From Trebouxia sp. TZW2008 (lineage: Eukaryota > Chlorophyta > Trebouxiophyceae > Trebouxiales > Trebouxiaceae): DNA of 64,000 bases. Within the stretch, counting starts at the first letter, position 1. Each line of letters opens with the position of its first letter. Shown piece after piece: positions 1-64,000 of this stretch. The stretch is taken from the NCBI GenBank assembly GCA_002118135.1, contig BDIU01000313.1, forward strand, positions 1 through 64,000, in the 5' to 3' direction. Made by a program: the position numbers and the translations under genes. The notes below the pieces were generated by a model. That model searched no databases, was not told the origin of the DNA, and was given only the letters and a program-made list of their open reading frames with translations.

Positions 1-531
1 AGCCCACAACTTGCAACAGCATCTAGTCCTGTGTGCACAGAGTGTATGTTGGCAAGATGCTGTGTGCAGATGCAGCGGTGCTGGAGCAAGCCCTGAGCTC
101 AGCAAGGCAGCAGCAGGGAGGTGCTGTAGGTATGCTTGCACACACAAGCACCCTATCTCGTCAGAGGATCAGATCCGTTCACTTCGCCTCCCAGCACTAT
201 GTGTGACAGGCTGTAGTAAATTGTTGCATGCATTGTCACTCAGTGCATTGAGCATCTTGATATAGCATGGCTGGAGTCTTGCTCCTATAGCAGCTACAAC
301 TTGAGCTCAATGCAAAGGGCAACCTTGCTTAGCTGTTCGTTGGTTTCATGGCATTGTGTGTCATGAAGGTCTTTGTTTGCTGCTTTTTTCGATATCTTGA
401 TCCCTTGTGGCGTTTCCCGCAGATAGCAGCAGCACCCAAATCATCACAGGTGGCCAAGATGTGAGATCTGTCACTCGAGGTACATTGGGCTGTGCTTGTG
501 TTTGGCTAACTTTGTTTGCTATTGCTTTTCA

Positions 532-2112
532 GCAGTAGCATGCACGTTGCAGATGTCATTACAGAGATGTTAGATGCACCCACCATGAGCCGCCTGATGA
601 AGTTATTCATCACCAAATACAAGGGGCAACTTCAATTCCATGCATCTGAGGTTGGAAGTTTCACTATGTTGGAGGTAGCCAACCGCCTAAACCTTGAGGT
701 GGAAAGAGCCAAGACGGTGCCTTGCTGCTTGGACATCCAAGAGACGTGTCCTGTACCACCTCCTTACATGTAAGGCTCAAATTTGTGTGATGCTGCGGCG
801 CCACACTTCCAGTGCACAGCAAGTCTCTATCAAGTGCTAACAAGGCACTTGTGCCATTTTCAGGTGGCAATATCATGAGACTCACTCACAAGAGGTGCGC
901 AACGGCCAGAAGTGGTTACAAGATGTGGTGTGCACTGAAGGCTTGACAGTGGTGGCTGTCACTGGTCAGAGTTGGCTTCGTGCTGTTTGGGCGGAGGAGG
1001 AGGTCAAAATTACAAACAGCAAAGCTGACTACATATTTGTTGATGCAACAGCAGCTCAAAGGCTGCCAAAGCCACCTGCTCAGCCATCAGAACCTCAACT
1101 GTTGGAGCTGCTGACAGATATGCAAGCCATTTATGAGGCGAAATCTTCCAAGCATGTGCAAGGTACTGTCATGATAGGCACGTACTATCCATTGATCTTT
1201 CTTTTATGCTTTGCACTGTTGTAACCTTCACTTGTTGGGAACGAACAAAGGCACTTACACCTGGCTTTTTGCAGAGAAAGGCATTTTGAGCTTGTGGTCA
1301 CAGATGTTTGCGGAGTTTCTGGCAGTATCATGGATGTTGGAGCATGAGGCTGGCGTCAAGAAGAGACTTCCTGTCTTTGGAGGGGACTTCAACCACCACA
1401 TGATCATGCATCAGCCGAGCCATCATGTGTTGCATTTTATGAAACATGACCCTGACAATGCTGGCAAGCAAAAAGCTGTAGCTTGTATGAAGCACCTTCT
1501 CAAACAAAACAAGCTGGTCCCTTTGCAAACAGGTAAAACTGGACAGTTGTGCTATGAGTGAAGTCAGGCAATTGCGGCATGTCAATGTTTTTGTCACATG
1601 GCATTGTCTGCTGTTGCATCTTTGCATGAATGTCTTTCGCAGTGAAGCAATGTGTGATTAGCTGCATCAAAGGTCGTGTCATGCAAGGCTCAGTGTTGCG
1701 TGGAGGTTGGCATTAAAGCTTGTTGGTAGGAGGTTGAGGACACAGACTCAGGTCTTTGTTACGCAATTCAATGCATACACTTTTGGCATCTACAGGGGGC
1801 TTTGATGACATGGACGTTGAACCAGTGCTACATGAAGAAGGCAGCTTATCAGATGTTGCAGCTACAAGGAGGGGTGATCTTACATGTGACATGGGCAACG
1901 AGCATGTCAGCACCGCCCCACCAGCTAGCAATACTCATCAACAGCAGCACAGCATTGATCTTGATGCAATGGACGCTGTCTTCCATGAGATTGTGATGAG
2001 AAGACTACATAGTCCCATGGGCTACAAATTGCTGGGCAAGGATCAGCCACCTTTGGTTGTCCATCACAGTTCATTTTCAGACTATGTCAAGTCCATGAGA
2101 ATTGTAGGATAG
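532..2112 (+). CDS. Unknown protein, possible PD-(D/E)XK-like fold
   Basis: I do not recognise a named family. Four exons join in frame with clean GT/AG sites: about 532-769, 864-1162, 1275-1532 and 1796-2112, where the stop lies. The joined product is about 370 residues. The middle holds an acidic-x-lysine motif, YEAKSS, near the end of exon 2. It is followed by a helical stretch and then a strand-turn-strand (RLPVFGGDFNHHM). This order is typical of PD-(D/E)XK nuclease-like domains, such as those in Crinkler-type effectors, but that is inference from pattern only. The C-terminal exon is acidic and low in complexity. The true start is uncertain: the 532 exon follows a TTTTCAG acceptor. Open stretches with splice-like borders at about 67-119 and 421-479 could be earlier exons, but their phase does not fit directly. 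Confidence 0.5.
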
Positions 2113-3467
2113 GATGGCAAACATATGGTCCCTTTTCTGATTAAGGGAAGTTCTAGATACACAGTGCATGCACAAAAACCGTGTGTGATGTATCAAATAT
2201 GGCACAAATGTCGCCTGCTTCAAGTACAAATGCACAAGCATTCGTGTTGTATTGCGCAAAATTATGATCATGGGTTTTAGGCTTACACTCACCATTCCTC
2301 CCCAGAGGTGACAAAAGCTTAATAAAAGACCACTTCACACTGTCATGCTACCCACAGTGGTACTGCACATGCTATGTGAAGCCCAGTCTGCGTCTCAGCA
2401 TATCAGCTCTCATTTGAGCACTCGTATCAAGGTCGTATAGGAGGTGTAGAAGGCTGATATCTATGATAAGGATCAGTCTGCAACGCTGCATTCACACTGA
2501 GTGACCCTTTTGGGGCAAGCCTTGTCTGCCGTGACACGGACCAGCAGCCCTGCCCCGAATATGCGTCAGCTGCGTAGGTGACATCTCTGACAAGGCGGTA
2601 CAATGAACAGTTTCACTAGACAGTTTCACTCGAAAGAAGAGGAGCGGTGCAGCAGGAGTCAGCGCTTGCCACCTGACGTAAGCCTGCAGATCGGCGGCCC
2701 GCCGTTAAAATTCGGGTATATTACGGTAGCCCAAGGTCATTACGGTCCCTGGACACCGTCACACCGTACATCCAGAGACCCTCCAGAGGCAGGTTTTTAC
2801 ATGCTTCAGCTAGACAACTCTTTCTAAACTCGGGCTGGGGGCTCTCGCTCTTCGGGGCTGCCGCTCTCTGGGGCCGCTCTGGGGCGCTCTCTGGGCCCGT
2901 GGTAGTTCCAAAAGCCCAACTGGTGTAGCAACGACGAACCAACTTTCTCCTCTGTTGGTGCTCTGTATAGCCAATTTGTACCAAAAGATCGGTGGCCCTC
3001 TCTGCTAGGCCTGTTACGCTCCGAACGACACGATCTTCGGCAACAACAACACCTACATCTGCAGCACCAGAGGCTACGATTCAAGCAGGCAGCCCTCAAC
3101 GAGCAGGCCTGCAGTCCTGGTTCAGGTTTGCGAAGTGCACAAGCCCGGCAGCTTACCTGTTGTCTCACGGACAGGCTCTATTGCAGAGTTGTGCCAGCAG
3201 GCAGCATTCCCTTTGTTTTGTTACTGCAGCGCACCCACATTTTCAAACCCTTAACATTCTCCCGGTCCAAAATCTGCAGAGCATCGATTTCCAGTCTGAA
3301 AGGGGCAGGCTGCATTTCACAAGCCTTTGCAAGGAGCGGCCTTTGTGATGCAAAATTACAACAGGCTCATGGAATGCGCGGTACCCTTTCATGCCGTAGC
3401 GTGCAAGCTGACTTGGATGTAAACACAAGCGGAAGAATCCACTGCTTGTCTTCCCTGCAGTGAGGAC
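2113..3467. promoter_or_regulatory. Intergenic stretch with CpG-rich island
   Basis: No convincing gene is seen. Bases about 2480-3100 are clearly richer in G+C and CpG than the surrounding gene bodies, with a GC-rich block near 2830-2910 and TGACGTAA at about 2673. The island lies just upstream of the small plus-strand gene at 3468, so a promoter or 5' leader is the likely role. Open frames on both strands here are probably by-products of base composition. Confidence 0.45.
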
Positions 3468-4128
3468 ATGGACCTCGTGAACCTTCGGCAGCAAATTCTC
3501 CTGAGCAGCAAGACGGCCAGTGAGAAGGCTGAGTGTCTTCTGCTGGAAAACACAGTCAATGATTTGAGCAAGGACGAGTGGCGACAACTTATAGCTGGAA
3601 TTCCTGCAGATGTGAAGAAAGAAATTGCCAAGTTGAAGTCAGCAGGTACCTATCTTCACATGCATACTAGCAGTCCGTAAAGTTGCTAATGTCAGTCCGC
3701 AAGCCAGGCAAGATGTCTCACACTGGCAGCTGCTTTCTGCATGGCGAGGAGCGTGTTGATGAAGCACTCCAACCCCTGGCTTTGGTTTCATGAAGCAGCT
3801 TTCTTTCTGAGCTCTGCATGTGAGCCTGTTGTGCAAAGCGCATATGAATGCAACTAACGATAAGCCAACAAGATACTTGTTGCCTACGTTGCCAAGTGAG
3901 CATTGCAGCTCACTAAGCTTGTGCAACCTCCTCAGCTTTCGCTTCTCACTCAGGCTGAAGTCCTCTCTTGCAGATTGTATGCGAGAGGCTTTTCAGCCAC
4001 CACCACACCCACTAGCTTGGCAAGTTGTGCTATCTGTTCTGCGCAAGTGCACAGCAACTTCGCAAAGCATTTTGAGCAAGTTGATGCTGCCCAAGTTGCA
4101 TATGCGTCGTAAACTAGTGGGCCATTGA
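3468..4128 (+). CDS. Small unknown protein, two exons
   Basis: Exon 1 (3468-3645) starts at an ATG shortly after a GCAG and encodes a charged helical segment. It ends in phase 1 at a GTACCT donor. Exon 2 (3974-4128) follows a CTCTCTTGCAG acceptor, continues in frame and stops at TGA. The joined product is about 110 residues: an acidic and lysine-rich N-terminal half (NDLSKDEWRQLIAGIP) and a basic tail (HMRRKLVGH). No known domain is recognised. A CpG-rich island lies upstream. The start may be internal if an earlier exon ends before 3462, because the sequence before the ATG also looks like an acceptor. Confidence 0.45.
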
Positions 4129-5208
4129 AGTCTTCAGAGTAGTGCCTTGCAAACAGGGTCTCAACTCTTTACTGTACACTGGTGTATTTGTGTGGGATCA
4201 TGATAGTTCCACAGCTGACGCTCAAATGTGATGCATCCATTGCTCTTGCTCTTGGTGGCATGGATCTAGCAGAGGGCTGTACTGAGCTTTCAGCTGGTGT
4301 TTACTTCTTCACTCCGGCTGAACCAACAGGTTCAACTAGCAAGTGACAAGCTCAAGCAAGCACAGTAACCATCCGGGTGACACATGGTGTTGCTGATGCT
4401 GATGGTGGTGTATGCGTGCAGTGCGCCAGGAGCAACATGGACAGCAGCAAACACTTGATGCAGGTATGCAGTCAAGAAGCTGGTGTGGCAACGTCCTTGC
4501 TTGAGTGCATTTCTGGTAGTTGTCTAACCTGAAGGCAAGTGCTGAGCATTCAAGGCAATGCACAACAAGATTTGCTTATCAAGCTGGATGCAAATTCCAG
4601 CTCATGCAGGCCCAGACGCTCTCCTGTGCATATAAGCTGTGTATATCACCTCTTGCATGATGTGTCTGTTGTATGCGTCTTGTACCATGATGGCCATTTT
4701 GCTATTGCACATGTTTCTGTCACACATGTCTGACCTCTTAGCCTCTTTTGTGGCTTCAAGGCTTGCTGTCATATTCACGAACCTGTTATGTGGCATTTCT
4801 GCATGATGAAAGCTGGGCCAAGACATACTGGCTCGGTTGCCAAGCAGTATGCCTGCATATTCTTGAGCTTCTGCTAAATGTTTGAGGCACTCAGTTGTGG
4901 TGCATCTGTCTGACCTGTTGTTTTGACTGTGCTAGTGCCATGCATCAAGGTTCTGGTCACACATGCCAATTTAAGGCTGGGCTCAATGTTGTCCCAGCTG
5001 GTCATTGCAACTCACTCTGCTTGTGCAGGCTCCCCTGCAACATTTGACCATGTAGCAGCATTCATGGCTAAGCTAGCACTCCAGAGCATACCCCAATAGG
5101 TGGCCATACCATGCACACTTTGTTTAGCAACAGTTGCATACTAATTACCTTCCGTGCATGGTCTTGCAAATGTTTGTAGTGTCACGCAGCCGTCCATGCG
5201 CCTATTAA
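4129..5208. other. No supported gene
   Basis: About 1.1 kb with no convincing exon chain. A short splice-bordered open stretch around 4418-4462 could be an exon, but nothing supports a partner. Base composition is the CpG-poor, TGCA-rich type of introns and spacers here. Confidence 0.4.
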
Positions 5209-6311
5209 ATGGATAAAACATTTTTGAAGCCATTTCTCATGCATGTAGGGTCCCTCGTCAATGATGCAATGCAGAAAGACATTCAAGACATCAAGAAGAT
5301 GCTGAAATCAAGATCCGAAGCAACTCGCCATGCATCCAATATCTCAGCTGATGACTTGGAGGCTGTGCTCACTTCACTCCAGTGTAGAGTGATTACGACA
5401 CAAGATGAAGTATGTGGAAAAATAGAGGATGTAGAGTATACATGGCTTGCAAACAAGTATGAGCCCCAGCAGCAAGAGGAATACTTGCAGGCATTAGAAA
5501 AGGAGGCAGGTCCTGTACTTAAATAACATTGCATGGTCGTGAGGCAAACATGTTATGTCTTGTTGCTGCATAACATCTGCTTCAACACTTGAGTATCATG
5601 ATTTGTTTTCTGCAATGTTGTGCATATTTGTTTGCTTTGCTTCTTGCTGCCAGCAATGTCCACAAGCATATAATGCATGTGCAACATGTCTGATCGTTGC
5701 TGTGACAGGTACAGCTGCCAAACCATTTCTGTTGGATTCGGAGTGCCAAGGACAATGCAAGTCTGCTAAAGACAAGCATGGGCGCTGGTGGAGCAGAGTT
5801 GCCATTTCCAATAGGGTGCAAAACAGATGAATGCATTGTGGTGAGGAGATCACAAATGGATGCAGAAGCTTCCATCACTTGCATAATAGAAGTCAAGAGG
5901 CATGTGGTCAAGCAAAGTTTGCGACAACCGCAAACTCAGTTTGTGTGCGCTTCGTTGAAATCAAGCTTGCCGGTCATCAGCGGCCTGACAGACATGACTG
6001 GAATGGGCGTGGCATACTACACTACTGGGGAAAAAGCCCCTGATGGCTGGACAATCATCACACAGCGCTTCTTTGCGACAGCAAGAGGCATGATACAATT
6101 CCTTGGGGCAGCTATGCGCAGCATTCAGGCAGACATTTTACGCCCAGACAGCAATGGTCATTTCAACCTGCCAAGCATGTTGCCAGAACCCAAAAGACAG
6201 CGGTTGCCAACACCAGCATTGAGCCACACTACAACCCTACAGCGCATGAACTTGTTGCAACAAGTTGTGGATGGCAAAAGGGATGTTGCAGACTTGTCAG
6301 GATTTGACTAA
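5209..6311 (+). CDS. Possible PD-(D/E)XK nuclease-like protein (Crinkler-type pattern)
   Basis: Exon 1 (5209 to about 5509) encodes a charged helical region. The last exon (about 5709 or later to 6311) carries the interesting domain. It shows a strand ending in an E-V-K triplet (CIIEVKRHV), then a glutamine-rich helix (LRQPQTQF), then a strand-turn-strand (LPVISGLTDMTGMGVAYYTT). That pattern matches the D-x(n)-E-x-K nuclease fold of Crinkler-type and related restriction-like domains. A candidate upstream Asp is in KTDECIVV. The tail is short and basic. The splice junction is not resolved: exon 1 ends in phase 1 while the visible acceptors lead to a different frame from the domain. There is therefore a missed small exon or a frameshift. 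The family name is inference. Confidence 0.5.
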
Positions 6312-6345
6312 GATTGTCAGAATTTGACTAAGATTGTCAGTATAG
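6293..6345 (+). repeat. 20-bp tandem repeat across the stop codon
   Basis: A unit of about 20 bp (TTGTCAG followed by GATTTGACTAAGA) is repeated about two and a half times. The first copy supplies the last codons and stop of the gene ending at 6311. Confidence 0.7.
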
Positions 6346-6445
6346 ACAGTTTGAGCAGGTTGCTGGTCATGGAACAGATATGGTGCAAGTGACAGAAGCA
6401 CGGTGAATTGTGCATAACTTGTGGTTTTACGTTGTCATCAATATG

Positions 6446-6944
6446 TCAGCCAGACTTGGTCGCGGGAACACAGAAAGTGCTCATGCCGCCTGTTGGGATT
6501 GCCTCTACAATCATGAAGTGTGTCTCGTGGCACATCTGTGCTGCTTCAAGCAGCGTTTTGCTGTCTTTTTGGTACAAGTAGTCTCTATCTGACATAACAG
6601 CTTTTGAAAACTTGTCAACGTCCAGCAAGAAACATTGTTTGCTGTAGGGTGTGCCACAGTGTCTTTCAGGTGAGAGACCTTTCTTCAAACTGATCATTGG
6701 TACCAAATGCAAATTTGTATGAGCTGAGCATGCTGATCATGGCTGTCGCCTTTGGATGCAAGATGCTGCTTGATGTTTGATTTGCTGATTGGTTTAGCTG
6801 CTGAAGTTGCAAATTTACCTGAGCCATGTCAGCAATGCATATAATTGTGGCAAAGCTTGCTGGCACGCATACATTGAAAGCCAGTTTTGCCAGCATTGCC
6901 CAGTGTAGGATGGAACAGGGCAGGGGCAGGCATGCAATGATCAA
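6446..6944 (-). CDS. Possible minus-strand gene, unknown
   Basis: Two adjacent minus-strand open frames (6944-6666 and 6712-6446) have amino-acid compositions that look more coding-like than most frames nearby. The downstream one includes CFLLDVDKFSKAVMSDRDY and ends in a stop at 6446. No domain is recognised and the junction between them is not established. It would be convergent with the gene ending at 6311. Confidence 0.25.
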
Positions 6945-6956
6945 CTGCAGTCAAGA

Positions 6957-7050
6957 CTGACGTTGACGACTGGGTCTGACTGTGTCAATAAAACAGTAGA
7001 AAGTTGCCTACGCTCTGACGTTGACCACTGGGTCTGACAGTGTCAAATTA
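6957..7050. repeat. Direct duplication, about 32 bp, two copies
   Basis: TGACGTTGACGACTGGGTCT at about 6958 recurs with a few substitutions at about 7017. Each copy continues with a near-identical GACTGTGTCAA or GACAGTGTCAA. The spacing is about 59 bp. Confidence 0.7.
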
Positions 7051-7900
7051 GGTCAGGTCTTCAACTCCAGTCTGATTGAATTTGGAAATTGTGTGAGTGG
7101 CTCTGCCTGCCCAATGCATTTGAATTCAACATGAGCGTTTTGCATGTGTGTCCAACTAATCGACGATGTTCTCAGCACCATCTTCTGATGCAGGCAAAAT
7201 CCTTCAGCGTGAGGGGCAGTTGAGACTTAATCGAGAGGCAGGCACTCAGAAAAGGCGTCAACCAGCTGTACAATATATGTTTGCATGCCGATTGTATCTT
7301 GTTTGAAAGTCATAGTGAAGCAGCTATGATTGTCTAGATATTGTACTCTGTGCTTTGTTGCCTGTAGCTTGTTGCATGTGAGAGCTGCATTATGGAAACA
7401 ATGTCATAAGGGTCAAAAACGGTAGAGACCCCAGCCTGTGCAACCTGTGCAATATTCAACCTGAGCAAGACAAAGTATAGCATAACAAGATGTGTAATCA
7501 TAATGGTAAAAGGATGCTGCTACACATACATTCCAAGCTTCTTGCATTACGTGCCTGGCTGCATAAACAATATATCGTGCTTCAATGTGAGCATGCATGC
7601 TCCACAGGAGCACATGCAAGCCATGAATGCGATACAACAGTTGCACGCTCTCCACACCATCTGCCTAGCTGTGCACATTGCAAAGTGCTGCTGATTTCAA
7701 ACATTTAGCAAGCAGATGGTGCTGATGGCATCCTGCTGCTCACTGCAATGGGTCATGCTGCTTGTATGCCAGTCATTTATGTGGTCTAGTCACTGTGCAT
7801 CAACAGGGTCTCATGAATCTTGATCTCATGAATGCAAGTACTTTCATTGGCACTAGTCACGGTATGCATCACAATAAGCCACCAGTCCATGTCTTGGCAG
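7051..7900. other. No supported gene
   Basis: Several short frames are open on both strands, but none shows a domain or a splice-consistent chain. An undetected first exon of the downstream U-box gene may lie in this interval, because a complete U-box would need residues upstream of 7901. Confidence 0.35.
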
Positions 7901-10125
7901 GTGGACATGGTGGATCCTGTCATTGCTGCTGATGGGAGCACCTATGAGAAAACTGAAATTGAGCAGTGGCTCAGTTGATCAGCCATGCAGAGGACATGTG
8001 CAGGGCATGTTGCTGGCTGTGCAAGCGACAATACATCAGCATGCCACCGAACGAGCCATCATCAGCCCATCTAGGCAATACACAGCCTACAGCACTAGGC
8101 GCTGGTGGCACTAGGCACTAGTGGCACTAAGCACTAGGCACTTGCTGACTCCCCCAGGCCAAAAAGGACGTTGGCCAGCAGAGGGCGTTACAAACTACCG
8201 AGCTTCTCTGGACATTCGCTGTTTGTCCAGGTTTGCCAGCAGCTTGACAGCAGACATGTGCTGTATTGACGACATTCAAGGCATTAGAACATGGCCCTGC
8301 TTGGCTCAAAAGCTTTTGACATTATGCCACATCAACAGTATATAGACAAACTGCTGTCATTGTCTCCAGACATGCTCAACATTGCCTTTCCTTTCACAGG
8401 CAAGCAGCACTGGAAGCTCTGCAGACTGTGCTGGACGCCTTCTCAAGTGAAGACCACTTTGAGGCTGTGGCAAAGACCTTGTTGCACAACCCTGCAGTTT
8501 AAACAGCTGTCATTGCCTCTACACATGCTCAACACAACCTTCTGCTTGGACAGGCAAGCGGCATTGGAAGCTTTGCAGACTGTGCTGGAAGCCTTCTCAA
8601 GTGAGGACCATTTTGAGGCTGTGGCAAAACCCCTGCTGGTCAGCCCTGCCCAGCACGTTCAGGCTGCAACATCCTCCTCAGTTGAGCTGCGCAAAGAAGC
8701 CATCCCTGTGTCTTTGTTAGCTCACCTGCAAGCATGCCACATGTCAATTGGGCAGGCATGTCTGCAAGTGAATGCTTGCTTTGTCATGACAGACACGCCT
8801 GAGGACAGGTGCATACGACACAAAACGCATGTGGTGTTATGTGGAGTATGCATCAAGGCATCCAATGCATGATGCAGCCTTGCAGAGTTGAAGCTACTTT
8901 AGTCGATGCTCTCATGAAGCAATGCGTTGCAGGCTTGACAACTTTGTTGGCAAATTGCAATTTTCATGCTGGACATAAGCGCATGCGACAAATGGAATAC
9001 AGCGCAGTTGTGATCGTGATTAACTTGACAGATGGTGGCAGCTGACCTGATGCAATGGGCATGCTTTTTATTTGCTGCATTCATGACAGGCTGCTCATAT
9101 TGTCCTATGCTTGCTTTCAGGTGCCAGCACCCAAGCGGGACCTGTTTCCGTTCATGTAGACGATGGCCCAGGTGAAAACTGGTTTGGACAAGCACAAACT
9201 GCACCATGCATGGTCACTGTCTTCTTTGCTTTTGTGTGTGTGTTCAACCAGGCCAACTGCACTTTTGATATTTTGACTTGATAGCAAACCTATTTAAGCA
9301 CTGCTGCAAGTTTCACAGGCTCTTGCTCTGTCTTTGTTTTGGTCAAGTGACGCGGCCGCAATGTTTTTGTCCATATTGCTGACAGCATCTGTAACAAGCT
9401 GCTCTGTGTTACTCCAGAATACCCTGCAATTGGTTGAGTTTGATAACACAGAGCAGTTCGTTACAGCATCAAAGGTGCCGTTAGCATCAGGGTGTCAATA
9501 GCATCATCCGCCAATTGCAAAAACTGGCTTGAAGGTAGCTGTGAAAGTAATGATAGGTGCATATCCTTGCAATGAATTCAGGTGGCATATAGTGTTGATT
9601 GACTGTTGAATGCACTTGAAATGGTGGACTGCGAAACAAATGAACCGTCACTCAAACCATTTACGGTGCCAAGGAATCGGTGGGGTCAGCTGAATGTGGT
9701 AGCTATTGAGAAAGGCTTGGCTGCTTCACAACACATTCTGGAGAGCATTCTGCACGGCAACAGGGACAGCTACCCTGCATGCAGAGGCGGCTGGACCTGC
9801 ACCAGCTATACTAGCACTCCCATCCACATTTGGGTTGCCCGAAAACCAGGTAAATGGCTTCAATATACAATGTGCATTGTATGCAGGTTGGTTCGTTGGA
9901 AGTGCAGTTCTTGAGCCTCTATGTGTGTCTTTCTTGTGCTATGGCTGCCACAGCTAAAGCTTTTATTACAATTTTCTTGCATAATGAGTTTTTTTTCTAC
10001 CTTTACCCCATTAGGACAGGCACAATCCTGGCTGCACTGTCGCAGGTGCTAGACCCAAACAAGCATTGGCCTATCCCACACAACAAAGCTTTTTGAGTCA
10101 GATGTGGCGGACCCTTGTGGGGTAA
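7901..10125 (+). CDS. U-box domain protein fragment with helical-repeat exons
   Basis: After a TTGGCAG acceptor, bases 7901-7972 encode the second half of a U-box (MVDPVIAADGSTYEKTEIEQW). The DPV-x-AADG-x-TYE core is diagnostic. U-box proteins act as E3 ubiquitin ligases or as the U-box of related factors. Downstream exons near 8400-8750 encode an Ala/Leu-rich helical repeat (ALEALQTVLEAFSSEDHFE), present twice. A small exon at about 9121-9171 and a last exon from about 10015 with a stop near 10125 read in frame with a preceding exon ending at about 9849. The first half of the U-box is not found, and the link from the U-box to the later exons is inference. The gene may be decayed or chimeric. 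Confidence 0.4.
8088..8150 (+). repeat. Short degenerate tandem repeat (CACTAGGC type)
   Basis: The words AGCACTAGGC, GGCACTAGG, GGCACTAGTGG and AGCACTAGGC follow one another within about 60 bp. It is probably intronic. Confidence 0.65.
8372..8660 (+). repeat. Tandem exon duplication, two copies (U-box gene)
   Basis: The segment at about 8372-8500 (TGCTCAACATTGCC... exon ...GCAAAGACC) is copied at about 8527-8640, a period of about 153 bp. Each copy carries intron end, CAGG acceptor and exon. Copy 1 runs into a TAA at about 8500 in this frame; copy 2 continues open for about 45 more codons. Confidence 0.8.
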
Positions 10126-10383
10126 AGCTTGCTTCATTCTGCAGTTGAGCATGACTGCTACAATGTCACGTAGTGGCCATTACTTGGCATTCAGTACGAT
10201 CTGTGGGCCTAAAATGACATCAGGTTCACCCTGCCACAATGGGGTCAAACCTTTTCACTTCAGGTTTGTTATATACAAGTGCAAGGACTTGATGCACAAA
10301 TAGGCTCTTCTTGGAGTGGGAGCATGTATCTGTATAGTGTGGACAACTTACTATTGTTGACCCCAAAGCTCTTCACAGAGGGC

Positions 10384-11046
10384 CTAATGTAACGATGCGT
10401 TACAATCTATGACAAAAACATGGCTAATGCTGTGACTCATTGCAGCCGACAGGCTAAGATCTGCCCTATCAACCACTGGTGTATACTCTACACCTCCTGC
10501 TCGCGCATCTAAGCTCTTTCTTGCATTTGCATTCTCGCGCGGTGCATGTCCGTATGTCAATACAAATTGATGTCTCGGGCCGCTCACCTGGCAAACCCCT
10601 AACTGGTTGAGCCGCGCTCTAGCTTGCAAACTTCTTAGCTGATCATTGAAACACCACTGGTGTCAACACCAAGTGCTTCACATTCAGCCTTCTGTTTGGG
10701 CTTTAATTGTGCTTGTATAGGTTGTCAAGCTGGTGACAAGCTGTTGATATAGATGTATATATATATACATACAGCACTGACCATTTGCTACCAGCTGCAT
10801 ACCTTGGAGCCTGATCTCTGAATTAGGTGTGCGTTTTCTGTTCACAGAAGAGCAAACATTCAGATACTGTCTGAAATGTGCTGTCCATTGTTGTTGCCTG
10901 ACACTTGCTGCTGCTGATTTGCCACTTCTGAATCCTGTATCTCGCTCACCAGTAGGCTTGGCATCTACGTATTGCCTCCTTCTACGTAGACATAGATTTT
11001 CAAGTTCGCTTCTTGACTTCTCCGCTAATTCACCGACTGCAGACAT
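10384..11046 (-). CDS. Small unknown protein divergent from methyltransferase
   Basis: An ATG at 11046 opens a frame encoding a basic, coding-like N-terminus (MSAVGELAEKSRSELENLCL, then an arginine cluster). A second open stretch, at about 10629-10384 with a donor-like GTGAGC inside, could be the next exon and ends at a stop at 10384. No domain is recognised. The start lies in a CpG-rich island shared with the methyltransferase that begins at 11082 on the other strand, so only about 35 bp separate the two start codons. The exon chain is uncertain. Confidence 0.35.
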
Positions 11047-11081
11047 CCATCGCGGCGAGGCAAAAGCACAGATGAGTCACC

Positions 11082-14000
11082 ATGACTACGACCCAACACA
11101 TCAGCTTAAGGCACAGACACAGACAGAACCACAATCGATGCGAGACCCGCTGTGCAGACGGACCGATGTCGATCGCAAAACAGATCGGCTTTGCTGTTGC
11201 AGCTGTAGGCGGTTCTGTGATCCTTTGGCGGTACCTGACGAGCGCACGGTCCGGAGTTCCACTTGCAGATGGTTACGACGACTTGACCGGTGAGACTGCA
11301 TTCACAGCCTAAGATGCCATGTAGCCATATATGATGCTGGTGCGCTTGAAGTTGCTTCGCGACATTGAGCGGTTCTGCACGCTTTGCGCAGTGTGTGCTG
11401 CACCGAGTGATGCGGTCAGCTGACGTACAGTCTACATGCATATGCAGGCCCGGTTTCGTTTTCCGCTAGGGTCATAGCAGGTGTGCCTCATCCTGATACG
11501 ATTGCCGCACTCGCTATGGTTTGCTGGGCTCTCTGGGATGGTCGTCGAGCTGGACTTCTGCTGTTGCTTTTGCAGCGTACAGGGCGGTTGAGACAAAGGA
11601 AGTCGATGCCCTCTTTCAAGATGGGATGGCGGAAGATTTGGCAGGGCCAGCAGCCATGCGACAAGTAAGATACACCTCCTCTTGTACGCTGCAGACAACG
11701 CGCTGCTTCCCAAGAGGCATAGCACCGAGCTCATGGTCTGTGCAAATTTTAAGCTTATAAGCCTTGCTCGAAACAGGCCACGACAGCCTGCTGTGGGCCT
11801 GGATGCATCTCTCTTTGGCTCGCCGCTACAGCACGTCAGTCAGCATCTGCCACCACAATTGGCAAGAAAATCCAATTTGTTTTGTGGTCAAGCAAAGCAA
11901 GAACAACCTAAAACTTCAAAACCTGCTTGCGCTTATAAGTACTGTGAACGCAGCTGTTTGTGTTGCTGTAGGCATACGTAGAGCTGGCCAGCAAGAAGGT
12001 GAATGCTCACAGCAACGGTCACAGCAGTGGTGACATAAGTATGCAGCCTGTCCTGGAGCAGAAGTCACACAAGCAGCAAGCACAGCGGCAATACTGCGTC
12101 ACAAGATTTGCTTTGAGGACAAAACTCATTGATGACAAGATTCTTGAAGCGCTGCATGAGCACAGGATGTCAGAACATCAGCTTCTGCCAGTGAAGCAGG
12201 TTGTGGTGCTGGGAGCTGGCATGGATACAAGACCATGGAGATTGCCATTGCCAGAAGGTGATCATATGTGGCATGCATTAGGCTGAATGTGTGCTATATT
12301 CAATCTCTGGTGTCTCATACAATCAGAGAGACCAACAATTTACATGTCACAAGACTTGCATTGCTTACTGCTGCAATGTTGCACGCTCTGTTCGAGTGAA
12401 TTTGCAGTACTAGCTTTCAAGCCTGCTCATTGACTTGTCACAAGGCATGTACCGTATAGTGAGAATGACCGCAGTCAAGCTTTGAGCTGTAGTGCATGCC
12501 ACCCCTTGATGTACAGACTACAATCAGCAGCACGGCAACAGCTTGAGTTAGCGCCACTCCTGTTGTGCACTTCCTCTGCTGCACAGCTTGGCTTCATAAT
12601 GGGTTCTGATCAATAGTGAATTCTGATAAATAGTGGGTTCTGATCGATGGTGGATTCTGATCAGCATGGCTCAGACTGATAGCTTGCAACGCCAGCAAGC
12701 TGTAGAGGCTGTGCCATCATGAATTCTTCAGCAGTTTGGAAAACAACAATGCCCTGGAGATAAGTTGGCCAGACATGAAGCATCACATGCAGGTGTGAAA
12801 TGGTTCGAGGTGGACATGCCTGATGTCTTGGCAGCAAAAAACAAGGGCTTGCAGCGTGCAAATGCCCAAACATCGCGTGAGCAACAAGGCTGCACACACC
12901 AGTTGCAGGCTGAAAGGTTCAGCAATTTCTCTGCTGACTTGAATCAGAGGCAAGCTTCAGTGCACTTTTCTGCAGCTATGATGCATGGCGACTGCTAGCA
13001 CTATTCAGCAAGATGTGATACTACACAGTGGTACTGATGATATCCAACACTGTGACAGTGTATGCATTTATACATGGATCATGTGTTTATTCATGGATAA
13101 CCAACCTCTGAATCCCTAAAGGGTGCTGTGCTAAGCAAGCTGTCACAGCTTTTCTGTGCTCTGTGACCTCATCATTCACGTGTGAGAGTGTGACGTAGTG
13201 TTACCACATGACATCCATGGCACTGATGGTGCCAGGGAAAAGGTCCCTGGTTCAATTCTAGCATGCCGAGTCATTAGAGTCAGATGCATTTTGGTTGTCA
13301 ATTGAATGCGCATGTCATGTGGCAGTCCTCAGTCCTTGTGAGGAATAATCTGTGCACGTGGTCTACTATTGCGCCCTGAAAGCACACATCATTTGCGTCG
13401 CATTGCTGCTTCCCTGTATGAAGCAGCACCGGCTACTTTATGTGACACTGCTGGAGCTTTGATGACTTCGTTTCTGAGTGCACGGCGGCGTTGAGACTAT
13501 GTTTGCATGCACAGGGATTGCATCACAACACTCACTGCCAAGGGCTGGTCCAGCAGTGATGTCCCAGTGTGGCTGGTGAAAGGTCATCCATGAAACTAAC
13601 CCAGGACGCATCTGAACAGCTGCTGACAGACTCCTGTGGGTGTTTGTGCATAAGTCAAGACTCTCATGTGCAGGGATTGGATCACAAAGCTCACTGCTAA
13701 GCGCTGGCCCAGGGGTCAGCCTACACTGTGGCTGGCAGAACACCTTCTCGTGAAACTGACCCAGGATGCATCTGAACAGCTGCTGACGGACTTGTGCACA
13801 TGGCTGCTGTGTGCAGGGATTGGATCACAAAGCTCACTGCAGAGGCTGGTCCAGTGGTGAACCCACAGTGTGACTGGGGTACAGTTCTCTTGTATCTGAC
13901 CCAAGATGCAACTGAACAGCTGCTGACAGACTTCTGTGCATGATAACTTGAGGCTGCTGTGTGCAGGGGTTGGATCACAAAGCTTACAGCAAAGGGCTGG

Positions 14001-15641
14001 TTTAGTGGTGAGTCCACATTGTGGCTGGCAGAAGGCCTTCTCATGTATCTGAGCCAGAACCCGTCTGAGCAGCTGCTGACAGCCTCTGTACATGATGAGT
14101 CATGGCTGCTGTGCGCAGGGATTGGATCACACACCTCATTGCAAAGGGCTGGTCTTAGTGGTGACCCACAGTGTGGCTGGTAGAAGGTTCCCCCATGAAA
14201 CTAACCCAGGACGCATCTGAACAGCTGCTGACAGACTCCTGTGGCTATTTGTGCATGATTAGTCACGGCTATTGTGTGCAGGGATTGGATCACAAAGCTC
14301 GTTGCAAAGGGCTGGTCCAGGAGTGAGCCTACACTGTGGCTGGCAGAATCCTTTTGATGAAACTAACCCAGGAAGCATCTGAACAGCTGCTGACAGACTT
14401 GTGCACATGATAACTTAACGCTGCTGTGTGCAGGGATTGGATCACAAAGCTCACTACAAAGGACTGGTCCAGTGATGAGCCTACAGTGTGGCTGGCAGAA
14501 GGCCTTCTCATGTATCTGACCCAGGACGCATCTGAACAGCTGCTGACAGACATGGCTGGTGAGAGTCTGCACAGTCTGATTTGCTGTGTCATGACTGCCT
14601 CACTCTGCTGGGCAAGGCTGCCAAAGACTTGCCCTTACATGTCTGCGCATTGTGTCAGGGTCTTGTCATTGGTGTCCTGTTGTCAGTGTGTTGAGGTCAA
14701 TGTACAGGCTTGAGCTAAATGTGCTTTTGAGACTCAAAGGTCACTTAGGCATGAGAGTATCTGCGACACCACTCACACCTAAGCTGATGCATATGCCGCA
14801 CAATTCCGCACACAGAGTGTAGTGGTTACAGTCGACGATGCTGAGGCTGCTGCATCTGTATCAAGCTGAATCCTGACTGAAGCTGTGCTGTAAGTTGCCG
14901 ACCATGAGTGCCAAGTCAAGCAAAACTTGACGTTTCAAGTGTGGGATGACTACCTGAAAACTGAAAAGCTAAATGTGCTTTTACAAGGCTGCTACAAGGC
15001 TGCATGTGCAGACCCACATGAACGCATGATTGTCAGTGTAACTTTTTTGTGTACTGGTTCAGTGTACAGGCTTGAGCTTTGTATGAATGTCTCAACACAC
15101 TCACTGCTGCACGTGCAGAGAACTCTGCAAAGGGCAGCGTCTTGCTGGCGCAGTTATTCCGCGCTTCTGCAAAGCAATTCAGTGAAGACTACTACAAGAG
15201 CAATGGGAACTCACAACTGCAGGAGTTGCATAACACCTTCAAGGCTTATGTACCAGATGATTATGAGAAGGTGAGACACATCATTAGACGCATGACATCT
15301 GCAATGACACTGTGCACGGCCAGATTTGTCTGCTGTACAGCCAAATTTGTCTGCTGTACTCAAGTGTGTGACTTCATTCCAACCTCGTAATTTGTGGCAT
15401 GTACGGTATGCCAATGTCTGATGGTCTCTATCTTGGTTATGTTCGTTGCTTACACATGGCTTGAGGTGCAATGCTGCTGAACGATTCTGTCCTGGTGCAG
15501 TACCTCAAGAAGTATGGATGGGCAGTGCAAACAGGGTACACAAATGCTGAGCTGAACAAAGTTGTGGCACCTCATCTTGAAGGCGATGACGACTTTGCCA
15601 GCGGCAACAATGCTCTGTATGTGGAGGCCTTCTCAATGTAA
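11082..15641 (+). CDS. SAM-dependent methyltransferase, COG3315/TIGR00027 type
   Basis: This is probably an O- or carboxyl-methyltransferase of the leucine carboxyl methyltransferase-like family; the substrate is unknown. Exon 1 (11082-11289) includes a hydrophobic anchor (IGFAVAAVGGSVILWRYL). Later exons match the family in order: WTSAVAFAAYRAVETKEVDA with LFQDGMAEDLAG (to about 11667), then TRFALRTKLIDD and the SAM motif VVVLGAGMDTRPWRLP (about 11972-12258), then VKWFEVDMPDVLA (about 12792-12890). Next comes the DW...WLAEGLLMYL exon (array at 13514-14550). The last exons carry SAKGSVLLAQLF (about 15118-15270) and KKYGWAVQTGYTNAEL (about 15500-15641), ending in a stop. The first part of the WTSAV exon has an unresolved frame. 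The oddity is seven tandem copies of one exon. The family is common in actinobacteria, so ancient transfer is possible. Confidence 0.8.
12598..12668 (+). repeat. 17-bp minisatellite, four copies
   Basis: TTCTGATCAATAGTGAA, TTCTGATAAATAGTGGG, TTCTGATCGATGGTGGA and a partial fourth unit lie in the methyltransferase intron before the VKWFEVDMPDVLA exon. Confidence 0.85.
13514..14560 (+). repeat. Seven-copy tandem exon array in methyltransferase gene
   Basis: An exon of about 115 bp with its intron flanks is repeated seven times. The conserved GGATTG or GGTTGG start of each copy lies near 13514, 13673, 13816, 13966, 14118, 14281 and 14433 (period 143-163 bp). Every copy begins after a TG(C/T)(A/G)CAG-like acceptor and ends near GAACAGCTGCTGACAG. 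Copies 4 and 7 keep the canonical WLAEGLLMYL reading. Copy 2 reads WLAEHLLVKL. Copies 1, 3, 5 and 6 carry indels or lost residues in the motif (copy 1: WLVKGH; copy 3: a TGA in place of TGG). Only copy 7 runs on into TDMAG and a GTGAG donor. Confidence 0.92.
15314..15360 (+). repeat. 21-bp direct repeat, two copies
   Basis: CCAGATTTGTCTGCTGTACAG is followed at once by CCAAATTTGTCTGCTGTACTC, within an intron near the 3' end of the methyltransferase gene. Confidence 0.8.
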
Positions 15642-16008
15642 CTTGCTTAACTTTCCCTGGCCTTCCTTGAGAACCCAATTTATACGCAAATGGATGACCC
15701 TTTCCCCTCCCTGCTGTCCAGTACCCATGGCCCATGCTGTTGCTCATTGTGCAATTTGGAAAGTTCTAATAGCAGATGTTCATTTTGTCATGTAACGTGC
15801 AGATGATTTTCTTGTCTGCAGCCTGCACCTTCGGATGTGTTGTGCAGACTTGTACAGTGAACAGGGCGTAGCGTTTGTTCAGCGTCATTGCAATAACGCA
15901 GTCCACTGGCTTTGGCACAAGCACTTTCAGCAATACTCAAGACTGCAAAGGTACCGAAGAAGCAGGTGCAAGCAGGATGCATCTGTGTTGGTCATATGTA
16001 GAGAAGTG
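15642..16008. other. No supported gene
   Basis: This is the spacer after the methyltransferase stop. TGTAA, the usual polyadenylation motif of green algae, overlaps the stop at about 15638 and recurs at about 15792. Both are possible but unproven 3'-end signals. Confidence 0.3.
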
Positions 16009-16391
16009 TCAACTTTGGCTTTGATACAGCCTTCGGCCGTGGTCTCTTCTGTTCCAACTCTGCTTGCTGAGGCACTGCACATTTTGGCGCTCTGAGACCA
16101 CCACCTCACTTCTTCCTCGGACGAAAAATTTGGTCCTCGGGGACAACTTGTTGACTAAGATGTCAGCTGGATCTGCACTTGCCTGCTCTTGATCGCGACA
16201 ACTCCGACGCTTGCGCATGCTGCGATGCTAGCATGGCCGCATCCTTTGCTGCGCACCACGAGAAATGAGTTCATTCGTCGAACGAGGTGGCCCAAACTCT
16301 TTCGGGTGGGGTTCTGCAACAAACCTTCGGCGGTCGACATTGCGTTTCGTGAGTTAGCCGCTAGGCAGATCGTGACTCCTGAGCTCGCCAT
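16009..16391 (-). CDS. Possible small minus-strand gene in CpG island
   Basis: Two overlapping minus-strand frames are open here: one from an ATG at 16391 (78 codons, to about 16155) and one from an ATG at 16218 (69 codons, to 16009). The second includes PADILVNKLSPRTKFFVRGR, which looks protein-like. No family is recognised. Because the segment is CpG-rich and lies next to the lipase start, these frames may instead be by-products of a bidirectional promoter. Confidence 0.22.
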
Positions 16392-16696
16392 GTTTTGCCG
16401 AGGCCAGCGTCTTCAACTTGTCAGCACGCACTGTCAGACGACACCTCCGACCGACTGTGCAAGCTTTCGGAATCTCTTAGGATCAGCTTGAACGAAACAC
16501 CCCGCGAGACGGCAGCGATTGATAGTTTTCGCCAGTTTGAGCTGCACACAAGTTGCCGAGCTTTGCGCGGTACGTGCACATTTTGGCTCGTTTTGATATC
16601 AGCGGCGCAGTGCATGCAGTCGGTCAATCTTTCAGGCTCTCCTCGCAGCTGACTCCAGTTCGGATCGTCAAGCGTTATTGCGCAGCAGTCGCCGGC
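16090..16696. promoter_or_regulatory. CpG-rich island upstream of lipase
   Basis: CpG-dense sequence (for example GATCGCGACAACTCCGACGC near 16193) contrasts with the CpG-poor gene bodies on either side. It ends at the lipase start codon, so promoter plus 5' leader is the most likely role. Confidence 0.5.
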
Positions 16697-19600
16697 ATGC
16701 CATCGGTAAGCCCTTCTCCAGGTTCAGCGTCGCCATGTAGCCGCCTGAGCCGCTGGCGCTGACTGTGCACTTCGTGAGCAGGCAGCAGACAAAAAGCCAG
16801 ACCCTGATAAGGATGTCATGCTGCGGGTCGAATGCATGTCATCTCGTAGTCTCAAGGTGAGCATTGTTCTGCTGTCAACAGCCACCATTCCATCCTCACC
16901 TTCACCATGCCTGAGTTGACATGACATTGCTTGTTACAGCATACACAACTGTGCAAGTGAGCTGTGCAGACTTCAGCCCTTCTTTCAGCATGCACAACTG
17001 TGCGAGTCAGCTGTGCAAAGTACAGCCTCTTCTCTGCATCTTGCACTGTTAATGCACAAAAGCGATGGAGCCAATGTCTTGCTGCAAGCCTCAGTCGTCT
17101 CATCAATGCTGTGCAGATTCTCATTTTCCAAGGCAATGCTGTTCGGTTGATATGCTTTGTCCTGCTGCTGCTCTTCATTGTTTTGGAGGCGACTCACCAT
17201 GCTGCCAATGGAAACAAGAGACTAGTCCTGGTAGCATCAGCAGTGATTGGCGCCTTAGTCTCTGCTGCACTTTTGGTGCTGGCATGTCTTCTGCTGCACA
17301 CCCTGGTGCAATTACACAAGCAAAAGAAGCACTGGTAAGCAATGCCTGTGACTTTTACAATTGTGCATTGGCATTGCGCTTATATTACAGCAAGTTGTGG
17401 TCTACTGTGCAAGTAGATACATTTGCTGTAAGCCTGGCCACAGTTTGTCTACGCCTGGCAGCTGCTGTGTTTCCTCTACATATTTCGCGCTGTTGCATCC
17501 TACTTGAGTCATAATTTGCAAGGCAATTTGACTGACCAAACATGAAGACAAATTTGTCTTGCAAAGCTGTGAGGCATAAGTGCCCGCACACAGCTGCTCT
17601 GCATCTTGTTGAGTATATTGCCATTCATTTGCTCAAGTTGCACTCAAGACAGGCTCAGCAGGCCCAGCTAGGTATCTACTGGAGCAACCATCTGTTCCAA
17701 TTTGGTCCTGTGCTGTGAAGTACATGCTACACACTTCTGCTGATTGCAGGACGCTCAGACGGCAACGATTGATAGTGCATATTGGCTTGTCAATTGGGTT
17801 TGTGGTGAGGCCTTTAAGTTGATTGATTGCTGAATGTATTGGTGATCAAGTCATCTCCAGCTCACAATGTTGCAAGCTTGTTGATGAGCACATGATGCCT
17901 GAAGCGACCGCGCCAATGCTGTTTTGTCATGACAAAATGATCAGTTAACCCAGCAAGCAACAGCAAATGCAAGTCCCACTTTGCATGTGGTGTGCAGTTT
18001 ATGGCCAGCCTGCTCTGGATGTCAGAAAACATCTATGCTGCGTTGCAGCATAGAAAATGTCACGACCTGTCCAGCTACTGCAGATGGGCTCAGCCAATTG
18101 TGTGGACCATGCTCAACTGTGTAAGCATTCACACACCCCATTATCTACCTGTGCTTATCAAAGCAGTTGCAGTTGCAGCTCGTCCGCTCTGCTGGCTTGA
18201 CAACAATGATGACAACAATGACATCTGCTGCATTGTAAGGTCCACTTGACCATGAGCATCATCATTTATTGTATCGCTTACGGTTGCAGCGTTTCCTGTG
18301 GTCAAGCTGCATGCCATGTGACTGAGCAGAATGCTGGTCTGACACGTTGTCATGTCTTGCGGACTGGCTATGTCTCTAGCCGTGTAGAATGACGTTCTGA
18401 CATATTTATTTTGGCCGTGCAGTGGCTGTGCCTCCATTTGCAGAAAACAATGTTTTGACATATTGATTTTGGTGGTGCAGTGGTTATGTCTCCAGTTGCT
18501 GCTAGCTCATGCAGCCACAGTGTGGACTGACGCCAAAGGCCAGCCAGTGCAACACTTCCTGTGTCTACGTAAGTCCTTGCCAGTGTTTGCCATCACATTA
18601 GTATTAGCAATGGTACCTGCATCTTCAATTGTTGCCACCACTCACGAGTCCAAAGCCGCCTACCTGTGATCAAGAATGTGCCATTTTGTTTTCAACCTGT
18701 ATATAGGGCTTGCTGTATCAGCTTCCTGAGGATTGTACACTTTGTACACTGCAAGCTCTGAATATACAGCATGTTGAAGCTTGAACATTAGCTTGTTGAA
18801 TTGCTGAGGCAAACACCATGGGCATGCAAGCTATGATTCTCATACAATATGCAAACAGCCACGATCGAGGATCAGCCGCTGTCCCATTTGATAGACCTGT
18901 TTGACAAGCTTTGATCACAATATGGCATGCTGCGCACAGCAGCTGTCATGCGTCACAGGCAATGCTTCTGCAAAGTCCCTGAATCATTCTGTGGCTGTCT
19001 AGTGTATTCACAGGAAGGTAGCGTGTAGATCACATTGTTGCAATTGTTCTCATTTAAGCAATGCCAGTGCCGGCATCATTGAGCCATGTGCTGCAGCGTT
19101 GACCAATTACCTCTGCAGAATGTTACAGATCCTCTAAGTTGGACTGCCTGACACAAATGTGTGGAGGCAGCTCATTGCTTGGTACGCATCTGGTTGCATC
19201 ATGGACCCATTAGAATGCATGTAAGCAATGATAGTGAAGAATTTGAACTGCAGGTCCACAGTCTGTGGAGCGTGCCAAGTACAGACCTGCATTGGTGTTT
19301 GATGCGCCCTGGCTTATACACCTGCCCAAGCTCATTCCCTGGTGGGTTGCTATAATAATAATGATAATAAGAGTTACATGTTCCAGCATATACTGCTAGG
19401 TATGTGTGGCACAAGTCCTATCTCGCCAGGGGGTTGCTACCACCCCATGCATCTGTATTCCTCAGCATCAATGTTGTTGAGATCTTTACACATTCCAGCA
19501 GATGTGCTAGGTGTGTGTGACCCAAGTCCTGTCTCGCCAGGCAGGCTTGTTCTGAGCACCTTGGTAATGCATGCCTCAGCATTGGTCAGTATCAGTTCAG

Positions 19601-22600
19601 GTTTTCTGAGGCAAAGTGTGATCTTGCAAGCTTGTTCTGTGGTTGGTGACAACAGCTTGTCTCGCGAACTGTGCACTATCTGCTCAGCTCTCAATTTGTC
19701 TGTTTTGTGATTTACATTGTTTGCAAGTGTTTGATAACAGGTGACTTCATGGTCCAAAATGCATGAGATGCTGAGTAGCATCTGCTGTGTGTTGGGCAGC
19801 ACAATGCGCTTTCTTGATCAGGAGAATCCTGATTCACCGCAATTCATTCGTCCATTGCTGTAATAGATTAAAATGCTGAGCAAAGGGCATCCTCCAAGGC
19901 CACCTTGCCGTAGTGTTTGATACTCTGCACGCTTTGCTGTTGTTGACAAACGATTGTACAACCATCTTAGGGTCATGTTTCTGGAAAATAGCTGCACTCG
20001 GAAGCTTTGGTCATAATCAGAGATGGTTTCAGGCACTGCTGTCATGCTCTGTGCTCTGCCTGCCCAGAGTGCGCGAGTGTCAGGCAGTTGATAACATTCA
20101 AATGTCCCTAGTTGCTGGGTTACACAGCCTGCCTGGCAAGCGTGTGCTACCGAATTAGTTAACAAGGGCGTGAGTGGCTTGGTTGGTGTCATGCAGGCTT
20201 ATTGTAGAGACAAGCATCGTACTGGAGATCATCTCACAGCCACGTGGTAAGAGCCACTCTCAACAGTATACTATCACATGTCTCTACACGCAGGCATCTG
20301 ATGTGTGTGTCGCAAACTATGCAACATTATTGTCATCAGTCGCATGTATTCTGATGAAATTCTGAAAGCCAGTCAGGTGCATACAGAAGCAAAATGCTGC
20401 CTCAAATTTAATCTGCCAAAGCCATTTCGTGTTGACGCCAATGAAGCCTTGACCTGCTCAAAGCGCTTGTTGAGTCATCAAGACAGATGCAAGCCATGAC
20501 TGATTGTGCAGGCCAACTAGCAGCATGTCAAGCAGATATTGCTTATGACTACAGTTCCTGCCACTACAACCACCCCTACAGATGGAACAAGATCTTGTCT
20601 TACATTGGTCTGGGAACTTACCTGTGTTACCACTTTTGGTACGTGAGGACTGGCCGAAAGTACCACAGCATGATACCATACAACTCCTTCAGGTACCAAA
20701 GCATGCCTGTTACCTGTTGTTTTTCACCTGTTGCCTAGTGCCTGTTGCGCGTTGCCCACTCCCTGTTGCCTGTTGCCTATTGCCCATTGCCTATTGCCTA
20801 TTGCCTATTGCCTTTTGCCTATTGCCCCTTGCGTTTTGCCTGTTGCTTGATGCCTGTTGCCTGTGGACCATGGCCTACGGCCTGTTGCCTGTCGTCTGTC
20901 ATCTGTTGCTTGCCGCCTGTTGCTCAATGCCTGTTGCCTGTTGCCTGTTGCCTGTTGCCTGTTGCCTGTTGCCTGTTGCCTGTTGCCTGTTGCTTTGTGC
21001 ACAACAAGAGCTGCATGAAGTACTTGGCAACCAGACGCACACCCTACTTTGTGCAAAGCATTGCCATGTTTGGTGAATTCATCACAATTGTTGCATGCTG
21101 CTACACTCGATGCAACAAACTCTTGATATAGGGACAGTGCAATAGGGACTGCTCCTTGCACTCAGACTGCAATGGTAGTCCTCAGTAAGGATAAATAAAA
21201 TGCATTGACTCTTTTCTTGGTATTTATACACAGGGAATACTGTGCATGCTGCTTGGTCTACAGTCTGAGTCGTGGTGTGCATGCTTGCAGGATTGCAAAC
21301 TGTCTGCTGCGCACCCAGGAAGGAAATGTGATTGGCATATCCAGCTATCTGCTGGTCTGTGCAGCTTGGATCCTGACAATTGTCTTCAGGCCTTCAGCCT
21401 GCATACCCTGCTCTCAAGCTTCCACTCACATTGTGTGTAAGTCTCCCTTCCTGCTTTGTCCTGGATTCAACAGTGATGATACTGATAGATCACATGTTCC
21501 AGCACATATGCTAAGTGTGTGGGGCAATAGTCCTGTTTCGGCAGGTGGGCTTGCTTTCAACGTCACGGTAAGGATATGTGGTGTTCTAACTGTCAAAATT
21601 TGGATAAAACAAGCAAATGTGCTAGACTTGATGCGCTTCATCTGCATGATCTGCTTTTGGTCTGCTGCTTCCTGCGCGGCATTAAGAGTTGCAAGCTATG
21701 CAAACTCACGCAAGCATCGGTGCTCTGCAGTGATCCTGGCAGCTGCCCGTCATGCTGTTGTCCATGTTGCCTTTTCAAGCCCCAAGATTGGTCTCTAGCA
21801 AGTCTCAATCATTTGAGATGGAAATCATGTCTCTGCCTGCACTGTGCTAGACTTGATGAGTTTCATCTGCATGCTTTGCTGCTGATTTGCTTTTTTTGGG
21901 CAGACATCACAGTGCTCTCAAGCTTTCAGTCACATTATTTTTGAATCCCCCATGCCTGCACTGATAATCTTCATCTTTACAACTTCTAGCGCATGTGCTG
22001 ACTGTTGGCGAAGTCTCCCGTGCTGCACTGTATGGGGCTTGATCAGCTTCATCTGCATGCTCTCTTCTTCTTCTGCTTCTTCCTGCATGCTATCAAGAGT
22101 TGCAAGCTATGCAACTTCACGCAAGCATTGGTGCTCTGCAGTGATCCTGGCAGCAGCTCGCCTTGCTGTTGTCCATGTTCAGCCCCAAGATTGGTCTCTA
22201 GCAAGTTTCAACCATTTAAGATGGACATCATGTCTCTGCCTGTACTGTGCTAGATTTGATGAGCTTCACCTGCACGCTTGGCTGTTCAAATGCTTGTTCC
22301 TGCATGTCATCAAGAGTTACAAGCTACCTCAACCTGACTCAAGCAATGATGCTCTGCAGTGATCCTGGCAGCTGCCCGTCTTGCTGTCGTCCATTTTGCC
22401 TTTTTCAGCCCCAAGATTGGATGTGCTGACGACCCAGTCTTTCTTCAGGTCAGCAAATCACCATACCTATACAAAAATTATCTTTGTATTGACTGCTTTA
22501 ACTACCGAGAAATGTGTCCTTACATCAAATTGTCCTTACTCAGAGGGACGACTGCAGTTAGAATGCAGTGATTGGTTACCAATAGCGTCGTCCTTATGTT

Positions 22601-25600
22601 GAGATTGTCCTTACATTGAGTGTCCTTACAAAGAGAGTTTATTGCAACTCAAAACACAAGAGGTAATACATGAATCTAAAGCACCCACCCTCAGTGTTTC
22701 TTCAGATCAGTGAGACACAATCAATACTTCTCAACACGCGATACACAATACATGAGTGCTAATCAGTGACATGTGACACACAAGTCTTTCAAAGCATTCA
22801 TCACGCAAGTGGAGAGTGTGATGATGCACTGTTTCAGATCTCCTTCTTGGTCCTGTTGTTGTTAGTACAACACAATTGCATGCCTGAATGCTGAGGGTGC
22901 AGGAATGGTTGCAATTTTTTGCCTGGACAGAAAGCACCAAAGAAGCAAAGCATGCAGAGAGACAAGCGCACATGCCACTGCAGCAGCGGCATTTGCTTGA
23001 GGGCAAACCCATCTTCTGCTTCGAGACTGCCATCAAGCTTCTGTACTGGTGTGGCTTTGTGTATGAGCATGATGAGGTACGCATTTGTTGTGTGCCAGTC
23101 AGGCCACTGCTTCATTGTAAACCTATGAACGGTTCATGTTCAGACCTTTCTGGTTTTGTTGATTGCAAACCTATGAACGGTTCATGTCTGGAACTTTCTG
23201 ATCTTATTGCGCAAAAACAGACATACTGACCGTGTTGCCTTGTGCTTTGACTTTAGCTTGCATCCTTGACCCCATACACAGCAAGCCAAGAGCTGAAGCT
23301 GAGGCTGTTGCGGAAGCTGAAACTGGCACTGACAACTGCACCAAGTCTATTTCACTTATAGCACTTTATACTGGCTTGATAGAGCGTGACGTCGAATGTG
23401 CCTGCAAGGGAGAGCAAAATCGAAGCTGTCACAGACAACTGCTCTCAGCCCGTTCAGCCTACAGCAGCTTTGAGCTGGCTAAAGACAGACAGCAGACGGT
23501 TCTAGCACTGACTGTCAGGTTGGCGTTGAAGCATGGAACTGAATGACTCACACTGCAATTGGCTGCAGGGGCAAAAAAGGGTGACGCTGTCAGAGACAAC
23601 TGCCCTCACTCTGTTCACACTTACAGCATTTGAGCTGTCACGCTGCACAGCAGCCGACGTGAAGTGCCTGACATTGCGTGAGCTTGCAGGGTAGGAAAAA
23701 GCTAAAACTGTCAGAGACAACTGCCCTCAGTCTGTTCAACTTACAGCACTTTGAGCTGGTGCGCTGCACAGCAGCTAATGTGAAGTGCCTGGTGGCCTGG
23801 AGCGATGAGAGCCTTGTTGTAGCCTTCAGAGGAACTGCCAATTTCAGCAATATCCTTGCAGACATCAGAGTGGGGCTGCCCTTCCTGCCTGATATCAGCC
23901 ATGCATATATAATGGTGCCATGTAACATGTTGCCATATATTGTGTTGCCATAGATTGTGTTGCCATATGTTGTGTTGCCATGTTATAAGTTGTCACAGCT
24001 CCTACATGCCACATAGCCGTGCTGTGCTGCCTTCTGCATTTATTTGCAACTTCAAAGCTCCTTTGCTCAAGAGCCAGAGAATCTAGTATGCCATATGCGT
24101 CATGCAATATGCACTAGGTACCCAAGCACAATAGCATACCAGCAACATCTTTTGCTACAACTGTTGCAATTTGACTCAACGATCAGCATCACGTCAGGGT
24201 CAGGGAGAATGGCAGAGCCAGCAGTACTGGTGTTTTTTCATTGCAGCCATACAGCTGGTCCTCGCTGGCATGCACAGTCTACCACTGATGTCAACACAAA
24301 GCCTTCACGTGACACATATGACATGGAAACTATGCAGCAAGATGCTGAGTGGTGACCAAGCATGACAATATATGCTGGTGCAGGCGTGGATGGTGAAAGG
24401 CCCAGAAGGCGGCCTCTCCAGCCTGCACAATCCTCTCTTCCACAGCCGCCCCAAAGTGCATTCGGGCTTCCACGCAGCCTGGGAGCTCAGCGGGCTGAAG
24501 GACGCTGTCATGCAGCTCATCAAGCTCCACGTTGCACCTGAGGCTGCTGCCAAAATGCATGTCTTCCTCACAGGTGAAAATCTTGCTACGGTCATTTAAC
24601 CTCAAATTTCAGCTATGAAGAGGCATGTCATGCAGCTCTCCACACTCCTTGTTGCAATTGAGGCTGCTGCCAACATGCATGTCTTCCTCACAGGTGAAAT
24701 CTTGCAACTGTCATTTAACCTCAAATTGCAACTATCAATGGGCATGCCATGCAGCTCATCAAACTCCTTATTGCACCTGAGGCTGCTGCCAACATGCGTG
24801 TCTTCCTCACAGGTGAAAGTTCTGCACCTGCAGCTGTCCAGAGGCCTGTCAATACACAGATAAGGCATTGCATCTGCAGCTCAATGCGTTGCAGGACGCT
24901 GTCATGCAGCTCATTAGGCTCCACTTTACACCTGAAGCTGCTGCCATTCTGCATGTCTTTCTCACAGGTGAACAATTGCACAACAGATAACAGGTCAACA
25001 ATCAAACTTTGTGCTGTTGTGACAGCATCTGTCCCCATCAACTACCCTGAAAGCTGCACTTTGTCATGGTGGGTGGGTGGGTGAGTGAGTGGATGAATGA
25101 ATGAACAATTGATAGGGTGAATGAAAGAGGCTTGATTACGCAGGACACAGCGTAGGCGGGGCAATGGCCAATTTGGCAGCTGTGGACACCTTCAAGGGCT
25201 TCCTTGAAGGTGTACACTGCGCCTAGAGTGGGCAACCAGGTCCACATGCACCACAATCCGGTGTATGCAGTCAGTGAATGATGCAGGACACAGCCTAGGC
25301 GGTGCAATGGCCAATTTGGCAGATGTGGACATCATCATCATGATGCAGTGGCCTTCTTGAAAGTGTGCACTGTTGAAGCTCTAGGGTTTTCTCCCTTGCA
25401 CACAACCCATAGCTGCGATATAGGTCACAGCCTGGGTGGGGCAATGGCCAATTTGGCGGCTGTGGACATTGTCAACATGATGCAATGGGCGCCCTTGAAG
25501 GTGTGCACTGTTGGGGTGCCTCAAGTGGGCAACTATGCCTATGCTAACATGTACAACAAGCTGGCATATATAGCAAATGAGTGTATGAAACTGCATTGAT

Positions 25601-27841
25601 GCAGGACACAGCCTCGGCGGTGCCATGGCGAATTTGGCAGCTGTGGACATCATGCAAATGATGCAGTGGGCGTCCTTGAAGGTGTACACTGTGGGGGCGC
25701 CTAGAGTGGGCAACCATGCATATGCCAACATGTACAATGAGATGGTGCCAGACACCTGGGGCATCATCAACTACAGGGTGTGTCAATCCTCCGTGCTACT
25801 GATGCATGCTGCTGAAAACAACCCGACCTGTTTATTGCAAGCTGAAGATCATGTCCATGCCAGCATGTAGAATGAGTTGGTGCCAGACACCTGGGGCATC
25901 ATCAATTACAGGGTGTGTCGCTCCTCCATGCTACTGATGCATGCTGCTGAGCTGACCTGATCTGTTTATCGCAAGCTTACAACCGCGCCTATGCGACAAG
26001 TACAATGAGCTGGTGCTGGACACCTGGGACATCATCAACTACAGGGTGTGTCAAGCCTCCATGCTTCTGATGCGTGTAGCTCACCTGACCTGACCTGTTC
26101 ATTGCAAGCTGAGACGACCACGCGTACGCCAACACGTACAATGAGCTGATTCCCAACACCAGCTGGGGGTCCATGAGCTACAGGGTGTCACGCCTCCATG
26201 CCACTGATGCATGTATCTCACCTGACCTGACCTTCTTATTGCAAGCTGACGATCATGTCGATGCCGGCATGCACAATGAGCTGACTCCCAACACCGAATG
26301 CGTCATCAAGTACAGGGTGTATCGTTGCTCCATGCTACTGATACATGCTACGCAAAAACAACCTGACCTGTTGCTTGCAAGCTGACAACCATACCAACGT
26401 CAACATGTTCAATCAGCTCATTTCAAACACCTGGGGCTGACGCTGACGCTGATGCTGATGATGCTGATATGCTATTTGCCTGCAGGATCCAGTGCCACTC
26501 ATGGCCAAGTTCTTCTTCCTGTATGCTCGCCCTGGTAACCGTGTCCTGCTCTACAGAAACGGCGATATTGTTGTGTGTCCCACACCACTGGATGTCAGGC
26601 TGCAGGGCTACAGGCGATGTAAGCCCTCAAATCCTACTCGTGCGCTGCCTCTTGCCTGTTGCGTTCTGCCTACTTTCTATCGCCTGTTGCCAATTGCCTA
26701 CTGCTCCTTGGCTATCGCGTATCGCCTGTCGCCTATCGCTTATCGCCTATCGCCTACTGCCTACTGCCTACTGCCTATTGCTGTCGCCTGTTGGCTATCG
26801 TCTATTGCCTTTCGCCTGTTGCTCACTGCTTGCTGCCTGCTCGTCGCCCACTGCCTGTTGCCTGTGAGGGGTCAAGTGAGTGAGTAAGTGAGCGTGCAAG
26901 CGAGTGAGTGAGTGAGTAGTGGCATGCAGGCGGGAGGATGACTCGGCACAGGTTGACATCATACCGTGCATCATTAGTGAATGTACTGAAGGCCCAAGTC
27001 AAGAGTGAGAGGGTGGAGCCAGGGCTGGAAGGGGTGATGCAACTAGCTGAAAGTGTAGCTCTCCAGGTTTGCTTTTTCACTACTTTTCATGTCGCACCTG
27101 TGACAACTAATCGCAAGAGCAACATCTCAAGATGATTGGGATGGGCCACAAGATAATGCCAATGCAATAATCGGTTAGTAGTCATCTCAATGCTTAAATA
27201 CACAGTCAGCAGTCTAGGTAGCTCAGTATGAGTAAACATGGTTGGTAGTATAGAGCCTCACGGCGTTATAGCAACTAACTCTTGCATTTGTTGCATTCTG
27301 TGCTGTGTGACGTGTCAAAAGCAGTTTGGCTTGACAGCACCCAGCTCCTGTGCTCTGGTGTGCTTGAGGTCTCAGGACCCAGAGTCGCTCAAAAACCAAA
27401 TGCACTCTGGTCAAAAGTAGCTCCTGATGCCTGACATTATTATGCATGACTATGATGCCTCACAGCGTGATGCATTGTTATGCAGTAATACGATGTTCAA
27501 CAATATCATGCATTATCAATAGCATCATGATAGACTTTCCCTTCTTGTTTCTTGTGCAGGAGGTCCTGCTAGATGCTGATGCTGACATGGCAGAGGCGGT
27601 GCTGAACCCAGTCTTGCAACATCAGGGCAGGGCAGGATGCCAATCTGCCCCTGGCCTGTCAGCGCCTGCTGATGACTCCAAGCAGCCAGACTTGCAAAAG
27701 CTCAGCATTCCGCCCAGGAGCATGGGAAGCTTCATGAGATCTCTGAGCATGCATTCAGAGCCAGCCAACCCACAGTCACCCAAGTGTGATGCAGACAGCC
27801 ACCGCAAACAGCCAGTCTTGGCAAAGCTCAGCACTCCATGA
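16697..27841 (+). CDS. Class 3 (alpha/beta hydrolase) lipase, diacylglycerol-lipase type
   Basis: This is a multi-pass membrane lipase expected to hydrolyse an acyl ester of diacylglycerol or a related lipid at a membrane. Exon 1 is only ATG plus two codons (16697-16705), then 16782-16856. Exons near 17100-17333, 18470-18580, 20580-20690 and 21230-21430 encode hydrophobic segments ([34 protein letters not shown]). Then come [20 protein letters not shown] (to about 23075), LVVAFRGT (about 23738-23870) and the exon with [10 protein letters not shown] (24384-24573). The nucleophile elbow [15 protein letters not shown] carries the catalytic Ser. A D-P-V-P-L exon (about 26485-26618) carries the likely catalytic Asp, and TRHRLTSYR (about 26938) the likely His. 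The last exon (about 27560-27841) is a Ser/Pro-rich tail. Many exons lie in tandem arrays, so the functional splice form is uncertain. Confidence 0.8.
16935..17045 (+). repeat. Direct duplication, about 55 bp, two copies
   Basis: ACAGCATACACAACTGTGCA and GTGAGCTGTGCAGACTTCAG recur in slightly changed form about 55 bp later, before the first membrane-segment exon of the lipase. Confidence 0.7.
18365..18505 (+). repeat. Direct duplication near a membrane-segment exon (lipase)
   Basis: A block of about 75 bp is present twice. It contains TTTTGACATATTGATTTTGG (second copy) or TTCTGACATATTTATTTTGG (first copy), followed by a GTGCAG acceptor and TGGCTGTG or TGGTTATG. The second copy leads into the open exon reading [14 protein letters not shown]. 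Confidence 0.7.
19395..19555 (+). repeat. Dispersed repeat, two local copies
   Basis: TGCTAGGTATGTGTGGCACA with AGTCCTATCTCGCCAGG at about 19400 recurs at about 19508 as TGCTAGGTGTGTGTGACCCA with AGTCCTGTCTCGCCAGG. Related copies lie at about 21510 in the same gene and at about 55080 in the SAC3-like gene. Confidence 0.7.
20705..20998 (+). repeat. Degenerate 7-bp minisatellite (CCTGTTG)n in lipase intron
   Basis: About 290 bp of seven-base units of the form CCTGTTG, CCTATTG, CCCATTG and similar. The last 60 bp are nearly perfect. Because 7 is not a multiple of 3, all three frames on each strand are similar and stay open, which produces long spurious frames. Confidence 0.9.
21600..22430 (+). 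repeat. Tandem array, up to four copies, lipase gene
   Basis: A unit of about 180-240 bp begins with GTGCTAGACTTGATG(C/A)G(C/T)TTCATCTGCATG, contains GCAAGCTATGCAA and CTCTGCAGTGATCCTGGCAG, and ends near CCCCAAGATTGG. Copies start at about 21619, 21845 (partial), 22030 and 22246. Which copy contributes to the protein cannot be decided. Confidence 0.8.
23104..23205 (+). repeat. Direct duplication, about 57 bp, two copies
   Basis: AAACCTATGAACGGTTCATG occurs at about 23119 and again at about 23166, each followed by related sequence ending in CTTTCTG. Lipase intron. Confidence 0.85.
23425..23870 (+). repeat. Three-copy exon array (lipase core strand)
   Basis: The unit GACAACTGC(T/C)CTCA... TACAGCA... 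TTTGAGCTG starts near 23430, 23590 and 23712. Only copy 3 runs on through [18 protein letters not shown], the family-conserved strand. Copy 2 diverges after VKCLTL and meets a stop near 23694. Copy 1 loses the motif. Confidence 0.85.
23915..23995 (+). repeat. 15-bp minisatellite, about four copies
   Basis: Repeats of the form TGTTGCCATATATTG, TGTTGCCATAGATTG and TGTTGCCATATGTTG lie just after the LVVAFRGT exon, in an intron. Confidence 0.85.
24495..24975 (+). repeat. Four-copy partial-exon array (lipase helix exon)
   Basis: The 3' half of the 24384-24573 exon, reading [24 protein letters not shown], is copied with its donor at about 24501, 24621, 24741 and 24894. All four end CTCACAG|GTGAA in phase 1. 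Copies 2-4 keep the frame locally with substitutions (for example [17 protein letters not shown]) but lack the 5' half of the exon. Confidence 0.9.
25064..25112 (+). repeat. Tetranucleotide repeat (GGTG/GAGT/GAAT)n
   Basis: GGGTGGGTGGGTGAGTGAGT runs into GGATGAATGAATGAAC. Lipase intron. Confidence 0.85.
25144..25777 (+). repeat. Four-copy array of the nucleophile-elbow exon (GHSLGG)
   Basis: Exon copies begin at about 25144, 25286, 25434 and 25604. Each follows an AG acceptor and each is phase 1-compatible with the upstream VFLTG exon. Copy a has GHSVGG and then a deletion and stop. Copy b keeps GHSLGG but meets a stop after MMQWPS. Copies c and d are intact through [11 protein letters not shown] or [12 protein letters not shown]. 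Only copy d continues into DTWGIINYR and a donor. Confidence 0.93.
25711..26445 (+). repeat. Six-copy array of the DTWGIINYR exon segment
   Basis: The segment reading (D/N)HAYANMYNE...NTWG.I.YR recurs near 25711, 25843, 25975, 26110, 26245 and 26380, a period of about 135 bp. Copies 2-6 are each preceded by TTGCAAGCT, and copies 1-5 are followed by a GTGTGT- or GTGTATC-type donor. Copy 2 has TAG in place of the Tyr codon. Copies 3-5 keep recognisable [20 protein letters not shown] and NTECVIKYR. Copy 6 ends in NTWG and a stop. Confidence 0.88.
26636..26925 (+). repeat. Second 7-bp minisatellite plus (GAGT)n in lipase intron
   Basis: Seven-base units such as CGCCTGT, TGCCTAC and CGCCTAT run from about 26640 to 26866. 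They are followed by a GTGAGTGAGTAAGTGAGCG-type tetranucleotide tract to about 26920. The 7-bp unit resembles that at 20705-20998 in the same gene. Confidence 0.88.
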
Positions 27842-28335
27842 TAGAGCAGGAGGGGAGCTTCAGGATATCTGCTAGCACTCAGCCAACAGCAGGCAACTCA
27901 CAGGCAACCAAGTCTGATGCAGACAGCCAATTGAGGCACTCACACAAGGGCTCAGCATTTCATCAAAGAGCATGGGACGCTTCATGACATCTTTGAGCAT
28001 GCGTTCAAAGCCAGTCAACCCACAGGCGACTGGCTGTGATGCAGACAGCCAACGCAAGCAGCCAGGCTTGGCAAAGCTTAGCAATCCATTATAGAGCGCG
28101 AAGAGCTTTGTAACAACTGTTAGCAGGCAAAAGCTCAGCGTCCCGCCCTGTTAGCATGCTTTCAGAGCCAGCCAATCCACAGACAAATGGCTCTGATGAA
28201 GACAGCCAACGCAAGCAGCCAGACTTGGCAAAGCTCAGCACGCCATGATAGAGCGTGGGAGCTTTGTGACAGCTGATAGCATGCAGTCAGAGTCGAACAA
28301 ACCACAAGCAATCAATCCTGATGCAGGCAGCCAAG
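27690..28335 (+). repeat. Degenerate coding-type tandem repeat at lipase 3' end
   Basis: A unit of about 130-180 bp is repeated about four times. Its landmarks are CTCAGCATTCCGCCCAGGAG, GAGCATGC(A/G)TTCA, AGCCAACCCACAG, GATGCAGACAGCCA and AAGCAGCCAG(A/G)CTTGGCAAAGCT. The first copy is the open C-terminal tail ending in a TGA at 27839. Later copies have stops (ATGATAGAG, TTATAGAGC) and are probably 3'-untranslated or decayed. Confidence 0.85.
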
Positions 28336-28620
28336 TGTGCTTTGGACAAAGGTTTGCATTCAGAGGCAGAAGACCCACAGGCAGTCAATTCTGAAGCAGA
28401 CAGCTGATTGCATGTTCCTAGCAAGGAATCGCGGTCTGACACTGAATCCTTGCAGCAAAACGCAACTGCACAAACAGGGAGGCCAGCCAAAGCGCACACT
28501 GTGCCATCGACCTCGAATGCGCTTGACAAAGCAAAACCCGCTCTACAGCAAGTTTTGTACACAGCAGGAGTCCTGACGGTGTTTTTTGTACAGAAGTCGA
28601 TGCCTTGCTCAAGCATTTGA

Positions 28621-29480
28621 CAGGGCTAGTCTTATTTGCCCTGTCCCACATGATGGCTGAGCGCTTGCTTATCATTCTCAGCCTGAAGTTCAGCTCAACA
28701 AGATGATGAAGATTGATCTCAATAGTTGTTCCCCATTCTGGTCCAGTCAATCTGACAAGATCATGCACCTTAATCTCATTGACTTACGCGAGGCCTTCAC
28801 AGGTCAAAGGCTGTCAAGCATAGGAAGAGGTCTCCTTTTTTTCAGCAGGGCCTGAGCTGCTGAACAGTTGTGTACAGTTCTGTAGCAATGTGAGGATTTA
28901 GCACCTCGCCATCTAGCTAGCAATGCTTTTATCCCATACTATGATACGCGCTCTGTAACAAGTTCAGTCATTTTGGAAATTGTTTTCACTGCTTCCACCG
29001 ACAGGGTGTATGTAAACTTTTCTGCGCCATGTCAGACTGATTTCGAGGCGCCATTTCAGCATTGTAGTAGTGTTGGCCTCACATGATAACTATTATTGCC
29101 TTGCTGTGCTGCTGCAACATCTATTGGGTTGTTAACAGAGTCTAAGGACAAGGCAGCTTCATAGCTTATGCTGCTAGCGCTCCGTGTCAGCGTGTGAATG
29201 CAGATTATTGCCTACCAATGACAGAGCTGAAGATTTGTTGGTTTGTGAACATCTTATGTTGAACACGTTGCTGTTGCTGCTTTATAGAGAAGACATGATA
29301 CACAGGTTGCTTACTGCATGTGACATAGTGGGATTGTCGTCTAAACATTGGCTGACATAGCTGTGAACCTCAGCTGATGTATACTGTGAACTGGCATGGC
29401 AGATTGCAAGCCACACGCATTTGTGTCTGGCTCAGTTGGGGTTTGGCTGTGTCTATGCATCATAGACATATGCATGCATG
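28621..29480. other. No supported gene
   Basis: A gene-poor spacer of about 860 bp between the lipase tail repeats and the SDR gene. An open frame at 28408-28620, with an acceptor-like TTTTTGTACAG inside, might be one more lipase exon, but nothing links it. Confidence 0.4.
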
Positions 29481-29551
29481 GTCATTCACAACTTTGACCT
29501 ATCAGAACAGCAAATCGTCGCTTTGCTCAATCGCGATGCTGCCTTGAGGCC

Positions 29552-30722
29552 ATGCTTTTGGCGTCCACCTCGCCAATATCGTGTGCACAACAAGGGCAGA
29601 TCGAGATACGCTCAGTTCTGCGCCGCAAGAGCTACCGTTGGCAGAAAACAGTTTGCATGGCCGCATCAAAACCCCTGGCAGTCATATCTGGCACAGCGAG
29701 AGATCATGGCATTGGCAGAGAATGCGCCAAGCAATTTCTCGAGGTGCACGAGATTTGTGTTAATCGGAAACGGGACACGCTCGGGACATGACCTTCCAGC
29801 CGCTTGTAGGCTGGATACAAAGTGGTTGGCTTAGATAACGTCCCTCAGGAGGAGCCAGCCTTACAGAATGCAGACTATGATTTCAGAAGCACAGACATCA
29901 CCAGTGGTGATCAGATCAAAGACTTGGCCTCCCATGTCAAGGGTCAAAGCAATGAGCTGCAAGTCTTGATCAACAATGCTGGAATAGCAGATCCCTATCT
30001 CCCAGAGAACCCGTCAGAAAAGATTGCACTTTGGCATAAAGTCATACAGACTAATCTCACAGGTATGCTGACAAAGTCACACTTTATGTATGATCTGTTT
30101 AGCTCATTGCTTGTTTGTTCATGCAGGTGCATTTCTATTGTCAGAAGCTTTGCTACCCCACATGATTCCAGGGAGATCTTCCATTATACATATGTCTAGC
30201 ATACGAGCTAAGCTCTCTGAACCAAACAGCGAGGTGCACATGGGTGCACAAAGCTGTATGCATATTGAAGTCTTGCATCACTGCCATGCATGCATATGCT
30301 TGTAGTGAGACCTAGGATGCCATGCTTGTGTGCAGGCCTATGGTGCAGCAAAAGCAGGCTTGATTGGCCTGACCCATGCACAAGCAGTGTCATTAGCCAA
30401 GAAGGTCCGCGTGAATGCTGTGCTCCCAGGCTGGATCTATACAATGCCCAATCCTGAAGATCTGACATCAGAAGATCATGATTGGCACCCAGCAGGTAAC
30501 ATTGTCGGGAGACAGTTTCACCAAACTAAAATAAGCCTGTAATGCAGTGCTGTCCAGGAGCAGCAGAACGAAGCTCATGTGAGTGCAGGGCGTGTTGGAG
30601 TCACAAACGATGTGGCACAGCTGTGCTTGTTTCTGGCTGACAGCAAAAGGTCTGGATTCATTACTGGGCAGGAATTTGTGGTGGATGGAGGAGTGGGCAA
30701 AAAGCTTGTGTACCCTGAGTAG
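29552..30722 (+). CDS. Short-chain dehydrogenase/reductase (SDR), possibly organellar
   Basis: An NAD(P)-dependent oxidoreductase of the classical SDR fold; the substrate is unknown. All five exons are resolved: 29552 to about 29742, 29810-30062, about 30127-30230, about 30335-30499 and 30589-30722. They join in frame as ...KQFLE+AGYKVVGLDN..., ...QTNLT+GAFLLSEALL..., ...EPNSE+AYGAAKAG... and ...WHPA+GRVGVTNDVAQL.... Key motifs are the cofactor loop SGTARDHGIG (a changed TGxxxGxG), LINNAGIAD, the catalytic Ser in IIHMSSIRA, YxxxK in AYGAAKAG, and the C-terminal FITGQEFVVDGG. Starting at 29552 adds about 35 residues rich in Ser, Arg and Lys ending in VCMAAS, which resembles a transit peptide. 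A start at 29657 is the alternative. A CpG-rich island covers the first exon. Confidence 0.85.
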
Positions 30723-31012
30723 AGCAAAAGAGAAGGGCTATGCATTCAGGAGGCAATGGCAATGCTGGGGCAATGTAAGGAGCAACTGCAATGCTGTGTC
30801 ACATCGTATCAAGCAGGACTCTTGCCGCCCAAGCTTTGCTGGCCTCATGAACCTGCGCAAACACAACAACCAAGTCAGTGATTGGTCAAGCAGGCAGCTT
30901 TGTCGCACAGCTTTCTTCTGCCACATGACATTTGCCCAGTGGTGGATCCATATTGTACTTGTGCGCCTGCCGGGGAGAGGAGTAGATGGCAAGGTGCAAA
31001 TGCCTCGTGCTG

Positions 31013-32448
31013 CTACAAGAATCCTCCTTCATGATGCTTAAGCACTGATTCTAGGTTCACACGCACCTTGTCCAGATTCGATGTCACAGGCTGATATTGA
31101 CTAGCCGCATGCACCACTGCCAGCTGCCTTTGCTGCAACTCAGCCTCAAGCTGTGCTTGCTCCTCTTGCATCTACACGCAATCAGTGCTTATCTGTCTCT
31201 CATCTCCCACAATGGTGTTGCTGGCAGAAAGTGAAATGATTATGATGATTGTTCACCTGCTGCAAAATTGTCTCCAGCTCAGCTTTTTCCTGCTGCTTGA
31301 CCTGTATCCTGTGAGACTGTGCAGCTACAGCAGGCACAACCCTGTATTCTGGTCTGCATACACAACTTGCATCAATATAGTAGGCCAGGGGGACAGGTCT
31401 GTGGAATTATGAGCTGCCCATGCTGTGTGATGCAAATGCAACTGCCCTGCACCAACCCTGTTGTGCAGCATGCATTAAGCCTCAAGTGTACTGAACTAAT
31501 AGAGACACACTGTCCGACAACGCAGTACAAATAGATATGGCTGCATGTCTGCTCGCTGCCTTATGATGTAAAGCAGGAAAAACATGGCATGAAAGCTTGC
31601 AACAGCGCATGTGGACGCATACAGCCTGACCAGCCTCAGACATATCTGGACAGACAGGTCATAGCAAAGCAAGCGTGTTTAGAATGTATGCATGGATGTG
31701 CAGGGCTGCGCATGCCAGGCAATGTCAGATGCATGCACAAGCTATTGTTGCGCCATTGCTGCTACAGACAAAGTACCTCACAGCAGCATCCTGGCCATGA
31801 AGCAGCCCCTGCTCCTGGCAGAGCTGTTCCAAGTCATGCAACTTTGTCCACAATTCAGCTTCTTCACATATATCCTCAAACTCTGCCTGGAGAGCAAAAC
31901 AGCTGTATATTCTCATGCAAGGCCAGCCTGAAAGTTGAGCCAACTGACGACCAGTGGTCAGAGCGATTGCAACTTGCCTCTGCATTTGCTCGGGTGAGAT
32001 GAAGAACCTGTGCCAGAAATGAGGTCAGTAACAGGCAGAGTGCTGCAAAGCTTGCTGGCATTGGGAAATAACAGCAATGCGTACCTGTTGATACAAGTCA
32101 TACAGGGCCACATTGCAGTGCTCAGGTAGATCTGGAAAGTAAGCCAGGAATTCCTGCAAAGCTGGCTTGATCACTATGCTGGTGCAACAGCTGAGTTGCC
32201 AGCCTGAGGACCGTCAGCATTATTTACCGTCCATGTTGGGCAAGCCAGAGCAAGCTTGAGAGCTCTATGCAGACATTCTCGCAGGGCTTTCAACCTTCTT
32301 CCTTCCTTGTCTGCGCTTGATTGAGGATCTGCAGCCATCTGTACCAACAACAGACGCAGCTCAAGCTGCACTGCAGCTTGAAACGATGGCCGGTGTGTTG
32401 CTGATGCTAACACAAGTCAATTGACGATATTTCGTAGTCCTCGCTGTG
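31013..32448 (-). CDS. Coiled-coil protein of unknown family
   Basis: I do not recognise the family. From a likely ATG at 32448 (MHSEDYEISSIDL), minus-strand exons read: VQLELRLLLVQMAADPQSS with ALRECLHRALKLAL (about 32370-32222), LQEFLAYFPDLPEHCNVALY (about 32170-32085), FFISPEQMQRQVAIALTTGR (about 32003-31925), EFEDICEEAELWTKLHDLEQ (about 31892-31775), VKQQEKAELETILQQ (about 31300-31258) and MQEEQAQLEAELQQRQLAVV (about 31170-31013, with the stop). The last two exons are strongly coiled-coil. The protein would be about 230-260 residues, mostly helical, so it may be a subunit of a larger assembly. It is convergent with the SDR gene and divergent from RPT2 across a CpG-rich promoter. Confidence 0.6.
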
Positions 32449-32806
32449 CATACACGATCGCTGCAAGCAAGTAGCTTGGCTGTCACTTCGAACTTTCGCC
32501 TTGCTGAGCGTAATCCTCAGAACCGCCCTAGTGAAGCTGTAAACGCCCCAGCTCTGCCTCACAGCTCCACGAGATGTGCCATGCAACATGCCAGTGCACT
32601 CATTGCGATTGACAGGCGGGCACAACAACGTTTCAGTTCACGCATCTGACCACAGCACAACTTCTGGCAGAACGCGTCCGCATTCTGCGCTTGCTATAAG
32701 TCGATCAGTTGAGATCGATACCTAATCAGCAGTAGCCTGCCTTCGACTCGACTTTGCCGGGCGCTTCGTTAAATTAGAACAGGGCTGCGCCTGCTATCTG
32801 TATCAT
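32449..32806. promoter_or_regulatory. Bidirectional CpG-rich promoter, RPT2 and coiled-coil gene
   Basis: About 360 bp separate the two divergent start codons. The segment is CpG-rich relative to both gene bodies (for example GAGATCGATACC and GCGCTTCGTT). No TATA box is evident. Confidence 0.55.
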
Positions 32807-35800
32807 ATGGGCCAGAATCAGAGCGGGCAGAACTTCGGGCAGGGAGGGCCCGGAGGGGGTCCTGGAGGTGACAAGAAGGATCAGGTGAACTGCTGAAGCC
32901 TTGCTTGCCCTCGCCCATAATTCAGAACATGACGTGTGCATCAAATCAGTCACATGCCAGCAGCCTGTTTGAAGGATTCGCATAGCATGGTGCAAAGTCC
33001 GGTGACGTCTCTCCTAGTCAGGACAGCTTGAGCAACACCTCACACAGATGACTTTGCAGTCTACTGCATTGCCTGAGCTGACACAACTTGGCCGACATGC
33101 AGTCTGCTGATAAAAAGAAGAAATGGGAACCTCCTGTACCTCCACCAAGAGTGGGCAAGAAGCAAAAGAAGAGGGGTGCAGCAGCAGGTCTTGGAACTAA
33201 GCTTCCTGGCGTGACACCTAATGCAAAATGCAAACTGAGGCTTCTCAAGCTTGAGCGGGTGAAAGATTGGCTGTTGATGGAAGAGGAGTTCGTGGCAAAT
33301 CAGGAGCGCTTGAAGCCCCAGGAAGAAAGAAATGAGGAGGACAGGTCTAAGGTGCTCAATACATACATGCTCCAGCAGCAACATCAAACAGCTATCATGC
33401 TTATTTCTGGCAGCTTGATGCCTTACATTGCTGCTGTATGATAGGTTGCTTATTCCAGTCAGCTAGATGCCTTGACTTGATGCTGCTGTATGACAGGTTG
33501 ATGACCTCAGAGGCTCACCAATGAGTGTTGGTAATCTAGAAGAGATCATTGATGAGAAGTAAGCCACACAACCAAGCTGTCCTGCTCGCTGCTGCATCAG
33601 AACTAAATTGATTCTTGTGTGCTGCTGCAGCCATGCCATCGTATCTTCATCTGTGGGTCCTGAGTACTACGTCACTGTCTTGTCCTTTGTGGACAAAACA
33701 CAACTTGAGCCTGGATGCTCAGTGCTCATGCACAATAAGGTGAGCCACAGCCTGCAAAGCAACATGCTGATACCTGCTGCAAGCACCTGTATTCAGGCCA
33801 GCTCATATGGCTTGACTGCACCCTGAACAGATTGGGCATGGCACAAATTGTTCAAGCAGGCTGTCCAGCTTATAGACCTGAATACCCCTTTGAACATGAG
33901 CACATCTGCGCAGGTTCTGTCTGTTGTGGGACTTTTGCAAGATGAAACAGACCCGATGGTGTCAGTCATGAAGGTAGCGCCTGCTGTCGTTGCTGCAATT
34001 CTGAGCCACATACATGTCCAATTGCCACCAAATCTGCTGCTTTAACACTGCTTCAACCCAGCCATTTGACTGTTATGCAAGCAGCATGGGAAGGTACTTG
34101 GCATCTGCTCAAAGTGTGCCATCATGCAAACAGCGCACAAGTGTGCTTGGTATTTGCTGTCATTGTCATCTGGAGGTGCCAGTCAGGCCAACACAATATG
34201 CTGTTGGCTGCAGGTAGAAAAGGCGCCACTAGAATCATATGCAGATGTTGGTGGTCTAGAACAGCAAGTCATTGAGATCAAGGAAGCTGTTGAGCTGCCT
34301 TTGACGCATCCTGAGCTGTATCAAGACATTGGTATCAAGCCACCAAAGGTATGGCTGTCATGTTTTCAAATGGCTATGCACTATATAGCTGCAATGCACA
34401 AGCCTCTCGTGATTAAGACTGTTGCTTGCTTGCTGCCAGCACCTGTTTTGCTGCTGTTCACAGAAATGTGCTGGCACATGCTGCAATTCCGCTGTGTTGT
34501 ATACGCAAGCTGCTTACCCTAGGTGTGTCTGCATGCAACTTGGCCTGCATGCAAACTGCACTCATTGCCGAGTATTGCATCATCTGTTGGGTGCGTGCAT
34601 GCATGATGTGGATATGCTGTAATGAATGTCAAGCAAGCTAATGCTTGCCTTCCATGGGCATTGCAGCCGAGCTCTGCTGTCATGTGATTGTAAGCATGCT
34701 TTTCCTGCAGGGTGTCATCCTGTATGGTGAGCCAGGCACCGGCAAAACGCTGCTAGCAAAGGCAGTTGCAAACAGTACATCTGCCACCTTTTTGCGTGTG
34801 GTGGGGTCAGAGCTGATTCAGAAGTATCTTGGAGATGGGCCTAAACTGGTGAGGGAGCTCTTCAGAGTTGCTGAAGAGCTAGCACCCACCATTGTCTTTA
34901 TAGGTGAGGCAGCTTCCATCTTATCATCACCCCTGATGCTGCTATGTGTGACATCCTGCTTTCACACTGCAAGATCTGATGCTATCCAGCAGCAGTCTGC
35001 GTGTCAGCCAGGACATGTTTTGGCACAGACAGCAGTGCGTGCTATATGGCTGAGCGACGAGCAGATAAAAACAGCTGCTTGCAATGTATGTGCTGCCGAT
35101 GCCAGGTCTCAGACTCGATGTTTCATGCAGATGAAATTGACGCGATCGGTACCAAGAGGTACGAGTCACAATCAGGAGGGGAAAGGGAAATTCAGCGAAC
35201 TATGCTAGAGCTGCTGAACCAGATGGATGGCTTTGACTCTATGGGTGATGTCAAGGTACATTTCCGACCGGGCTTTGCAGGCAATCTGTGCCGACATGCG
35301 CTGCTTTTGCTGTGTGGCAAGCACTCCCTTAGTTCATCAGCAGTTGTCTAGTCAGCTTCATGTTCAGCTTAAGACATCTTGTGCACGTTTCAATTGACAC
35401 ACAGGCATTGCATCACCTCTGTGCATCTTGTGATGACTTGTTGACCTTGTGCAGGTCATCATGGCCACGAACAGGATAGACTCACTGGACCCTGCTTTGA
35501 TTAGACCAGGCCGAATAGACAGGAAGATTGAATTTCCTCTTCCTGATACCAAGACAAAGCGCCGCATTTTTGGCATTCACACTGGTAGAATGACACTCAG
35601 CGATGATGTCAACCTGGAAGAATTCATCATGGCAAAGGTGAGGTGCTGCTGAGCTTACAGGTTGCCCCAATTTCAAGGACAGACTCATGGCAACATGCTG
35701 TTTTCAGTCTTCATTCTTGATCTGAACTGAGATGTTTGCTGTAGGATGAACTGTCAGGTGCAGACATCAAAGCGGTGTGTACAGAAGCAGGTCTTCTTGC

Positions 35801-35906
35801 GTTGCGAGAGCGGCGCATGCGGGTCACTCATGCTGACTTCAAGAAAGCTAAAGAAAAGGTGCTGTACAAGAAGAAAGAGGGTGTACCAGAAGGCTTGTAT
35901 ATGTAG
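32807..35906 (+). CDS. RPT2: 26S proteasome regulatory ATPase subunit RPT2 (subunit 4)
   Basis: An AAA+ ATPase of the 19S base that helps unfold ubiquitinated substrates and opens the 20S gate. Ten exons join in frame: 32807-32884, 33103-33351, 33497-33558, 33631-33739, 33914-33973, 34214-34348, 34711-34903, 35131-35255, 35455-35637 and 35745-35906. The N-terminus MGQNQSGQ has the Gly-2 typical of RPT2 N-myristoylation, followed by a glycine-rich tract and [12 protein letters not shown]. The AAA module shows Walker A GEPGTGKT (exon 7), Walker B VFIDEID split across exons 7 and 8, and [15 protein letters not shown] with the arginine finger region (exon 9). The C-terminus GVPEGLYM carries the HbYX-type gate-opening tail (L-Y-M). 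The length, about 440 residues, is normal for the family. No exon copies are seen here. Confidence 0.97.
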
Positions 35907-36249
35907 TTACAGAACTTACACGCAATGTATTGTGCATGCATGCATGCAGACCAATGTTCAGCCGTCTCTGACGTAATCCATCTACGCCTGACCTGCACGT
36001 TATCATGTTCGTTTCTGCCGTTCATCAGGTCTGAGAGAGTGCTCCTCAACAGTGCTTACGAGCTGTCGTTAAGACCGCTATGAGCTAGCATATTGTCACC
36101 AGTGTCATAAGCAGCAGCTGACAGCAGCTACTGCTAAAGCATGGGATGGTACGAAGACGCTTTGGTGACTGCTGGCAAGGCAAAACAGTATTGTGCATTG
36201 ACAGCAGATCACTTCTGTGTTCACGGGCAAAGCTCGCTTCTGATGCTGG
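35907..36249. other. Convergent 3' spacer
   Basis: About 340 bp lie between two convergent stop codons. A short TGCATGCATGCATGCA run lies near 35933-35948. No gene is seen. Confidence 0.5.
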
Positions 36250-36829
36250 CTAAACCATTGTGTTCCCAGTCAGAGCTTCAGTTTGTGCTGTAGCGCTGTC
36301 TCTGTCAACCTCGTTTGTCTGGGTGCCAAACTGATTTCCCTGCACCATTGTGCTGCAAACTTGAGATAAGCCTGACAAAGACAAAGGGCACAAAACCCAA
36401 CGCTGATTACAGCATGGCTTGTTCTGACTGCCTGATATGCATACCTCTTTCTCCATTGCAAGATTGACTTCTTCCTGCTCCACTCGCTTCTGATAGTAGT
36501 ACTCGCGTACAGCCCACTCGTATTTGGATTCATTCAGGCCAAAGAAGTTTGCTAGGTGTTCGTCAGCAACGTCCCAGGCTGCATGCATCTGTTGAGGATC
36601 ACAAGTGTTCTTTTGCAGAGCACGGTGGCAGCAGAGGGCACTGACCACTGGACAGAGCTTGCCAAACGGTCGTCCATCTGCTTGTAGCTGCTTGCTTATA
36701 AGCCGACGTTGACTCCGCTGTTTGCAAGTCAAAGGTGGCTGCAGTCTGAGTTCGTGGCACGGTCTCGTCAAAACTGTTCACAATTGATACAGCCTCTATC
36801 TCAGCAATCTCATTCATACTGGTTGCCAT
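36250..36829 (-). CDS. FAM177-like small protein
   Basis: The central exon (about 36620-36445) encodes AWDVADEHLANFFGLNESKY followed by EWAVREYYYQKRVEQEEV. This matches the conserved C-terminal block of FAM177 proteins (a leucine-glycine turn, then KYxxAxxEYYxxKxxEEE). Exon 1 starts at the ATG at 36829 (MATSMNEIAEIEAVSIVNSF) and the last exon (about 36355-36250) ends in TEALTGNTMV. The exact donor of exon 1 is not resolved, because its frame differs from that of the FAM177 block. FAM177 proteins are small eukaryotic proteins of poorly known function. The gene is divergent from RecQ, with a CpG-rich spacer of about 510 bp. Confidence 0.6.
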
Positions 36830-37340
36830 GTTGCGATTGAATGCTGTCTGTGCAGTGTAGGTCTTTCACACAAAGTGCAGTGTGAAGACAAGTCAGGCAA
36901 AAGTCGGGAAGCTCGAGTGGAAATCGAAACTTGGTGCCAAGTCAAATTCGCTGCTCCCGTTTAACTACGCTATGCCGACGCTGCACTGCCTCTGTCAACC
37001 AAGCCTTTGAGCTTTGAGTACAAGGAAGTTGTTCTCAGTGTCGCATCGAGAAGGGCCGTCCTCACAAGCAGCGCATGACAGACAGTGTGATCCTACTAGC
37101 TGTTGATCTTGCTTCGGACAGCCGACTGGACGCGCTGCGTGCGAGTATACCTACTATGGGGGCACTTGAAGTGTTCCAGATAATTATCAAAGCATTCAAA
37201 GCACACAAAATGTGACGCGCGGCAACTCAACGTGGATCAAAGCGTGTCTCGGCATGCATCCTATTGTGGCGTCAGCTCTGTCGTACGGTCAGTGTCAGTT
37301 TGTGTAATCGCCGCATTGGAGTCCCTGCCTGCCTCACTGC
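36830..37340. promoter_or_regulatory. Bidirectional CpG-rich promoter, FAM177-like and RecQ
   Basis: The spacer between divergent start codons is CpG-rich (for example TTGTGGCGTCAGCTCTGTCG near 37263). It contrasts with the CpG-poor introns of the RecQ gene. Confidence 0.55.
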
Positions 37341-45127
<7,787 letters not shown>

Positions 45128-45195
45128 ATGCATGGCTCAGCTATCACAACAATTGTGACATCGTTCGCTGGCCGACATGCCCAGCTCCTACCTGT

Positions 45196-45197
<2 letters not shown>

Positions 45198-45226
<29 letters not shown>
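45198..45226 (+). repeat. (TA)n microsatellite after RecQ
   Basis: About 14 TA units start about 70 bp after the RecQ stop codon. Confidence 0.95.
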
Positions 45227-45227
<1 letters not shown>

Positions 45228-45229
<2 letters not shown>

Positions 45230-45881
45230 GCTTACCAAGTATATTCAACAGATGAGCTATGATTTCATGAAGAAAGGTCAGGCTTGACTAGATTTGATAC
45301 CTTGACATATTTTTGATATTTGTATTGTGACTTGCAAATTTGAACTCAGCTCCAGCTGATGGCCTCAAGGTGCAGACATTCATGCTTTGCTTTGTAACAT
45401 GCGCTTTGCATCGATGGTTGCCCCCTGCTGCATATGATTGCAGCTGTAACTTGGGCGGAATTCTCGTACTTGTACACGGACTACGTGAGAGATGACAGCA
45501 GACATTCATTGGTTCTTTTTCCATGCAGAGCAGCTGTGCATTTGAGGCCATAGGCACAGCACATGCAGCAAGGATGATTGGATGTCAAAAGTTTTACATT
45601 GCGATAGGGATTGTCTATGTTGTTGAACAGCTGAGTCCAGGTCATGTTGAAGTTGAGTACAATGTCAGTTCACTCTTGATTCAGAGCTGTATGTGTTCAT
45701 TTAAAACCAAATATAGCAGAGCTAGACAGAGCAGTATATGATACATGGTCCACAGGGGCACCTGAATATTGCAATTCATTGTTTCACACTCCAGCTTGGG
45801 GCAAAAATACCAGCCACCATCAAAATGAGTGCACTGTCAAACATATACAAGCGAGGGGCAGCAAACACAACAACAGCTGGT
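45228..45881. other. No supported gene
   Basis: This is the spacer between the convergent RecQ and BET-type genes. An open plus-strand frame at 45523-45741 has no domain and no splice partners. Confidence 0.45.
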
Positions 45882-48053
45882 TCAATCCTCATCCGAAGAC
45901 TCCTCTCCTGAGGACTCCTCAACATTGTCTGCCCTTGACCCCTCTGGCCGGACACGCCTGAAGTATCTGTCCAATTTTGAGATGGTCATGGGAGACAACA
46001 CGTCAAAGTCAAGCTCCAGCTCTGTGCCTTGAGCATCAAGCATGCTTGCATCTTCTTTGAGAAGCTTGAGAACATGATCCAGCTGCTCACCCTCCACCTC
46101 ACTCAGAAGAGCTGCAATCTCCTGCTGCCGCTCGTGTGGAACAGGATTTTTGGGCACAGGCGCAGCATAGCCATGATCCAAGCCATTCTGCAGGAAAAGA
46201 GCAATGCCTAATTAACAGCATCTTGACATCCCTGGGAAAAGAATATGCATATGGCTTGTACAATCTTCAAATCGATTGTTATGCATCCTCAACGCATGAG
46301 ATGGCACTTGCAGCCAGTGACGTAAGATTTGGGCATTGTCAATGCAGCCTGCCACAGTACAGGTTTACGGTAAAAATTGTATACTGTATTGGCAACACCA
46401 TTATGTGACGGCAGCACATTTGTGACGCTGAATCAGAGATGCAGACTGTCAAGCCAGGGCACATTGCTGCATGATGCAACATAAACAAGAGTATGGAGAG
46501 CCTACCCGCCCAGCAGTGCGTCCATTTTTCGAGCTAGAACTCCTTCGCTGCAACTTCTTTTCAGGAGGACCGTACTCGTTGGGCTCATACTTGGGTGCTG
46601 CCACCCCAGCATTGTTGCGCCGCGCCCTAGCATCAGTAGCTGCAAACCCAGACTTGCTCCATTGATCAGCAAAGTACTGCTCAGCTTGCCTGCCAGCCCT
46701 GTCGATGGGTGTTTCCCTCTTGTTATAGAGGTGGCAATTGGTCCAAATCTGTCGCATGTCCTGCACAGGCGACGCAAAGGTTCAGACGTTAACAAAAACA
46801 CACAACGACAGCTTGATAACTCTTGCAATGGATAGCAATCTGACCATTGCACAAAACAGAATGCACTGGTATAGGCAGATCTACACTGTTGAGTACACAG
46901 GGTTGCCCACATACAGGCAGAGCCACAGACGCACTACTTGACAGCTGCATTACGCAGGCAGCAATGGCAGCCACAGATAGGGGCAGACACAAGACAAAAG
47001 GCAGGCAAGCAGACAATGACGAATCAACACAGCACAACCCCAAAGTCTGCTTTCAGTAAGTTGACAAGGCATACCTCAGCAAACTGTTGCGGCGTACTGT
47101 AGTCCCCCCTGTGAAGCTTAGCCTTCAGGGTGGCAAGGTCCATGGGACGCTTGATGACAGCATAGTAGTCAGGAACAAGCTTGGCATCCACTGGTCTGTC
47201 GAAGATTGGAGCGCTAGGTCCCAACACCCTGCGAACCTGGTCGACCATTCTGCTGCATTTGTCCACAAATTCATCCTGTGTCCAGGAAGTACCAGCGCCA
47301 GCAGAAGAGGCTGGAGGTGACTGCCGTCCGCCGCGGCCTGCGTGAAGCACGACTGGGTTAGGAGACGAGTGGACCCAAATTCACATTTTTGACAAGCGAC
47401 CATGGTCGTTCAGAAAAAGCAGCAGCAGCAGCAGAATGTCACGGCAGTCTGACAGGCAAAAGGCATTCGGGCGAACAGAGATGAGCCAAAAGGTGAGACT
47501 CGCCTGGCCTGCCGTGCCCAGAGTTAGGTTGGTGTCTTTTGGCCGCCGGAAGCTCAACAGCCTGTCAGAAGGCAGACAGCTTTGGGAGGGCTTCCAAGCA
47601 CAAGCTGCTGACCAGTAAGCACTCTACAGCACGTTCAGGCAAAAGCCATACGCAGGCTGGCAACGGCAGAGCCTAAAGACCGCTTCTATACAGCTTCCAT
47701 CCATGCTCAGAACGTCAAGGTTACATACTGCAAGGACTGGCCTATACCTCGAAACTGTCAACGGATTTGCGTTTCTGAGCAGCATTTGCGATAGACAGGC
47801 TTCTCATAGGCGCAGCAGGCGGGTCGAAAGCATCTAGCTTCTGCAGGATGTTGCGTAGCCGATGCACGTCAGCCTCACGGACGCGGCCAGCTTGAAAAGC
47901 TTGGTCCGGCGTCAGGAGAACTGCGCCACCGCTTTTGCCGTCCTGCAACCACTTGCTGTCGCCAATGAGAGAACCGTCATCTAAACGTAACCAAACCTGC
48001 CTGCACGACATCTGCTGCCCTCCATTGACAAGGTGGGGAGGCATGACTGTCAT
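45882..48053 (-). CDS. BET/GTE-type protein: single bromodomain plus NET domain
   Basis: A chromatin reader expected to bind acetylated histone tails. Minus-strand exons: 48053 to about 47745 (MTVMPPHLVNGGQQMSCRQ, then a basic ending), about 47341-47070 (WTQDEFVDKCSRMVDQ, then FDRPVDAKLVPDYYAVIKRP and MDLATLKAKLHRGDYST), about 46765-46500 (DMRQIWTNCHLYNKRET, which contains the acetyl-lysine-contacting Asn of the YN pair) and about 46190-45882 (NET domain LLSEVEGEQLDHVLKLLKED with LELDFDVLSPMTISKLDRYF, then an acidic SGEESSDED tail and the stop). One bromodomain followed by NET is the plant/algal GTE arrangement; animal BET proteins have two bromodomains. The bromodomain is split by an intron between the ZA loop and helix B. 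A short CAG tract near 47414 is intronic. Confidence 0.88.
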
Positions 48054-48478
48054 ACAGGCAGGCTGGAAGCACTAGCGCAATACAACAACTAGCCTAAACC
48101 TCCTAACCTACGCATGCTCGCTGCAAGAGCAAAACGCAAGCGGAGGTCAGGTCGCAAGCAAGGGCGTTACGAAAATTCTCTGAGGGCGTTTGCAGAAATC
48201 ACTCAGCGAGTCCCCCGTCTCGCCGGAATGATCACGGTGGCGTTGGCATTTATGTCGGGCCTCAGTTGAACGGGTCAGGGTTGACTGGACCCCTGACTCA
48301 CATCGGCAACGTGATCAATGAACGGTCGAAAGCGGGGCATCTAAATCGCTGTACCCGCCAAAACGGCGCCGTCGCAACAGCGCATTCTGATTCAGCCGTG
48401 ATCAGTCATTGCGGAGTGCAGAGCGTTAGGATTACGCAATGCATTGGCGGAGAGCTGCTGTCAGTGGCGGTGGCTGTC
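48054..48478. promoter_or_regulatory. CpG-rich spacer upstream of BET-type gene
   Basis: About 425 bp lie between the BET-type start and the end of the G-patch gene, which are on the same strand. The segment is CpG-rich (for example AACGGTCGAAAGCGGGGCAT near 48320), in line with promoter islands elsewhere in the window. Confidence 0.5.
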
Positions 48479-51400
48479 TCAACTCGAGTGCCCGAGGCCC
48501 TGCTTCTTTGGGCGTACGAATGCTGTGACAGGCTCAGCAATGCCCTGTTGATCCTTGCCTAGGCCTGAACCCTGACCAGAGAAGCCCCATCTAGCCAACA
48601 TACGTGAACCATAGCCTGTAGTATGCTGCTCAAATTTGCCGTAGCGCAAATCTGTAGCTACTACAGTAGGCTGTGGACTGGGCAGTGACCCATGTTGCTG
48701 CTGCAGCTGACCACGTTCTGCACGTCTGGCAAGCTTTTGCTGCTTTTTTGCGGCTTTTTTGACATCTTGCTTTGTCATGAAGCACTCTGGCATGCCAGGC
48801 CACTTTTGATATATGTTACCACCATGAGGCATCAGCTGTTCTGCCCTGTCCTCAGGTGTCTCACCTGCTCCACACAAGCATCAATGCATGAATGACAACA
48901 GGTAGCAGGAGGCCTGGAAAGCTGTTGAATATGCGCAACAACTGCACACATTTGGTGTGACATCAGCAGAAATTGGAGGCAAATCTAACAAGTATGCTAG
49001 GCGAGGTCTCACCTGTTTGCACCATTGTGGATGGCTGCAAGGTATCAAAACTCTGCTCAGCGTCTGCTGTCAAATCTCTTTCAGCTGATCCTAGCATGCT
49101 GCTTTCAAGCCTGCAGTGACACCACGCTCAAGAGTGCACTCACAAGCTGCTGTGTTTTCAGAAAGGGGTCAGCCATATCAATGTCTTTACAATGCCGCAG
49201 CAGAGCGGCTGTGATGATACGACATCTTGAGGCACGACTGGCTCAAAGCACACCTGTGGAGCCAAAAATATACATGATGCAATCCTTTGATGCAGCCCTC
49301 TTGCCTTTCTCTAAAAGAAGTAAACCAACCTACCAACACTCAGTGCTTTCTTATGAGACATTGTGTTGTCCTGGACAGGACAGCTGATGACAGCTACTGC
49401 ACAGTATTGCAATGTAGTGCACTGCCACTGCAGTGCCTTCTCAACTACAGCTAAGATGCCACTTAAGTGCCTTCTCAGCTGCAGCTCAGATGCAACTGCA
49501 GAACATGCATAATGACTGCTGCAGAGACTGTCACAGCTGAGGTGAATGGTAGAAAGTGCACTGCAGCAAAGGCTTTACATACGATGAGAGATCTGCTCAA
49601 GGTCGATCATCAGATGCAATGATGCATTGCTGCAACATTTGTTGTCCAAGCACCAATGTGCAATGATGCTTGGCTGCAGCATTTGCTGTTCATGCAGCAA
49701 GGTGACGCATGTTTCGCTGACCTGTCATACAAGGGCATTGCAGGGCCACTCCCAAGCCCAGCCCTGCTTTCTTCAGCCCTGCTTTCTTCAGGGTACTCAA
49801 ACTCAGGCAAAGGCGAGCAACCCAAACCAGGATGGGCTGACTCAACAGGGTCAGCAGGCTGTGCGTCCAAAGCATGCCAGGGTGCTGAGGGCGAAGCAGC
49901 TGACAGGTCTGGGTCCAGAATGGCTGAAGCATCTGCAGGCAGTAATGTGCAAGCGTCACCAAGAGCCAGGGCTTCTTGACACTGACGTCGCAACAACAGG
50001 TCATTCAATATTCCTTAACATGGCATAGCGCAAGCTAGAGGTGCGGCAGCAGTGATGCTCCTCCATGAGTTCTGCAACAGAGCATGTACAGGAGCAGTGC
50101 AGCTGCTGATTTGGTCTCCCTGAGGCAAATGGAGACACTGACAAAGTCACGAAAAGCAAGTGCAACTGCAGTATCTGACTAAGCAATAGGCCTCCCAGCT
50201 CGCATTCACTTGATGCACCTGCGTTGCTCAGTACAAGCTGCTTGAGCGTGCCATGGGTGGGAACGCACACACCTGGCATGCATAGCGACATACAACACTT
50301 GCCTGTGTCAGGTGTTGCTGCTGCTGCTGCATCCTGTATGCTCTGACTAGACTGCACAGCCTCAGCAGGCTCTGCTGCTTCAGCAGCATCCGTCTGAGCG
50401 CGCTGCAAGGCTGGTCTGATCTCCAGTGGGTCACCACCAACAACGCCACTTGACACAAAGCTGATTGGCTGGTTGAACCTGGCAGGCTGTGTTCCTGAGC
50501 CTGCATGACAGCAGACTTCTGGTCACGTGTGCCAATGACACACAGCAACAGATGCTGGTCACTGCAACAGCTGGACAGCTTTGAGGTTTGCTTGACGCAT
50601 CACAAGCAAGCAAACACAGCATCACAAGCAAACAAACACAGTTGTCAATCTCCAAATTGATGATGAACCAAATCATGTAGATGTCCATGGGCTATGGAGA
50701 TGATCCCTGCCCATCTTCACACCACATCTCAGTGGGCAGTGGACATCTCCACTGAGCATGTTCCTGGGGTACATGACTCAACAAATGAACTAGAGGGGTG
50801 GCTCACCAAAGGACTTGCGCACAGGTCTTGAGCCAGTTTGGCTTCCTTTCCTGAAAACATGCATGGCAGCCTCTGAGCGCGCCTGCTCCTCGAGGATGCT
50901 CTTCACCTTGTCTGCCTCCCGTCCAGTGGGCAAGTGAGTGCGTTCACAAGATGCAATCTGAATCAGCAAGCAAGCAGCAGTCAGCAATCATGACAAATGT
51001 CATTGCAGCAATGCAGCTAGGAAGCTTGCCAGGTTTGCGTATCACGTCAACAAGACATAGGAGCAGCAGGCTGAGCAGAGCATAAAGGAGTTCAGCGCTT
51101 TTGACAGCTGATCCTTTTACCCTAGGATCCACACCACATGCACCAGCAAATTTGAATGCAATGCTAAGATGAGACCAGCCATACACTACGTAAAGATTGT
51201 GACATGCAAACACACAACAGATAGCGCATGGCAAAGTCCTAAAGAGGACAAGTTGCTGTGAGTGTCAACCTCTGACAGACCCTTGCCCTTAGTGCATTAG
51301 TCAAGCACTGAAGCACAACGACATACCACAACAAACTTCTTCTTGCCTGAGCCCTGAGCACTGGCCTTTAAGCCATAGCAGGATGCCAGTCTCATCACTG

Positions 51401-53944
51401 CTTGCAAGCCAAACTTCCCCATTGGTGGAAAGCCCTGCAAAGTAAACCTTTTCACTACACCCTGCTCAGGTACAAGACGAATTGACTGTTGCTTAGCACT
51501 TTGCAGGCTTTTCACAGCATGCAAACTTCTCTGAGACCGTACAAAAGGTAAAAGACATGCTTACAAATGCTTGGCTTCATAAGATGGACGCTGCGTCATT
51601 ACAAACAGCCTTTGTGATGCTGCATCATGGTCAACAACCTGTGGGATGCTGCTGCATGCAGAGCAGCAAAGACAGAGAGAGCATGCACAAGGTGTACCTT
51701 CATGTCGCCACGGGACGCAACAAAGTGGATAAGCTCAGCATTGACCGACACCAAATCCAGGCCATGAGTGGCAGCTCTTGCAGCTCGCTTGGCATGCATC
51801 TTCTCCTTCTTCATCCTCTGCTTCTCTCCGAGAGCCAATTTGCCCTTGTTGGCGCCCTTCACTGCACCACTTTTCTTCTTCTTCATGCCAGGTCTACTGG
51901 CTGAGCCTACAGGAGGACACCATGCTGTCAATTTCAGCAAATGTGCATCTGCAGCATACAGAACCCAGACCTTTGAATGGTATGGACTGCAGGCACTGCA
52001 GACAGCTACCCCACCTTGAGTGGTATCAGAAGCTGTTTAGACATGCATTCTGCGCTTCAAGAGACAACAGGGGAATTTGCACCATATTTCACTTCATGAT
52101 ATGATGTAAGGCTATGCTCTCTGTATGTGGTATTCTACTCAAGAATCTGCCTGCTCTCCTGCCAGAGAACAAGTCTGGCACTTGGTTCGTGTCCTGCAGG
52201 GCGTTTCTGGTCCCAAGGTCTTTGAGCAAAACTCAAAATCTCAAGAAACTTCATTGAAGCTGTCCTTTCTTGCAGCAAATACAGCTCGCCAGCAGCATGC
52301 AGCTATACTTTATGTTGCTTGCCAGGCTTGGCGGTGGATGCATGTTGACAGAACATCCTGTTACATCGAGACATACTTACAACTTCCCCTGCATAAATTT
52401 TTATGTTGTGCAATAGCAGGGTTGAAACAGCTTGCATGCCTCATAGAGCATAGCCACGCACCTCGTGTATTGCTGCTGACAGGAACCTCATTGTACAGGA
52501 CTGGATACTGCTCCATAAGAGACAAGCCACCACCAAGATCTGTGATAAGGTCATCTATGCTGATGTCAGACATGCTGTCTGACGAGCTTGACTCGCGGTC
52601 TGAGTCGTCTTCATCATCCTCCTCCTCTTCATCATCATCACTACTGCTGGTGCTTCCTTCCAGATCATCAACTAAACCTGCAAAGCCAGCAGGCAACACT
52701 TGGTAACAAGCACTGCTGATCAAGCGCATGCATCTTGCGACAACGGACAGAGGAACGTCACCACTTTGTCTGACAACCACCAGATGCTGTGAGGATTGGA
52801 CAAGACTGCAACATCAGTAACCCAATCAGCAACACCAGATGCCGTTATGAGCCACTGTTGAGACTCAACTCTGGCTTTGCAATCAATGCTGAACCTATTT
52901 AGCCATGCATTGTGGCTCTCTGGTAGCTGCTTGGTGAGAGGTGGCAGGATTGGTGGACTTGAGAACTAGCAAGATGCCTGAACAAGATGTCAGGCTGCAA
53001 CTGCTCACCTTGCACTGCCTCCATGTCCTCTATTGCTACCTGCTTCCCAGCCCTTGCAGCTGTGAATTGTTCCAGCACTTCCAGCTCCTGCAGCACTGAA
53101 TTTCTGCTTTCAGATCAGCGATAAGAAAAAAATTGGAAAGCCTGCGCCGTCAGGCGTTTGAGGGGTGCAAAACAGACTGTGGTCACCCGTCACAGATCAG
53201 TGTATACATGCTACAGCAACCACTCACTACATAAGAGTTGCCCTACGGCTTCCTTACATGTCTGACATCTGCGCTGTTTGTATCGCTGTCATACGCTAAC
53301 TGAGCAATATAGTCTTGTGTGAAATCATCAGACTCGCTGCTGTCTGAGGATTGATCAGAGCTGTGATCAGAGGCAACACGAGCCTGTCTTCTCCCCTGCG
53401 CAGGCGTTCAAATCTTGAATATGCTACAAGATGACACAGCCGTCCATGCATCTAAGCTGCACGCAACCAGCATGTGGTACCTGTCTATGGCGCCTGCCAC
53501 TGATTTCACGCACGCTGTCTCCATCACAGTGGATTTGAAGGCCACCAATATGCAAAGGTGCATTGTCAGCTTCCCCCTACACCAGCACAGGTAATTCGTG
53601 AGCTCAATAAAAGCCCATCAATCGAGAGTGACACAATACTGCTGTACATTGCAGAAGCTTGCTTTATTGATTGAGCTTTCAGCTGAGCAGACTGACGCAA
53701 ACAGCTTCACGAGGCAGATGCCAGTTTGAACGAAGATGAGAGTCAGCACGTTATTTTCTTCTGGTCGACACGTCAAGATGTCAGGAAGGCAGCCAATATA
53801 CATGTGTGCGGCTCTCACCTGCGATGTGTTTGAATATCGGCCGGTACGTGCTCGTCGACCACCAACTGGTGTACCAGACCTTGCACCTCCTCGGCGGCCT
53901 CTGGAACTGTGTGTACCGCCTCTTCCGCGTGACTTGCGGCCCAT
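48479..53944 (-). CDS. G-patch and R3H-type protein (SQS1-like)
   Basis: It resembles SQS1/PFA1-type proteins, whose G-patch stimulates the DEAH helicase Prp43 in splicing and ribosome assembly. Minus-strand exons: 53944 to about 53820, an Arg/Gly-rich start (MGRKSRGRGGTHSSRGRRGG); about 53577-53490 (LHIGGLQIHCDGDSV); a Ser/Asp-rich exon (about 53395-53262); LQELEVLEQFTAARAGKQV (about 53096); an acidic run (about 52680-52463); a Lys-rich exon (about 51906-51700); an R3H-like exon FPPMGKFGLQAVMRLASCYG with SGKKKFVVV (about 51545-51325); RTHLPTGREADKVKSILEEQ (about 50960-50795); Ala-rich linkers (about 50455-49710); and the G-patch GYGSRMLARWGFSGQGSGLG with a stop at 48479. The canonical R and H of the R3H signature are not obvious. 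Gene order and domain order fit one gene. Confidence 0.78.
49410..49510 (-). repeat. Direct duplication in G-patch gene intron
   Basis: TGCCTTCTCAACTACAGCTAAGATGC and AGTGCCTTCTCAGCTGCAGC with TCAGATGCAACTGCAG form two related copies of about 45 bp. Confidence 0.6.
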
Positions 53945-54430
53945 ACCTGCACGCGTTGAGCCTATGCTATTGTTGCAGTCAAGCACGGGATTCGCGCTAC
54001 TGCTTTTGATGTGGCACAACAACCATCCGAGATCGATTCAGGCACGTCCTGAAGGATGAGTAAGCAAGACACTGCTCTCTCACCTTGTGTTGCTGCTGAA
54101 GCCAAGTGCGGACAGGACACAACAGCAAGAAAGGGCAATGCCGGATGTATCATTAGACCTTGTAGTAGCGAGTTTGCTGCTGTCGTAGACCAGAAAATAA
54201 GGCCTTATCAAGAAGTGCATTTGTGCCTAATTGTCAACACACGACTGATCAGACCAATTTGTCAACAGCACATGCAGTTCTGTAGTCGTGTACAGCATCA
54301 CCTGGTGAAAACCGTATACAACAGAAGGCTGTCCCCGATGCAACTGGCAATGAAGTCACATACGGTACCAGTGACATATTGAATGGAAAAGAACAAGAGA
54401 GCAATCCATTGAAAAGAACAAATAAGGACA
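53945..54430. other. Spacer between G-patch gene and SAC3-like gene
   Basis: About 490 bp with no supported gene. The CpG-rich part lies at about 53810-53990, over the start of the G-patch gene. Confidence 0.45.
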
Positions 54431-57400
54431 CTAAGGCATGGGCTGCTTTGCTCTACTTTGCGCTATAAGCTGCTGCAACTGCTGTGTCTGTTTCTGCAAA
54501 GTTGTCAAAGACTGTAAAAAACCATTCTGATGACGCTTCACAGACGCTGGAAGCGCGGGTTCAGACTCTGGGATTTTTCGCTTGCTAACACCCTGCACTG
54601 TTGTCTTCAGCACATCAGCGTACGATGTGCTCAGAGGATCACTACGGTCATGTGTATGTCTAGCATCTTGCCGTACAGCAGCTGCATACGATGTAGACGT
54701 CAATGGCATGCTCTCTGGAACGCTGCTACCCTGTTGTCTATGGCCATTGGCAAAAGGCATGCTTTCTTGCCAGTCAGATGTCAGAGCAACACTACTGGCA
54801 GGGTCTTCAAGACGTGCTGAAGATGGCAGCCGCAGTGTGGATGGTGCAGAAGGTAACAGGGGAGGGAGATCTGCCTTTGCTGACATGACAACAGGCGGCA
54901 GTGACTGCTGCTGTATGGCACGGATGCGGCTGTGCATGGCTGCAGCTAGCGTCTGCTGCCAGGAGCTGCCGGAAGCCTTGATGCCCAGATAGTGCTGGAC
55001 ATAGATAGGTACAGCTGCAGCACACCATACCAAGTCAGCTCTATCCTTGCCACAGACACAGCACTAACTTGGAATGATGTGCTAGGTGCGTGGGGTCTGA
55101 GTCCTGTCTTGTCAAAGCACTGAAGCCAACAGTGTGAGATATCAACCTGAACAATGACAACAATCAAAAAAGAACAAAGCTCATGACAGTACAACATCGC
55201 ATGTTTGACCATACACATGCCACCAGCACCAAGACTTCGCAACTGGCCTCAAAGACGGCGTGCACTTCCTTTGTAAGATTTGCCTTCTGCCACGAGCGTG
55301 CTTGGATGAGCAAGGGCAAGATGGTCGATGCTAGCTAGCAGCTGCAGTTCAATGAGCTGCTTGAGCACTTTGCTGAGGGGCATTGGCGACAAGGTCAACG
55401 CCAGTGAATACAATCAGTGTTTGTGGGCACAGTTGCAGCTCAATGCACTGCTTACACACCTTGCTGAGGGGCGCTGCCAAGGGAGCTGGACATAGCAGGC
55501 AGGCACAGTGAGGACAGGGCGCCCTCAACCCGGCTGAGGGAGGAAGGACCCCACCAGCCCTCTGGCAGGGTGGCATCTATGGCAGCCAGCTCTGGCGGCG
55601 GCCACCCACCGCGGTCAACAGCTGCTGCGGCGGCTTCACTGTGACACAGCATTAGCAGACGGTGAAAAGGTTGAGTCAGGACACGGTCAGCTAATCATGC
55701 ATGATCTTGATCTTGAATGTGTCAATGTATCAGGGCGCCCTTGACACGGCTCCGGCAGGGAAGACTCAACCAGCCCTACAACAAGGTGGCATCAATGGCA
55801 ACCAGCAGTGGCAGTGACCACCCCTGTTGGTCAACAGCTGCTGCAGCGGCTTCACCATGACTCAGCATTTGCGTTTGAGGCTGAGTTAGAGTGACGTGTC
55901 AGCTTACGGCCAAATTATATGCATGATATTGATTGGGTGAAGGCTTGGACAGCAAGAACCACAGAGGCGCCAGTGTCAGTTTGACTGGACTCAAATTGAG
56001 CAATGAGCCGGTCTGAACGCTGATTTTGGGCGGCATTGACTCACATTCTGCCATGAATACAGTTTGCAAGCAGCCCACCGGCTGTTGCCAACCCTGTTCA
56101 TGCATGTTTCCATCACAAGTCAAGTTGGGCATGCTTGGGGAAGTCATCAAACCTGACCACACATGCAATGACGCATATCATCATTCACATGAATGCGTTG
56201 CAAGCTAGCAACAAAACTGGGGCAAGCTGTTTACTAACACATGTTGCGGAGCTTGTGCCTACAAGTTTTGGAGACGTTCTTGCTACAGTCTGCAAGCATC
56301 AATGCTCAAGATCAAGCAGCATAGGCTTGTCAGTTGACACTTCGACTTCTTGTGGATGGCACAACCAATACCTTGATGGCACGAAGGGCTTACTTGATCT
56401 GCTGCCAGGCTCTGACCAGCATTTGATTGAAGGCGCTGACCCAGGCTTGCGGCAACAGGTGGTGGGCAGCTCTTAAAGGCTCAAGCTGTTGCTCCAGCTG
56501 CTGTGACAGCCATTGCTCCAGAGGCAGAGCCTGCATAACCAGTTTTGTGAGCTGCATGAGCTTTCTGCTTGCCACATGCTGATGCTTTTGTGCATTGTGT
56601 TATGTGATGCTGGCGGATACGCCAGCAGCAGGATCAAGGGCAAAGCCTGCATTCTACATGGGTGTCTGAGGTCAAAAGTCTTGGGTGTTGCAGCTTTGTT
56701 AGATTCTAAACATGAAGATTGGACTTGCGACTTCATCAGACAGCCTTCTTTACTTTGTTGAAATATGCTGATCTGTTTGCATTGGCTGGCACAGGTGTAC
56801 ATGCAAGATGGTTCTGCAAACAAAGGTACAGGGAGGCTACGTGCTGACATGAGCTCTAAGAATGACCTGTGAACCACTGACTGGTACATTGTAGCCTTGA
56901 CTTGATCCATATCAAAGGACGATTACCTTGACACAAAGCTGGGCAGCAGCATGGGCTGCAGACCACTTCAAGCCATCACGCAAAGCTGTTCTGGAATAGG
57001 CAGCCTTAAGCTTGGTGGCTTTGAGGTTAGCCTGAGGCTTTGCTAGGCACACTAATGATGTTGCCCTGATGCGCTGCCACAGAGCTCCCAGCTTGCCTGC
57101 ATTTGTGAATGTTTTGTGAAGACTAGGTTCTGTCCAAGACTGTTTGTACGCTGCTGTAAATAACAGCTTGCAGGCCAGGAGCATGGCACCAAGCACCGCA
57201 GTCACTACAGGCTCTCTAATTGCAATTTGACAAGATGGGTGGATGACCAAATTCACATGCTAGGCTGAGGACAGGTAACAAAGATGCGGAGGCTCAGAGT
57301 GCATCTCAATTTGTCAAGCATAGTAAACACAGGTCAAACTGCTTGCAACACTTGAGAATCGCTCAGCATGCAGCAGACTTGTACCTGGCAGAGTGTTGAG

Positions 57401-60400
57401 CCATTGATGCACGCCTTGATGGAGGTCTGAGGCTGTGGTGAGTATCAGCAGAGGCATGATCAAGCCTGAAGGTGCTGCTGCCAGCATTTGCATCAAAGAC
57501 GCCTCAGTATGACTGGGTTTATCAGCTCTTGTGATCAGCAATACCAGCACTGATGCACCAGCCATCACAGTCTGTAGATGCTCATTGCCAACCTGGCTGT
57601 TTGCCAGAGACGCCGTCAAATGGCTGGCATCACACACTGAGGTAAAGATGCCACGCAATGGCTTGGTTTGGCTCACAGGGTTGCCGAGGAGACTTGTGAA
57701 GGCTACTCTCAACAAGCTATCTGCAGCACCGCACAAAACCAATATCACTGACAGCTGTTTTGGGGTTGCAAACGTTAGCCAAGCTTTCAGACATCATGCT
57801 AGGCAGATGCAAGAACATTGCCAGGTCACTAATACTGCAGCTTGGCCTGAAAAACAGAGGCAGCCTGCCCAGTAACTGCCGCAGTTATGTAGGTGAAAGG
57901 TGGATTATGCTGAGTCAGCTCACTGTGATTCAGCTGCATGCGCTGTGCTAGCACAGAGCAGCAAGCAGAGATGAAAGCAGCAGCAGCACTGACAGCCTAC
58001 ACTGCAATCAACAATGCTCACTGCAGGAGCTCATCTAGATGAGGGGCAAGGCTGCATTGCAAAATCGAGCTGTCAGGCAATGGCTGCCACTCAAGTACAG
58101 TATGTAGCTCAGGTACAACAGGGCAAGGGCTACTGACCTGAGGCGTCAGCAGGGGGCCCTGCCCTGCTCTGATACGCCATCTGACTGCGCATCCACCGGG
58201 CTGCAGCAAAGTCTGGACCTCTGTCAGCAGCTGTGCTACTTTGCATGTAATGGATGACAGCCTTCCAACGCAGATAGGGCTCTTCTTCATTGGCTGCAGC
58301 CAGGGCAGGCGCCACCAGGGAGGGTAAGGGCAGGGCTTCCTGCAGAGTGCCCTGCTGGGACTGCAAGTGCCCTGGCAAAGGTTGCTGTGCAGAGTTGTTT
58401 GTCTCCCGCCACACTGCCTGCAGCAGACAAAACAATAGTCAGTGGAAGTTCAAAAAAGGGAGCATGGAGAAAGAGCATGGGCTTGACCAACAAGCAGATG
58501 ATGTCTGCTGCAGATCAGACAAGGAGCAATGGAACTGATACTCTGAAACGAACTGCCAAAAAGGCCTTGACTGCGCACAGTCATGACCTACTCATACGCT
58601 GCTTTTGCAATCCTTCTTCCTTGAGATGCTGCTATGCCTGCCGCAGCATCTTGCAAGATGAGCTGGTGGTAGCCATGACTGAGATGCCCAGAAGGCTTTG
58701 CCATGGAGGATTGTGCTGAAAGATGGTGCAGGTTGACAAGGAATGCAGAATTGTGCAGGAGCATGCTGAACTTCCTTGTGAATAGGCCTACTATAACATG
58801 TAATCATATCAACATCAGCTGCCACAGGCACCATATTCCTATCCTTTATGGGCAGCACAGGTCAAAGTAGCTTGCCTGGCTTGGTGCTGCGGAAGGTGGC
58901 CTGGATCTGACCAAGCTGCTTGACAGCTTTGACATGATGGCTCGCTGACCATAATGAGCTTTGCGCTCCACAGTCAACTGTCGCCATTGCTGCAATGCTT
59001 GGGTCTGAGTATGTCGTCTGTGAAATGCAGTCGCTGCCCCCTCCTGAATGCAAGGATGGCATCACGTTGATAGTTGCACCCACAGGGCAACAGCCAGCAG
59101 TCAGTAACATTTGAGCAGCACGTATGAACAATTATTTGTCTTTGTCAGATGCTGACGTGAGCATCTGCCTCACTCTTGATTCCAGTATGCTGCTTTGTAT
59201 GCTGGATGTCAGCTTATACATCATTATCAACATGATGCTCAATGGCCAGCAGACCTCACCCCTTGCAATACAACAGAGCAGACAGGTGAGCACAGTTACA
59301 GCTGGAACAAGTTCCTGAGAAAAATCACAGCTGCAACAGCATGGTCAGCATGCCCGCACCATCTGATGCTCTTGCTCCTTCAGCCTTTGTCTTTCCTGCT
59401 CCTGAGAATGCTTCAACGCCAAAGCTTGCTGTTGCTGCTGCTGCTGCTGAAGCTGCAGCTGCCGGTGATGCTGCAACTGCTGCTGGTGCTGCCGCTGTTG
59501 CTCCTGCTGCCGCCGCTGCTCTGCAGCTTGCTGCTCTTGCCACTTAGCTTGAGCCTGAGCTTGCGCTTGCCTCTGCTGCTCTTGCTGATGCAACCGCTCA
59601 GCTTGAGCTCTCTGTTCTGCCTCCCTAGCACAAGAGTCACATGCTCAGCAAGCTTACCGTCCTTGTAACGGAGCAATGCCACATGCTTGCATGATCAAGC
59701 ACAGCAGGCACAATACATGGGCAGCAGAATGCCTCCCTCTGCAAAATAACGCAAGTTAAACGCTGAGCAATTGCATGGCACCATGCAAAAAAAAACCTTT
59801 AGGCAAGCAGACAACCCCCATTCACTGCCACTTATGATACCAGGACGCAGGCTTCTACAGCACACCTTTGTTGCTGAGCTTTCCGCTGCAATTGCTGAAG
59901 CCGCACCCTCTCAGCCTCAGCCTTTTGCTGCTGCAGCAGCTGCTGCTGCTGCTGCTGCTGGGCTTGTTGCTGCTGTAGCTGCTGCTGGCTCTGCTGTTCT
60001 TGCCAAGCCTGCTGCGCTTGCTGGTCAGGCTGTGGTGAAGAGGCTGGCTCTGCACCTAGGCTGCAGGGCTGCGGCGTGCTTGGGTCAGGGAAGGCTCCCC
60101 ACAGGGACGGCTGGGGTGAATCAGGGGTGGGTGATGCCTGAGATCGAGTCTGGGCGCCTGCCCAGGTGAATGGCGGAGATGCAGGGGCCTGTCACAAGCG
60201 AGTATTTCATGTCAGCAAGAGTGCTTTTTTGAGTGGTTGTGGCGTCTGTGCTTGTAACAGGAGTGTGTGATAAGTCAGCAAAAGCGCTGCCTTGTGGGAC
60301 CACAGTGTCTGCCAAGTGACAGGAGTATGATTCATGGCAGCAAGAGTGCTTCGCAAGTCATCAAGTTGACCGCAATGCGACACAAAGCATGTGACGTCAG

Positions 60401-63400
60401 CAGGATTGGCCGTTTGAGGCAGCACAGTCATTGTAGGTGTACAGTCTTACATCAACGTTTTGACAGGACCTCTGTTATTGATGATTGCAGGTAAGTAAGG
60501 GGTGTCCAGCTGATAGAGTTTGTGTGTAGGGTTACCTGGCTTGTGTGTGTCTTGGGCGTATGGGAAGTGGCAGCAGCCTGTGCAACCTGGCTCTGCCTCT
60601 GACGAGGGATGACTCCCGCCCCACTCTGAGGCATACCAGCCTGCCTAGCTTGCAGCATGGTTCCGGAGCTGCCCACCAGGGCCTGCACAGCTGCTGCTGC
60701 AGCTGTCCCCTGATCACTAATGTTTTGTGACTTCACAGGTAGCTGCTGGCGGCACACGCGTTCAGAACGCTGCCTGAAAGCTGCAGCCTGGGATTCAAGC
60801 TTCAACCCCCTGTGTAAGACAATCTGCCAAACGCCTGTGGGGCTTTGCTCTGCCTGCAGACCCGCTTTGCTGAGGAAGTCAAGGGTGTCATCCTCGCTGT
60901 CAAACCACATTGCGTAGGCCAGCTCGCTTACTGGACGAGTCTCAGTGGGCCCTGCAACAGATATGCCTGATTGTCAGACGGGCAAAGCCTCGCTTGCTGT
61001 GACCAATCAGCTGGCGATTGGGGTGCAGCTCTTCAGGCAGGTGCTAGTGAAGCATGGCAGGAGGCAAGTGTATGGTACTGACATCGGGCGTGCTTGAGGC
61101 TAGCAGGTCTTTGTGCTGCCATGACCTGCAGTCTTGCTGGTCTGCAAAGGCCTTATACAGCTTGCTTTGATCCTGTGCCAGGACAGCCTATATGCAACTT
61201 TAAACTGAAACAGTTCTGTGTGCTCAAGCAGTACATTTGATGGCGCACTATGCCCAGGCAGCATCAGCGTCAGAATGCATGCAGTGGCAAGCTGCGGCAG
61301 ATGCATGCATGACATCCAAGATACCATGCTCAATGCCAACTCACCAGCAGCACTCACTGAACGTGTAAGGTACAGGAAGCGCATCTTTGGGAACAGGAAC
61401 TGCAGCCATAGTGCCAGACGATAGGAGGCCTTGTCCACTAGCTTGAAGAAGGCCCAGGGATTGATGTCATTGGCCACTAGACGGTGCAGGCGCAAGGCCA
61501 AGGCAACATAAGGGCTGGGGCTGTATGGCAGGATGTGTTGCTGCAGCAAAATCAACAAACATTTTGTTTTGTGATTGGTACAGCCGGCAAGATGTATGGC
61601 TAAGGCCACATAAGGGCCAGGGCTTATGATAGGATGTGCGTCTGCAGCATAACAAACATGTTGTTTTGCTGTTGGCGACCGGCCGGTGCAGGCGCAAGGC
61701 TAAGGCGCAAGGCTAAGGCCACATAAGGGCTGGGGTTGTACGGCAGGATGTGCCTCTGCAGCAGCGCATTGTCAAGTGCTGTCAGGCAGCATCAGTTGGA
61801 CGGTAGCAAATTGACTGTAAAGACTTCTGGATCTCTTTGTACCATGCCTTAGTGGTGCAAATTGTATGACGCAAATCTGGAACGCAGAGTGTGTTGTAAA
61901 AAGTTGAGCAAACTGTACAATGTTGGCCTATCTGCCAGACAAGTTGACTGCACCCCTTCATTTCAATGCACAGAAGGACTGGCGTATGTAGACGTGCGCT
62001 GTCATGAACAAAGCCAATTTTGCAGCTGACCGATTGCATGACCCTATGATTGCTTGCTTGAACAGCCGCAAAGCACAGACATATGTTTGACAATTGGTAG
62101 CGCTGCATGCAAAATACGATGGGCCCTTGTTCAGATGCGCCAGAAGGCAGGCGCATGCTCTCACCTGAAAGAAAGCTGTAGGGCCATCCTTCTGGCGGGT
62201 GCCCATGAGAAGCATGATGAAGGCGTATGTGTTGAACTCCGCAGCATTGGCGGCAGGCTGGCCTTGCAGCAGTGCCGCTTCATACATGGCGGTCAGCGAG
62301 ATGAGCGTCTGCAAAGGCAACACAGGTGATGTCAGAATGGTTCTGAGTGCTTGTTGTGTGGCACATGCTTGGCCGATAATCAAAATAAAGTTGAATTATA
62401 CACACTTGAGATGATCAATCCTGCTTGGAGCGCATTGCAAATCACAAATATGTCTTTGCATAAGCTTAGAGGGGTCGCATTACATGCCGTAGGTATTCAA
62501 TGGTCAGCAGCTAAAATGCAGTCATATTCAGTGTGAGGCAAGCAAGGCTAGCTTTTGCTGCATACAGGTCATTGCAAAGAGCATTGGTAGGGCCACTTAT
62601 CACCTTGTTGAGCTGCTCTATGACCAAGCCAGGGTGGTAAGACTCTGTGCTGTCTGCAGTGCCGGGGTCACCATGATGACTCATCTCAGCGTCCATGTAG
62701 ATGGCTGTCATTGCATGCTCTTCATACATGTTCATCACCTCTGGACCCTGCGCAACTATGACATTCTGTATGCTCTGCTGAACATAGGGGGAATGGCAGG
62801 AGCATGAGTTGCATGGCAGTTCTAGGATTGCGCTAAGCCAACACAGACTCTGACTTGAATGTATTTCAACTTGATCTCCACTTTAAAGGTGCGTTGATGC
62901 TGAGGGAATGTATGACTTTGTGGATGGAGCGACATGAAGCAGGCATTGATAATGCGATGGTGTGATGACACACTTGGTGCCTAGGGCTTGACTGACTAGA
63001 AGCCTTGCTTGGGGTTCAGGAGTGATATAGTCAGCGCCAACTGTATCTATTGATTCAGCAAGTTATTTAAGCATGAAGGTGATACAGCACCTCCATTCTC
63101 TGCCACGCCATATCCTGGCGGATGCTGCGTTGGCGATCCCAAAGATACATGGACACCCGCCCCAGGCCCAACCTTGGGTCCCCACTGTCCAAGTAGTCCA
63201 TCAGATGCTTCTCTGTGGTTTTGAGCGCTGGTAGTGTGCGGAACATGTTGGGCAGGGCTGCATTGTCTGACATGTTCACCTGTGAGGAGCAGGTCTGTTA
63301 AGCTCTACAAGCTGAACAGCTGATATGTCACAATTCAGTACACTCTGAACATGCACGCACTTTTAGATAAGACTCGCAATGACAAGATGCTGCACATATG

Positions 63401-64000
63401 CTCTGGGCAACTTGTATCTACAGGTTACAGTCTCACAGCAAAGTGAGCCAACAGCATCATGGTGATACAGGTCACTCACTGTGTCATGCTCAACAGGCAT
63501 GTAATGGCAGCCAAAGAAGCATGCAAGAAAGCTCACATTGCGCTCAAACTTCTTGGTGGCTAGCAGATCTATGCCCCTGCCTTGCCTCAGTGGGTCAATC
63601 ACCTCCAAGGAGTTCTCATTGGCATGCTGTGTCCTAGACCTCAACTGGTAGTCTGGGCACATGCCGGTGCAGAAGCCCTCCACTGAAGCGCTGGGCTGCC
63701 CTGTAGCAGCATGCATGCTTTGAAGAGCATGACACTCACAAAGCACGCTGACAGAAACGCTGGCGCTGAGGTGCGATGCTTTTGTATGTCATATGTGCTG
63801 CAGTGTTGCTCCATTGCATTGAAGTGATGCAGTGAAAAGTGTTTTGCCATGGAGCAAGCAGAATGGTGAATCACAGACGAGGACATAGGCATTAAAGATC
63901 ACATCTGTCAACATACCTTCATCCATCATGTCCATCCCATCATCAAGCTGTGCTCCAAGTGGTTGAGCTGCAGTTGCACTTGCAGCTTGGGAGAAGCTAG
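54431..64000 (-). CDS. SAC3/GANP-family mRNA-export protein (5' end beyond window)
   Basis: A homologue of Sac3/GANP, scaffold of the TREX-2 complex at nuclear pores. The gene enters at the right edge in an open exon (about 64000-63918). The SAC3 domain follows: FCTGMCPDYQLRSRTQHANE with RQGRGIDLLATKKFERN (about 63710-63480), LPNMFRTLPALKTTEKHLMD with YLWDRQRSIRQDMAWQRME (about 63279-63085), YEEHAMTAIYMDAEM with LVIEQLNKV (about 62785-62600), MYEAALLQGQPAANAAEFNT (about 62310-62165), and INPWAFFKLVDKASYRLALW (about 61545-61340). Next is a Gln-rich linker (60190-59335) encoded by CTG/CAG runs. C-terminal exons are at about 58860-56400, including WKAVIHYMQSS, VLVLLITRADKPS and LVMQALPLEQWLSQQLEQQL. 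The last exon (about 55020-54431) ends in LQQLIAQSRAKQPMP. Two regions contain exon copies. Joining the C-terminal part to the SAC3 part rests on strand, order and the known length of the family. Confidence 0.78.
55335..55475 (-). repeat. Partial exon duplication (SAC3-like gene), two copies
   Basis: GCAGTTCAATGAGCTGCTTG with AGCACTTTGCTGAGGGGC at about 55343 is repeated as GCAGCTCAATGCACTGCTTA with CACACCTTGCTGAGGGGC at about 55435, a spacing of about 92 bp. On the minus strand the second copy reads APLSKVCKQCIELQL. Confidence 0.8.
55475..55875 (-). repeat. Two-copy exon array (SAC3-like gene)
   Basis: On the minus strand the exon reading SEAAAAAVDRGGWPPPELAA followed by IDATLPEGWWGPSSLSRVEG (about 55645-55515) has an upstream copy at about 55865-55730 reading SEAAAAAVDQQGWSLPLLVA followed by IDATLL and then a TAG. 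The downstream copy is intact and the upstream copy is interrupted. The spacing is about 220 bp. Confidence 0.88.
59420..59985 (-). repeat. CAG/CTG-rich coding tracts (polyglutamine)
   Basis: Two Gln-rich exons of the SAC3-like gene contain CTG runs on the plus strand, notably at about 59430-59450 and 59930-59960. The minus strand reads runs of seven or eight Gln interspersed with Ala, Arg, Glu and Leu, a likely coiled-coil linker. Confidence 0.85.
60190..60365 (-). repeat. Degenerate tandem repeat, about 60 bp units
   Basis: The words GTCAGCAAGAGTGCTTTTTT, GTCAGCAAAAGCGCTGCCTT and GGCAGCAAGAGTGCTTCGCA recur with GTAACAGGAGTGTG or GTGACAGGAGTATG between them, in a SAC3-like gene intron. Confidence 0.75.
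61455..61770 (-). repeat. Three-copy exon array (SAC3 domain)
   Basis: The unit GGTGCAGGCGCAAGGC(C/T)AAGG, then (C/A)ACATAAGGGC(T/C)(G/A)GGG, then GGCAGGATGTG..CTGCAGCA recurs ending near 61545, 61650 and 61765. On the minus strand copy A reads QQHILPYSPSPYVALALRLH and runs on into the SAC3 domain. Copy C reads LQRHILPYNPSPYVALALRL, with an inner duplication adding four residues. Copy B has lost the frame. Confidence 0.87.

Follow-up and report, generated by a model that had tools for sequence, protein, structure and literature searches.

Throughout the sampled parts of the genome of the alga Trebouxia sp. TZW2008, short local duplications are dense, lie almost always in direct orientation and are seldom young, and in about eight genes the copies adjoining an exon follow a pattern of one splice junction each. 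We consider it fairly probable that they are what remains of an earlier wave of short local duplication, after filtering that spared the copies crossing one exon-intron junction. The window, i.e., the whole stretch that was analyzed (64,000 bp of contig BDIU01000313.1), was compared with itself by BLAST in chunks of 10 kb, keeping matches of length ≥50 at a shift of ≥60 under a complexity filter. This self-BLAST gave 33 direct pairs, which form 11 arrays and cover 5,851 of the 64,000 bases, with no inverted pair in those 64,000 bases and no pair at all in three dinucleotide shuffles of the window. A diagonal scan found 15 arrays in the window. In 50 kb of Escherichia coli used as a control, the scan gave a single array and the BLAST pipeline none. 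The tandem copies described by an earlier sequence-only reading are thus real (11 BLAST arrays against none in shuffles, in the self-alignment that it had called for), and the unit lengths (about 100 to 240 bp) and copy numbers (two to seven) that it gave are broadly borne out.

Nor is the window a local oddity. A further 22 stretches of this 68.5-Mb assembly (215,149 bp in all) yielded 61 arrays by BLAST, as against 11 in the 64,000 bp of the window, with 7.3% of the bases in copies; by the diagonal scan, 19 of the 22 stretches contained arrays. Local copies at ≥80% identity make up 5.8% of all sampled bases. Direct pairs outnumbered inverted ones 134 to 6 outside the window by BLAST, and the diagonal scan gave 301 direct segments versus 12 inverted, with none in shuffled sequence (one shuffle per piece). 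With a BLAST search range of 2 kb, no pair was more than 1 kb apart. To this extent the earlier proposal of a genome-wide process is supported: the duplications are short and local, they vary in age, and the broken copies have an intact one next to them. Closeness, shared orientation and shortness place the copies in the class of local short direct duplications (doublets and repair-mediated duplications), a kind of event that is already known; their density and the junction rule look unusual, as judged within one assembly.

The copied length is mostly 60 to 130 bp, and nearest copies begin about 135 bp from one another. The distances are broad (5 to 95% range, 52 to 230 bp), so no claim of nucleosome-length units is made. 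Compared with the contiguous head-to-tail units of a minisatellite or simple tandem repeat, 33 of the 93 nearest-copy pairs are contiguous and 60 are spaced. No flank homology was found at 25 of the 41 spacers tested, a test that recovered simulated full homology in 34 of 41; weak homology appeared at the other 16, compared with 3 of 41 for a control flank, which indicates that some of the spaced pairs are tandem copies that have since eroded.

The claim that the data do not support is that the process is ongoing. A steady, continuing genome-wide production of short duplications would account for copies of many ages and for one array that is 94% identical over 173 bp, gapless in the diagonal scan. 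However, steady birth should fill the youngest class most, and only 2 of the 93 nearest copies are <5% divergent, 10 are <10% and 58 fall between 10 and 20%, with a median of 16.3% and a peak at 12 to 20%. If ages were spread uniformly up to 25% divergence, such a shortage of young copies would have a binomial p of 2.6e-6. Part of this deficit could come from assembly collapse. An array of a U-box-like gene in the window (8348..8649, + strand, two copies at a shift of ca. 153) also speaks against an ongoing process. Both of its copies recur in a paralogous stretch at another locus (C139), 96.7% identical over 480 bp, so the array must be older than that stretch. We therefore regard continuing duplication as unlikely.

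For the window arrays that can be assigned to genes, the working copy at each exon was chosen from frame and splice motifs. The methyltransferase named by the earlier reading, confirmed by a PF04072 match, has one exon in seven copies with a unit of ca. 150 bp (13506..14554, + strand); the last one is intact (14434..14558), is followed by gtgaga and was read as the working exon. The lipase, also confirmed (PF01764), lies on the + strand and contains an array at 23314..23791, where the apparently intact copy is the last by eye. Its exon A (24446..24573), read as the working copy, comes first in its array, with the exon end and donor-side copies running downstream (24484..24980), while in the array of exon B (25117..26437) the intact exon (25605..25777), likewise read as the working copy, is preceded by copies of its acceptor side and followed by copies of its donor side. 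In the RecQ-like gene (+ strand), the exon read as working (40045..40263) is followed by two donor-side copies (exon end and copies, 40154..40719). The naming of this gene stands in part, with a short DEAD-box match (ca. 39034-39120) barely over the cut-off and the remaining motifs recognized by eye. The SAC3 gene, whose identity holds (PF03399), contains an array at 61488..61763 (− strand) in which copies of the acceptor side precede the intact exon. The U-box-like gene was named by eye; there, the upstream copy consists of an acceptor-like CAG and the first part of the exon, and then runs into a stop. Four further arrays have no assigned strand: two copies at 19374..19541, where no gene was recognized, three copies at 21618..22420 and five to six at 27679..28404 (both without a Pfam match on the + strand), and two copies at 55515..55872 (without a Pfam match on either strand).

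Exon-linked copies follow a rule: those upstream of the working exon have the acceptor and the first part of the exon, and those downstream have its last part, mostly with the donor. Seven genes with eight exons supplied the 20 alignments examined, which cover copies more than 150 bp from the exon (nearer ones are masked together with the self match). The acceptor was present in 11 of the 12 upstream alignments and the donor in none, and among the 8 downstream ones the donor was present in 5 and the acceptor in none. None of the 16 alignments testable for both splice sites carried both. This refines the earlier description of exon copies with their splice sites: the exon-linked copies examined are one-site fragments and not complete exons bearing both sites. 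About eight genes, picked up through recognizable domains, make up the basis of the rule. Two kinase loci (C73 and C130) fit it; their truncated upstream copies were known beforehand, so that the new element in the test was the retained acceptor and the absent donor. At the USP locus, the dead copy has an in-frame stop within the part that matches the working exon. A family-match search for exon duplicates listed at least 234 matches (Pkinase, at least 134; UCH, 60; DEAD, at least 40), with at least two real duplicate pairs among the matches listed; a third candidate, C273, turned out to contain no copy. Further Pfam scans of two 10-kb stretches (L024 and L028) found few domains.

Such a placement might arise if duplication were aimed at exons or their edges, with breakpoints at splice junctions. 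In 12 of 106 cases both copies have TGCAG at their 5' edge, versus 21 of 490 at deeper block positions, GGTGAG occurs at 0.57 per kb inside arrays versus 0.32 outside, and GC content is 52.0% in arrays versus 49.4%; the six BLAST arrays that could be placed in four recognized genes all touch exons. GC content and some donor-like words thus lean towards exons. However, the motifs were picked post hoc, the less strict GCAG hardly differs (13 of 106 versus 46 of 490), TTGCAG and GTAAGT are not commoner inside arrays, and several blocks reach far into the intron (RecQ, lipase exon A and kinase C73). Moreover, slower decay of exon copies, when compared with a conserved working exon, would yield the same bias. 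The data stop short of establishing an exon-specific process, and aiming at exons seems improbable to us. Two other approaches were abandoned: a codon-usage gene finder (a coherent set came from 18 of 71 long ORFs, with scores too weak for 100-bp exons) and a conservation profile around acceptors, which was circular through selection.

A more specific scenario appears more doubtful still: one bounded, direct-only episode that favored exon edges and was perhaps triggered by DNA breaks from small mobile elements would have given each gene, on average, over one local copy, and would have set much of the intron length with exon scraps. A 170-bp MITE-like repeat is present in the same genome, and 39 of its best 42 copies (among 1,289 candidates) are 84 to 88% identical to that of the window, close to the median of 16% by which the duplications diverge, which makes a mobile-element wave a possible trigger. 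Since these are the best 42 of 1,289 candidates, and typical copies may be older, we give the scenario little weight.

That both copies are working exons, in tandem or mutually exclusive, is very improbable. In its favor, most copies ≥75 bp (47 of 53) have some open frame in either copy, with a random expectation of 44. Against it, the distribution of mismatches over codon positions, tested in 90 arrays, is near chance (chi-square sum of 170 versus a null of 147 ± 15). The phase result says that most pairs are not two constrained exons, while leaving the coding share unfixed and a minority possible, and it does not establish that exons are touched by most arrays. Of the features of functional or mutually exclusive tandem exons, the whole exon with both splice sites was seen in none of the 16 testable alignments and coding constraint on both copies was not seen over the 90 arrays, and the stop in the USP copy points the same way. 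An assembly artifact is hardly credible, given the median difference of 16% between copies, the recurrence of the U-box-like pair at a second locus and the arrays in 19 of 22 sampled stretches.

We infer, then, that a wave of short local direct duplications probably swept this Trebouxia-like nuclear genome in the past. A plausible source is miscopying where DNA stalls or breaks (by slippage, template switching or synthesis-dependent repair), which would leave such a mix of contiguous copies and copies split by unrelated DNA. Within genes, selection would retain the copies that span one exon-intron boundary only. Provided that splicing takes the outermost donor and acceptor, such a copy becomes part of the intron and leaves the messenger as it was. 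The skipped copy would decay as a dead exon fragment, and the intron would be enlarged by scraps of its own exon. The broken exon pieces beside the working exon thus probably lengthen introns and leave the protein unaltered. If this is genome-wide, introns are growing out of their own exon fragments, and every dead copy is a datable splice-site decoy next to the working exon, allowing a direct test of how the spliceosome chooses among near-identical sites. For this important group of lichen algae, the copies would also be a source of error in gene prediction.

No description of such a pattern in a green alga was found among the top-ranked titles and abstract openings of the literature searched, and the word "tandem" is absent from the main text of the Trebouxia and lichen-alga genome papers examined by term. 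The closest known events are the repair-mediated duplications of vertebrates (Pace et al. 2009, PMC2671141). According to the sections of that study used here, these have a median of 147 bp, a maximum of 619 bp and nearby donors (up to 5 kb off), can include exons and splice sites (one exon copy is inverted) and became less active over time; the 824 human events were all detected within transposable elements, and tandem cases (within 50 bp) were left out. Both systems consist of short copies of nearby sequence, some with exon sequence and a splice site, but in Trebouxia the copies are no more than 1 kb apart, one in three is contiguous, they occupy 7.3% of sampled bases and nearly all are direct. 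Doublets, or short paired duplications, and close direct repeats (Thomas et al. 2004 and Achaz et al. 2001, as cited in PMC2671141) are, as presented there, similarly short local direct duplications. Tandem exon duplication, in the portions consulted of Ivanov and Pervouchine 2022 (PMC9013439), also places exon-homologous DNA next to the exon. The exonic nucleotides with an in-gene homologue at ≥80% identity are given there as ca. 2% in human, 0.08% in fly and 0.06% in worm, whereas in Trebouxia 5.8% of all sampled bases are in ≥80% local copies, by different methods, and the copies are mostly one-sided fragments. Finally, in intron gain by tandem genomic duplication, as outlined in the part of PMC4974935 drawn on, a short tandem duplication at splice sites likewise changes intron structure; there a new intron is created, whereas in Trebouxia existing introns have apparently been lengthened.

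The window lies at G000:C297:1-64000, i.e., on contig C297 of an assembly of 68.5 Mb in 527 contigs; for comparison, two published Trebouxia genomes are given as 69.1 and 63.7 Mb, and published genomes of this genus have GC contents of 49.6 to 51.1% (48 to 51% in our sampled stretches). The protein obtained by joining the exons of the methyltransferase gene had as its best named match, over the full length, a Trebouxia sp. C0005 protein (59% identity). These features point to Trebouxia or a near relative as the source. Directly 3' of its exon at 12793-12949 there is apparently a GC donor (gcaagc). Self-BLAST of the window found 11 arrays of short local copies, with 33 direct pairs and no inverted ones, while no pairs were found in three shuffles of the window. 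A diagonal scan, in which every diagonal is scored, recovered 15 arrays in the window and none in one shuffle per piece. In 50 kb of Escherichia coli used as a control, the scan gave one array and BLAST none. Direct segments outnumbered inverted ones by 301 to 12 in the scan of window and sample, some of the direct ones being counted twice in overlapping window chunks. The copies are therefore real.

The sequence-only reading had proposed that the process is genome-wide and ongoing, and the first part holds. We sampled 17 stretches running from base 30,001 onward in evenly numbered contigs (20 were picked, three being too short; one stretch has only 5,149 bases) and five more from long contigs, 22 stretches and 215,149 bp in all. 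They contained 61 BLAST arrays (2.8 per 10 kb, compared to 1.7 in the window), with 15,679 bp (7.3%) in copies, and at least one array was present in 17 of the 22 stretches by BLAST and in 19 by the diagonal scan. Coverage by the latter was 9.5% in the window and 8.6% outside, so on this measure the window does not stand out. Trebouxia gene densities of 204 to 235 per Mb are among the published values, and together with the array density they imply an average above one array per gene.

The ongoing character, on the other hand, was not borne out. Across the 93 diagonal-scan arrays, the median difference between nearest copies is 16.3% of aligned bases; only two of the 93 were below 5%, 10 were below 10%, 58 fell between 10 and 20%, and 25 above. 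If copies arose at a constant rate, the youngest class would be expected to outnumber each of the others, but the share below 5% is smaller than a uniform profile up to 25% would give (p = 2.6e-6). Since this class is nearly empty, duplication has become less active or the assembly lacks near-identical copies. Copies of 92 to 98% identity, which we think assembly collapse is unlikely to delete, are also scarce (4 of 93).

Start-to-start distance between nearest copies has a median of 135 bp (5 to 95% range, 52 to 230), with a median alignment length of 87 bp. Copies were contiguous in 33 of the 93 arrays and separated by a non-aligning stretch in 60. Weak flank homology, as for an eroded tandem unit, was detected in 16 of 41 spacers tested and was absent in 25 (control flank, 3 of 41 positive; simulated full and half homology detected in 34 and 22 of 41, respectively). 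Tandem and spaced copying thus probably both occur. Of the BLAST pairs, 134 were direct and six inverted, and none in the 2-kb search was more than 1 kb apart.

Other repeats were seen as well. A MITE-like repeat of ca. 170 bp with inverted ends, recognized by eye, lies at 22475-22646; among the best 42 of 1,289 first-look candidates, 39 had 84 to 88% identity, and at some places (contigs C237, C182, and C383) two copies are near each other. A dispersed repeat of ca. 1.7 kb (9060-10771) has relatives on contigs C232 (95%), C83, and C269; the copy of the U-box stretch on contig C139 is without it and is interrupted by ca. 3.4 kb of other sequence. Degenerate 7-bp repeats (TGCCTGT / CTATCGC) at 20704-20993 and 26677-26838 are mutually similar. 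In L028, one of the sampled stretches, the C2HC zinc finger (PF13913) matches three times (4718-4786, 5074-5142, and 9093-9167); two matches are inside a local array, and the third shares ca. 11 bases with the end of a different array. A domain may have been multiplied by duplication here.

Working and dead copies were told apart by reading frame and splice motifs. Within the window, the acceptor and the beginning of the exon are found in dead copies 5' of the working exon, and the end of the exon, mostly together with the donor, in dead copies 3' of it. Thus, the methyltransferase has six broken copies with the intact exon last, in RecQ and lipase exon A the intact exon comes first, and lipase exon B is flanked by both types. 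When eight exons from seven genes were compared with the sequence around them, 20 alignments resulted: the 12 upstream ones retained the acceptor in 11 cases and never the donor, and the eight downstream ones the donor in five and never the acceptor. Because the self match is masked in this procedure, copies less than 150 bp away are missed, including that on C130, one of three contigs with kinase loci inspected after the rule had been noted. There and on C73 the acceptor was retained and the donor absent, as the rule expects, the shortened upstream copies being already evident from the profile ranges of the kinase matches; no copy was found at the kinase locus of C273. Copying of an exon or part of it with its splice sites, as first described, is accordingly to be narrowed, in the cases examined, to exon parts with one site, as both were present in none of the 16 testable alignments (an exon end is lacking for USP and for a ribosomal L6-family gene, identified by its PF00347 match, which we take to be RPL9).

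A unit crossing one junction would create two acceptors or two donors; splicing by the outermost pair would leave the messenger unchanged and lengthen the intron, while a whole-exon copy would add protein sequence and be selected against. Duplication might instead be aimed at exons or their edges, with breakpoints at splice junctions, which we regard as unlikely. In its favor, arrays are richer in GC (52.0%, bootstrap 51.4 to 52.7) than the sequence outside them (49.4%), methyltransferase exons and introns having 51.7 and 48.1%, and in GGTGAG (0.57 versus 0.32 per kb); the two copies share TGCAG at their 5' edge in 12 of 106 cases, as against 21 of 490 deeper in the blocks. All six BLAST arrays placeable in four recognized genes touch exons, a count with gene ends unmapped and leaving out the diagonal-scan array at 23111-23209. 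However, TTGCAG and GTAAGT are not enriched in arrays, the looser GCAG has a small edge excess, open frames per 90 bases are alike (2.06 in arrays, 2.04 outside), the codon phase of mismatches is only 1.5 SD over chance, and slow change of the working exon keeps exon copies visible longer.

This kind of event is already known. Repair-mediated local duplications in vertebrates, as described by Pace et al. (PMC2671141), have a median of 147 bp, can take in exons together with splice sites, and have become less active over time. At an identity of 80% or more, local copies account for 16,279 of the 279,149 bp of window and sample (5.8%). The share of exonic nucleotides with a homologue at this identity cut-off is ca. 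2% in human and 0.06 to 0.08% in worm and fly according to Ivanov and Pervouchine (PMC9013439), who cite ca. 10% of animal genes as having tandem exons. By the yardstick of such published figures, obtained by other methods, what seems unusual in this genome is how densely the copies lie, how few of them are young, and the rule of one junction per copy.
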